From NCBI RefSeq assembly GCF_964355755.1, contig NC_092670.1, forward strand, positions 19,033,201 to 19,097,200: 64,000 bases of DNA, given 5' to 3'. The notes below the pieces were generated by a model, which did not search any database, had not been told where the DNA came from, and worked only from the letters and a program-made list of their open reading frames with translations. The position numbers were made by a program, and so were the translations under genes. Positions 1 to 64,000 of this stretch are shown in pieces; positions within the stretch are counted from its first letter, which is position 1; every line of letters starts with the position of its first letter. This stretch comes from Antedon mediterranea. Lineage: Eukaryota > Echinodermata > Crinoidea > Comatulida > Antedonidae.

Positions 1-97
1 GATAGTGAATGAATTTTCTTATGGTTATTCTTGGAAATTTGCATAAATATATTTAATTTTTTTTTAAATTTACCCCAACTTTCTACCTTGCATCCAG

Positions 98-3000
98 AAT
101 GAATGACCTTCAATCGCAAGTACATGAACAAAATCGTAAACGTGAAGAAGGCATGCATGTTTTAGATGTCGTCCAGCGAGAACGGGAACATGCATCTGAC
201 AACGAACGACTGAAAATGCAGAGTAAGATTGCAGAAATTGCTGAAGAGGTTAGCAAGAAAATTCTAGGCAAAGAGATTCGGCTACGTGAGGAAGCTCAAC
301 AAAAGTTTGGCAACATTGAAAAGGTATGTGATGTCATTATCATAGCCAGTTATATGTATGGTATTTAATTCAATTCACATTTATTCAGCAATATAAATAT
401 TTACATTACAGGGATTTTACAGAGACAAGTAATTGTCTGTAGTCGTATTAAAAACCCTTTAGAAAAAAACAAATATTATCACAAAGGAAAAAAATAAGCA
501 AAACTATAAATACATATAATATAAAACTAATACATATGTGTGTACACTGACACACACCACGCACAATATATGCATATTTATGAGTGAAGCATTTTAAGTA
601 CTGTAATTCCAATGGGTGAGCGGCCGAGGGTTAAAACAGTGGAACCGTAATCACGTAGCCATAACATCGGCAGGGGTTCGAGGCTCACTCACTCCATGGT
701 TCTGGTGGTAGAACGAGTCTTCTCGGATAAGGACTATAAACCGTAGGTCCAGTGTACACAACTTGCTCGTGTGCACTTTAAAGAACCTAGTACATCTTTC
801 GAGACGAGTAGGGGGTTACCCCGGTGTATTAGTACATCACAGCCACTGATCACCAACTGGGCCCTCTGGGAGATCAGTCTTTGACTGAAGAGGTCACCCA
901 GTATAAAGATAAAACAATATCTAGGTCATTTCTACAGAGCTCATTCCATAGTTTCGGTCCAGGTATGCTGATAAAATATTACTTGCAGGAATTACTTTCC
1001 CATCTTTTTTCCAATTTTTCATCATTGTCTACTTTCATTTTTAGTATCTAAATGCAGAACAATCAGCACGTATCGCCCATGAGCAAGCGATGCGGGAAGA
1101 GAATGAAAAACGATGGACAGCCCTGCAAAAGCTCACTGAAGGGGAAGTTCTAAATGTTCGAGAAAACCAAAAGGTAGGCTTAACTTTTTATTTCTTATAA
1201 GTTCTTAACTTATTACAAAAACTGTAAATCGCCCGATGAAATTAATTAATTTAAAATTTGTGAAGATAGGAAACCTGTGAGAATGAGGTAAAGCAACCCC
1301 AACAGAGATTTGAACCTGTCATTTCTGATCTTACCACATGTATAATAAAAGTTTCACTATTTACTTACTTGTTTTCACTTAAATTTAGAAGGTATCACTT
1401 TAAACTCCATGCTCTAAATAACTGAGATACTAGGGAGGTTTCGCAATCTTACGAATACGATAACGAAAACCTATACGTCACGTATACGTTTTCGTAAGCC
1501 AGTAAAAATCTGTTTCGCATAGCAACGAAATATTGAGGGTGTCGTCCAAAATATGACTGCGATAAATTTGAGCGAAGCGCAGGTACGTGTTACTTGGTGG
1601 TTGGCTGCCTAGGCCTAGCGTAACATCAAAGCGAGTGAGGACTGCTATTTATCAAAATTGACCTGGCATTTTAGTAAATTACTTTAGTAAATTACTTTCA
1701 ATAAATCTATAATTATATTATAATCGCATATCATTCCTGACTCAAATGCAAAATGTGCAAAATAGATCAAAAACTATACTCGTTTTGTCATGAGGCAAAA
1801 CTCTCCCTTAGCAGAAATGGTCCACAGGCCTGTCAAGAGTGTCAGCCCATAAAACACACAATTGTAATTTGATTATATTAACTGCCCATCAAATACAACC
1901 CAAGGGTACTATTAGGTCATTTACAACAAGGTCACCTGGACAGCTCATGAAAATTCGTACATGGTTTTCAGCAATTTCTGTAGTGAAGTGTCTGTCACAC
2001 TCCAGCTGGCCTCTCATGTGTGTCAAGATAAACAATCGGAACTCCTAAATTGTTTAAAACAGACCAAGATTTATTACCCGGATTTTTTCCAAAACCCGGG
2101 TGAAGTGGACTGATTCTGCTAAGGGAGAGAAAGGCCTAATGTAGTTACGAATATGACTGGTGATATTCGTCAACACGAATACGCTTTACAAATATGAAAT
2201 AGGGATCAGCTCAAAAGTTTCACAAATGTGTGACATATCCGTTTTCGTTATCGTATTCGTAAGGTTGCGAAACCTCCCTATTATAATTATATTACCGATA
2301 TAAAACTGTACTCAAAAGAGACCCCACACTTGCTAATAATGACCATATTAAGTTTCTGAAACTCTTATTGAGGGTTTTCGTTTTGCTGATTGTTTTGTAA
2401 TTTTAATGTACTGGATCTCTCCATTTCTGGAGGCCTTTTTGAATTAATTGAATAATTATAGCAAAAGTATATTTGCATAAAAAATCATATAATTACAGTT
2501 TAAAGATTTGAAAAAAAAAAATTAATGTTATTATCATTGAATGCTTAAGGCAGTAGTCTTTGGGGAACGTGTTTCCAATTTTATTGTGATTTTTATTAGT
2601 TACAGTCTATTGTTGATTTATTTATTTTGATGCTAGGCAATTAAAATCACTCAATACTGTATGCATGATTGTTATGAAACCAAATGATGAAGATGTCATT
2701 TGATGTGTTATGTGTAACTTATTTGTCCATGATAACAGATACCTGAAATCATATACCTGTTCTGTATTATGATCTTTAGTTTCCATTATAGTGTAATATT
2801 GTATTCTATTTTGTAATCATTGTATGTCTGCTTTTCAACATTTTAGTTTTTGGAGCATTTGCAACTTAAATGAGTAATAACCATTTTCTAAATATTTTTT
2901 TGATATAAGAATCCAAATAATCATACAGAGAATATTATGGATAGATTAGAAAATTTGGAGGGAAAGTTGCTATCAAGGAGACAGTCAAATAGTGACTTGG

Positions 3001-6000
3001 CTGAAGAACAGGCAAGATATAGAGTTTTGATAAATGACTGCTTTTTATAATATGTCGCCATGTGTTAGTGCCTTTTGATTTGCGAGGACCAATCAACCAA
3101 TGACCAGTCTAGGTCAGGTCAATCTATGTGTCGTTGTCGGGAAACCATCAAACATGTGTCGAGTTAAGGAGCGAGGACACGTGTTTCAATATCAACACAT
3201 AGCAAGCGCACATTGAATAACAGTGACATAATTTGGTCTTTGCAAATCAAAACCTAATATACTAGTTTATTTTATTGTCATAACTAAATATTTGCATAAA
3301 TATTGAAATTACTTTTTTTATTATTCAGATTATTCTTTTGTTGTCAAACAGTAGTTTGTTCAATTTGTAGAAGTTATGAGAAAAAAAGCTTGCTAAATAA
3401 TTGCATTTTTACAGTGTAAAGTGTAACAAAATGTAGTTATTACAGAAATTACGACATAGCAAATATATTTATGTTTTGAATAATTAACTTATTTTTGGTC
3501 ATAAAGCTCTTTGTACAATAGCATTTAGCACATGTCATGAATACAAATGGTATCTTCGAGCCAAAAAAGACTATTTATTAACATAAAATTTACTTTTCAA
3601 AATTAGATAAACAATATAGAAATCAAGATGTTTAAAATTCAGTAGTTGTAGTGCTTTTAATAATTTTATTGTTTTGTTGTGGTTATTTATCAGCATTACA
3701 ATCAAGAAAATAGTTTTTTTGGTAGAATGCTTTTGTTTTGAAGCTATTCGATTATTAGATTAAATTATTTGTAACCTTGAAATGCTTTACATTTATAGTT
3801 TTAATTATGCTTTATATTTTTCAATCTAAAAAATATTAATAATGCAAAACCTGTATTGACAAAATGAGAGATAAATTTTACTTTGATTTTCCTATAACTA
3901 AAGAAATATGCAACGAAATATTTGAAAACACGAGTAGCTGAAATGACTGATAAAGTTGAAAGTTTAGAAAGAACAGTAAAGAATCATGACAAGTATCAAG
4001 TTGAACTTGAGGAAGAGGCAAGACATTTTTCTTTTGTTGATAATGCTTTTTTGTACAATCTGCTGCTATATTATACTTTAATGTAAATAATTAAGGAGTT
4101 TGATTTATTCTGTAGTGGCTAATTCATGTTATTATGATTAGGCTGTAATCCACAAATAATATTACTCATTCAGTAAAAGAAACTGGATTTAGTAACACTA
4201 AATGAATCACTTCTAAAGGAGATGTTGTGTGTGCGTGTCAAACACCAAATGATCTTACAATTTTGTAGCAAACCTTTAGAAAAAAATATATTATGATGAT
4301 TTATAAAATTTTATTTTATGATATTTTTATTTTCTAAAAAAAAAGAAACATGTTACAAAGAATCTGAAAACGCGAGTTAATGAAATCTCAAACAGATTTG
4401 ATAGCTTAGAGAGATCAGTGAAGAGTCGAGAAAGACAAATTACTGCTGAAGATGAGGCAAGATATATTTATATAGCTTATGCCAGTGAATTGACGTTGCT
4501 TTCACGATATTTGCGTCGCCTAGTGTATATTTGTTTGTGTTTTGTATTTATAGCGTTTATTTATAACTGTAGATTGTGTATTGCATTTTGATAACAATTC
4601 AACTCTCCCAAAGTTGAGTTTACTCATTTAGGCTTTAGTTATTTACGTTGGAAATTTTGTGGGTAGGAACCAACTTACCCTGGTAAATAACTAGACCATT
4701 TAATGTACAATTATTTACCTTTGGGTTTTTTTCTCATGACAATTTACAACTCCACTCCCAAAGAAGAATAATAAGTCTTTGTCTATGTAGAGCATGTGTA
4801 TTTGTTTGTCTTATATGTTCTAGTGCAGTATTTGGAGAGCCATCTCGATAGTGCTTTGCAATCATGGCAATCCTCAGGGTGCTGCACCGCTGTATTGTAA
4901 TGTATTGTTGTGCCTGAAAATTGAATAAAATAAAAAATAAATAAAAAATAACAAAATCTGAGTCCATGTTTTTAGGGAGTTGACTGAAAATATTTTTTTG
5001 ATGCCAAAGAATGACATTTTTGTGACAATATAATAATTGTATTATAAGATTTTTGTGTCCAGTACAGTAGCGTAATGGCTATGAGCACTTACTGGGTAAA
5101 CCTAGAAACCCCTGAGCTTAGCCCAGAGGAAGAAAAAGGCATTAATAATAAAATATGTCAGAGTTGGAAGGCCAATTAGCATCCCTAAATCCATGGACTT
5201 AGGCCTCTGTGTTACGTCACTGCTCCAGTAAAGAATATTATATAGCAGCCTTATATGCTAACAATGAAAGATGCATATATACTGTAGTATGATTTCAGCT
5301 TTTTTAGTTTATGAAAATGTTGCTTGATTTAGAGGTAGTTACCATTTTTAAAACAGATTAGAGGATGTTGAAAGAAAGATTAATGTGAAATGTGGGTTAT
5401 TGAATGAAGAAATGTGTTAACAGTATGGCTTTGCTTGTTGTTATTGCTATATTTCAGTTGTTTAAGTTAGAATATGTAATTATATTTTAACATTTTATAG
5501 TTTAAATACATAAAATTATTGTTCTTTTTTCCTTAACTGAAATGCAGAAAGCGCGACGTTCTGTACAACGAAGAGAGTCAATATCAAGGAGGACAGAAGA
5601 GGCAAGCATGTGGAGATTTTGCCTCCATAGCTTAAAGCAATACTGTTTATTGTGTATTTGTTTTCATGTGTGAATGTATACATTTTCTATAACCATCAAG
5701 CACAGGCTTGGTGTCTGGAAGAAGTAATCAATAACAACTTGTTTGCAGGTTTTTTACTACTACTTAGCATATTTGATACTGTTCTACAGTACATTAACTA
5801 CATATGCATTCTTACATTATTTTTTTGACAAAGCTTATAATAAAAGTATAATTTTAGCCTTTAGATTTAATTACTGGTTCAAGATTTCAAACATCATTGT
5901 CCTTTTGTTGCTACCAGCGCTTGAGTTTTAAAATGTTCTTAATGTATTAATTTGACAAAAACATTTTTTGTATTAACAATTTATAATATCATCTCCCAAT

Positions 6001-9000
6001 TAAACAGTACTTGGTATAAGCTAATAAAATATGGACACTGACAGATATATTTTTCATGAAGCTACTGCAAGCATTGTCTATTTCATTGTTATAAGCTTCT
6101 GCTGCTTATTCCAAATATGCAAGTGACCTTAAGCTGGGTTGTAAAGTACCTCTATACTGGTTGATGTCTTGCTTCCTCAGAGTTGATTATTTACATTTTT
6201 TTTGTTTAATTGTTCATTTTAACAGCTTGATAGACACAAGAATGCAGGTGGTCTGTCAAAGGTTGGTGAGACAATGGAGAAATTGGAAAAGATGCAAGTG
6301 GAAACAAAGAAGCAGCTTGAACAAGTGATGAAGGCAGAAATAACATCAAGGTAATATCAAACATGGGGTCTTTGTACCAGTGTATGTCTAAAAGATTAAA
6401 TAGATAAAAATAATGAATGGTAAACTCCAAATCTATGTTCATACCAAGGAAATCTAACAACAGGACACTGAGCTCACCTTGCCAAGATAGAAACTCGTAA
6501 TAGTCCTTTGTGACAAATAACAACAGTACTGTGCTATGTACATACTCTCCTGTCGCAGCCACAGATAAACCCTTTGATCTCCGGAGCTCAGCATCCTGTT
6601 GTTAGATTGCCTTGTTTATACCAAACAATGAAAGGCAGCTAACCATGGAATATCGTAATAGCAATGCCTTTTCCAAATAAATTCAATGATTTCTCCTTTC
6701 ACATAAATTGTTAATGTCATTGATAATAGACAAAGCCAGGATAAACAGATAGAGAACAAGATTGAAGATGTGCAAGAAAAATTGGGTGTGGCTATATCCA
6801 CCTTGCAACAGGCAATTGGTGGAATCAATGAACAAGTAATAACTGCAACTTCTGAAGTGAGTATTCTAGCATTGGTTTGATAATCGAAATCAAATGTTCA
6901 TTGTTAAATATTCAGTTTTGTATATACCCAAGATGATTGTAGTCTTCATCAATTGTTCATTTTTCATCATTTAATAAAATAATTACAGTATCAAGACAAA
7001 CTCAAGGTGATGATTGAAGAATATCAGGGATCTGAAACTAGAGGATCTGCAGACATGGATGCCAGAGTCACGGCTATCCAAGCTAAGCTAACTCAGCTAG
7101 ATGAATCAATTGATTCAAAGATTTCACAGGTAAGCTATCTCAAATATACCAATGATTAATTCACTCAAAATAACCTGTAGGATTACCAAGATTGAAGCTA
7201 TAGATCAAGAACCTATTCAACAGTATTTACAGGTTGTACATGTTACAATTGACTTGGCATATTCTTCAATCGCATTTATTCTCTTTTCAGGTCTTGGGTA
7301 AAGTCATGGATGCAGATTCTAAAGAGGTATGGTTGTAAAATATAATTACTGCAGTAACTCCATAATGTATTATCATGTTATATATTATTTAAAAGTGAGG
7401 TATAACAAAAAAGATAAAGAAACAAACTTTTTTTTTTACAGGAAACTAAAAAGGCATTAAGAACACAGCATGATTTGATCGAAGAAATAGAAGACTGGCG
7501 ATCTGGAGCTGAACGTAAACTAAAACAAATCAAAGAAAAAATGGATGACCTCTCACCAGAGGTAAGTTTAGAATTATGAACTTCTTTTTAGAAAGAGAGA
7601 GTACTGCAAATGCCTCTCTGCACAATTGTACTAAACAACATTATTCTTGAAACCATGGAGAAAGTATGAAACAAATCTCAAACAATGACCAACATTCGAA
7701 CAATGTCTACAATGTCTACAATGTCTACAATGTCTACAATGTCTACAATGTCTACAATGTCTACAATGTCTACAATGTCTATAGAAAAAGATGTTCTCTT
7801 TTATACAAAATGTTTTCTCTTTCTGACAGATTGAACAAATGAATAAAGCTAATGAATCTGTACAAGATGACATGAAAGAACTAGTGGAATCTGAACAGAA
7901 AGAAAGGTAAACAACTACTTGACTTAACTTCAATTGGGATACATTCTTCTGACTTAAGCTCTGTCTACACTATCAAACGTTATGTGAATGTGATGTGCAT
8001 AAATGGACATGATAATATCATATCACTACCATATTTGGGCATATTACTACCATATCTGGGCATATCACTACCATATCTGGGCATATCACTACCATAGGCA
8101 CATCACACTTTGTTTTTCAAAACTAGTTTGATAGGGTAGACAGAGCTTTAGAGACCAGTTTCAGCTGTGGTCTCTAAATTTGAATTACTTTATTGAAAGA
8201 CCAGGGCAACAGTATAAAAGTACCTTTACTTTCATAGCAGGATTGGAGTTGTTGAAATTTGTACTACCTTGCCTTGTACTGTACCTTACTTGACATTTAA
8301 TTTTTCATTTAACATTAGAATTCGAGATGTTCAGATGGTGCGTGCTGATCTAGAAATGAAGTATAAGCAAATACAGACAGACATAGCAACTGCCAAGGCA
8401 TCAGTCGTTGCATCAGGAGGAGGAGCAACAACGCCAATGCCAATCTCACAAAAAGAGAAAATGACTGCTGGTAAGGGTGGCGGTAAAGTAGACCAAGGAA
8501 CGTTGGATAAGATGGGTTACCTAGAGACAGAGGTCAATAAGGTCAGTTACTAATGACGTAGAAAATAAGTTTTATAATGGTTTTTTTCCTCAGTTATGTA
8601 TACAGTATTAGAAAATATTTTCGCATTTTTTTCCAACCAGCTATCATTTATACTGTTATTTAATGTTCGCTTTGATTTATAATTTCATACACCAATGTTA
8701 ATTTATACATTAATGATTACTTTGGTAACATTTTGTTATCAATCAACTAATGTACACTCTGTAAAGATAATCCTTTTTCATTTTACTATTTTTTTGTGCT
8801 CACATTACACAGTACCGTGGAAAGTTCCTTGAGGTTTGTAATTTTTGTGTATATAAATATTTGTATCAATTGTGATTATTATTTTACAAAACCATCTCTT
8901 GAAAAAATTGATGTTAAAATAGAAAGAAGATGTTTCCATATTTGTACATCTAATTATTTTGTATATAATTTTTAGATGAAAGAAGAAATTGCAAAGGTAG

Positions 9001-11889
9001 ATGGGACAGTTAACACTGTTAAGGTTCACTTGGGCCGTAAGATAGAACAAGAAGGAAAACAGGTATTTTGAAATTAGTACTTTGACTTCTTACTTCTAAA
9101 TGAAAGTTTCAGTGTCTCTAAAGCTCTGTCTACACTATCAAACTAGTGCAATGTGCCGAAATATCACATTTGTCACATAAAGTTTGATAGTGTAGACAAA
9201 GCTTAATTTATGTCAGTAAAGTGAGTTGTATAAACATGGTTAATAGCTTCTTTCAAGATAAAACTGTTTATGGTATACCTTTACAAAAGTCACACGCATA
9301 TATGATACCAAGATGTGGTTGTTTGTCTTGGAAGAGAACACCCAACATTGTTAGAAGTGTTATGTTGGATTAAAGGCTATTTAATACTAATTCTGTCTAA
9401 TGCTTTTATTTTCCATCAGCGAAAGGAAGAAACTCAAGATTTACAATACATACTAGAAGATGTGAAGAAAAAAGTTGAAAAGATGGAAAAAGAAGGTGCA
9501 AAATCAAAAAAGAAAGATGACGGAGACTCTGATAAAAAGAAAGATGATGGGAAGAAAGATAAAGATAAATCAAAAAGTGATGATGGTGAGGATAAAAAGA
9601 AAAAGAAAAAATCTGGAAAGGATGATAGTGAGAAGAAAGAGGGTGATGATGATGGAGGAGAGAAAAAGAAAAAGAAGAAGAGTAAAGATAAAGAAAAGGA
9701 AGGTGAGGGAGAGAAGGATGAAGACAAAAAGGATGGAGAAGATAGTGGAGAGAAAAAGAAGAAGAAGAAAGATAAAGACGGAGAAGGTAAAAAGGAGAAA
9801 AAGAAAAGCAAGGAAGATAAAGATAATGATGAAGGAAAGGAGAAAAAAGAAAAGAAAGAGAAGAAGGATAGAGAGAAAGATGGTGGTGAGAAAAAGAAAA
9901 AAGATAAGAAAAAGGATAAAGAGGATGGAGAAGGAGGAGGAGGAGAAGATGGTGTTTCTGAAGTGAATGCTGATCAGTCATAACACCAATTACTGATGAT
10001 GATTTGACAAAACAATATGAATAAGCAATGTGTGATATGTTATGATGCAGAGGTTCAAAACCATCCAAGAGGTTGTTGCTGAGTGATGTGCCATAAATCT
10101 GTGCAATAAGGCATTATACAATGCATGATGCAATATACACATATACTACTGCAGCGCATGATGGGAAATATGCAATATCCAATATATTTATATATTATGC
10201 ACTGACAGTATTAAAAGCAATGTAGAACACTATTAGTGCATGATGGATAATATTTTAATAATTAGGGGTGTAGTGCATGAATAGAACATAAAAATGCATG
10301 ATGGGTATATTTTAATTATGGTGTTGTGCTTGAATGGAACATATAAATGCATAATGGGATATTTTCAATTTGTTCACTCATAAATATGATGCATCTAAGT
10401 GTGTAATTTATGTTAACTTTGCTATTTTATTTAAATGCACTGTTTGAAGTTGATCACACCTTCCATCAATCAATTTTCCTAATCATACCATAATATATTA
10501 ACACCGTTACTAAAATTTAACAGTATTATATTACTGCACATATAATTATGGATTTTAAGTACAGTAAGTGATCAAATTACCTCAGTAAAATAAGCACAAC
10601 ACATAACCTTTTTTTTCCTACAGTTGTTGTACTTTTTACAGTTGTTTGTAAAATTTATTTATGCAGAAACAACACAATAGTCTTAATTTGATCATTGTTA
10701 TAACTTCCAAATAACAAAAGATCAGATTGAATTTATTTTTAACCTCTCGTAAATGGAAGTTTTTTGATCATTTACAATACTTAACAATGTTTGAAGTGTA
10801 TTTTCACATGCATTATTTACACCAAGAATTTTATTTGATATAATATTGTATATAGTATATCTGTATATAAAGTTACACATTTTTTATCTTGAAATTTCAT
10901 AAAATACTTCCAACGGTTATTAAGAACGAGAATTTTATTTGCAATACAACTTAATGTTTCGTTTATTTAACCATATTTCAAGAGTGTGACACCACCAATG
11001 TCAATAGAAAATTGACAATGTTTAAAGGTACCTGCATGGTATTGTTCATGACACCAATTTTATATTTGCAAAAAAAATGTCTTGGTTTAATGTTAATAAT
11101 TCAACTTAAGGAGATAAAATATTTATTTGAACTATATTTTGTAAATTTATAATGCTGTGTAAGTAAAGTTTGGCTTGCAAAATCTTTTTTTATTGTTTAT
11201 TCTTTAAGACTTGGTTAACTGAAATAACAATACTGTAAATGGTTGATGCAATTGTTTTAAATAAATTCAACCCTTTGACACTTTCTCAATATTAGTCAAA
11301 CTGAAAGTCCTGGGAATTGAGCTCTGTAGCACCTGTTCAATCATTTATGGTTCCACACATTCACAACTTTTTTTAAGCTGAACTAAATTTTCTATCTTAA
11401 TTTGTATTTACTCAGTTTTAGGGGCAGGTGGCCCTGTTGCGTTTCTTGGACCTGCCTATAACTTTTCTTAACATTGCTGTGATTTGATGAGTATTTTTCA
11501 CTCTAAATAGAATAACACTAATATAACATTCAACTGACATGTTTAACTAATACCTTTAGCTTGGGTTTGCTACTTACCTTTTTTAAATTTAAATTCATTT
11601 CATTCTTGCACACCTGCCCTGCACCTTGTAACACCTTAGCAATTATTTCCAGAGCATGGATCATATCACCTAACCACTCATACAGTATATGCAAATTAGC
11701 ACATTTAGAGATCAACCTGCATGGACCTTTCTGGCTGTACTTCTGCATGGTTTTACTTTCTGAACACCTATATATATCATGAATATTCATTTGATCTGAT
11801 AATTCTGCAATTCTGTATTCTTATTTACAGCCAAGGAGAAGTCTAACGATAAAGATGCGACTGGTGAAAAAGGCAAAGATGAAAAGTAA
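98..11889 (+). CDS. Long coiled-coil protein with charged Lys/Asp/Glu-rich tail (3' part of gene; 5' end outside window)
   Basis: I do not recognise the family. Exons with good splice sites and one continuous frame: 98-323, 1045-1173, 2910-3011, 3904-4017, 4346-4456, 5548-5601, 6226-6350, 6730-6856, 6989-7129, 7291-7326, 7442-7561, 7830-7906, 8319-8541, 8813-8833 (21 nt microexon), 8976-9062 and 9420-9983 (stop TAA 9981-9983). These give about 751 residues. The protein is almost wholly heptad-like, rich in E/K/Q, consistent with a long coiled coil. The last 150 residues are a near-uniform K/D/E/G tract. The first exon seen begins with the last base of a codon, so the gene probably starts upstream and the ATG at 99 is internal. 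A further exon at 11831-11889 (AKEKSNDKDATGEKGKDEK then stop) fits in phase with a GT donor at 9952, giving an alternative C-terminus. Family assignment needs a profile search. A CCDC154-type protein is possible but unproven. Confidence 0.8.
371..570 (-). repeat. Possible reversed LINE 3' tail
   Basis: The intron after the first exon opens with a stretch that reads, on the minus strand, like a non-LTR element tail: GTCTCTGTAAAATCCC followed by AT-rich sequence and ATGTGAATTGAATT. No coding part is visible. It is a weak call, resting on resemblance to the other tails in this window. Confidence 0.25.
611..900 (+). repeat. tRNA-derived SINE-like element
   Basis: Lies in the intron between 323 and 1045. 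Positions 618-645 resemble a Ser/Leu-tRNA A box (GCGGCCGAGGGTTAAAAC) and 674-688 a B box (GGGGTTCGAGGCTCA), the internal Pol III promoter arrangement. A non-tRNA body follows to about 900. A fragment similar to the body (GGGGTTACCCTGGTGTATT) recurs at about 40384-40402 in the third coding intron of STING copy 1, which supports a dispersed repeat. It is not a functional tRNA, because no complete cloverleaf is evident. Confidence 0.55.
1433..2278. mobile_element. Non-autonomous DNA transposon with 38-bp terminal inverted repeats, TA flanks
   Basis: The left end GGGAGGTTTCGCAATCTTAC and the right end are reverse complements over about 38 bp with one or two mismatches (right end CGTATTCGTAAGGTTGCGAA...). 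The 846-bp element is flanked by TA on both sides (1431-1432, 2279-2280). The ends contain further ACGAATA/CGTATTCG sub-repeats. No transposase reading frame is present, and the 69-residue frame inside has no recognisable motif. It sits in the intron between 1173 and 2910. Confidence 0.8.
2910..5601 (+). other. Cluster of duplicated, frame-preserving exons with GC-AG introns
   Basis: Four successive exons of the coiled-coil gene (2910-3011, 3904-4017, 4346-4456, 5548-5601) are 102, 114, 111 and 54 nt. All are multiples of three and phase 0, and each is followed by gcaag instead of gtaag. The second and third encode clearly paralogous segments sharing KTRV, SLER and a C-terminal run of acidic residues. 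The first and fourth share an SRR motif near their ends. This is what tandem exon duplication looks like, and each exon can be skipped without breaking the frame. Weak GC donors are often alternatively spliced, so this cluster is a candidate cassette or mutually exclusive exon set. Confidence 0.7.
4640..4965 (+). repeat. Dispersed repeat, possible LINE tail
   Basis: GTGGGTAGGAACCAACTTA at about 4660 recurs with a 4-bp insertion at about 43576 upstream of STING copy 2. The stretch ends at about 4920 in ATTGAATAAAATAAAAAATAAATAAAA, a poly-A-like simple tail typical of retroposed sequence. No coding region is seen. Confidence 0.3.
7698..7782. repeat. 9-bp microsatellite (ATGTCTACA)n
   Basis: About nine perfect tandem copies of a nonamer lie in the intron just upstream of the exon at 7830. 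On the minus strand this gives an apparent reading frame of repeated Arg-His-Cys units, which is an artefact of the repeat and not a gene. Confidence 0.9.
7957..8147. mobile_element. MITE family 1, full copy with TTA target duplication
   Basis: Begins AGCTCTGTCTACACTATCAA and ends with its reverse complement (TAGGGTAGACAGAGCT). It is flanked by TTA at 7954-7956 and 8148-8150. The interior carries three tandem copies of a CATATCTGGGCATATCACTAC-like unit. A 3-bp TTA/TAA duplication is typical of PIF/Harbinger-type elements. Six more copies or fragments occur in this window. Confidence 0.8.
9122..9203. mobile_element. MITE family 1, short internally deleted copy (TAA flanks)
   Basis: Same ends as the copy at 7957-8147 (AGCTCTGTCTACACTATCAA and the complementary end), but only 82 bp long. 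Flanked by TAA at 9119-9121 and 9204-9206. It lies in the intron between 9062 and 9420. Confidence 0.75.
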
Positions 11890-13326
11890 TAAAAGAAATT
11901 GGTAATATTCTGGTAAATCTTTGCCAGGTCATATATGCAAGTTTTTAATATTAATTATTGAGTACATTTTGTATAGCAAGTTATAGGCATGTTTCAATTA
12001 TTCAAGGCTGAGCAGAAAGTCTTTCACGCACATTTGATATTGATTGACTGTAACAGAATGGAGTCTGAGGGCAACTTGAATTAAACTTTGAGTAGAAAAC
12101 TGAGCAAGACGACTAGTGGGGCACTGATTTTTTTGCAAGCCAGGAGTTTGTGTAGGACATCATTTTCAAAGGATGTTAACAGGCACAAGTATGAAATAAT
12201 CCAGAGGAATATGTGCTTTGATTTGTTTATTTACATGCAGAAAGCTAATCTTACTCAATTTTAACAAACGGAGGGTAAATACCTTGTTACATTAAAAGTA
12301 CCTTGGAATAGCTTCGAATTTCTTTTGACTACAACATTTTCAGAATTTCGTGGAAGTGATGGCAAGATAGAATGTCTGTGTAACCTTTTAAATTTATATT
12401 GTGCCCTTTTGCTTTAGTCTTTAATACTGTGTGTAGTTCGCTAAAAAAAAAGTCTAATAATAAGGCAATCTTAGTATTTATATTTTGGAAATTTGATATA
12501 CTCCATCCATATATGCGTTTGCGCAAACGAGGCTTATTTTTATATGAATTGATTATGAAATTTAATGTACAATATATTAAATGTTTAAATGTATTTAAGG
12601 TTTATTAATATATAAATATTTTTCTTGTATGATGTGCTGACAGGTTGCAAAAGATAGGACATTGGGTTGTGTCAGAACAATTTACACATTTTAGGAACCT
12701 CCTCCTCCCTAACAACTCATATTTTATTGTTTTTTTTCATGCAGATGTGCTAAACACTTCTAAAAAAGTGCTGGGATCTATTTTTAATTTGAGTGAAAAA
12801 AAAAACAATTTTCATAACTTTTTCAAGAAAAATTTGGCACACAAGTTAACAATGCAAAAAAATTTTACAGACACTACATCATCAACAGTTATTTTAAAAA
12901 CACTTATTTCTTTTAAATCCTAAAGTTAATGTATTTCCAGAGACTTTTCTATAACTAGTTATTTTCATATAGGACCTTGAAAATACTGAGTCGATTTCCA
13001 TAACACTGGAATAACACAAGAACCCATACATAAACGTGAATAGAAAACATTTTATTTTTTTACCTAAATCCTTAATTGCTGTGTACGAGTACAGTTTGTC
13101 TCGAATTCTGGAATTTGTGAATGTATGTTTTGTAAAAATAATAATAAATTAACTGTTCATATTTACAGAATTATGTTTTTCATTTCTTTTGCAATAAAAT
13201 TTGACAAAATCATAATACATACATTATGACCTTTTACAAATATGTCGCATTTTATTATTAAAATCTATAATTTTAAAAAAATATTACTATACATATAAGC
13301 GACAAAAAGACTATGCAAATTAGTGA
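9984..13326. other. 3' flank of the coiled-coil gene; mostly no feature
   Basis: AT-rich sequence probably holding the 3' UTR of the coiled-coil gene. ATGCATGATGGG-like words recur between about 10100 and 10350 (TGCATGATGGG, GCATAATGGG), suggesting a short degenerate repeat. The alternative last exon is at 11831-11889. Reading frames of 65-92 codons around 11530-12923 show no motifs, splice support or codon pattern of a real gene. Confidence 0.5.
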
Positions 13327-14695
13327 CTATGTATTTTCGTTTTCTTTGTTATCAAACATTGAGACCAATAAATCGCGCTGACCTCCACCATTTTGAAACA
13401 ATCGCATCTTCAGCGACGGTTTTGCAGGAGTTGGTAGTGATTTCTCATTGTCTGGAACATTTAGATCGTTTATGTTTGAAGGTCCTTAAATAAAGAACAA
13501 GAATCAATTATTATACTGTAGTATTATTTTAGAAGGAAGAGGTTATTGTTTCATGAACCTGGTCACAGCAGACCTGGCAAGGGGAGGGTAAACACACAAG
13601 AATATAAATCCATGATTACACCATTGCAATAGAAAATGAATTCTATTGTTAATGTTTTCTATTGTACTATTGTATAACTTTACCTGGAGTTGATAGCTGT
13701 TTACTTTCTACTCCCTTGAGAAGAAATTCAGGTATATTTGCTGGGTTAAAATCACAATCCTTCTTATGCATTGCAAGCTTTTGAAGTTGCCCGATAAAAG
13801 CACATCCCAACTTGCGAAATGGACATGCAACCATGTGGTCTCCTATAATATTGGTCAATATGAAATCATTATGAAGCTGTGCTACCTGGAGTGGCATTCT
13901 AAGGAAGAATATTAAGATTTCATTTAAATAAAAAAACATAATATGTTGGTGTAATGATGAGAGATTTACCATATCTGTAGTAGGCCTAGCTGGAAACTTT
14001 GATATAATTTTACTTTACCTATCTTCAGGGCAAGTTTTCTTATGTTTTAACCATGCTGTTATGCACTAGGAGTAAAATAATAAATTAAAATAATAACTAA
14101 ATAGTATTTGTTTAAAACAATCACAAAGTCACAATACAATAGAATGTGAACACCAATGATTTTATTTGATATGAAATCCCTTTAGTCTTTATACCTTCTT
14201 GCAGTAACTATGACCACATGGAGCACGCTGCGGTTTGATGAATACCTCTTGGCAAATTGAACAAAACAGATGTCGACTTACGGCTTCAGGATTTAGAAAA
14301 TATCTAATATATAAGTAATCATGAAATTATTATAAAATATAAATAAAATTAAACAGATTATCATTATTTTAAAATGAAATGACTACTCAGCAGTCAGGGG
14401 TAGGGCCTACGCCTACCTGGTCCTAGCTAGGCTATTTATTAGATTACCTAAATAAATTAGGACTAATAATAATTGGCTAGCTAGGGCCTGATCTGACCCT
14501 CACTCGGCTATCTATCTATCCTGTACTACTACTACTAGAGGCTCTAGCTAGCCTACATAGGGCCTAGCCTAGACCTATGCGTTAATAACCATAAATAAAT
14601 AAGGCCAGGGCTAGGCCTAGCTCAGCTAGGTACCTTTCTTCTTCATCCTCATGCTGGTGATCATCCTCACGCTTTCGTTTCCTCTGCTGAGGCAT
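13327..14695 (-). CDS. RING finger plus TRAF-type zinc-finger protein (likely E3 ubiquitin ligase), 196 aa
   Basis: Five exons, read right to left: 14634-14695, 14195-14303, 14019-14065, 13684-13898 and 13327-13484. All junctions are GT-AG and in frame, totalling 591 nt. After a basic, acidic-tailed N-terminus (MPQQRKRKRE...), residues about 30-72 form a C3HC4-type RING: CSIC, then CGHSYCKKC, then CPED. A TRAF-type zinc finger follows (CPF...GCAF...MHKKDC). The C-terminus is short, unstructured and basic. RING proteins recruit an E2 and transfer ubiquitin, and RING plus TRAF zinc finger with no MATH domain resembles RNF151 or the N-terminal half of TRAF-like ligases. An ATG two codons into the fourth exon could mislead gene finders. 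The start at 14695 is favoured because it is the first ATG before a splice-compatible frame. Orthology is unresolved. Confidence 0.85.
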
Positions 14696-15545
14696 AGCCT
14701 TGCTGCTATTGCTAATGAGTTTGTTCCTCTCTAACTAGCTGGGCTAGGCCTTTATAGTAATTATGATCAAAGAATATATATATTCTTTGTTATGATCAAG
14801 TGCAAATTTATTTTTTAAATTTTGGCGCCGCTGATTATAGAGGGCGGCATTCATACTCCTTCATATTCTAATTTTCACCTTGGATCGCTCGTACGATGTA
14901 CGCACGCGCGTCCGATCGTAAACTACTATCAGAGCTAGCAATCGGATGAAAGGACGAGGCCATTACAAAACAGGGAATAAAACACTCACAAAGCTATTCA
15001 AATTCAGCAACCCATTCATTGGAGAAGCGTAATATTTGTCCCCTAATGTTATAATGGTATGGTCTTAAAGATTCATATAGCTTGAAGAAGCAACAGCGGT
15101 GATGCAACATGTGCTTAGGCCCTCTACTACTAGCCTAGGCTAGGCCTAATAATATTTATCTAAAGCCTACCTAGCTAGCCTATTCTAGGCCTAGGAGATG
15201 AACGAGGTCGGGCTGGGGACCCGAATACTTTTCAGGACTCCAAACGTAAAAAAAAGTAAGTAGCCTACTACTACTACTAGCCTAGCTACTGTACTGAACT
15301 GTAAATCCAAACATTCAGGGCATAGGCCTAGCCAGGGCCGGGGCGGCTACCTACCACTCACTCTGGTGGTGGAGCAAGCAATTGTCAAAAACCCAGGTCC
15401 CAGACAGAGGATTTGGCAGGGGTTTTGGAGGATGAGATATGGATGGACAATGTATGTTTAATTCAATAATATTAATGATAATAGGCCTACCTAGGCCTAT
15501 ATTATTATTATTATTATTAAATAGGCCTAGCCTATGTAGGCTATG
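14390..15545. repeat. AGGCCT/TAGGCCTA-dense tract around the RING gene 5' end
   Basis: The palindromic word AGGCCT, usually within CTAGGCCTA, occurs many times here (for example near 14405, 14567, 14615, 15141, 15186, 15486 and 15523), together with CTAGCTAGG variants. It spans intron 1 and the upstream region of the minus-strand RING gene. The same word appears singly elsewhere in the window. No coding potential is seen in 14696-15548. Confidence 0.6.
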
Positions 15546-15548
15546 TTT

Positions 15549-16428
15549 GGCGCTAGTTCCGTTTCGCACCTGTTTTTATTTCGACTTCCTTTTGACTCCA
15601 AATTGTTAAGCAACTTATTGTGAATACCACACCTTAAAATTGGGCCTCATAAGTACTTTTATGAAGAAGAATCACATAAAAAGTAACTAATAAATCCTTA
15701 AATTGATGATTTTACAGACATGTTTCTCGCATACCGTTCGCGAATTTAGCATACTCGAAGTTCAATATTTTCGTTTCTATGGAGCGCCAAAAGAGCAACA
15801 ACAATAGATGGTTAAAAACTCCGTGGAATGCATTTATTATTGAAATACACGTTTAATTTTAATATATTTTGTCAATAAAAATGCTGTAACATTTTACTGC
15901 TAATAATTTGCTGTTTTCAAATAGCAACCAACCCTAGACCTAAGACTAAGACTATAAGACTAAGAGGAATATTATTTATTTATTTATCTACAGTACATGT
16001 AATATGATGATGAATTTGTCGATTTTCATTCCTAAAAGTTCCTGCAAAAACCATGTACAGTATCAACAGTAATATTTTTGTTGCATTGACATTGACAAAA
16101 TATGATAAAATTGAACGTAATTTTCACCAATAAATGCATTAAATATACACAATTTATTGAGTTTTTAGCCCTCTATTATGATTGCTCTTTTGGCGCTCCA
16201 TAGAACAACAACATTGAACATGGGAGTATGCGAAATTCACGAACCGATATGTGCGAGAGAAACACACCTGTAAATTCATCAATTTAAAGGATTAATTTTT
16301 TACTCTTTGTGTGATCTCCTTCGTAAAAATATTGTTGAGGCCTAATTCTAAGGTGTGGTACTCACGATAAGGTTACTTAACCAATTTTGAGTCGAAATAA
16401 ACGACAGGTGCGAAACGGAACTGGCGCC
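15549..16428. mobile_element. 880-bp non-autonomous transposon with long (~250 bp) inverted arms and an 8-bp target duplication
   Basis: The left end GGCGCTAGTTCCGTTTCGCA and the right end (TGCGAAACGGAACTGGCGCC) are inverted repeats. The complementarity continues, imperfectly, for about 250 bp to GGAGCGCCAAAAGAGC near 15781 and GCTCTTTTGGCGCTCC near 16184. The element is bounded by a perfect 8-bp direct repeat CTATGTTT (15541-15548 and 16429-16436), the duplication size of hAT-type elements. No transposase frame is present. The long arms would fold into one large hairpin if transcribed. Confidence 0.9.
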
Positions 16429-16519
16429 CTATGTTTTAGGTCAGAGTAATGGTAATAACCCTAGCTAATTAAGTACTCTAGGCCCTAGGCCTATTATTAA
16501 ATTAGTAGTAGGCCTTAGG

Positions 16520-16640
16520 CCTGTCACACCAAAATTGGTCCTGCAGACCAGTTTTGGTGATGCCAAAATCGGTCCAGGGGACTATTTATGATTTATGGCT
16601 ACCAAAACCTGTCCGGCCTGGATAAAATCGGTCCGGGCAG
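16520..16640. repeat. Short repeats around CCAAAATCGGTCC
   Basis: The words ACCAAAATTGGTCCTG, CCAGTTTTGGTGATGCC, CCAAAATCGGTCC and AAAATCGGTCCGGG recur in direct and inverted order within 120 bp, forming several potential hairpins. Nothing coding is visible. Confidence 0.5.
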
Positions 16641-16785
16641 TAACTGTTTTTGGCAGCCAAATATGGTTCGGTCTTACAAATATATGGTGTGCGAAATTAG
16701 TCATAATGTATATCATTCAAAAAATCCCATGAATAGTCATTATATTGAAAATTACAAGGTTTTATTTGTTATTTATAAATCGCCA

Positions 16786-17121
16786 TACGGTAATTATAGA
16801 AGGCGCTTCCGTTTGCTAAAAGTACGGTAAAATTGCATCCTAAAACTCGTACCTAAATATAAAATTTGTTCCTAAATATAAAACTCGTTCCTAAATATTA
16901 AAACTTTTTCCCAAATATTAAAAACCTAACCCTCTAAATAATCTCTCTTAAATTAAAAACTAAAAAAAAAAGACATTAAGCAGAGTATCGAACCTCCAAC
17001 CCCTTAAGCCAGAGCCTCATCACATGCCCACTAGGCTACACAGCTGGCTTGCAGAAAACCAATGCAATAACCTATTTGATTAACATCCACCTTACATAGC
17101 GCCCTCTATAATTACTGTACC
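16786..17121 (-). mobile_element. Inverted-repeat element carrying a tRNA-like Pol III promoter (minus strand)
   Basis: ACGGTAATTATAGAAGGCGC near 16787 is matched in reverse complement by GCGCCCTCTATAATTACTGT near 17099. Between them, on the minus strand from about 17050 to 16980, lie a tRNA-like A box (TGTAGCCTAGTGGGCATG) and B box (GGTTCGATACTC). A related GATTATAGAGGGCGGC occurs at 14831. A short TIR element containing a tRNA-derived segment is the simplest reading. A free-standing tRNA is unlikely because the acceptor and anticodon stems do not pair convincingly. Confidence 0.5.
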
Positions 17122-17641
17122 TTTAGTTTTTAAAAGTATTGATACGGTACCGTATCTTTAGCCATAACGAGTATACATTAAGCCTATTTTTTAATTATCA
17201 TTATTAGCAACTCATCAATAATTGTTAGCCTTTTTCGTGTACCATTTTGTTCTTTTGTTTTAAAATCTTTGTTTCTCCATGATTTAAAAAAATGTTTAGT
17301 GCCCAGGTAGAGTAGAGGTGGTGGTGGTGTCAGTGCATGAAGATCAGGAATCAGCTGGATGGGTGGTGAAACAATTTCTGAAAAATGTTTTGCGCTAACA
17401 TTAAATTGCCTGTTCTACTTATTTTAGTAATAACTGTAAGGCAGCCCTCATTGATTAGATTCATAACTTGAAATAAAATGATCAATATGCCTGTTTGCCT
17501 GTTCTTCAGTAAAAAAGAATGGTATTCAATCTTAAGCAAATGCTTAATAATCATTTAACTGTTAAACAGTCACTGGACTTTTATTTCTCGTTGATACCTG
17601 ATCAAAATAGTAAATAGTAAAGCTCTCATAAACTAAGGGCC

Positions 17642-17931
17642 TGTTCAGACCTACGGAGTTATGCTTTCGTATTGTACACGGCGTACAACTCCATAGGTCT
17701 GAACCAGGAAAAGATTAGTGTAAGCCACCTCGTACGACACATACTCTTTCGTTCGTTACGACAGCTCAAGGTACAAGATTAGTGAACGCCGCTTACGATA
17801 CCAAAGTTATGCATTAAAGTTTTTGACCTCTAACCAATCAAAATTACTCCTTTTCTGTTACAACGCTAATTATAATATGACACTGCTTGCGATACGAAAG
17901 CATAACTCCATAGATCTGAACATACTCTAAA
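17642..17931. mobile_element. MITE family 2, ~290 bp
   Basis: Left end TGTTCAGACCTACGGAGTTA and right end TAACTCCATAGATCTGAACA are reverse complements with few mismatches and extend through TGCTTTCGTA/TACGAAAGCA. Sub-copies of the end motif lie inside, near 17680 and 17800. No reading frame. Located upstream of the CARD9-like gene. Confidence 0.7.
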
Positions 17932-19867
17932 ACATTCAAATCCCGGATGTGAAACAACTGTTTGTTTAATTTGCCTCCATCCACCTCATCAGATTACTCA
18001 AGTGCTGTGTGGTAAAATTCCTTGAAAATTTGTTTTATTAACCACATTTCATGCTTTCTTCTCCATGTTTGTAGTTACTAAGCAGAGCAGAACAAGTTTC
18101 TATTTATCCATTCACACACTACACCCTGCCACCTGAGTGGCCTGAATTAAATACTGAGCTTGGTACTAAAAGGGGAAATCCCCTAAACCCTCAACCAACA
18201 AATCTTAGAAATAACACTTTTGATGTTTCCTTATTTTACAATGATTGGGTTGTTTGATTTCATTTTAACTGTATTAGTATTTGCTATACATACAATAGTT
18301 ATGTTTTTTTTAAAAATATGCTTCAATGATAATAACATCTGTTATATTTGATCTGAAATGAGTCATTCACACTCAGGAGGATTAAAGTCAATCTAGCTTA
18401 ATTGTCTATAGATTACACTTACACCGTATATGTACAGTGTATGAATACATAGTATTAATATTGGTTTTGTTTTACTTTGTCGTTACCGGTATAGCGAATG
18501 TTCATAGATCCAGACAGAATGGTATGAATTATGAAAGGTCATAAAAATGTACATGTTTAACAAATATTCATACTCTTACACCATGGAGGTAACCATCATG
18601 CTTCAACACAGTAAATAGTAAGAAAAATTCAAATTTAACCCATCAGAATTTTTCTAGCCCCAGCCTTTCAACCATTTCCTCCTCAATTACTCATATCCCT
18701 CACCCGCCCCATACTTTTTATAAACTGGGGGAGTACTAAACATATATTAATAATCTGTCAAAAGTATGTGGTGGCGGCGTTGGAAGCTGGATCCACCCCT
18801 ACTCCCATTTAAAATCCTTGATTGGTATGACACTGTATTTAGTCTGACTGAAATTGTACACCTTTGTTAATGACCACTTAATATCTAGGTACAAAGTATA
18901 AAAGTGCATGTACTTAAAACAAGGAGTTGTACTCCCTGCTTGAACTATAATCAATCAAGTGGTTTAGATAACATTTATTCTTTTGACACTTTTTTCAATA
19001 CTGATAATAATATTAATTCCACGTGTATAAATATTGTATTACTGATTAGTGTCAAAAGAAATCTGCTAGTTAATCTGATTTGTCAGACACTTTGGTTAAA
19101 GATGTATTGTTCCACCAAAATCATGGAAAAATAAATATTTTACACTTAATATTAAAGTTGTTGACTTCCATATAAACAAAAATTAGCAAAAAGAATGATT
19201 TCACTTATAAATAAAAGGACAAAAAACTGTTAATTTTTGCTTTAAATTACAATTTGTTCAGGTTAATTATTTTTTCAGCCATATTTTGTGTGTATTAATT
19301 ATGTGCTATATAATGGCATATATTCAACACCAAATTTTTTTTAGGAGGAAAATACATCATAATATAAATAAATAACATTTTTATGCATGACCTTGGTTAA
19401 TAATTCCTGTAACTGTAGTACCAACGGAGGACATTTTGGCAAAATTCTGGACTAAAAGGGCTGCGCTTTCAGGCCTAAACAAATTGATTTGTCTATATAA
19501 ATAGTCCAATGTAACACCTTCAAGAAGAATAGAAATAACAATCTTATAATTAATTAACTAACAATATTGTAAAAAAAAAAAAATAAATTATAGACGCATA
19601 AACTAGATAAAGTGTTGTTTTTTTTTTGTAAATATGAACTGCTTAACCCAGTGTGTGCTTTAAAATGTAATAAAGGCCAACAGGAAATATCAACAGTGTA
19701 TTATTGTTTTGTCAGCTTTAACCCGGACACACTGTACTATGTCAAGTACCATGTTCAGTAAAACTTTAAAGCTGCATTGATCTCCCAAGCAGCAGCAACA
19801 TTGGACTATTATTGCTAATATTAGCTTATATTTAGGATTTGTTTGTAAATGTGTTTCTTTCTAAATG
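17932..19867. other. Intergenic/upstream region, no gene seen
   Basis: AT-rich, with no reading frame showing domain or splice support. It may hold the promoter or a non-coding first exon of the CARD9-like gene, but I see no decisive element. Confidence 0.4.
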
Positions 19868-22800
19868 ATGAGATTCATCAGGCAACGAAGAGATAGAACT
19901 TTGAGTTCAGGTAAGAGCTCAGCTTAATACACACATCTAATCCCACTCCACCTTTTGATTAAATAATCCTGGGATTTCTAGAATATTAGTCTGAAATATT
20001 CAGGATTACCCACTGTTCAGACGGTTCTTAATTTATTTTCTTTATTTAAATTTTAGGGCTGGATGCAACCAACCTTTACTATAACACTCCTAAGTGGTTC
20101 GATATTGTTTGCTTTTTAATATTCAATGCATTCATTTTAGTGTGCTTTTTAAAATAGAATCTGTAAAAAAAATATTGATTGGCAGCACTCATGCATGGTA
20201 GTATAGAGAAAATGTTGTTTTGTTTTGACCTGTTTTAGAAACCTGTTTAATAATATGATATTTAGTTTTATAGAGTATGTTTAAATACTTCCTCCTAGAA
20301 CTACGTGAACCATGAAATAAACAATAGGATACTCTTTTTGATATTTGCCCCATCTTTGATTAGCCTACGTTTCATTGCATTGTTGAATACTTATAGTTAG
20401 TGGGTAGTGAACATAATCTACAGGTGATGTAATGTTTATTGGTGGATAGTTGTCCACCCTTTCACAACTTTGTGCGTTCAACTCACTTTTAGTAGACAAC
20501 GGCAGAGCGTAGTGTAGAAATATTCAGAGTTTTTTTTCTTCAAATTGAAAAACTGTTTGCTAACTCCGTCTCATCTAGATTAATAGAAAAAACCATAGAG
20601 ATGTCAATACTTGATCAGTCTGCTGGTAAATCTATTATTGTAACTACCAAGAAGTAAAGCAGTATCATATTTTTCAACACTGTTTGACAGCAAAATCGAG
20701 ATTTTCAGAAAAATTTAATTCTTGTTGAAATAGAGTAGGAGTCAAGATTGTAACAAAACCATTTATTCATTCAATAAGTACGAATATAACAGGAAACTTT
20801 ACACTGATCTGTTTCTAGGAAATGACTTTGGTTTCAAATTCTCGGAAAGCAAAGCTAAAATTACTATATTTACTACCACCAACTGAAGCATCTCTGCTTG
20901 TCTGGTCACCACACATTGCAAAAGTTTAAAAATGAGTAGCCTAGATTCTAGTACGTTTTTGCTCATTCTATAGATTTTTGGTAGTTTCTTTACTCAAACT
21001 TCTGGAATAATATATTAGTTTAACTGCCATAAGATATTAATTACTATTAAATATTGACTACCATAAGATATTACTATTAAATATGTATATACTGTAGTTA
21101 CTCACTAGTAGATGTTTTAATCTAGTTTACTTTCATTTGATGTTTTTCAGATAACGAAATGAAGGAAAGCGTAGAAGACGCAGAATACGAAGATTACAGA
21201 GTATTGTTAGAAGACAATCGGGAAAGTCTTGTGAAAGACATTAATGTTTCAGATTTCTTTTTTACACTTCGCAGTGAAAGTATTTTTGACATGAATGATG
21301 AGCAAAGCATTACACAGAATTTGCGACTGTCAACTGACAAAGAAAAAGCAGGTACCGTATGTGTATGAAACATTTAAATATAATTAGTTTTTAGTAAGAC
21401 TTATCCATCATAAAGCTGAATGAAAACTTAAATGTTGTTTTTTGTTATTTTTTTTTTATTGCTTCTGTCCTGGCGCCATTAAATATCCTAATTATAGTCC
21501 AAAATAGTTTGAAAAAATTATCGTCTCTTATTTTCAAATCCTAGAACACTGTACATGTTAAAGTAATTTTAATGATCAGATTACATCTAAAAACTTCCTA
21601 GACTTAGACTAACTATTATAAACAAAATGAAACTTCCTATTTCTACAACCTTCGAATGTTCATCTTCAATTTTCCATCTATTGTAAAATGAAACACATCA
21701 TCTTAAATTATCTGGAAGAGGATATAGGATATTGTTTTCCTTAAATTAAACAGGGTTAGAAAAAGAAAAACAAATGGATTAATTGGGAAAATTTTCTTTT
21801 AAAATTTGTGTCACATTGTAGAATATTATTATGTTATAATATATGCATTTAATTGATGATTTCTTGTAACCTGACCATTTTTATTTGTAAAAAAGAAGTA
21901 CAGATTTAATATTATTCCAAAACAATTAACAGGGTCTTTTAATTCGTCCTGTCATACACCTGGATATTGTTACACTTTAATTATTTTTTTCCATTCGTAC
22001 AAATTATCCAATTTTTCAACATAAACGTGTTGTTTGTACACAAATTTAGGTTATCCAAAACAAATACAATTTATAGCATTTAATACCATTTTGTTTTTTT
22101 TCCCGATGTATAATTGTTATTAAAATCCAAAATAAAATAAAAAATTAGAAAAAACAACAGTGGAATCATTTTAGCATTCTTAATTTGTTTATATTCATAT
22201 TTCATTTTTTTAAATTAATAATAAATTTAATGTGGGAAAATCAACAGTTGGCTAGACATCAATTGATTTAAAATAAATAAGCAAAAAGTACATCAATCAA
22301 AAAAGTATTACAGTAAATTGCAGTTATACATTGCTGTAACTTTGTTATTGTTTTATTTTTGCCAAATAGATTCAATTTAAAAAAAAGGAACAAAAATGTA
22401 AACATGTTTTTTTGTCTGAAAAAGTTCCCAAACAAAGTGTCAGAAGAATTGTCAACACCGTAAAAAGTTTTTTTTTTGCATGTAATATTGTTTACGAGTG
22501 AAATTTGTCAGCAAAGTCTCTTGATATTCCTCCACAGTTTACAAGAAGGAAAATGTTTAGTCTCCCAAGGCGTTAGATTAATAATAGCTTGTAAGGTCCG
22601 TAGTTGTTTACTTTACTATGTACTTTGTTTATTAGCTTTTATCCCTCTTTAAACTTTCACTTTAGGGGGTATCGACACTGCCAAGTTGAGTTTTACAAAG
22701 TGAAACTCTCTCCGTTAATTATAAAACGAAAATCTTTAAAAGACTAATCGTGCAATCAAGAAAGTAGGCAATTTATTAGTATGTATAATTCATTTTAATA

Positions 22801-25800
22801 TATTCAATATTGAAATTGATTAATTTTGCAGTAAAATTAGTTGTTATGATATCTTTAAAAGACTAATCGTGCAATCAAGAAAGTAGGCAATTTATTAATA
22901 TGTGTAATTCATTTAAATATATTCAATACTGAAATTGATTAATTTGGCAGTAAAATTAGTCGTTATGAAATTGACCATTTTGACAATTATTGTAACTTTG
23001 CAGGGAGACAAATATTTAGTTTTTCTACCTCTGTATTTTTGTTGCCAAAGGCTGGGGATACCAACTACAGTATTCTGAAAAAGACCCCTTTGTATTGTTG
23101 TAGTAATAAAATTCAATACAAAGGTATTTTTTTCCTTCTTTTTTTACTTTTAAAAAATGTTCTGCCCTTGTGTTATTATTTGGTTTTCTCCCCTTCCATC
23201 TTGTAATATTTACAATGTTTGTCAGTTTTAAAGTTGGTATTGTGTAAATAGTTTTATTACTTACGGGAACTGCCAATATTCTAAAAAAAGAAGAATATTT
23301 GAAAATATTAATAAACTGCACAGTTTAAACTGTATTAAGGAAGTCTATATTGAAAAAGGGTTTGATCCGGTTTCTGCTTCATTACAATCCCAACAAGAAA
23401 ACAATACATTTACAAGATGAATCATTGAAACGAAAATATTAATAATAATAAATAAGACTATTTTGATAGATTCCTATCTTATAAGGAAGTTCAGTTTGAA
23501 ATAATTTTACTTATCCTGTTTAAAAAATATACCGTACTGACGCGGGTATAAGCCCACCCCCCTCGAACATGAAATCACGTCAAGTTTGGGGCTTATACCC
23601 GAGGATCCAAAAATGCAGATCGTCAAAAACAGCACATGTACACTGTGTATTCCACCATGCGAGCGAGCGCCCTCACATGTACGACGTTGCCTCTAAATAC
23701 ACGAGGTGTAGAGTGTCGGAAAATTAAGTTTATAGTTCGTGTAATTTATCGTAAAATATCTTATTTTAAACATCAATTTAACAAGAATTTATCAAGCAGA
23801 AAAGCAAGTATACAATGTTCGTTAAATAGAAATGTACCAAAGAAATTTAATAAGTTTGTTTATGGCAGCCGATACCAAATAGTGGTTTTCCGTTTTGGCG
23901 ACTTGTAGCGTCGTGTGTGAAGCGATCTTCGACCGCGATGGAGTGTAAACAAAACAGGACCGCTAGGCCTCATATGGCCTAGCGTATATTAGCCTAGCTT
24001 GGTTATGATCAAAGGTAGGTGTATTCGGTGTATGGACGTCGCCAAATACAAAATAATGTATTACGACACACACTGTAGATCTTCGAATTAATGAGTGGGC
24101 TTATACCCGAGTGCCTCATTTTTCATGAAAATTAGTCAAAAGTTGGGGGTGGGCTTATACCCGAGTATGGGCTTATACCCGCGTCAGTACGGTAGTTATA
24201 TATTGATTTATCAAAGAAAACATCTCAAAATTAGAAAACTAAAATTGTTATTTCTGTGATTTTCTGGGTCTTTTCAATATAACGTTGTTTATAAACCTAA
24301 ACCAGGATGCAAAGTACCATTTGATTATAAATCTAAAAATACACAATAAATGGTTACATACATGGTCAAAGTGAATAACTATTATGACCTTAAAATGCCA
24401 TATTCAACAAAAGGAGTTAATGTTCAAATTATTTTTCAGGGAGACTTTAAGGAAGTTAATAAACTGTCTGTATATGAAATTTCTCCTATTTATTTTACCA
24501 TGTTCTTGGCAACAAAACATGTTTGCACTTCCATTACTCCTCAATGAATCAATTATATCAAGGAAGTTTTTTTGATAAAAAGAAAATGTCTAAAAATAAG
24601 ACATTTACAGTCTAAATTAATGATGATTGATTTACAATATGCTGTTTCAATATTAAAACTGATTTCCATTTAGTTGATAAAACATTGTAGTGGATATTTA
24701 ATGGGGTGTAAACGGATAATAAAACCATAAAGCTAACCCACAGATACCCATTTCATTACACTCCTCAGCAATCTATTTCGGAAGAATTTATTTTGAGGAG
24801 GACTTCATTTAGGGTCTGTTTCCCACATGGTGCCGAAGAAATCCATTTTCATTAATTCAAAATAGATTTTAGAATATAATTTGTTTTTATTGCCCACATT
24901 TCAGCTAAATGCAAAATACTGTTTGAATCTGTATTCAAACATTCAAGATGCTTGAAAGGTCAACGGCCAGAATTAAAGTTGCACTGCGATAACCTGAAAT
25001 TATGTTATACTGTAGGCTTCTTTTTATATGGACTTCTTTGAAAAACCTTATATGGACTTCCTTGTGATGTGGGCCTTTTTAAGACCCTTGGGTGGACGAC
25101 TTCCTTAGATTTACTTAAATCCTGCACTGAGCTTGTTTTTCAGTAATAAGTAAATGCTATATTATAATATGATTAGGATAAAGTGTAAAACCTCCGGATA
25201 TGTATTTATGAATATAATATTCGTACATCCCACTACTGTACTACTTGAGAATGAGTTTGCACTTTTATCTACTACTTAGTTTTATGACCTTCAACAGTTA
25301 TTTTTATCATTTAATGTATTTTCAATTTCAATTTAAATACTTTATGGAAAAAAGATAAACAAAATTAGAGGACTTGCTGTATTCTAAAAAGGTACTTAAT
25401 CAATTCATTTTAAGAGAACTTCAGTTACGTATTCAAACTTGAGTTTGTCGGCAATTTCCTTTCTCCTGTTAAAGTCCATCCTACAACATAGACTTTTTAA
25501 GCAGACCAGAAGGTAGACAAACAAATCATTCACATTTATGAAAACAAAAATAGCATCAGTCATGATAGAATCATGATACCAGTTTTAAAATAACTCTCAA
25601 ATTATCAAACCTTTACAGAAAGTTTCCGATATTTTTGTTTCGTTTTTATGTTGGCTATTTACTTGTCTCACGTTAAACGTGAAGGATTACTCGATTTCCT
25701 CAAACAATGTTTACCATTCAGTCAAAACTATTTACGATTAGATGTTGACTTACGCTGAAATGTCCGGGGAGTTTCGAAACACTAATGAAGTCTAATTGGA

Positions 25801-28800
25801 CATAATAAGAGATTCCTTCCTTTAGGTAAAGACTAAATATCCATATTACTCGCAACAACAATCATCATTTAAGTTTCAGACATTCAATGTACACCTTGTG
25901 GTCTAGTTTAGTTGAGAATTGTTCAATGTATTAAATTAGATTTCAATAAGATTCAACACTGTAAAACCTGGATTTTTTAGTTTTTGCCTTGGATTTTGGA
26001 GAACATTGGATTGTAAGTTTATTGTACATTAGTTTGTGTTTAAAAATATATATTTACGTGTTTACTTTTATTTTCTGTATATACTATAGTTAGTACAGTT
26101 AGTGTTGGGGAAGATTAATTTTTTTTTTTATTCTAGACTCATTGGTTCAAATCACTTTGTAATACTAGAGCTACAAAAGTCCATTACTTTTGTATTTTGA
26201 GTATGTTTTCTGAAATTTCTTTAAATGCCCTAAATATAAATAATAAAGAATCACACTAATAATTGCATCACCCATCAGAAATATATCAATCTATTTTAAT
26301 TTTGTTTTTAAGGTGCATTTTTGGATAAACTAGCAACCAAAGGAAAAATGGGGTTTAAAGTGTTCCTTGGGATCCTTGAGACAAGGTATCCTGAACTCTA
26401 TAAACAATTGTCTGGAAAAGAACCAGTTTCCCGAGGTAAGTTCTTAGCCATTAGTCTCCCATGAAACCACTGTGTTTAATTAAACCAAACCATGGTAGAC
26501 TCAACCATTGTATTTTACCTAAAACTTGGTAGGCATACTTGAGCCCAAATCACAACTCTGTTAGAATAATAAGGAAATCATATAGATAAGTGTGATTCAA
26601 ATGGCTTCCGCAAAAAAAAAGTTGTCTTCCTTCTTTCTATTGTATGTACTTTGTAATCATACAATATGATTGGTATATATTCAATCCAGAAATCTTTGGT
26701 GGTGGCAGTAAATGTTACCGTAAATCTTCTAATTGTAACCATGGGTTATTATTCTTTGATTGTTTTTTAGGGTGGGTTACTAATAGAAGTGGGGTTACAA
26801 TTTAGAGTAGGTTACTACTTTCCGGGCAGCAACTTATAGCAAAATAATAAAACCGTACGAATGAACAAATTTGGTTGAACTTTATAAACTCAAAAACACT
26901 CCATCCTCCCCCACTCCCGAGATCAACATGCATTATCTCCTTATTTTCAAAATACGGCCAGTTTTCATAATGAAAAGAAAAATATAAAATAAACAAATTT
27001 CTCAGTCTTGTCACAGTTTTTACTAGATTCAAACTACAGCTTATGCTAACTGTATGCTTTTGTCGTTGTCATTTCAATCATGCCTATTTTAAGGAATAAA
27101 TCAAATGTTGATTTTAGTGTCGTTTTGTTAATAGTGTTTGTGATTCTAATAGTAACCCCTATGGTTACTATTAAGTAACCCCTATGGTTACTATTAGAGT
27201 AGTGGGTTATTATTATAGATTGATTTATAAGGTGGGTTACTATTAGAAGGTGGTTACTACTATTACAGTATTAGAGTGTGGGTTATTATTATAGATTGAC
27301 CCATCCGTTAACAGTAACCCCTATGGTTACTATTAAGTAACCCCTATGGTTACTATTAGAGTAGTGGGTTATTATTAGAGATTGATTTATAAGGTGGGTT
27401 ACTATTAGAAGAGGGGTTACTATTAGAGTGTGGGTCATTACTATTAGAAGATTTACGGTAATTAACTAATCTGTAATGTAGATGTGTTCATTACGTACTA
27501 GTTGCACACCTAAGATACTTAACGGAAAAGTTGTCAAAATTCCAAATGATAACCTGTACTGTACATTCTTATAAATCAGTTGATGTAACAGCTTCCAATT
27601 GCTTCTATTCTACTGCCCCTTATTTCATTAAATCTGAAATTTAGATGTTACAGAAGTAATTGGGAGTAACTTGATTTTGGTTTGTATGCGGGTGCAGATC
27701 ACCCTAATAATATTAGGTTTCTTCTTTGTTGGTGTCATTTTATTTTTGTTTTTTATTTGTAAATTATTGGATATGAATCAATTTGTTTTTTGTACCTGGT
27801 GATGCCAGACTCAAAACAAAACTGAAATACATAGATTAGTTGGTACAGTTTATAGAGAGGGAATTTAAATAATAGCTGTAAAACATTTCAGTCAATTGTC
27901 ATTCCATAGAAAAGTGGCAGATTGTGTTCTTCTAATTATCTTAATATTGAACATAACATCAACACAAACAGAACATGCCAACAGTTGTGTTCACATTTGA
28001 AGATCCCATGCACATGTTCCGCAGAAAATAAGGACATAGGTTTCCAAATGAGCAGTTTACTCTTCGTTTAAGTTCTGTCTACACTATCAAACAGTTTGAT
28101 GTGCCCCAATATGGTAGTGATATGCCCAAATAGGGTAAAGATATGACATCATCATGTCCATATATGGGCACATAAAATGTTTTTGTCACATAAAGTGTGA
28201 TAGTGTAGACAGAGCTTTATTCAAAAACCTGTTTACATTGGCCAAATGGAAAGCTTCAGTTATTGACACCTTTGCCATAATTTAACGGTAAATTTCATCT
28301 CTTTTTCAATGTCAACAGTTGTAGCAGTCCGTTCCATCCCCACTTAAAAATGTTCAGTTTAATAAATGTTCTTTACAAATAACTGACAGTTTCCTTTTAA
28401 AAATGATAGTAACAAAGTGTTGCTATTTTTGGCTACACTCAATACAAAATATTTAATAATTCGTATGCAGAATTACAGGTTGTATTTGTGCTTTTGATTA
28501 CTAAACCTGATTGTTTGCAAAGTAATGTACTTTTGTGTATGAAATGTATTAGAAGCTAAATAAGTTATTATGGCCTCATTTGTTAACATCCTTGGTTATT
28601 GGAACTGTGTGGGCTGCAGCCATTTCGATTTCCTTTTCCTTATTATGGTACCAGATAAAGCTTTTAAATGCTAGGAATTAGTTTTTTAAAGATCATACAG
28701 TGTATTGTCCTTTCAAAATGAGTCTTTTGTGAAAAGGATAATCTTGATCTGTATATTTAATAGAAGGCTTTCTTTTTGTTGAAATAAAGTTTGCGGTAGT

Positions 28801-31800
28801 AGTACACCACAGTATAGTTCTGAAAAGGACTGTTGGGGTTCTTAAATCAGTTCAACTTTATTCTCACCCACTCAAATGTATAAAAAAAAAACTTTAAGCA
28901 AAGGAATCTAATCCATTTCTATTTACTTGGCAATGATACTTCATTTTAAAAACTGTAATACAATTTTATATATATTTTTATGTTTATGTTAATGACATTT
29001 AACCAGTTATTTGCTCATAGCAGAAATGAGCGAACCCTGCTATATTCCTTGTTGCTTTATCAGTATTTGTAGAATTTCACCTAGAAATTCCATATCATTG
29101 CGTCAATTGTTTACATTATGAGTTTGCAGATTTGTTTAGAACATGAAGATATCTCGAAGGTTCCAGAAAATCTTTTATAAACCTTCAAATCCAGGGTTGC
29201 CTTAGGGTTTTAATTTAATGATCTCCACTGTAGCTTATTTCTTTTTAATTGTATTCGTTTGGTTGGCTGATTTCCAAAAGATGGAGGAAATATGGTAACA
29301 AAATATGAAACGGATAACAATTTCGGGAATTTTTATAAACATCTGATTTTTGTAAAAATATGAATATATATTTAGTTCAGGTCACATTGATTTTAGGTTG
29401 CACTATAAAGATGCTAATATTACATATATTAAGATATGATGGTATTCTTTGTAAAAGTGTTTTATTTTGTGTAAAAGCCCATATAAAATTATTCATCATG
29501 AATATGTATTTTTTTTTAAATATCAAATGTTAGTGTCACTGTCACTATAAATGAAAAAAAAATTAATAGTTAAATAATATTTGTTTCTTTCTAGGACCTG
29601 AGGGGAAGCCATTAGTGGGAGAAACATGTAGACAACATCAGGATTTAATAAAGAATTTAGCGTTTGAAAGCGCAAAGATGGCAAGCAAAGTTGAAAGCTA
29701 TAAAAATGAGAATGAGAACTTAATACGCAAGGTCAACGAACTTCAGCGATATAACGACATCCTGAAGATGAAACATAATAAGAACATGATCAAATTACAG
29801 CGTTTTGATGAGTTGCAACAAGCAATAGCTATGGTTGGTGCAATACAAATTGTCAGTTAAAAAGATATGAAAATAATTGTTTAACATTTTTGTTGAATAT
29901 TGTTGACATTAATCACAGTTATTCAATATGACCAAATATTGGATTGGAAAAAAATTTTCTCCCTGACTAATTTATCACAAAAAATAGTCAAATTAACTAG
30001 AAGTTAATTCGTTTATTTTGTCTTTTTATAAGTGAAAACATAATTTTTTTTCTACAGAAGTGATTAAAACTGCAATATGGCCTATTAAAAGTCTTTTTCT
30101 ACGAATCTTCATTTTTTATGTCTTTGGGGGACATTGGCAACCAGTCGAAAAGCGCATAATTTTTAAAATACTACTCTTAACCTATAAAGCTCTCTCGTTC
30201 AAATCCCCTTCATATCTCTCTGACCTTCTTCCTCTTCACATACCTTCCCGTCGCCTTCGCTTGTCTTCAAAAAATCTCCTTTCCATTCCGACTTTTACGC
30301 CCGTATTCTTAAACCGGACTTTAGTCGTAGTTCGAAGTTCGACTTGGAAAAGTCGTAGTTCGAGCTATTACTTCAAATTCGATTCAAAAACGAAGTAGTC
30401 GAAGTTTGCAGTTCGACTTAATGAAGTCGAGCTTTTAGTCGAGTTTCACACGTCTGGGTACTAAAGGCTATACATTGGCCAATGACAAGAGAGTATTTGT
30501 GGAGCAGACGAAATTTTGCGCATTGATATCACTTTCCATTTTCTTACAAAACTTTTTACGCATCAGGACTATACACAAGAAAAATAATTTTAATCGTTAA
30601 TTATTAGAACAAGATCAGTATTAATTTAACAGTGAAGTACTTTTGGTTAACAACAAACAAAATCTACAAAATATATTTAGGAACCATGGCGGTACGGTAA
30701 CTTTTATATTTTCTAGGCCCCCAACAAAGTATGATCGTGACGAACCACGCACTTCATAGCGTGACAAGAAAGCGCTAGGCCCCCTAAACCTTCCATCGCG
30801 TGGTGAATTGCCGCATCTCCCATTGTCGCTATGGCGTGACGTAGCTCAAGTCGGACTTGCGCGAAGAAAATAATGTAATTTGTATACAGTTGTAAATAAA
30901 GATGATTTTCATTATTATAATTTATACCAATGTATATTTAATTAAGCTAATATAAATATAGATATTTCATTCTTCAATATCTGGCCAATATAACAACTCA
31001 ATGGCTGTTACGTTTTTTATAAACATCGTTTAAAAACCATTTAGTCGACCATTTAGTCTGCCCCCTCCAGGACTAAAAAAATCGATCAAAATCCGTCTCG
31101 ATTTAGTCGAGGTTGGCCTGATTTAGTCGGTGATTTAGTTGAAGTTCGGTTTATGAATTAAAATGACGTCATTTTTTTAGTTTTAGCTCGAACTACGACT
31201 AAAGTCCGGTTTAAGAATACGGGCGTTAGCACTAAAACATATGGCTTAAGCACCTTCACTTCTGCTGCCTCTCGCTTATGGAATGACCTACCCGCCTCTA
31301 TCAGATCATGTTCGTCTACTATCGCCTTTAAATCTGCCTTGAAAACTCATCTTTTTCTTCAGATTGAGCTCTCTCATACGCCTTTGATCACTTACTGCTG
31401 GAATTGGCACGTTATAAATTTATACGACTGTATTATTATTATTATTATTATTACATCTTGATGTCCAGTGAATATTTACTACTGCCATCTGGTATATAAC
31501 ACAAAATTGTGAGCATTTTAGGGTTTTCTGCTTTATTTTAATCCTAATAATTCTCATTTTCATTCTATTGTGTTATTATTTTTATTCACTTTTTTCTGAT
31601 TCATTTAATAGAGTCAACATGAATTGAATGACTTAACGACACAGCAAAGAAACATTCTGGCAAAATCTCTCCAATTGCAACAAGAAAAAGAAGCCATACA
31701 GCGCCGTCTAAGAAGTGTAAGATAAAACACATTTTCTGCAAGGACCAACAATTAGGATTGCCCGTAGACAAGACAATTATAAACCGCAACTATGTTTTTT

Positions 31801-34800
31801 ATTAATTATTATTTGATGTATTTTTATTATGTGTGGAAAATATTTATTGAATATTGAATAAACGAATTGAATTGAATATAGTTTAGTATATTTTAGTAAG
31901 GAATTTATTTATGTGATGACAAAATGTATTAAGCAAATTGACTTTTAATTTGTTTTAGAGCAATGTGGAGATCACAGATTTGAAACGTCAACTTGAAGGG
32001 TATAAAGAACACCAGAAAATCCAAAAGGAAATTATCAAGTCATCAAGGAACTCGAAAGTGTTAACACGTAGCCCATCCATCGACTTAACACGGTCAATGG
32101 AAATGGAGATTGAGAGACTACGTCGGGAACTGGCAGCGTACACAGATTCCAAGGTAAAACTATCAAACTTTATGTGACAACAAAATGTGATGTGCCCATA
32201 TATGGACATGTTGATGTCATATCACTACCATATTTGGGCATATTACTACTATATTTGGGCACATCACACTTTTTTTGTCAAAATAGTTTGATAGTGTAGA
32301 CAGAGCTTTAAGAAAACAATTTTGTATGTTTAATAATGGTTTATTTAATAAACTCTGAATGTATCATATATTATTGTGCTTTTAATTTTGACAGGGTGTT
32401 GATGTAGAGGTTGCAATTTTACGAGACGACCTACGAGACAAAACTGCAGAATGTGAACATCTTGCAGAAGAATGGCAACACACACAGAAAGAGTTAAACA
32501 CTGCAGAAGAAGAAAGAATAACGGTAAGTAAGCTGCACTCTCCCTCCTCAACAAACAAACAATAGTAATTTTAAAACCGAAATCCCCCTTTAAAGTGATT
32601 GAATAGCAAACAATCAACTTTTAGAATTCTTTTTACCTCATTTAACTTATCATTATAGCATCCTGATCTATATATATATATATATTTAAATATTTTTATT
32701 TAAAAAAAATTTGTATATTTAAGATATGTATTTTACATATTATTTACAGGCAATGAGTGACCTGGAAGATGTTCGATTCACTTGTCAAAATTTTGAACGA
32801 GAAGCAATACGATACAAACAACTTCATGAACTAAATATTAAACATTCCGACAGAACAGAAGAAGACTTAAAGAAGGTAATATATTTTATCCTACTAACAA
32901 TCAATAAATATGTTAATGTGGTAGTTTTAATACATTTTATTAAATGGTGATGTGATGTTTGTATGAATGGACATTTCAGACAAGTACATAATAGCAAAAT
33001 AGAATACTTCTATTATTCCATCATTAACATTAATGAAATATGAAACTAGATTTAATTCGTCACCATGACGAATTATAGGTTATATGCATTGATTTAAATA
33101 AAGATATATTGATTTTTAAAAGATATATTGTTTGATTGATTTTGTCAGAATCTTTAATTATTTATAATGTATAATGGCCATAAGAAATTTATGTAACTAG
33201 ATGAAATTGATCTGATAATTGATGAATAAAATAGTGCTAAGGAAAGAATAAATAAATAAAGAAAATATATGCATGATAATGCATATAACCTAAATAATTA
33301 CAGTTTTTCATTCACTCATCACTGTTTTGCTCAAACACAAATATAGAACGTTTCTTATTATCATTAGGTATGCTTTATAGATTCTGTTTTTCTTGTAGGT
33401 GAGAGAAGATCGAAACTCATTGGAAACACACATCGATTCACTTTTGCGAGAACAGAGGGATTTGTTGTACAAAGTGCAAGAACTTCACAACAAGAATATG
33501 ACCCTTGTACATGAAAAAAGTGTTTTAACAAAAGCTATAAATTGTGGCACGGCAAAAAGAAAAAAGGTAAATTATAATATATAGTTAATTCTTACAAAAT
33601 AAGCGTAATGTTCAAATGTTCAAAAAAAGTTTCACAATTGAGTAAAAATGCAAATTTTAATACAATAAATTTTTACAAAACTGGACACCCATAAAAGAAT
33701 GAGACTACATGAAAATGTTTATGCTTTTTAATACGGGAAATTTGTTTAAGTTTGTGATGTCTGAATTCCAGTTTTAAGACAATATGTTCTTTATATAGGC
33801 TTACATACAAATTTGTTATTCAACCATGTCCATAAATTTTATATCTTTTTCTATGTTATTTATCTTGTAGGGTGTAAGTCCAGATCTTGGTTATGCAGGT
33901 GGCTCGGTAAATATTTTGCTTATTACTAAATTGATAACTAAATAGAAAAGGCAATTTGACAACTTTATTACTTGTCCTAATCCTATTTAGTTAAATCCTA
34001 AATTCCTGAATCTTGTAGTCAAAAACATCTGTGCTACTGTTTGACCGGTGCTTCAGTACTATACTCGTATACCTCTTTTGACTTACATCCCCTTCCCATA
34101 GAGATATTATAGTTCACTACAATATCTCTATGCTCTCCCTCAGGTTATGTACTATATATAAATAGCTATAATATTTTTTTCAGCAGTCAGGATCTTCAAA
34201 AGGAGGATCACCTCGTAATTCCATGGATGACAAGTCAACAGCCGAATCCACAGGAACCGTCTGCTCCAATCCAAAACTGCATCTCAACATTGGACATACT
34301 GCTACAGACAGTGAACCGAGTTCATTCCGTAAGCGTTCTGATGCCATAGGCGCCTGCTCCCCAATTGCACGCTCACCTTTACGTTCCGGAAATATTTACG
34401 CCACATTACAGCGGAAAACCATATGTAGTGATATTGATGAATCGGTCTCTATGCCGGACTCTTCATGTAGTAGTATTGAGTCCTTAAGTGACAAAGACTC
34501 AGACGTACCTTCAACTGTACCAGCTCGCCGTCCTCACATCCGTTCTAATCGAGGAGCAGACAACCTGTCAATGGATGTTAACCCAGGCTCAACTAGAAAT
34601 AGATTCACGTTGACATGGTAAGATTTTTATACCTGAATGATGCTTTCCTCCACACTTCCCCTTTCTCACTGCTCTCTCCCCTTTCTCTGCTCTTCCCCCC
34701 TTTCTCTTTTTTTCTGAATGATGTTTGTGAAGGTAATGTAGCTTTGACTAAGTTTGTGTCTCTTCTTTTCCTCCACACTTCCCCCTTTCTCCGGTCTCTA

Positions 34801-35820
34801 CTTTCTCCACACTTTCTCCCTTTTTCACCTCTCACTCCGCTTTCTTTGCTCTCTCCCCTTTCTCGCTGCTCTCTCCCCTTTCTCGCTGCTCTCTCCCCTT
34901 TCTCTGCTCTTTCCCCCTTTCTCTTTTTTTTCTGAATGATGCTTGTGAAGGTAATGTAGCTTTCAATAAGTTTGTATCTCTTCTTTTCCTCCACACTTCC
35001 CCCTTTCTCTGGTCTCTACTTTTTCCACTCTTTCTCCCCTTTTCACCTCTCACTCCGCTTTCTCTGCTCTTTCCCCCTTTCTCATCGCCCTCTCCCCTTT
35101 CTCTGCTCTTTCCCCCTTTCTCTTTTTTCTGAATGATGCTTGTGAGGGTAATGTAGCTTTCACTAAGTTTGTGTCTCTTCCTTTCCGCCACACTTCCCCC
35201 TTTCTTCAGTCTCTCCTTTATCCACTCTCTCTCCCTTTTTCACTGCTCTCTCTCCCCTCTCCACTAGTCTCTCTCCCTTTCTCATCATCTTTTATGTTGC
35301 CTAAATAAACTTTAGCAGATAACATAACAGATAAATTAAGTAAGTCTACATTTTAATATTCTTATTCTTAGCTTTGGTGGAAAATCTTTTGATATCAGAG
35401 AAGAGAACAAGAAAGAAATTATTGATGAAGATGAAGAGGAAGATCCATATGGTTAGTATATAATATTTATTGAGTAATAGTACACCCCCTCCACTTTGTT
35501 ACATATTGTGAAACAACACCACATTTCTGAGGAGGAGAATACTAAACAATAATAATTCACTGACATAACAATTTATTTGACAGTGGCAACTCGCAAGATT
35601 GCAAATCAATGTCAGTACTTATATTACTATAACCTAAATTAAAATTTACGTTAAATTAGCATGTTCGTCAATATTTGTATATACTGTATAATTTTAAAAA
35701 CTTGATTTTCTAGATTATCCTGAGGTATATAAAAGGCGTTCTATGTCTCTCACCGACCTTAACCTCTTATCATCCGCCAACTACGATTTTGTTGACATCT
35801 CAAAACCGAAAAACAAATAA
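19868..35820 (+). CDS. CARD9: CARD9-like adaptor: N-terminal CARD, long coiled coil, Ser-rich tail (about 661 aa)
   Basis: Thirteen exons: 19868-19910, 21151-21351, 26313-26435, 29595-29833, 31612-31716, 31959-32153, 32395-32523, 32750-32875, 33399-33566, 33871-33906, 34184-34617, 35372-35451 and 35714-35820, in one frame with 1986 nt in total. Residues about 22-120 form a CARD. The segment from GKMGFKVFLGILE through YPELYKQLSGKEP closely matches the end of the CARD and following linker of CARD9/CARD11. Residues about 120-450 are coiled coil. The rest is Ser-rich (RSPLRSGN, DSSCSSIESLSD) with an acidic patch (DEDEEEDPYD). No PDZ, SH3 or guanylate-kinase region follows, so it fits CARD9 rather than CARMA proteins. 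Family role: the CARD nucleates BCL10 filaments that activate MALT1 and NF-kB below receptor-Syk signalling. Uncertain points are the first exon (an internal ATG lies at 21159) and the weak donor ATG|gttggt at 29833. Confidence 0.88.
22732..22969. repeat. Tandem duplication, two units of 119 bp
   Basis: ATCTTTAAAAGACTAATCGT starts both units (22732 and 22851) and the units match almost base for base. It lies in the large second intron of the CARD9-like gene and is non-coding. Confidence 0.9.
23530..24194. mobile_element. Inverted-repeat transposon, ~664 bp, with GCTTATACCCG sub-repeats
   Basis: Left end TACCGTACTGACGCGGGTAT and right end ATACCCGCGTCAGTACGGTA are perfect reverse complements over about 26 bp. 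The word GGCTTATACCCGAG recurs inside at about 23590, 24099, 24145 and 24165. The ends can be read as a TA duplication. The 90-codon frame at 23636 has no recognisable transposase feature. It is in intron 2 of the CARD9-like gene. Confidence 0.85.
26714..27461. mobile_element. Inverted-repeat transposon, ~748 bp, with internal tandem repeats
   Basis: Left end TTACCGTAAATCTTCTAAT and right end ATTAGAAGATTTACGGTAA are exact reverse complements. The interior contains alternating AGTAACCCCTATGGTTACTA units and GTGGGTTACTATTAGA units. A roughly 130-bp block (from about 27150 and again from about 27310) is nearly duplicated. No coding frame. Lies in intron 3 of the CARD9-like gene. Confidence 0.8.
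28071..28216. mobile_element. MITE family 1, full copy (TTA target duplication)
   Basis: Same ends as the element at 7957-8147. Flanked by TTA at 28068-28070 and 28217-28219. Lies in intron 3 of the CARD9-like gene. Confidence 0.8.
30110..31458 (+). mobile_element. LINE (CR1/Jockey-like) reverse-transcriptase C-terminal remnant, interrupted
   Basis: The frame from about 30120 gives HWQPVEKRIIFKILLLTYKA, matching the LHWLPV..RI.FK....YKAL signature just after the reverse-transcriptase fingers and palm of CR1-like LINEs. After an inserted transposon (30298-31225), the next part reads SRLWNDLP and KTHLF, the usual distal motifs. It then ends in an (ATT)n tail at 31430-31452. The element is 5'-truncated and lies in the intron between 29833 and 31612 of the CARD9-like gene. 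If the insert and one TTA are removed, the two halves are in the same frame. Confidence 0.8.
30298..31225. mobile_element. 928-bp Harbinger-type MITE nested in the LINE (TTA target duplication)
   Basis: Left end CGCCCGTATTCTTAAACCGG and right end (CCGGTTTAAGAATACGGGCG) are perfect inverted repeats, running on through ACTTTAGTCGTAGTTCGA for about 38 bp. It is bounded by TTA at 30295-30297 and 31226-31228. GTCGAAGTTCG-like sub-repeats fill both ends. No transposase. The 3-bp TTA duplication fits PIF/Harbinger elements. Confidence 0.88.
31740..31885 (+). repeat. Possible LINE 3' tail
   Basis: Sequence after the exon ending at 31716 ends in ATTGAATAAACGAATTGAATTGAATA, a GAATT-type simple tail like those of retroposed LINEs. 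No coding portion seen. Confidence 0.3.
32156..32307. mobile_element. MITE family 1, left-truncated copy abutting an exon
   Basis: The exon of the CARD9-like gene ends at 32153, and MITE sequence (ACTATCAAACTTTATGTGAC) begins three bases later at about 32157. The right end is complete, followed by TTA (32308-32310). The donor site gtaaaa therefore sits at the edge of transposon sequence. Confidence 0.7.
34620..35290. repeat. Pyrimidine-rich tandem repeat (CTTTCTCTCCCC-like) in a CARD9-like intron
   Basis: About 200-bp units marked by CTGAATGATG (near 34633, 34714, 34931, 35129), each followed by GGTAATGTAGCTTT and a long C/T tract. The plus strand is nearly all pyrimidine for hundreds of bases. 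Reading frames here on both strands (Leu/Ser/Pro or Lys/Arg/Glu/Gly-rich) are artefacts of the repeat. Such tracts can form triplex DNA. The intron spans 34618-35371. Confidence 0.85.
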
Positions 35821-38091
35821 AAAATGCATCTCTACAGGCAGAAATTTGTAAATGAAATGCACTATCAATTCTGGGTTTGAGGGTAATGATGAATTATAAA
35901 TAATAATATAGCTTGACATGTAACGAAAATAAAACAAACAAAAAATGCATTTGAAAACAAATGAACGAAGTGTACAACACCCTAAAAATATTGTTTATGA
36001 GTGACTATATAGTACATGTTGCCAAATTTAGGATAATTAACGTGAATACAAATTCTGAATGAAGAATGCAAGGTATCTGACTGGCATATAAAAAGCCATT
36101 ATATATGATCTGGATCCGTAAATAAGATACTGTTATTTCCTCATTCTGATCCTATGTGCATGAATGCACATGTTATTATATAAAGACTTGGTACCATTTT
36201 CAAAAAGAGCAGGGGTCATCCTCTTGTATGGAGATGATCATCTGGTGTGACGCTAATCATCTGGGGTGGAGATTATGACGAGCACTGGACTATGGCTGAA
36301 TGGGTCATTTAAAACCGAAAGCTCTCTCTAGTTTGATAGTATAGACAGAGCTTAATACAAATTCCATGGCTGAGGACCATTGTATACATTTTACATTTTT
36401 ATTGGTGAATTTTAGATAATCTTAATATACACATTTGCCTCCCTTGCCACCTGCCTTCCTGATTTTGCATGGATGTGTGTTTATCATTTTTATTTAAGTT
36501 TTTAAAAAGTAGTGTAAAACAGTCAAAATAAAACATTTTACGACTAATGTATACTGTAGTTTAAGTGGGTAATGTAGATCATAATGACATACATAAAGCT
36601 CTGTCTACACTATCAAACTTTATGTGACAAAGAAATGTGATGTGCCCATTATTGTCATGAGGATGTCACACCACTACCATATTTAGGCAAGTAACACTTG
36701 TTTTGTCAAACTAGTTTGATAGTGTAGACAGTTACAGTAGTTTAAGTGATTAATGTAGACCATTATGACATGCATAACACATGTTGTGTTTAGTTTAAAT
36801 TTGAAGACTTTTGCATTCCTCAGTTTTTAAAAAGCTTGTTGCTTGTTATATCTTTCAGCATTATTATTAATAAGCTGTAGTGTTTCTATTATTATATATG
36901 TATCATATATGTATATATTTTAAGGGAAGTTTAAATTCAAATGGTACAGGCTAGTAATTAGAGTGTTAGTGTGGAAAGGTGCGAAAGTTCTTTACAAACA
37001 ATTAGAAGGTTTTATTGCATTAAAAGTTTACTGGTCATTTTGTGTAGGTTTTCTTCTTTCATTCCCAAAACCTAAAAAGCTTATAATACAGTAATATATA
37101 ATTTTATAATTAATGATAAATCATGTTAAATAATATTGTACATTAAGTTTATTAAATTAAAAAGTTTAACCAATTTCATGTTCGCCATGTTGTGTTCATG
37201 ACAATAAAGATTTATCTTATCTTATCTTAAACTGTTGCCTTTAGATACACAGGGCCTACATAAGCTAAACAACTTTTATAGGAAATATTAATGTAAATAA
37301 CTAATATAATTTACAGCTAGTATAAATCCTTAGATGCTGAAGGTAATTTATTGTATGTACAAAGGCAGGATCCTGGTTATCAGATTCATTAAAAAAAATG
37401 ACTTTGTGAAAGTAAGAATCGAGTACTGTATAATTAAAATGTATCTGAAATTGTTGGCCTATACTTTATAAAGAGATTAACATAATATAGCTACAGTGAT
37501 AAATATAACACTATGTAATGACTACATGGACATCTGTATTCCTGCAGATGAATCATCCTAAATACCCTACCTTGTGTGATTACAACTGTCCTAATTTTGA
37601 TGTTATTGTCTTGATTTTAGGTCACATCATGTCCTGCCCAAAAACCCTGAATGTTCCACTTTTTAAAGATTTTAATGATAAAAAGCTTTAACTGTAAAAA
37701 AATGTAATTTCCAGAATTTCACTGGGGTGTTTCTGTGATGAAAAAAAAGAAATTTTTATACATTGTATTTTATTTTATTATAAAGTGCATCATATTGAAA
37801 TATATTTTTACAGTATAATTTTTATCAATAAATATATCGAATTAGTATTGTTTTGTGTGATCTTTATTGGTGCATGTGCAAATACAATAGCGGTATACTA
37901 TCAGCAATTCCCAATTGGATCTTTTTGGTGACATTGTGTTGTCAATTCTATGCACAAGGACCCAAACAAATTTGTCTGAAATTACAGTTTTCAAGGAATA
38001 AAAACATAATATAGCTGTCATAACATAAACACAAACAGAGAATAAAGGAAGCACACAATTAAGAAATAAATAATTAGTACTGTAGTATGAA
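35821..38091. other. CARD9-like 3' UTR and convergent gene ends
   Basis: AATAAA signals are at about 35927, 36520 and 37827 on the plus strand, and one on the minus strand at about 37861-37868. Two genes may therefore end back to back within about 40 bp. The stretch also holds a MITE family 1 fragment (about 36328-36352), another copy (36597-36730) and a LINE-like tail CAATAAAGATTTATCTTATC at about 37202-37230. Confidence 0.45.
36597..36730. mobile_element. MITE family 1, right-truncated copy
   Basis: Starts AGCTCTGTCTACACTATCAA after TAA (36594-36596). The right end stops at GTAGACAG, missing the last bases AGCT. The 35 bp after it resemble the 40 bp before the element (TTTAAGTG...AATGTAGA), suggesting a small local duplication around the insertion. 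Confidence 0.7.
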
Positions 38092-38859
38092 CTACTTTGG
38101 TGATGTAGTAATTTTGGCGGATTTTGCCTTCCATACTCTTGAAATGTCGGGATTTTCCAGAAAGAGAACACCGCGAACAATTTTGTTTCGACACAGGCTA
38201 TTGTCTGTTAATATTTTATCCGTTTTATTGATCATTAAAGCATACAGATGATAAGCTTGAGCAGATAATATGTAAGTAGTATTCACTGAATCGAAAGAAA
38301 TAGCTTACAGTAAGAATAGATTAGACCATATTATATTAACTAAACTAGGCCTATAACCAGCCAGCCAAGCTAGAGCCTAGGCTAGCAAGTGACGGTCTTG
38401 ACAATTGAGTGACAGACGATCGGCTTTTTTTAAGACTATCGGGTACAAACCCGTGCTGACCTTCTGGCCGCGCCCAACTCTGTGGACGTTCGGGCTCAAC
38501 GCCTAAGACAATCGGGTCAATATAATTAGACGATCGGGCCCACTATAAAAATAAAGGAAAGAAGATTGGGTACACCAAAACGAATGAATTTATTTATTTA
38601 TAATTGTTCACCATAAAATAAATTAAGGGTGTTCTTTCCACGAGTTTGTGATACAATAGGCTATGTACATTCCGATACTCATTTATTCCAACTTTGTGGA
38701 CGTTCGGACCCAACGATGATCGGGCCAAACGTATAAGACGATCGGGCACATAAAAAAATGGGCCCGATCGTCTCTATGATGGCCACGATCGTCTGTTCAC
38801 CACTGTCTCTACTCTTTCTACCTAGCCTACCTCCGCACACTAGCTGGTTTACCTCCCAT
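38092..38859 (-). CDS. Possible two-exon gene for a 66-residue protein
   Basis: Not recognised. On the minus strand an ATG at 38859 is followed after seven bases by a good donor (GGGAG|gtaaac, exon 38853-38859). An acceptor tttcgattcag leads to an exon 38092-38285 that continues the frame to TAG, 201 nt in all. The protein begins MGVNTTYILSAQAYHLY and ends KITTSPK. It is basic, with a weakly hydrophobic N-terminal half. A minus-strand AATAAA near 37865 supports a 3' end. The start lies only about 220 bp from the STING copy 1 start on the other strand, so the two would share a divergent promoter. A competing open frame over 38679-38966 exists. Low confidence without transcripts. Confidence 0.35.
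38470..38775. repeat. GACGATCGGGC repeats with a 15-bp inverted pair
   Basis: GTGGACGTTCGG occurs at about 38481 and 38697. GACGATCGGGC-like words recur about six times from 38415 to 38775. AGACGATCGGGCCCA (38528-38542) is an exact reverse complement of TGGGCCCGATCGTCT (38759-38773). It is much richer in GC than its surroundings and lies within the intron of the possible minus-strand gene, upstream of the STING array. Probably an eroded transposon. Confidence 0.6.
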
Positions 38860-39080
38860 ATGTGGTGGTGGAAAATTGAGAGATAGCACATTGCTGGCTC
38901 TAAGGTTTTGGCAAAAATATTAATAGGCGTCCATTTTACCGCCCATATACTTGACATTGTAGACATACACAGTATTAAAGATCACTCATATTTCAAATAG
39001 GTGTCGCTACAAGTAATTGTCCTGACGATATTTTACTTGTTGTTTCAGATATAATCGAATAGAGATCAAAGAATTGCGAA

Positions 39081-41581
39081 ATGCCTGGGTAAGTCTCAAT
39101 TTGGAAATTATGCAAATCGTTCAAGCCAAAACATCTAATTAAAATATAAAATATTTAAACAGAGGGTAGGCCTAATATTTTAAAGGTTAACAACTCTCGT
39201 TTTTTTTTAAACAATCACCCATAAAGTATACTAAAACAACAGTCTCAATTAAAAAAAACTACACATAATGAATATTTATAATAGTATTTAACATGGTAAC
39301 TCTATCTTTTTAATCAATTTTTTTTTTATAGAAATTCATCGTCAACAAACTACGGCTTTGGAGAAGTATCAAGAAAAAGAGGAGAATGGAAAAAATATGC
39401 AGCATGTGTTTTTGTTGGTTTATTTGTTGGTCTATTGGGGTGGATGGCACCAGTTGTTCCACTGCAAAGAATTAAACAAATATCTGTGAATGGGACAAAG
39501 CTTGACCAACCCGATTTGTACTTCCTTAATATCTACCACTTGGTATTTTTTCTGCCTATAGTGTTTTACAGCGCCATCATTGTGAAATGGCTCCAGTGCT
39601 TTTTTGTGATGGTAGAAGAATTAAAACACATAAAAACTCGTCATAAGAACTCATTTCGCACATTAGTTGAGAACTGCTACCAAGTTTTCTGGACATTAAA
39701 ATCGTGGGTAGGACTTGGGATTTCATTGCTTATTGTGCATTGGATGAGAAGTATGGATAAAGAACTATTTGATAACCATTTTGTAATGTACTGGCCGATT
39801 GTGGTAACATCCGTTGGTATTAACTTAATTACCAACTACATACTGGGTTTTGAGGTTTGTATCAAACTAAATGAAAGTATACAGCTAATTTACAGACGAC
39901 AATGTCCAAATTTATGGGAATCTGTTTAATTGCTTATGCAGATTTGGAAAATATCTAGTTTTGGGATAGTTTCTGATTTTCCAAGTATTCACTGCTTTAA
40001 TTGATATAGTATTAACCTGACAGAATGTCTATTAAACACCATTCTAGGCTAACTAACATTTTTGTGCCCAGTGGACTAGTTCTCATCAAGCTTATTTAAC
40101 AGTAATCTTTATTATTCAGCGACATTTATAGTAATGCACTTGTTATTTTAAACTTTGCAGACTCTATCAGTTGTTGAACTGAGTGAAATCCATGAATCTA
40201 GCAATGTCTATGTCGCACAGGGCCTAGCATGGAGTTACTTCACTGGCTATCTCAAAATTATTCTGAAAGGTTTGTAATTTAGTGCATTTTTAAGATTCAT
40301 TACTTTTACAAAATTAACTTCAAACTTTATTTTTTGCATTTAGAAACTTTTTTTTTTTAAACAGAATTGGTTAAAGTAGAGTAGGGGTTACCCTGGTGTA
40401 TTGGTTAGTTTCAATGTGTCCTGAAAAAACGAATGAGCGATGTTTATTGGAAGCGGTATGATGACTATTGTGTAGATTGTCCCAGTTACGCTACACATTT
40501 ACAAAACAGGCTTTTTCTTTTTTTTTTTGCAGATCTTCAAGGAACTATTAAGAAAGATGAAAAAAAGTGGAAAAAAGAATATGAAGATGGAAACTTGCAA
40601 AGCAAATTTTATGCTATTATTCCTCTCAACTGTAAAATTCCTTCCAAACTTGGAGAGAGTGAAAAACACAGAGGAATTACTTTTGAGGGCAAGCTGCCTA
40701 CTTTGTTTGTCGATCGTGCAGGTGTAAAAGACAGACCTTACGTTAATTCAGTTTACAAAATTGACAATGAAAAAGGCGAAGTAAGTATAAATAGATAATT
40801 TATTGTTGTTCTATCAATCTTTACAACAAGAGAGTGACTAAATCTACTAAACATTGTCTCTTGTTTGCTGCAGGAATGTAAAAAAAAAAAGATGTTATCT
40901 GTCAATGCTTTTTTAATGTAAAAATGTCTTCTTCTTTTAGTATCACTATGCCATTTGTGAATATGTGACCATCATTGATACACTGTTCCAGATGCCTTCA
41001 TGTACTGATTTTGACCCACAAAACCGTGAAGAACAGTGCCGCTTGCTTGTCAGGAAACTTAGGGAATTGATTGAAAGTGATGATGAATGTCGAGAAAAAT
41101 GCGTAATTGTGATGTTTTCAGGTAATCTTTTTTTTACTATTGTGTCATTTCCAATAGAATATATTTGGTGAAATTTGTGACATGTCAGTTAACAATGGTT
41201 TGACATCCCTTTGTTCAGATAAAGGACTTGACCTGTGACAAGCTCTGTGTTGGCCATTTATGTACAATTCTAAACTTAATTGTAAATGATGCAAAACTGA
41301 TTCATTTACTTTGTCTAAAGCTCTGTCTACACTTGATGTGGAAAAAAATGTGATGTGGCCATATATGGACATGGTGATGTTATATCACTAATTTAAGCGT
41401 ATCACTACCATATTTGGGCACATCACACTTTTTTTGTCAAACTAGTTTGATAGTGTAGACAGAGCTTAATAATCATGTTAATAATGTTATTGCTTTTCTT
41501 TCAGGGGAAGATGAAGGCCCTCTATTAAGAGATGTTCTTCTTGACAGAATAAAAGAAAACCGGTTACAGATCAATGGCTAG
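39081..41581 (+). CDS. STING1: STING copy 1 (A-type, intact, 381 aa)
   Basis: STING is an ER membrane receptor for cyclic dinucleotides such as cGAMP that starts innate signalling. Six coding exons: 39081-39088 (only ATGCCTGG), 39332-39854, 40161-40269, 40533-40780, 40941-41121 and 41505-41581 (1146 nt; human STING has 379 residues). Exon 2 encodes four hydrophobic segments. Exons 3-6 encode the ligand-binding dimer domain: [15 protein letters not shown] (human S162, Y163, Y167), DRAGVKDRPYVNSVY (R232, R238, Y240, N242) and [11 protein letters not shown] (E260, T263). All pocket residues are kept. The protein stops at KENRLQING, so the vertebrate C-terminal tail that binds TBK1 and IRF3 is absent, as usual in invertebrates. 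A MITE lies in the last intron. Confidence 0.95.
41319..41466. mobile_element. MITE family 1, copy in the last intron of STING copy 1
   Basis: Starts AGCTCTGTCTACACTTGATG and ends TAGTGTAGACAGAGCT. TAA flanks on both sides (41316-41318 and 41467-41469). Part of its left end is deleted. Absent from the matching introns of STING copies 2 and 6, so it inserted after the duplications. Confidence 0.8.
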
Positions 41582-44050
41582 AAGCGAATGTCTAAGTGTG
41601 TTATGATGTGTCATGGTTTTTTAAGAGGCTGTGGAGATTTTTAATATTAAAATGTTTTTATGTATATTTTTGTTTGGCATCCTGACTATACGAGTTTGTT
41701 TTTGTCTACAATTGAATTAGATTCATTTTGTTGTGGTATTTTTTTAATTTAAATTTAAATTCTTAAACTTTGACATCTCACTATGTAAAAAGTGCAAGTG
41801 AAGGATTGTATGTATTATGTTGACTTTAACCAGGGTATTTTTATTTTATCTATTTTATTTAATCAAGATCAACAGTGGCACAAATTTATATTATTTTCAA
41901 ATAAAATGTATATATTAGTGTCTTTTATCATTTTTTACAAATAACAAATAGATGAACTTCCATTAACCCTATTCTATAACAATACAAGTATATACAGTAG
42001 TTAAAATTCTGCAACAATGGTGGGCATTTCTTTTCCTTTTTCATTTATTTTTCATTCATCAAGACTCAACAGATTGACACTATACAATATTATGTAAATA
42101 TTTTTCCATAAATATAATATTCATAAATAATGAATATACAATAGAAAGGACTTACATTATTATAAGATAAGATGAAATATACCAAAATCTATATGTAAAG
42201 TAAACTGTTTAGTTTAAAATGTATTACGATATAACATACATCATATTTTTGATACTTAATACTATTCATATAAAGTAGTTAATTAGAATAGGTAAAAATA
42301 TTCATGATTTTCTGCAATTTCTGTTAATTATTTAAGTTGTTGTGTTTCATGTCTATAATGTCAATATTTGCTAAAATGTATTTTGGTGCAGAATGAAGTA
42401 TTGATAAAAGGTAATTCAAGATAAATGATTTATTTAATTGAAATTCATGAATTGGACTTTAGAAAGCACAACAAATAAAACATACTTTTCAGCATCCGTC
42501 GTATCATTGATTGTACTGTAGTACTATTAATATACCGTAAAATATTTATGGAGGTGAACAAATTTTAATTGTCGATAACAAGTAACAACATAAATGTTAG
42601 AAACACATATACGAACAGTAATAAACGCCGAATATATATTTTAAAAGTTGGATATATTAATAAGAAGCCACACAAATAATGATAAAGAATGGGTTTTTTT
42701 TAAACCGTTTGAAAAATGGTAAAACTGACGAGTGTATTGAAAATGACTCCAATGTTATGCGTCGTCGGGGGAAATAAACATTTAAAACCGTAATAGTAAC
42801 GGCTTTTCATCTATATATAAATTTACGTAAGGGCAAAATTCGGTAAATCTCGGTTTATTTCTAGAATTTCTACTCGATGGTATATAAAGTTGGTTCATAC
42901 TTTCGGTACTGATTTTAACCATCTGATGTAACCCTGTTTACTAATTAAATTGAGTTAGGTAATTAGTTATTGACGATTAAAACGAATTTAGGTTCAACGA
43001 TTTGCCCCAAATAGGGGTGTTGTCCGATCGTGGTATACACTGTCTAATGGATGTCCATCTTGAAAAATACCCGCCACAAAAATACGAGGAGGCTTCGCAT
43101 TTTCCTATCTCCTCCTACGATAATTGTTTTTAATAGCTGAAAACTGGTTGAACAGCTAGAGTACAGCATCATAATGTTGAAGACGGGCCGATTTTCTTAA
43201 AAAAATACTATTTTGATAGATTTAATATACGATTATACAAATGTATTGATTTGCGATGAATGGAACATTCCAATCTCTGTTTCACAAGTGTCTATTCCCT
43301 CAGGCGTCGTAAAGGCAAGTACAGTACTGTATACTCGAAATTCGATCCATTTTTGTTTTCAATCTGTGCTGCAGAGGTTGGATATAATTTTTTTTTTAAA
43401 CGGATAATGAGCTAGCGTTTTCACTCGCCGTATATTATGTACAAATCTTTATTATTGCAGTTAAACCACCCACATCATCACCTTTCCCTCACTGGCATGA
43501 GTAGCGTTGTAAAACCAGTAGAGAATAGGCCGCGCCTACGGTACATAACATGCCCTAAACGCAGAACAACTTTGGTGGGTAGGGTAGGAACCAACTTAAG
43601 TATAAATTGGCTCTAAGAAACAATTGAAACCATTAGGCCTACTAATTAAGTTGAGTTAGATAATTTAATATTATGTTTTACTGTGTTTAGTGGTATATTA
43701 TTTGTAAAACATGAAAGCAATTAATATTTCGTTACTAAATGGATAAAGAATATATTTTAACATTGTTCCTCTTTGCACCCATCCTCTTCCCCATCCCTCA
43801 ACCCTAATATTACATACAAAACACAAATTAAGTTTGTTTAAATTTGACTTAAACAATTGGTCTTATTTGTGACAAGTTTCTCTTTCGGAAGTAATAGGGT
43901 GCTAATTTTAGTTGAGTACATAAATCACAGTGTCTATTTATTCGTTCCTGTACACGACATGTATTATTGTCCTGCGGTACGTACATTTGAAATCGCCAGT
44001 TTTTTAACGCTGAAATTATTATGTATTCGAGAACCATCTGTGAGCACGAC

Positions 44051-44087
44051 CTAGATGGTACGCGAGCGAAGCGAGCGTACCATCTAG
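44051..44087. other. Perfect 13-bp-stem hairpin upstream of STING copy 2
   Basis: CTAGATGGTACGC, an 11-base spacer GAGCGAAGCGA, then GCGTACCATCTAG. The stem is perfect and the GC content far exceeds its surroundings. Function unknown. It may be a transposon footprint. Confidence 0.6.
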
Positions 44088-44184
44088 TATTATTAATTTT
44101 TCTAAATCTTCATATGTGTTCGCATTATGTAACACAACGACAACATATTGTTCATTTAAATTTAGATACAAACATTTGTTGATC

Positions 44185-44192
44185 ATTTGCAT
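44185..44192 (+). promoter_or_regulatory. Octamer ATTTGCAT upstream of STING copy 2
   Basis: Perfect octamer (POU-factor type site) 106 bp before the ATG. It is embedded in a block (TTTGTTGAT.ATTTGCATATGAACGAGAC) also present upstream of copy 5. Confidence 0.45.
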
Positions 44193-44297
44193 ATGAACGA
44201 GACGAGATGTGCCAAGGGTCGTTGTCAACAATGGCCTCATAACGGTCGTCATAAATTTATAATTGTAACCAGTAGTATTGAGTCTACAATTTTTACA

Positions 44298-46150
44298 ATG
44301 GCGGGGTAAGTTTTCCCTGTTTTCTGTTACTAAAGATAATTTAAACTGTAAATTACGATTCCATAATATATTTTGTATTGTAGGTGTGATCACTGCATTG
44401 CAAACAACACACCGGGAACAACTCACATACTTATGTGGTGCCGAAAAAACGAGGTGAAAGGACACGATATACGGCCAACTTGTTTTGTTTTCTATTCGGT
44501 ATTTATAGTTTTTATTTGATCGCAACTACAGTTCAACTTGAAAAGATGGAAGAAAGAAGCTTTTGCAACTGGACACTAACGGCTGGCGAAGAAGAGTTAT
44601 GTCTTGTCCGTGAATACAACCATGTATTCTCTCTGCCTGTCCTATTTTTCAGTGCCATCATCTCAAAAATTGTTATGTGCTTGTTCGTGTTGGCCGAGGA
44701 ATACAAGCACAAGCAAAGTCGCCACAATAATTCAAACCGCCAGTTGCTTAAAAATTGCTTCCAGGTATTTCTGACAATGAATTTTTTAGTGGGATTTTGC
44801 ATTTTACTGGTTTCCCTATATTGGATAAGGAGTAAAGATATATATCTTTTTACCAATCACTGGTCACTCAACTGGCCAAACATCATAACGTCGGTCGGTG
44901 TCACAGTCATTACGAACTACGCATTTGGTTTCAAGGTTTGTACAGTTTTTTAGTAGGGCCTATATGATATTCTTAACATAAATAGGCTAATTTTGGACTT
45001 TTATGAAGCTGTTCTTAACTAGTTAACCAGTTGACCCACAACAATGAGCCATTTTTGTAGTTGTTTTTATTTTTTTTTATTTTCTATAGTCACTATCAGT
45101 TGTTGAAAACAGTGAAATCCATGAATCTAGCAATATCAATGTTGCACAGGGTCTAGCATGGAGTTATTTTACCGGGTATCTAAAAATCATTCTGAAAGGT
45201 TTGTGAATTAGCTTTTTTGCCTTAAAAATCAAAAAATAAACAATAACAAATCTTCAAAAATAATTTTTAAAAAAATACTTTATTTAACACTGTGCATATA
45301 CTAGTCTTCTTTCACATCGTCTGTTCTCTGAATTATATTACTAATATATAAAGTCATTCATTCTTTTACATTAAGCTGTATGAATATATCATTTTATCTC
45401 AGATCTTAAAGGAACTATAGAAAAAGATGAAATATGGAAACGTGAATTAAATCAGGGAAACCTGCAGTGCAAATTTTATGCTATTATACCTCGGAACTGT
45501 AGCATTCCTTCCAAACTTGGAGACAGCGACAAACACAGAGGAATTACAATTGTCAGTGATTTACCGGTTGTTGAAGAACCTCGTGCTGGTGTTACCAGGA
45601 GGTACATTAATTTAGTCTACAAAATTGAAAATGAAGAAGGAGTTGTAAGTAAAATCTGTACTGTAGTGCTAGTTCATATATAATAAATGGATAGCTAAGA
45701 AGTGGTTACTTTTTACAAAATATTTCAATATAGAGCCTTTTCTTTCAGTCGCACTATGCCATTTGTGAATATGTGACCATCATTGATACACTGTTCCAGA
45801 TGTCTTTGTATACTGAATTTAATGCACAGAAACGTGATGATCAGTGCCGTTTGCTCGTCAGAAAACTTACGGAACTAATTGATAGCAACGAAGATTGTCG
45901 AAATAAATGCGTCATTGTGCCTTTTTCAGGTAAACACAAAATAGTGTCTAAACCAATCATGTTTGCCCTGAAATTGTATGCGTGACTTTGTTTTATTTAA
46001 GAACATACAATCTTGATCTGAAATGGATTAATTTACTTTGCCTAACAAATTTGTTTAATTTATTGGTTTTTTTCAGGTGCAGATGATGGCCCTCTGTTAA
46101 GAGATGTCCTTCTTGATAAAATCAAAGAAAATCGGGTACAAATTAATTAG
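44298..46150 (+). pseudogene. STING1: STING copy 2 (A-type; N-terminal frame disrupted, otherwise intact)
   Basis: Exons by homology: 44298-44305 (ATGGCGGG), about 44384-44935, 45090-45198, 45403-45644, 45749-45929 and 46077-46150. Exons 3-6 and most of exon 2 (transmembrane region) are open and clearly STING. However, the frame matching the other copies (GNNSHTYVV...KKRGE) meets TGA at 44387-44389, and the frame from the exon 1 ATG runs to a stop inside transmembrane segment 1. The summed exon length is 2 mod 3, so a one-base indel near 44384-44414, a sequencing error, or an unseen start is implied. Ligand pocket: SYFTGY and CEYVT kept, but the lid reads PRAGVTRRYINLVY, one residue shorter than in copy 1. 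Ends KENRVQIN. Introns and 3' flank are nearly identical to copy 4. Confidence 0.8.
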
Positions 46151-47530
46151 TGGCTAAAAGTTGACTGAAAATGTATTATGATTACTGTAGCAGTGCCAGA
46201 GTAATCCTCGCCACAAGTGCCCATGATCTGACCATATATTTTGTCTACTTTTGATTTGATTTTGGTGGGGAGTTTTTTTTAGTTTCAATTTTTATTTGCA
46301 ATTCTTAGAATTCAAAATAATTTCAGTATCATATAGGCCTATATTTTTATGAAAAAACCGTAAAAATAAATGAACTAAATACAATTTTTTATAACAATAT
46401 TAGTACAGTATACAGGTTTTAACTTTAAACAAGGTATTTTTATTATTTTTGTTTTGTATCAAGGCTGAATAGTAAGTAACCAATTTCTGAATTAAGTGTG
46501 ATGGGTTAGGGTTTTATTCAAATTTTGTTTGCATTTCTTAGAATTAAAAATAATTTCAGTATCATATATATTATTATGAAAATACTAATAAATGAACTTT
46601 TCTATAATAATATAAGGACAGTATACAGGTCTTAACTTTGAACAGGGTATTTTTATTTATTTTTTATTTTTTTATCAAGGCTGAATAGTGTTTTCCTTTT
46701 ATGCATTTTATATATATAGATACTTGAAAAGTACTGATTAAAGGTTAATCAAATTAACAGTTAGTATAGTTAAATGCACATTTTATAATAAAATGTTTAG
46801 TTAGTAATTCTGCGTCATTTATCATTATAGTATTATTGATATACAGAATAAATGAAAACAAATATTAATCATTTGGTGTTCATGTCTATAATGTAAATAT
46901 TTGCCAAATAATAATAATAATAATAATCATCATATTTTGTGCAGAATGATTGTTGATAAAAAGGAATACAAAGTAAATGATTTTTTAAAATACGAACAGT
47001 AATATCCTAGAGTGTTAAAAAGAGTCATTATTTGAATCACCAACCATGAAAGCCCCGGTATTTTAATGGATTTCGGGTTCGATTTACACATATAATTGAA
47101 CATATAAAGAGCCACATATGACATGAAAGAACCTCACAACAAGTGTTAAAAAGAGCTGTATAAAATGGGCCGATTATTAATGACAATGCGCGCGCCGATC
47201 GAAATAATGTATTAAATGCGCGTGTCACATTACTCATTTTTCTAAAGCTTTTGTTCTCATGAAACATAACGATATTATATTCTTATGGAAAATCCAATTT
47301 AGATAATTTTAGATACTAGTTTGCATATAATGAACGATACTGTAGGCCATTGTCAACATTATACTCGATCCTGTTAAACCGGCATAACGCCAATTGCAAT
47401 TCGTCAAGAAAAGGGTCAGTATCGTTTCAAAGTTCAATCCTCGTTTCTCTCATAACATTTATTAATATCTTGTTATTTTTTTTCTCATTTTTATATACAG
47501 TATTATTGTGTATCCAGTGTATGTACAACA
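46151..47530. other. Intergenic region between STING copies 2 and 3
   Basis: 3' UTR of copy 2 followed by the shared intergenic module. It matches 52652-54261 (between copies 4 and 5) nearly base for base over more than 1 kb, for example GTATCAAGGCTGAATAGTAAG, TTAATCAAATTAACAGTTAG and AAAATGGGCCGATTATTAAT. A noncoding first exon of copy 3 probably ends near 47415, with its acceptor (TTATATACAG) at about 47500. Confidence 0.6.
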
Positions 47531-50378
47531 ATGGCTAGGTAAGGTTCCTCATAATTATTCTATGCTGATAAAAATATTATGATGTAAGCCTCTTACAATA
47601 GTGGGGCTGATATTAAGTGGAGTGGTATTGATATTAAGTGGAAAGAGCTGATAACGTCAGCTCCATGATCTATGCTATAGTAAATATAATTTTAATTGTT
47701 TCACCATTCCAATGGTTATTCACCAAACCCCAATATTACGGTACCAATTACGGCATTATTTATCAATAGGAATTCTTATTCTTCTGGGTGTCGAGAGATA
47801 CCAAAAAGGCGAGGCAAGGCCAATGAAATTGCAGCAATTATTGTTGGTATATTATGTATGATTTATTTGTGTGTGGTGTGGATGATTATCAAAGTGGAAA
47901 CGCTAGGCGAAGGTGACATATTCTTTCAATGTATGTATAACTCTCTATCTGCTCTGCCAGTGATGTTGGTCTGTACCATCATTACAAAATGGTTTTTTTG
48001 CTCTTTTGTGCTGATCGAAGAACAGAATCACACGAAAAGTCGTTACGATGGTAACAGTTGGCTGCTATTTAAGAACTGTTTCCAGGTATTTTTGACAAGA
48101 AATTTCGTCTTAGGAGTAGTATTCTCCATTGTTATTGTGATTTTGGTGATAAGTAGCGGTACAGATAGTTTTTACAAGTTCTTCGTCACCAGCTGTCTGA
48201 ATTCCATAACAGCAATCGGTGTTTCAATCATTACAAACTACATTTTCGATTTTAAGGTTGGTACGTATAGGCTGTAGTATAATATAAATAAAGTTTGATA
48301 CCAATTAAAATATATTTGTTGATTAATTTTATTTATAAATATCACAGACACTATCAGTTGTTGAGCTCAGTGAACTTGATGAATCTAGTAATACCAATGT
48401 TGCAAAGGGCCTAGCATGGAGTTACTTTACTGGATATCTGAAAATCATTTTAAACGGTATTTATCAACCATTATAAAGTAGTATTTTTGCTAATTAATTT
48501 TAATTTCTTAGTCTTTGACTAATCTTTAATTGCTTAGTCTTTGACTAATCTTTAATTTCTTAGTCTTCGACTACTCTTTAATTTCTTAGTTGTTGACTAA
48601 TCTTTAATTGCTTAGTCTTTGACTACTCCTTAATTTCTTAGTCTTTGACTAATCTTTAATTGCTTAGTTTTTGACTAATCTTTAATTTCTTAGTCTTTGA
48701 CTAATCTTTAATTTCTTAGTCTTTGACTAACCTTTAATTTCTTATAGTCATTGACTAATCTTTAATTTCTTAGTCTTTTTTGACTAATCTTTAATTTCTT
48801 AGTCTTTGACTAATCTTTAATTTCTTAGTTTTTGACTAATCTTTGATTGTTTAGTCTTTGACTAATCTTTGATTTCTTAGTTTTTGACTAATCTTTGATT
48901 GTTTAGTCTTTGACTAATCTTTAATATCTTAGTCTTTGAATAATCTTTAATTTCTTAGTCTTTGACTAATCTTTGATTGTTTAGTCTTTGACTAATCTTT
49001 GATTTCTTAGTGTTTGACTAATCTTTGATTGTTTAGTCTTTGACTAATCTTTAATTTCTTAGTCTTTTTTGACTAATCTTTAATTGCTTAGTCTTTGACT
49101 AATCTTTAATTTCTTAGTTTTTGACTAATCTTTAATATCTTAGTCTTTGAATAATCTTTAATTTCTTAGTCTTTGACTAATCTTTGATTGTTTAGTCTTT
49201 GACTAATCTTTGATTTCTTAGTCTTTGACTAATCTTTGATTGTTTAGTCTTTGACTAATCTTTGATTTTTTAGTGTTTGACTAATCTTTGATTGTTTAGT
49301 CTTTGACTAATCTTTGATTTCTTAGTTTTTGACTAATTCTTAATTTCACTTAAAAATGTACTGTTTTTAGTATTAGTATTATTTAGTATTATTCTTATTT
49401 TATATCTTTGCAAATCATGGGAATAACACACATCAATCATTTTGTATCATTGATTGGTTGTAAGGTTCGTGTTTCACAAGAAAAAGTTATAGTAATACAA
49501 AACAATTCTTTTCCATCAGATCTTAAACAAACGGTCGAGAACGATGTAAGATGGAAACAAAAATTGGAAAACAAAACATTAAAATGTGTATTCTATGCTA
49601 TTGTACCTCTGAACTGTAAAGTTCCTGCTGATTTGATTGAATATAAGGAAGGTATTACGCGTGTGGGTGAGTTGCAACCTGTGTCAAAAAATCGTGCTGG
49701 TATGAAAAGGGAGTACACTATTCCAGTATACAAAATTGAAAAAAAAAACAACGAAGTGAGTATAGACTTTAAGAAGTGCATGTGCGCAGCTTCTACTAAA
49801 GACATTAAAATAAATATTTGACTGGTATTTGCATATACAATATTTAGTCATAGTCTTTAAATCAGTCCATTAAGTAAGTGTGACTATAAGAAATCTTATT
49901 TTTTAGCCACCATTCTTTGTTATTTGTGGGTATGTGACCATCATCGATACGCTGTTTGAGATGACTAACTTTATTAAATTTGAAGAAAAGAAACGTGAAG
50001 AGCAATGTCTACTGTTCATAAGGACACTTCAGGAATTAATTGACGACAATTGCGAAGAAAAGTGCGAGATTGTGACTTTGTCAGGTAAGCCTTGAGTACC
50101 AAAGATGGAGAAGGGTAGTAACACTATATTTTGTCTGCCTAGATTGCGTAACGTAGGCCTTCTCTACACCTACACACAAAAAACCTCCTATATGTTGAGC
50201 TATTTGACACATAAAGAATTAACCGGTAATATTAAGTTCAACAGGCTTTTGAAATCTTGGCTAATCAATGTCATTTTTAGGTGACGACTCTCTGATAGAT
50301 GCTCTTTATAAAAAAAGAGAGAAAGAGAACAAGAACGAGGGCGGAGAAACTCGACTGTCAATGAGTACTGATGTATAA
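47531..50378 (+). CDS. STING1: STING copy 3 (B-type, divergent ligand pocket and new tail, 371 aa)
   Basis: Six coding exons: 47531-47538, 47770-48256, 48348-48456, 49520-49755, 49907-50084 and 50281-50378 (1116 nt, all phases as in copy 1). Four hydrophobic segments lie in exon 2, and the [11 protein letters not shown] helix is conserved. The lid region reads [14 protein letters not shown], one residue short, with human N242 replaced and R238 either lost or shifted. Human E260 is replaced by Gly ([12 protein letters not shown]), while T263 is kept. The C-terminus diverges after the domain into a charged tail, [20 protein letters not shown] and TDV, in place of the A-type LLRDVLLD...KENR ending. 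RLSMS weakly resembles the pLxIS motif that recruits IRF3. This could be a sensor of altered specificity or a regulatory partner. The intron after exon 3 holds a large minisatellite. Confidence 0.92.
48495..49345. repeat. Minisatellite of ~25-26 bp (TTAGTCTTTGACTAATCTTTAATTTC), about 33 copies
   Basis: Fills most of the intron between exons 3 and 4 of STING copy 3. Unit variants (TTTAATTTC, TTTGATTG, TTTAATTGC) alternate, giving a higher-order period near 50 bp in the second half. A single unit (GTCTTTGACTAATCTTTAAT) sits at about 55250 in the matching intron of copy 5, so the array expanded from one seed in copy 3 only. Confidence 0.95.
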
Positions 50379-51530
50379 CATATAAGGTTTTCACCAAGGC
50401 ATCGATACACTGTACTGCCGTTCACTTCGGGAATATTTAGATATCATCATAGGAAAAATGTCACTATACAAAGATTGGTAACACGGCCACTATGGATATT
50501 AGTATACTAGGCCATAAAGCGAAATAATGAATTGATTTTTCTTCTTTGAAATGAATATACGTATAGCTAGTGAACCATAATAGTTGCACTAATGGAATAA
50601 ATAGGCCTTTAACAAGTTGGTTGATCCTATAATAATAATTATTTGTTTATTTCTGGTGTATTATGTACGGTAATTTTGGCTGCATTGTATTATTTCAACC
50701 TTTAGTTGCTTTAGTTATAAGAAACGTTCTATTAGTCTGAAGTTTTAGTGTGTGTGAGTCAGATTTTCATTTTTGAATAAATTAAATATGGCCAGGGGGC
50801 CGCCGGGGCTTTTAGAGCATTTATTAAATAAATTCAATATCAAAAACAATTACTATAATAGTAGAACTAAGCCGAATTTAATAGTATCAAAACCAAAAAC
50901 AAACTACATAAAACGTAGCTTATATAAAGGTACCAAGATATTTTAGTGACCAAATAAAATATTTCGTTTATACATCTTTTGTCATAATTATTATATAGTA
51001 CTCTTGATGCACAGTATTTTTTTGAATTTTAACAAATTATATTTGTTGATAAAAAAAAGAGAAAATGTTAAAAAAACAAATACGAACAGTAATAATTATA
51101 TTATAATAGTTTACATAAACGCTGAATATATCAAGTTAGATATTAATAAGGAGCGACATAATATATTAATAATAATTACTTTTAAGGCCGTCTGAGTATA
51201 CAACAACATTTATTCAATATTCAATATTTTACAAAGTTTATGGGTTGAGATACACAGAAGCCAAAGTGGCTTGTCTTTGTAGTCCTAAGCATAAACATAA
51301 AACATATTATACGGACGCATTACATTAACAAAAAATGACATTTTGAGACAGAAAAAGAAAAAAAAAACACACACAACTATATAATGACCGAGAATGTGAT
51401 GCGCTTAACTTTAATTAATGTATGGGAAAAACCAGTGTAATTATTTTTAGATACTATTGTTTGTATATAATTTGCATAAAAACCTATTGTTACAATTATA
51501 TTCGCTTCAATTTGTATATGGTATATGTTT
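50379..51530. other. Intergenic region between STING copies 3 and 4
   Basis: The 3' flank of copy 3 matches that of copy 5 (CCGTTCACTTCGGGAATATT, TTGGTAACACGGCCACT, AGTGAACCATAATAG). A stretch at about 51190-51305 looks like a reversed LINE tail (TTTATTCAATATTCAATATT). From 51390 the STING upstream module resumes, with an octamer at 51470-51477. No gene seen. Confidence 0.5.
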
Positions 51531-52651
51531 TGATGAAGAGGAGATATGCATTGTCCGTAAATACAACCATCTATTTTCTCTGCCAATCGTGTGTTTTTTA
51601 CTGCCCTTGTTGTAAAATTGTGTATGTCCTTGTTCATGTTCTTTGAGGAATTGTTATAGAGTTATTTCACCGGGTATCTAAAAATTATTCTGAAAGGTTT
51701 GTGAATTAGCTTTTTTGCCTAACAAAAATCAATAAATAAATCAATAATAAATCTTCAAAGTAAAAATAAATACTTTATTAACACTGTGCATGTAACTAGT
51801 CTTATTTCACATAGTCTGTCTGAATTATATTACTATATATAAAGTCATTCATTCTTTTACATTAAACTGTATGAATATTATCATTTTCTCTCAGATTTTA
51901 AAGGAACTATAGAGAAAGAAGAAATGTGGAAATGTGAATTAAATCAGGGAAACCTGCAGTGCAAATTCTATGTTATTATACCTCGGAACTGTAGCATTCC
52001 TTCCAAACTTGGAGACAGCGACAAACACAGAGGAATTACAATTGTCAGTGATTTACCGGTTGTTGAAGAACCTCGTGCTGGTGTTACCAGGAGGTACATT
52101 AATTCAGTCTACAAAATTGAAAATGAAGAAGGAGTTGTAAGTAAAATCTGTACTGTAGTGCTAGTTCTAATATAATAAATGGATAGCTGAGTAGTGGTTA
52201 CCTTTCTAAAATATTTCTTTTCTTTCAGTGGCATTATGCCATTTGTGAGTATGTGACCATCATTGATACACTGTTCCAGATGTCTTTGTATACTGAATTT
52301 AATGCACAGAAACGTGATGATCAGTGCCGTTTGCTCGTCAGAAAACTTACGGAACTAATTGATAGCAACGAAGATTGTCGAAATAAATGCGTCATTGTGC
52401 CTTTTTCAGGTAAACACAAAATAGTGTCTAAACCAATCATGTTTGCCCTGAAATTGTATGCGTGATTTTTTTTATTTAAGAACATACAATCTTGTTTGTA
52501 AAATCATATAGTTGATCTGAAATGGATTAATTTACTTTGCCTAACAAATTTGTTTAATTTATTGGGTTTTTTTTCAGGTGCAGACGATGGCCCTCTGTTA
52601 AGAGATGTCCTTCTTGATAAAATCAAAGAAAATCGGGTACAAATTAATTAG
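51531..52651 (+). pseudogene. STING1: STING copy 4 (A-type, membrane region deleted)
   Basis: A late duplicate of copy 2. Exon 2 survives only as 51531 to about 51650 (EEEICIVRKYNHLFSLPIV, then a frameshift). It then runs, with no intron, into the end of exon 3 ([12 protein letters not shown], to 51696), preceded by a TAG stop. A deletion has therefore removed the rest of exon 2, the second intron and the start of exon 3. Exons 4 (51895-52136), 5 (52229-52409) and 6 (52578-52651) are open and nearly identical to copy 2. The first exon and transmembrane segments 2-4 are missing, so a normal STING cannot be made. A soluble ligand-domain protein is conceivable only if another start is used. Confidence 0.88.
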
Positions 52652-53336
52652 TGGCTGAAAGTGCCCATGATCTGACGATATACTTTGTCTACTTTTGATT
52701 TGATTTTGGTGGGGAGTTTTTTTTAGTTTCAATTTTTATTTGCAATTCTTAGAATTCAAAATAATTTCAGTAGGCCTATATTTTTATGAAAAAACTGTAA
52801 AAATAAATGAACTAAATACAATTTTTTATAACAATATTAGTACAGTATACAGGTTTTAACTTTAAACAAGGTATTTTTATTATTTTTGTTTTGTATCAAG
52901 GCTGAATAGTAAGTCACCAATTTCTGAATTAAGTGTGATGGGTTAGGGTTTTATTCAAATTTTGTTTGCATTTCTTAGAATTAAAAATAATTTCAGTATC
53001 ATATATATTATTATGAAAATACTAATAAATGAACTTTTCTATAATAATATAAGGGCAGTATACAGGTCTTAACTTTGAACAGGGTATTTTTATTTTTTTA
53101 TATTTTTTTATCAAGGCTGAATAGTGTTTTCCTTTTATGCATTTTATATATATAGATACTTTAAAAGTATTGATTAAAGGTTAATCAAATTAACAGTTAG
53201 TATAGTTAAACGTTAAAGATAAAATAAACCACAAGTCCATGCACATTTTAAACAGGGCATTTTTATTTATTTTTTTTATCAAGACCTAATCGTGATAAGT
53301 CACCAATTAAAATAGTTTGATTGTTTTCCTTTCATG

Positions 53337-53373
<37 letters not shown>

Positions 53374-54261
53374 TATTTGAAAAGTAGTGATTAAAGGTTA
53401 ATCAAATTAACAGTTAGTATAGTTAAACGTTAAAGATAAAATAAACCACAAGTCCATGCACATTTTATATTATATTATTTATTATTATAAAAAATGTTTA
53501 GTTAGTAATTCTGCGTCATTTATCATTATAGTATTATTGATATACAGATTAGAATAAATGAAAACAAATATTAATCATTTGGTGTTCATGTTTATAATGT
53601 AAATATTTGCCAAATAATAATAAATATATTTTGTGCAGAATGATTGTTGATAAAAAAATAACACAAAGTACAGTAAATGATACAAAGAAACAAACATGAA
53701 CAGTAATATCCGAGGGTGTTAAAAAGAGTCATTATCCAATCGAATTTGAATCACCAAGCATGAAAGCTCCGGTATTTTAATTGATTTCGGGTTCGATTTA
53801 CACATATAATTGAACATATCTATTAAGAGCCACACATGACATGAAAGAACTTCACAAAAAGTGGATGCATTACAAAATGGGCCGATTATTAATGGCAATG
53901 CGTCGATCGAAATAATATAATAGTGCACGTTTCACAATATTCATTTTTCTAAAGCTTTTGTTCGCCTGAAACACAACGATATTATATTCTCATGAAAAAT
54001 CCAATTGAGATAATTTCAGATTTTAACATTTGTTGATAATTTGCATATGAACGAGACTGCTAGGCCAAGCGTCACTGCCAGCATCTGTATACAAAGCTGA
54101 TAACGCTAATTTTCAATTCATCAAGAGAACGGTATAGTAAATTCTAACTTTTAATCCTCATTTCTTGCATAATATCATTTATTGATATCTCATTCTTTAC
54201 TTGTTTTAATTTTTTTTTATATACAGTATATTAATGTGTATCCAGTGTATCTACTACAACA
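52652..54261. other. Intergenic region between STING copies 4 and 5, with an internal tandem duplication
   Basis: Homologous to 46151-47530. In addition, a block containing ATTAAAGGTTAATCAAATTAAC and AAAATAAACCACAAGTCCATGC occurs twice (from about 53172 and about 53388), a local duplication of about 216 bp. The second copy is preceded by a (TA)n run at 53342-53371. The first exon of copy 5 is probably noncoding and ends near 54134. Confidence 0.65.
54039..54046 (+). promoter_or_regulatory. Octamer ATTTGCAT upstream of STING copy 5
   Basis: Perfect octamer in the same block (TTTGTTGATAATTTGCATAT) found upstream of copy 2, 216 bp before the ATG, with a 5' UTR intron between. Confidence 0.45.
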
Positions 54262-57200
54262 ATGGCTGGGTAAGCTTTCTTATAATTGTTACCCTTTAAG
54301 TAAAACACTTACGTTTCACCCCGACTGCAATATTTAATGTTTGATTGAATAAAAAGAAAGTAATTATAGCTAATTAATGGTTCTACATTTGTAATCGTTG
54401 TAGATATTGAGCATAACAATTCACTATCCCAAAAATACCTAGTTGTTAACTAAACCCCAATATCACCAATTATAGCGTTATTTAATCAATATAGAAAATC
54501 TTCTTCTGGGGTTCGAGAGGTACCAAAAAGGCGAGGCAAGGCCAACGAAAAGGCAGCAATTTGTGCTTTTATTGTAATTATGATTCATTCGTGTGTGGTG
54601 TGGATGACTGTCAATGTGGAAAAGCTAGAAAAAGGTGATATAGTCCGTCACTGTATGTATAACTCTGTATGTGCTCTGCCAGTGATGTTGTTCGGTGCCA
54701 TCATTACACAGTTTTTTTGTTGCTTGTTTGTACTGATCGAGGAACGGAAGTATATGGAAATTCGTTACGATGGTAACCGCTCTCTGCTATTAAAAAACTG
54801 TTTCCAGATATTTTGGACAAGGAACTTCGTCGTGAGATTAGTAATCTTCATTGTTATTGTGGGTTTGATGATAAAAAGTGGAACAGATAGTTTTGACAAC
54901 TACTTTCTCACCAGCTGGCTGAATCCCATACCAGCAATCGGTGTTTCAATCATTTTATACATATTTGATTTTAAGGTTTGTTACGTTTAGGCTATATAGT
55001 ATTTATTAATTAGGTATTTTGTAAATCAAATTTGAGTTTGATACTAGTTAATATATATTTTGTGATTGATTGTATTTTTTATAAATATCACAGACACTAT
55101 CAGTTGTTGAGCTCAGTGAAATTAAAGAATCTAATGTCAATGTCGCACAGGGCCTAGCATGGAGTTACTTTACTGGATATCTGAAAATCATTCTAGAAGG
55201 TATTTATCTACCGTTATAAAATAGTATTTATGTCACACTGTATTTTGGGTCTTTGACTAATCTTTAATATCTTATATCAAAAATCAAAATATATATACCT
55301 ATTTGAATTATGTATTTAGAAATAAAAGAGAATTTAGACTGATTGCTATATACATTGAAAAAAGTTTTAAATAAAGGAATGTCCAAATCAAGAGAAATAA
55401 TTTTATTTTAATGTTTTAGAAAATGCTTTACTTTAAGAAACGACCGCCTAAATATTGATTCATGTTATTATGTAATATGGGCCGAAGGCCAAAATTACGA
55501 ATAAAGAAAGAAAGAAAGTTCGTGTTTCACAAGAAAAAGTTATATTAATGCAAACCAATTCTTTTCCATCAGATCTTAAAAGAACTATCAATAAGACTGG
55601 AAATTGGAAACAACAATTGAAAAACAAAACACTAAAATGTGTATTCTATGCTATTGTACCGCTGAACTGCAAGGTTCCTGATTTGATTGAAGATGAAAAT
55701 GAAGGTATTACGCGTGTGGGTGAGTTGCAACCTGTGTCCAAAAATCGTGCTGGTATGAAAAGGGAGTACACTATTCCAGTATACAAAATTGAAAAAAACA
55801 ACGAAGTGAGTATAGATTTTAAGATTAAGAAGTGCATGTGCTCTGGTCTGCCTAGTTCAGCTTCTAACATTAAAAATAATATTCGACTGCTATATTTGCA
55901 TACCATAAAATAGTTTAAGTTAGTCTTAGTCTTTGAATTTGTCTATTAAGTATGTGTGACTATTATAGATTAAATTATTAAAAAAGGTATTAGAATTATT
56001 GCTTAGGCCCTACATAAAATCTATTATTAGAGTGATCAAGATTATTTCAACAGAATAAACTATGGAAAAGGAGGAGTGAGTATAGACTTTATATAGAAGT
56101 GTTCTGTTCTGCCTGTAGTTCAGCTTCTAGGCCTACTAATTAATACATTAACAGGAAGTACAATCTTGAAAGAATTTCATTTAGCTTCGATTTTGTATAG
56201 ATGACAAATTTCGTTTTTGTAAAAGCACAAGTTAACGGAGTACTTACTCGAACGTTTCGATCTCTATCAGAGATCCTTCTCAACTGACTGCGGAGTGTTA
56301 ATGCAGCTTGGTCATTCTTGACGTCATCTGTTGATGACGTTGTACGCCTCCGGTTGTAGGTCATCAAGAAAGCGTTACACAACTGCCAGTATCCAGAGTG
56401 GTCCTTCCAGAGAGTTATGGAAAACCGAAAAAGAAAAAAGAACAAAGGACACGAACCACAGAAGGAAAAGATCAAGATGCGAGGTAGCATAGGAATCCCC
56501 TATGTAAAAGGAATGGCAGAAAGAATACGACGCACTCTCTCCTATCACAATGTCGGAACCTATTTCCTACCCCAAAATAAAATCAAGAATAGCCTCGTCC
56601 ACCCAAAAGATAAAATCGAGAAGATGGATACATGTGGAGTAATCTACGAAGTCACCTGCCGCAACTGTCCACAAGTTTACATTGGGGAAACAGGGAGGGC
56701 ATTACAAACACGAATTAATGATCACAAAAAAGATGTTACAACAAACACGGGGGGAGTAATGACTAGGGCCTCCAGAACATCCACATCTTCGATCATACAC
56801 AAATCTGCCATTACAGAACATGTCATAAAACACAATCATGTACCGAACTGGGAGGCTACCATCTTAACCAAAGAGCCTAAACGCAAAGACAGACAGATTA
56901 GAGAATCATTACATATAAGGAGAAATAAAGAGAAGACCATGAACCGGGACACTGGAGCCCACGAACTCTCGCATTTGTACAATGATTTGATAGACACATC
57001 ACCTGGCCGAGCCCCGCACAACCTCCAACCTACAACCGGAGGCGTACAACGTCATCAACAGATGACGTCAAGAATGACCAAGCTGCATTAACACTCCGCA
57101 GTCAGTTGAGAAGGATCTCTGATAGAGATCGAAACGTTCGAGTAAGTACTCCGTTAACTTGTGCTTTTACAAAAACGAAATTTGTCATCTAGGAAGTACA

Positions 57201-57769
57201 ATATTCGACTGCTATTGCATACCATAAAATAGTTTAATTAAGTCTTAGTCTTTAAATTAGTCTATTAATAAGTAAGTGTGACTATAAGAAATCTTATTTT
57301 TTAGCCACCATTCTTTGTTATTTGTGGGTATGTGGCGATCATCGATACGCTGTTTAAGATGACTGAGTTTATTCAATTTGATAAAACGAAACGTGAAGAG
57401 CAATGCCGACGGTTTGTCAGGGCACTTCAGGAATTAATTGATAACCATTACAAAGAAAAGTGCGAGATTGTAAATTTGTCAGGTAAGCCTTGAATACCAA
57501 TAATGGAGAAGGGTAGTAACACCAATTGTATGCTTGCTGGATTGCGTAACGTAGGCCTTTACACCTACACAGAAAACCTATATGTTGAGCTATTTGACAC
57601 ATAAAGAATTAACCGGTAATATTAAGTTCAACAGACTTTTTAAATCTGGGCTAATCTATGTCATTTTTTAGGTGAAAACAACGACCGTTTGATAGATGCT
57701 CTTTATAAAAAAAGAGAAAGAAAGAGAAGAAGAACAGGGCGGAGAAGCTCGACTGTCAATGACTACTAA
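54262..57769 (+). CDS. STING1: STING copy 5 (B-type, intact frame, 367 aa)
   Basis: Six coding exons: 54262-54269, 54495-54975, 55094-55199, 55573-55805, 57305-57482 and 57672-57769 (1104 nt). Closest to copy 3: same short lid ([14 protein letters not shown]), same E260-to-Gly change, and also T263 to Ala (CGYVAIIDTLF), so two pocket residues that contact the ligand in human STING are lost. In exon 2 a residue is missing from the TNYIFDFK motif. The C-terminal tail is strongly basic (KKRERKRRRTGRRSS) because of a one-base length difference from copy 3, which puts the last 20 residues in another frame. A Penelope-like element sits in the fourth coding intron, and a LINE-type tail precedes exon 4. 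Gene expression is unknown, but splice sites are intact. Confidence 0.9.
55280..55520 (+). mobile_element. LINE-type 3' end in the third coding intron of STING copy 5
   Basis: Ends ATATGGGCCGAAGGCCAAAA then TTACGAATAAAGAAAGAAAGAAAG, the short hairpin plus simple tail seen at the 3' ends of many CR1/L2-like elements. The matching intron of copy 3 has no such segment. The start is unclear. Confidence 0.5.
56165..57190 (+). mobile_element. Penelope-like element, 5'-truncated, with 164-bp inverted arms and 12-bp target duplication
   Basis: Bounded by AGGAAGTACAAT at 56153-56164 and 57191-57202. The arms 56198-56361 and 57028-57191 are near-perfect reverse complements, and an endonuclease frame lies between them. 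An inverted terminal segment next to a truncated body is known from Penelope elements. The reverse transcriptase is missing. Sits in the intron between exons 4 and 5 of STING copy 5 and is absent from copy 3. Confidence 0.92.
56417..57091 (+). CDS. GIY-YIG endonuclease domain of the Penelope-like element (remnant)
   Basis: Open frame of 224 codons. The GIY-YIG nuclease signature is at residues about 74-92: GVIYEV, then the CxxC pair in TCRNC, then VYIGETGR. Arg is in LQTRINDH, followed by SAITEHVIKHNH and the downstream RQIRESLHIRR helix with the conserved Glu. In these elements the domain nicks target DNA for insertion. The upstream reverse transcriptase has been lost and the true start lies in the missing part, so this is a fragment and probably inactive. 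The frame runs into the right inverted arm. Confidence 0.9.
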   Translation: MENRKRKKNKGHEPQKEKIKMRGSIGIPYVKGMAERIRRTLSYHNVGTYFLPQNKIKNSLVHPKDKIEKMDTCGVIYEVTCRNCPQVYIGETGRALQTRINDHKKDVTTNTGGVMTRASRTSTSSIIHKSAITEHVIKHNHVPNWEATILTKEPKRKDRQIRESLHIRRNKEKTMNRDTGAHELSHLYNDLIDTSPGRAPHNLQPTTGGVQRHQQMTSRMTKLH

Positions 57770-59178
57770 AGTATAATACAAGGTTTTTACCATGGGCATC
57801 GATCCACTCCAATGACCGTTCACTTCGGGAATATTTATATATTTATTATCTTATTCAAATGTCACTATACAAATATTGGTAACACGGCCACTGTGGCTAT
57901 TAGTATATTTGTTGCAAAAATGGATGTTTTAAGAGCTTTAAACTTAAATAAAAAATCAGCTTATGAATGCAATGAATGTACCTATATCTAGTGAACCATG
58001 ATAGTGCACTAATGTAATAAATAGACCTTTAAAAAGTCGGTTGATCCTATAATAATAATAATTTGTTTATTTCTGGTGTATTATTTACGGTAATTTGGGC
58101 TGCATTGTATTATTTCAACCTTTAGTTCGGGTTTTAGTTATAGTAAACGCTCCATAGTCTGAAGTTATCTAATTTGCCATTGTTTTCTTTTAGTGTGTGC
58201 GTACGATTTTCATTTTTGAATAAATTAAATATTGTAATGTTCAACTTGTTTTAATTCAGTATTATTTTCATCAATATGCTTACGACAGTTTTTGTTCTGC
58301 CTTCGGTTAAAACTATCATTATTCATAGACCTAGTTAATGGATGATTACTAGCTATTGCCTAGTTTAAAGTAAAGGTTTTCAGCTCCTTCCTACTGGTTA
58401 CTAGGTAAGCATCTATATTTTTATCTCTAGTCTTAATTTTAGAATTGTTTTGCTTTAATAAGTATGTTACTTGTTTTAAGTTATAGTTGTTGATTGTATA
58501 CTATAGACACAACGCAATAGTAGCCTATACTGCCGTTAATGACACGATCGATCGATTACTGTTATTTTAAATAGTAACACGACATAGCTTTGTTACAGTC
58601 TTTGTGGATGATTTTATTGTGTTTGTGCCAGTGCTGCAGCTCTGGAAAATACTACGCGATACAACGACGCTCGAACCTGTTACATATGTAATTGTAAGGG
58701 AAAAAATACGAATAGTAATTTTAATTATACAAATTTTATAAACGCAAAATGAAGTTAGTAATTAATGAGTCGTGATAAAGAATGACTTTGTAATGTAATG
58801 ACTGAGAATGTAATGAATCGATCAGTAAACGGCGTTTCACATTATTCTATTAATATTCTATGGGAAAAACCAATGTGTTTATTTTTAGATTATAATGCTT
58901 GTTATTTGCATCTGAATGCGCGCAGGATCGAATATCGTATGTAGACCACAGCGTCATTGTCAATGGCCGCATCATAAACGCTAAAATAATTCGTCAAGAG
59001 AAAAGGTTAGTTAATAAATCGGTTTAAATGTCAATTTAACCTTTTTAACGTTTCTTGTTCCTTGCATTCTTGTCAAATAACATTTATTAATATCTCAATA
59101 TTTATTTGTTTTTAATTTTATATACAGTACCGAAGGCCTAATTTGTATTCTGTGTCTAGTAATCTACATTTTACCACA
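57770..59178. other. Intergenic region between STING copies 5 and 6
   Basis: The first 470 bp match the 3' flank of copy 3. Then comes unique AT-rich sequence, and from about 58700 the shared STING upstream module (AATACGAATAGTAAT, TTTCACATTATTC, octamer). A first noncoding exon probably ends at about 59005 (AAAAG|gttagt), with its acceptor TTATATACAG at about 59128. No other gene seen. Confidence 0.55.
58904..58911 (+). promoter_or_regulatory. Octamer ATTTGCAT upstream of STING copy 6
   Basis: Perfect octamer about 100 bp before the inferred 5' UTR donor. The flanking context TTTTTAGAT...GTT-ATTTGCAT is shared with copy 4. Confidence 0.45.
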
Positions 59179-61349
59179 ATGGCTGTGTAAGGTTTTCTCT
59201 TTTATATACTGAATGTAAAATATGATACTGTAATTAAGATTAAGAGGGATAGATCCTGCTCTTCCTTCCCTGTTTCTTGCATACCATCTACAAATGACAC
59301 TTATGTTTAACCCCCCGGAATATTTACAGGTATATAACTTTGTAGGCGTATCCATTACTACCCTAAAACGGTACTAGACCTAAAATAAATTCTACATCAT
59401 AAGAGGGATAGATTGTATAATGACATTTTTATTATACTTTGATAGAAATTCATCTTTAGTTAACTATGGCTTTGGAGAGTTGCCAGAAAAACGGGACGAA
59501 TCGAGACAAAACAATGCAGCATACATTGTTATTATTGTACTCGTTATTATTTTTATACTGATCGGGGTAATATGGTTTGATGGTAAAGAGGAGCTACAAT
59601 CCAACCGTATATACAACCATGTATTTTCTCTGCCAATCGTGTTTGTCAGTGCCTTCTTTACAAAATGTTTAATGTGCTCGTTCGTGTTCTTCGAGGAATG
59701 GCCGCACATAGAAACTCGCTACAACAACTCATCCGCCACTTGCTTTAAACACTGTTTCCAGGTATTTCGGACGACATTATTTGTGGGATTTTGTGTTTTA
59801 CTGATTTTCATTATGGGAATATTTTGGATGATGAGTAAAGACCATCATTTCAGTAACCACTGGTCACTCAACTGGCCGAACATCATAACGTCGGTCGGTG
59901 TCACAATCATTACGAACTACGCATTTGGTTTCAAGGTAAACGGTTACAACTAATATTAACAACAATTCAATGTAGGTTCACTTGAATCGATCATTAAAGT
60001 TATTATATTCCTTATAGGAAGCGAATACTGTAGTCTAAATTGATTCATTGTAAATTTGTGTGTATATATATTTGTTTATTTCATAGTCACTGTCAGTTGT
60101 AGAGCTTAGTGAAATTCACGAATCTACCAACATCAATGTCGCACAAGGATTAGCATGGAGTTATTTCACCGGCTATCTAAAAATCATTCTGAAGGGTTTG
60201 TAAATTACATTTTCACAAAAATAAATTAAGTAATCAATTACAAATTGATCAAATAGTATGTATTTTCTCAACTGCACTGTATTGATAAAAGGCACCACAC
60301 CACACCACATCTACTGTATTATCATTTTCCCTTAGATCTTAAAGGAACTGTAGAGAAAGATAGAGATGATGACCCCAATGGTATAAGCTGGAAAGCCGAA
60401 TTAAACCAGGGTAACCTACAGTGCATGTTTTATGCTATCGTGCCTCTGAACTGTGAAATTCCTTCCAAACTTGGTGATTGTCCCATTAAACACAAAGGAA
60501 TTACCTTTGAGGGCAAGCTACCTACTCTGTATGTCGATCGTGCAGGTGTGAAAGACAGGCCGTATGTTAATTCAGTTTACAAAATTGACAATGGAAAAGG
60601 AGAAGTAAGTGAATAGTTTAAGACGTTGGTGTTTATTAACATGTCTTATGTGATTACTCAATGCTAATAGAAATTCCTGCAGTGCAGCAAAGTTATCTTG
60701 TGCTATTCTTGCTTGTTGTAGGAGTTAATAATGTCAACATTTTTTTTCAGTCAAAGTTGGCCATTTGTGAGTATGTAACCATCATTGATACACTGTTCCA
60801 GATGCCTCTTTGCACTGATATTGACCCACAAAAACGTGAAGAACAGTGCCGCCTACTAGTCAGCACACTTCGTGACTTAATTAAAGAAGATAAAGATTGT
60901 CGCAATAAATGCAAAATTGTGACTTTTTCAGGTAATGTTTCTAAATCATTATGATTTTTAGGGTGAACATAAAATTTATTAGAATTAGTGTTTCCGTAAC
61001 AGCTTTATGCCAATGTTTAAGACACTGAAGTACGAGAATGACTTTGTTTGTTTTGGCAAGATTGTTGAATTGTTGTACTTTGCACTGTTTTGTATTTGTG
61101 TCTCAGAGCGACAAACTTGTCTATACATTATTGTAAGCTTATGCAAATGATATTAATAAATGGAGGAAATGTTTGCGTAGTAAAGATTAACACACTGTAC
61201 TGGAAACAAAGTAAAGGATAATAAACCGAATACTTAATATATTTAAATATAAATACATTTGTTATTGCTTTTCAGGCAAAGAAGACGGGCCTCTTTTAAG
61301 AGACGTTCTTCTTGACAATATCCGAAATGTTGGGGTGCAATTGGAGTAG
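59179..61349 (+). CDS. STING1: STING copy 6 (A-type, intact, 376 aa)
   Basis: Six coding exons: 59179-59186 (ATGGCTGT), 59446-59935, 60087-60195, 60336-60604, 60751-60931 and 61276-61349 (1131 nt). Exon 2 gives four hydrophobic segments; its last part (WSLNWPNIITSVGVT) is shared with copy 2. The ligand domain retains SYFTGY, DRAGVKDRPYVNSVY and [11 protein letters not shown], so the canonical pocket of copy 1 is complete. A seven-residue insertion (DDDPNGI region) lengthens the loop after KGTVEKDR relative to copy 2. Ends NVGVQLE with no tail. This and copy 1 are the best candidates for cyclic-dinucleotide receptors in the array. Confidence 0.95.
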
Positions 61350-61807
61350 AGGGATGACTGAAGATTTCTTATTTTGGGGTTTTTTTTCGTAATTAAGGAC
61401 TGCGTTACAAGTGAATCTTGTGCATATTTGACGTTAATTAATCATTCATTGTCTCTCATGAAATTCCAATATTGATCATTTGGATTAGGATATAGTTATG
61501 ATAATATCTCAACAAACAAAAACCCAACATTTAAAAAAGATTAAAGGATTGATTTGTGTATATACTGGTAATTGGTTTATTTTTTGTAAATTGCATTTTG
61601 TTCGTAAGAGTGAATAAATAAATATAAATTTTCTCTGAACATTTTCATTCGTTATTTTGTCTTAATATCGGACATCGTACGAAATTTATATTTTGTTTTG
61701 AAGGGAATTCAATTTTCCATCGATAATAATAGGCCTCTAGGACTATCTGTCTATTTTTTATTGTAAGGATAAAATTTATTTAATGTAAAAATATCTTCTT
61801 CTTTTAG

Positions 61808-62287
61808 CCTCAATATGCAATTTGTGAGTATGTAACCAGCATTGATACACCTTTAAAGATGCCTCTTTGCACTAATATTGACCACAAAAACATGAAGAGC
61901 AGCGGCCGCTTGTTTGTCAAAAAACTTATGTAATTAATTTTAAAAAGTAGCGAGAACAATTCATGCTTGTGCTATTTTCAGGTAATCTTTTTAACTACTG
62001 TGCCGTTTCCAATTTGGCGAAATTTGAAACATTTCGACTGACAACAGTCTGATTTCCCTTTGTTCAGATAAAGTACTCGACCTCTTTCAATTAAGCCCTG
62101 TGTTTTTAATATCTTAGCCATTAATTTTTATGCATTCTAAAACTGTTTTAATCTTATAAAATTGTTTAATTTACTTTGCCTAAACAAAAATGTTGATAAT
62201 TATTTTATTGGGGAAGATGACGGCCCTCTATTAAGAGATGTTCTTCTTGACAAAATTAAAGAAAACCGACTACAGATAAATGACTAG
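61808..62287 (+). pseudogene. STING1: STING copy 7, 3' remnant
   Basis: Exon 5 homology from 61808 (acceptor CTTCTTCTTTTAG) reads QYAICEYVTSIDT, then KMPLCTNID. It then loses frame and meets TAA at about 61931, ending near 61980 at a surviving donor. The exon 6 homologue (62211-62287, EDDGPLLRDVLLDKIKENRL...) is open, but its acceptor AG is gone (TATTGGGGAAG instead of TTTCAGGGGAAG). Exons 1-4 are absent. The sequence and 3' flank resemble copy 1, not the adjacent copy 6. Confidence 0.88.
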
Positions 62288-63065
62288 AATTGAAGCGAAT
62301 GTCTAATAAATTTGTCACGATGGGCAGTATCATGAGTTTTTAATAGACTGTGGAGATTGTTAATATTAAAATGTTTATGTAGGCCTAGATTATTTTTGTT
62401 TACAATTGAATAGATTCATTTATTGTGATTTTTTATTTTATTTAAATTCAATTTTGTATATAGTGTATGTATTATTATGAAACAATGTTTTAGGTGAATG
62501 ACTACCAGTTTTTTTTAACTTTTTCATTTCATGGGTCAGTTAGTTCTAGTGAACATGACCATTTTCAGTATATTAAGTACATTGCTGCCACAGTGTATAA
62601 ACTTTAAAAACAGACAGTATTGTATATATTTCATTTCATTCTTTAAGACTCAACCGTGACACAGGTCAAAGTTGTTAGATTGTTTTCATTTCCTGTAAAT
62701 ATTTTACCAAATATTTGGAAACATAAATATAAGGAATGATTAAATGATAAACAAATTAGCTAAAATTTGAACTTTAACATTTATATTAATTACTAAATAT
62801 AATGTTTAGTTTAGTTCTGCGTCTTTTATCATCTATTTGTAGTTATTGCATATTCATTTTTTTGAATAGAATAGCTAAATAAATATTCAAGAATTGTTGC
62901 AATTTATGAGTGGTGTTTCAGGTCTGTAATGCCAATGTTTTATAATATAATAATATCAATTAACAAAATCTGAAAATGGAATCCTTAAAATGACTACCGG
63001 TATAGCCTACTGTATTATTTTTAAGGAGCCATACATTATTTTTTTTTAAACGTATTATATAATCC
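62288..63065. other. 3' flank of the array, no gene seen
   Basis: About the first 200 bp parallel the region after STING copy 1. The rest is AT-rich without reading frames or clear repeats. Confidence 0.5.
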
Positions 63066-63473
63066 TGTTAGTAACGCAACGCTTTATTTCTGCTATGTTA
63101 AACTGCACCTGACATAATATGTAAATTTCCCGTTCTTTTGTTTCTATTATTCCCTTTTACTGTGCTGCGCTTGTCGTTGTCGTTGTTCTTTTCATTTCGT
63201 GAGCGGTAATCCTATGCATACCTTTGCATTACACCAGACAGGCCAGTGATGTAAGTTCGTTATTTGCTTCCTTTGATTACTCTCTTTAGTTTAGTTTAGG
63301 CTTAATACCATTTCTACATTTTGCTAATTTAACCTGGATACATTGTAGTTCTTTATTGTATTATTTTGTTACATTTTCAGTTTGAACCACAATAAATCAA
63401 TTGTGAAGTGCAAAACCTGGTTGGAAGTTTTTTTTTTGTATACCGATTAACGTACGACGCTACGAGCGTTACA
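63066..63473 (+). repeat. Putative 5' LTR
   Basis: Begins TGTTAGTAACGCAACGC and ends ACGAGCGTTACA, so it has TG...CA ends with a partly inverted terminus (TGT.AGTAACGC versus GCGTTACA). The reading frame of a gag-like protein begins 15 bp later. The 3' LTR is outside the window, so the limits are provisional. Confidence 0.4.
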
Positions 63474-63487
63474 GTTCAAAATCAAGA

Positions 63488-64000
63488 ATGTCTCATACAG
63501 AATCTGAGGTTGCACGTATGAAGTCCAAGCGTGGATACGCTAGGGGAGCTGTTACCCGAATTATGGGTACCGTGCAAAAATTGATGGCAAGAAAGGAAAA
63601 CCTTTCCCAAGTCCATGAACGAATGGAGGAGGTGGAAACCTTGACGGAGGCGTTTGCAGCTGCACATGCAGACTATGTAATGTTGTTAAAGGATGAGGAG
63701 GCCAAGCAGGAAGCGGAGGTTTATCAGAGAGAATTTGTCACGAGAATAAACGACTTCTGTGATGATATCGGCACATGGATCGCCAGTGTTGAACACTCTG
63801 AGCAACATAAGTCTGTTTCGGAAGTTGGCAGCCGCTTTTCACTAATTTCAATCACATTGCCTTGGATGAAGCGAGAGCTAAGGCTAGGGCGGAGAAAGCT
63901 GCACTTAAAGCTGAAATACAAGGCTTGGTGGAGCAAAAATCTTTAGAACAAGAGCAATTCGAATTGAGACGAATAAAACCGGCGCGCCAGATGGAACTTG
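63488..64000 (+). mobile_element. BEL/Pao-like retroelement gag, partial and frameshifted
   Basis: Starts MSHTESEVARMKSKRGYARG at 63488. The first 110 residues are a charged helical region like the N-terminus of BEL/Pao-type gag proteins. Near 63840 the frame shifts: the continuation (DEARAKARAEKAALKAEIQG, then a run of E/Q-rich helix) is open in another frame to the window edge, while the original frame ends at 63946. It is therefore probably a degraded copy. The rest of the element is outside the window. Confidence 0.6.

What the first reader, a model, noticed from the sequence alone, without database searches (positions are those of the whole stretch)
39081..62287. Seven-copy tandem STING array in 23 kb
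Four intact and three damaged STING copies lie on one strand with identical exon structure (8-nt first coding exon, phases conserved). Most animals are described with one or a few STING genes, so a local birth-and-death family with intact, frameshifted, deleted and remnant members is notable. The copies are recognised by the SYFTGY, DRAG and CEYVT pocket motifs.
Basis: partly seen in the sequence, partly recalled or inferred. Interest (0 to 1): 0.95.

Follow-up and report, generated by a model that had tools for sequence, protein, structure and literature searches.

The report
Nine-copy STING gene array in crinoid
A feather star carries at least nine side-by-side copies of STING, an immune sensor that most animals have once; five can still encode a full-length protein, and the same genome holds dozens of likely enzymes for making STING's signals.

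Summary
Seven STING loci lie on the + strand at 39081-62287: four open (c1, c3, c5, c6), three damaged (c2, c4, c7). The array runs past the window: c8 (open) and c9 (broken) follow, giving nine loci in 38.6 kb, five open. Two whole-genome searches (354 Mb) found STING matches only here. Copy 1 is identical to an Antedon mediterranea (crinoid) protein. Another crinoid, Anneissia japonica, has at least three STINGs, apparently on one contig; in the full-length tree the seven Antedon copies used form one clade (100/100), so the expansion looks lineage-specific (ligand domain alone: only 67/77). c1, c6 and c8 keep the cyclic-dinucleotide pocket and are constrained (omega 0.31-0.41). c3 and c5 lost a pocket glutamate (human E260), have a one-residue-shorter lid and omega near 1, yet stay open. 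The genome has 37 Mab-21-type frames with a cGAS-like GS/[ED]xD motif, 36 with the third Asp. Networks of many STINGs and many cGLRs are known in coral and oyster; this is a new case in an echinoderm. Ligands, expression and function are untested.

The parts
39081..41581 (+). STING copy c1, six exons 39081-39088, 39332-39854, 40161-40269, 40533-40780, 40941-41121, 41505-41581; 381 aa, open; canonical pocket residues kept
   Evidence: equals P0001
44298..46150 (+). STING copy c2; exon 1 and exon 2 out of frame, stop in the spliced reading; E3-E6 open; 94-99% identical in 200-base windows to c4 from 45267 to 46961
47531..50378 (+). STING copy c3; 371 aa, open; E260G, N242I, lid one residue shorter; intron 3 holds a 26-bp tandem array
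   Evidence: equals P0009
51427..52651 (+). STING remnant c4: fragment of E2, end of E3, E4-E6; annotated by NCBI as a 155-aa protein (P0012)
54262..57769 (+). STING copy c5; 367 aa, open; E260G, N242I, T263A, short lid, C-terminal tail in another frame than c3's; intron 4 holds a GIY-YIG element; the NCBI model found (P0010) lacks exon 2
59179..61349 (+). STING copy c6; 376 aa, open; canonical pocket
   Evidence: equals P0003
61808..62287 (+). STING remnant c7: exon 5 (damaged) and exon 6 only
56198..57191 (+). GIY-YIG element inside intron 4 of c5; ends form a 164-bp perfect inverted repeat (56198-56361 / 57028-57191); ORF 56360-57091
63066..64000 (.). start of an LTR-like element (direct repeats 63066-63472 and 71071-71479 in window-continued coordinates, 96.8% identical) that separates c7 from c8 beyond the window

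Best explanation
A lineage-specific birth-and-death array of STING receptors in the crinoid Antedon mediterranea. Whole genes were duplicated in tandem with their own first exon and 3' end, including a block duplication in which the 3' half of c2 plus c3 recurs as c4-c5; later gene conversion or re-duplication made the 3' halves of c2 and c4 alike again. c1, c6 and c8 are maintained as ordinary cyclic-dinucleotide-binding STINGs (membrane region plus ligand domain, no long C-terminal tail). c3 and c5 form a remodelled subfamily. Together with at least 36 candidate catalytic cGLRs, the copies would run several parallel second-messenger channels, as described for the coral Stylophora pistillata. 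Shown here: gene structures, frames, pocket residues, clade structure, selection estimates, cGLR catalytic motifs. Inferred: ligand binding, distinct specificities, signalling output, the duplication mechanism.
For: Nine loci, five open, one strand. STING_LBD and STING_TM profiles; solved STING structures matched by c1 (E 7.4e-34) and c3 (E 8e-30). S162, G166, Y167, R232, R238, Y240, E260, T263 conserved in c1, c6, c8. Whole-protein omega c6-c8 0.41 (0.29-0.56), c1-c8 0.31 (0.23-0.42), c1-c6 0.33 (0.23-0.46). Seven Antedon copies one clade, 100/100 in the full-length tree. Collinear c2-c3 / c4-c5 block with a 94-99% identical c2/c4 stretch that falls to 86, 76 and 71% downstream. 37 of 51 Mab-21_C loci have GS-x-[ED]xD in one open frame, 36 of the 37 with the third Asp; all distinct, highest identity 85%. 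PMC9980059 (passages): multi-STING genomes also have more than 20 cGLR genes.
Against: No expression, binding or long-read data. The ligand-domain tree alone holds the Antedon copies together only at 67/77, so partial concerted evolution or an older split is possible; the only outgroup of the full-length tree is a lizard on a very long branch. The membrane-part dS of c1-c6 is saturated (1.58; omega bootstrap 0.17-9.00). c1, c6, c8 and Anneissia copy a share the same residues at most of the 19 pocket positions compared, so the constrained copies may be redundant. The cGLR count rests on motifs; the one frame of its type tested, L014, matches MID51 (E 2e-25) better than cGLR1 (1e-23) or cGAS (1.5e-14) in the PDB and also passes Pfam's MID51-like cut-off. 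score limited candidates and search without regard to introns.
Confidence: 0.68

Rival explanations
1. Redundant or dosage-driven array: the open copies all do the same job, copy number is drifting, and c3/c5 are on the way to becoming pseudogenes.
For: Four of nine loci are already broken; omega of c3-c5 is 0.93 with a 95% bootstrap range of 0.61-1.42, compatible with no constraint; STING_TM below the cut-off in c3 and c5 (24.3 and 21.3 against 28.1 bits).
Against: In a neutral simulation of substitutions only about 1% of runs leave c3 or c5 free of stops at 0.11 changes per site (12% at 0.05), and both are free of stops over 371 and 367 codons. c1, c6, c8 are constrained and differ from each other by 22-27% in the ligand domain.
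Confidence: 0.3
2. Assembly artefact: false tandem expansion from uncollapsed haplotypes.
For: c2 and c4 are 94-99% identical in windows over about 1.7 kb.
Confidence: 0.03
3. c3/c5 (and the related broken c9) are decoys or regulators that dimerise with canonical STINGs without binding their ligand, rather than receptors for another nucleotide.
For: E260G and N242I, T263A in c5, shortened lid, while R232, R238, S162, Y167 and Y240 stay in c3 and c5; their tails differ from the other copies.
Against: Keeping R232, R238, Y167 and Y240 points to continued nucleotide contact; dimerisation between paralogs is untested.
Confidence: 0.2

Closest known systems
Stylophora pistillata STING set (seven STINGs, 42 cGLRs; PMC9980059, passages and section 9)
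   Same: several STING genes plus dozens of cGLRs in one genome; ankyrin-cGLR fusions occur (here L058); ligand domains diverge
   Different: Here the copies sit in one tandem array with visible pseudogenes (arrangement in the coral not looked up). Each copy in which the positions can be read keeps serine at S162, and T263 is changed only in c5 (to Ala), so none shows the S-to-N and T-to-S changes reported for the 3'3' preference of Sp-STING3. No biochemistry done
Crassostrea virginica STING/cGLR expansion (PMC9980059, passages)
   Same: several STING genes with more than 20 cGLR genes
   Different: different phylum; not compared by sequence here
Anneissia japonica STINGs (P0004, P0005, P0007)
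   Same: another crinoid; at least three STINGs, all listed with contig length 337,817; close pocket residues
   Different: outside the Antedon clade in the full-length tree; no short-lid or E260G copy among the three found
Vertebrate STING (PDB 9vxt, taken to be human; species recalled) and Nematostella STING (PDB 5cfp)
   Same: ligand domain and key pocket residues
   Different: one STING in human per PMC9980059; no c3/c5-type pocket

Membership tests
STING (PF15009 / PF23417) | STING ligand-binding domain above the curated cut-off | tested here: met
   c1 136.2 bits; c5 107.4, c3 113.7, c6 118.0, c8 127.6, c9 71.3 (partial), c4 81.1 (partial); cut-off 27. c2 and c7 not run against Pfam, placed by tblastn
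STING (PF15009 / PF23417) | STING transmembrane domain above the curated cut-off | tested here: inconclusive
   met for c1, c6, c8, c9 (35.3, 28.7, 40.4, 30.4 bits); c3 24.3 and c5 21.3 fall below 28.1 though aligned over most of the profile
STING (PF15009 / PF23417) | pocket residues S162, Y167, R232, R238, Y240, E260, T263 | tested here: met
   all seven in c1, c6, c8 and in the broken c2; not all in c3 (E260G), c5 (E260G, T263A), c9 (Y167F, T263 lost with the break); residues named as contacts in passages of PMC7288161
STING (PF15009 / PF23417) | binds cyclic dinucleotides and changes conformation | not testable with these tools
   needs protein
multi-STING / multi-cGLR network (coral, oyster type) | three or more STING genes in the genome | tested here: met
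   five open loci
multi-STING / multi-cGLR network (coral, oyster type) | more than 20 cGLR genes | tested here: met
   37 of 51 Mab-21_C loci with GS-x-[ED]xD, 36 of 37 with the third Asp; by motif only, activity untested; L012 (MAB21L-like, name recalled) lacks GS and the third acid and serves as a negative control
multi-STING / multi-cGLR network (coral, oyster type) | paralogs with different ligand preferences | not testable with these tools
   only residue changes seen

The most novel reading that the evidence does not exclude
Crinoids independently built a coral-like network of many cGLR sensors and several STING receptors, and within it a STING type (c3/c5) whose pocket lost a conserved glutamate and whose lid is one residue shorter, so that it reads a second messenger not bound by ordinary STINGs, while evolving at a near-neutral or diversifying rate.
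Probability: 0.25. Interest if true: 0.75.

Novelty: new member of a known kind. Interest (0 to 1): 0.5.

Why it matters
It gives a deuterostome outside the vertebrates with several STING paralogs at one locus beside a large candidate cGLR repertoire, so that the question whether receptors diversify along with the sensors' products can be tested by binding assays on paralogs of known relative age (c6/c8, c3/c5). The c3/c5 pair is a natural test of which pocket residues are dispensable.

Tried and rejected
Other STING genes elsewhere in the genome: none (18 and 17 candidates scored, 15 matches each, all in the array). The control (14 well-known genomes) had no match. Wider tree with other echinoderms: the protein searches returned only the two crinoids and lizards, so there is no echinoderm outgroup; absence there means little, because that search needs shared exact words. 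Structure models of c3 and c1 have mean pLDDT 65.2 and 65.9, pTM 0.48 and 0.51; nothing in the report rests on them. The PF03281 search did not complete. Rfam on the window at the gathering threshold: no match. The last part stopped with a script error after the checks that I use.

Papers: nine searches. None of the titles or abstract beginnings listed is about STING in crinoids or other echinoderms, but four listings were cut (20 of 123, 15 of 26, 12 of 44, 12 of 45), and most subscription papers are not held; PMC13319465, the one paper with 'cGLR', 'STING' and 'echinoderm', was not opened. PMC9980059: passages and section 9; its Table S5 was not seen. PMC12424679, PMC10732462, PMC7288161: passages only. 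All others: search listing only.

Rows dropped: c7 is in no tree; c4 is only in the ligand-domain tree; isoform P0006 was left out of the alignments; P0007 and P0012 were left out of A2-A4; Anj_c was cut before its odd insertion. In one search the last 27 codon pairs of the c3/c5 ligand domain (divergent tail) were left out: ligand-domain omega is 0.90 without them and 0.69 with them, dS 0.16 and 0.26. The pocket pattern could be read in 16 of 20 protein records (one of them an isoform of another); four lizard records did not fit the pattern and were not checked by eye.
Full report
What is there. The window lies on contig C1 (19033201-19097200) of a 354-Mb, 18-contig genome. Copy 1 is 100% identical over 381 aa to a protein of Antedon mediterranea, a comatulid crinoid. 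Each complete gene has six exons: a tiny first coding exon (8 nt in six of the seven loci with an exon 1, 11 nt in c9), one exon for the membrane part, and four for the ligand domain; in these seven loci all introns are GT-AG. c1, c3, c5 and c6 are open; c2 (exon 1 and 2 out of frame), c4 (lost 5' half) and c7 (exons 5-6 only) are damaged. Two more loci follow beyond the window: c8, open, 382 aa, and c9, whose exon 5 is broken. That makes nine loci, five open, in 38,560 bases. Two searches of the whole genome found STING matches only here (15 matches each; these counts are lower bounds by the tool's own words).

Is it STING. The ligand domain passes Pfam's STING_LBD cut-off in the seven copies tested (c1, c3, c4, c5, c6, c8, c9). 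The membrane domain passes in c1, c6, c8 and c9 and falls short in c3 and c5. Sequence comparison with solved structures finds STING at E 7.4e-34 for c1 and 8e-30 for c3. The open copies end within some 20-35 residues after exon 5, so they lack a long C-terminal tail; that the vertebrate tail recruits TBK1 is recalled knowledge.

How the array grew. Self-comparison shows that a block with the 3' half of c2 and all of c3 recurs, in order, as c4-c5 (pieces between 45158-50789 and 51656-58232). The c2/c4 part is 94-99% identical in 200-base windows from 45267 to 46961 and falls to 86, 76 and 71% beyond it (90.3% over the whole BLAST match including its ends and gaps). c2/c4 have dS 0.05; c3/c5 have dS 0.21 in the membrane part and 0.16-0.26 in the ligand domain, without and with the divergent tail. 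Later gene conversion, or a second duplication, of the c2/c4 part explains this; which one is not decided. In trees c3, c5 and c9 form a clade (97/95 ligand domain, 99/99 membrane part). Seven Antedon copies (without c4 and c7) are one clade against three Anneissia japonica STINGs and a lizard in the full-length tree (100/100) and in the membrane tree (99/99). In the ligand domain alone that clade has only 67/77. Clusters thus occur in both crinoids, with the Antedon expansion mainly its own.

Which copies are kept, and how. c1, c6 and c8 keep S162, G166, Y167, R232, R238, Y240, N242, E260 and T263 (human numbering). Their pairwise omega over the whole protein is 0.31-0.41, upper bootstrap bounds 0.42-0.56; for the membrane part of c1-c6 alone dS is saturated and the range is 0.17-9.00. 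c3 and c5 have glycine at E260, isoleucine at N242 and a lid one residue shorter, and c5 also has alanine at T263. E260, N242 and T263 are listed as ligand contacts in passages of PMC7288161. In the 16 of 20 protein records where the pattern could be read, only c3 and c5 lack the glutamate. The short lid also occurs in c2, c4 and c9. c3-c5 omega is 0.93 (0.61-1.42) with the divergent tails left out; with the tail the ligand domain gave 0.69. Under a simple neutral simulation about 1% of runs keep such a frame free of stops at 0.11 changes per site, 12% at 0.05. So the pair is weakly constrained but used, or diversifying, or only recently released; the data do not decide.

The sensors. STING reads products of cGLR enzymes. 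A search with the Mab-21_C profile gave 51 matches in the genome. I fetched all 51 and took the open frame around each: 37 carry GS-x-[ED]xD, and 36 of these have the third catalytic Asp, L040 having Glu. All 37 are distinct, the closest pair being 85% identical. L058 is an ankyrin fusion by Pfam; L060 looks like one by eye. Of the other 14, L012 is a MAB21L-like gene (name recalled) that lacks the motif and serves as a negative control; the remaining 13 frames (79-475 aa) do not show the motif region, as far as aligned. Motifs do not prove activity, and the one frame tested against PDB (L014) is nearest to MID51, then cGLR1 and cGAS.

What is known. PMC9980059 (passages and section 9; [quoted passage not shown] pistillata (7 STINGs, 42 cGLRs) and the oyster C. 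virginica, with more than 20 cGLRs. Four coral STINGs were assayed and each had its own ligand pattern; N at the S162 position and S at a threonine position explain the 3'3' preference of Sp-STING3. I take that threonine as T263 by spacing (inference). None of the Antedon copies shows these two changes, so by that rule 2'3'-linked ligands are the default prediction for c1, c6 and c8. The paper's main text does not hold the words crinoid, Antedon or Anneissia; its table of species was not seen. Nine literature searches, four of them with cut listings, listed no title on STING in crinoids or echinoderms.

Verdict. The array is real by all evidence available here, larger than reported, and a new, probably independent case of a known kind. 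Its most interesting part is the c3/c5 pocket and the paired cGLR repertoire. Function, expression and ligands are open; that NCBI lists two isoforms for c6 (P0003, P0006) may hint at transcripts, but no reads were seen.

Noticed in passing
window 56198-57191: GIY-YIG ORF (PF01541) flanked by a 164-bp perfect inverted repeat, in intron 4 of STING copy c5; looks like a Penelope-type element (name recalled).
   Followed up: partly
window 63066-64000 continuing to L009:7479: Direct repeats of about 410 bp, 96.8% identical, flank an 8.4-kb stretch with long ORFs of retroelement look (by eye); probable LTR element between c7 and c8. Observed only.
   Followed up: no
window 48495-49347: 26-bp AT-rich tandem array, 32.5 copies, inside intron 3 of c3.
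   Followed up: no
G000 C1:8.67-8.75 Mb, C1:24.12-24.25 Mb, C3:27.39-27.52 Mb, C7:8.05-8.09 Mb: Clusters of Mab-21/cGLR-like loci, most of them with catalytic motifs in one long open frame.
   Followed up: partly
L058, L060: Ankyrin repeats fused to a Mab-21 nucleotidyltransferase with the catalytic motif (L058 by Pfam, L060 by eye).
   Followed up: partly
L010:9166-9576: Exportin-1-like exon (PF08389) downstream of the array; possible synteny anchor.
   Followed up: no
P0007 (Anneissia japonica): The third Anneissia STING model carries a stretch of roughly 55 residues before its last exon that the other copies lack; possibly an annotation error.
   Followed up: no
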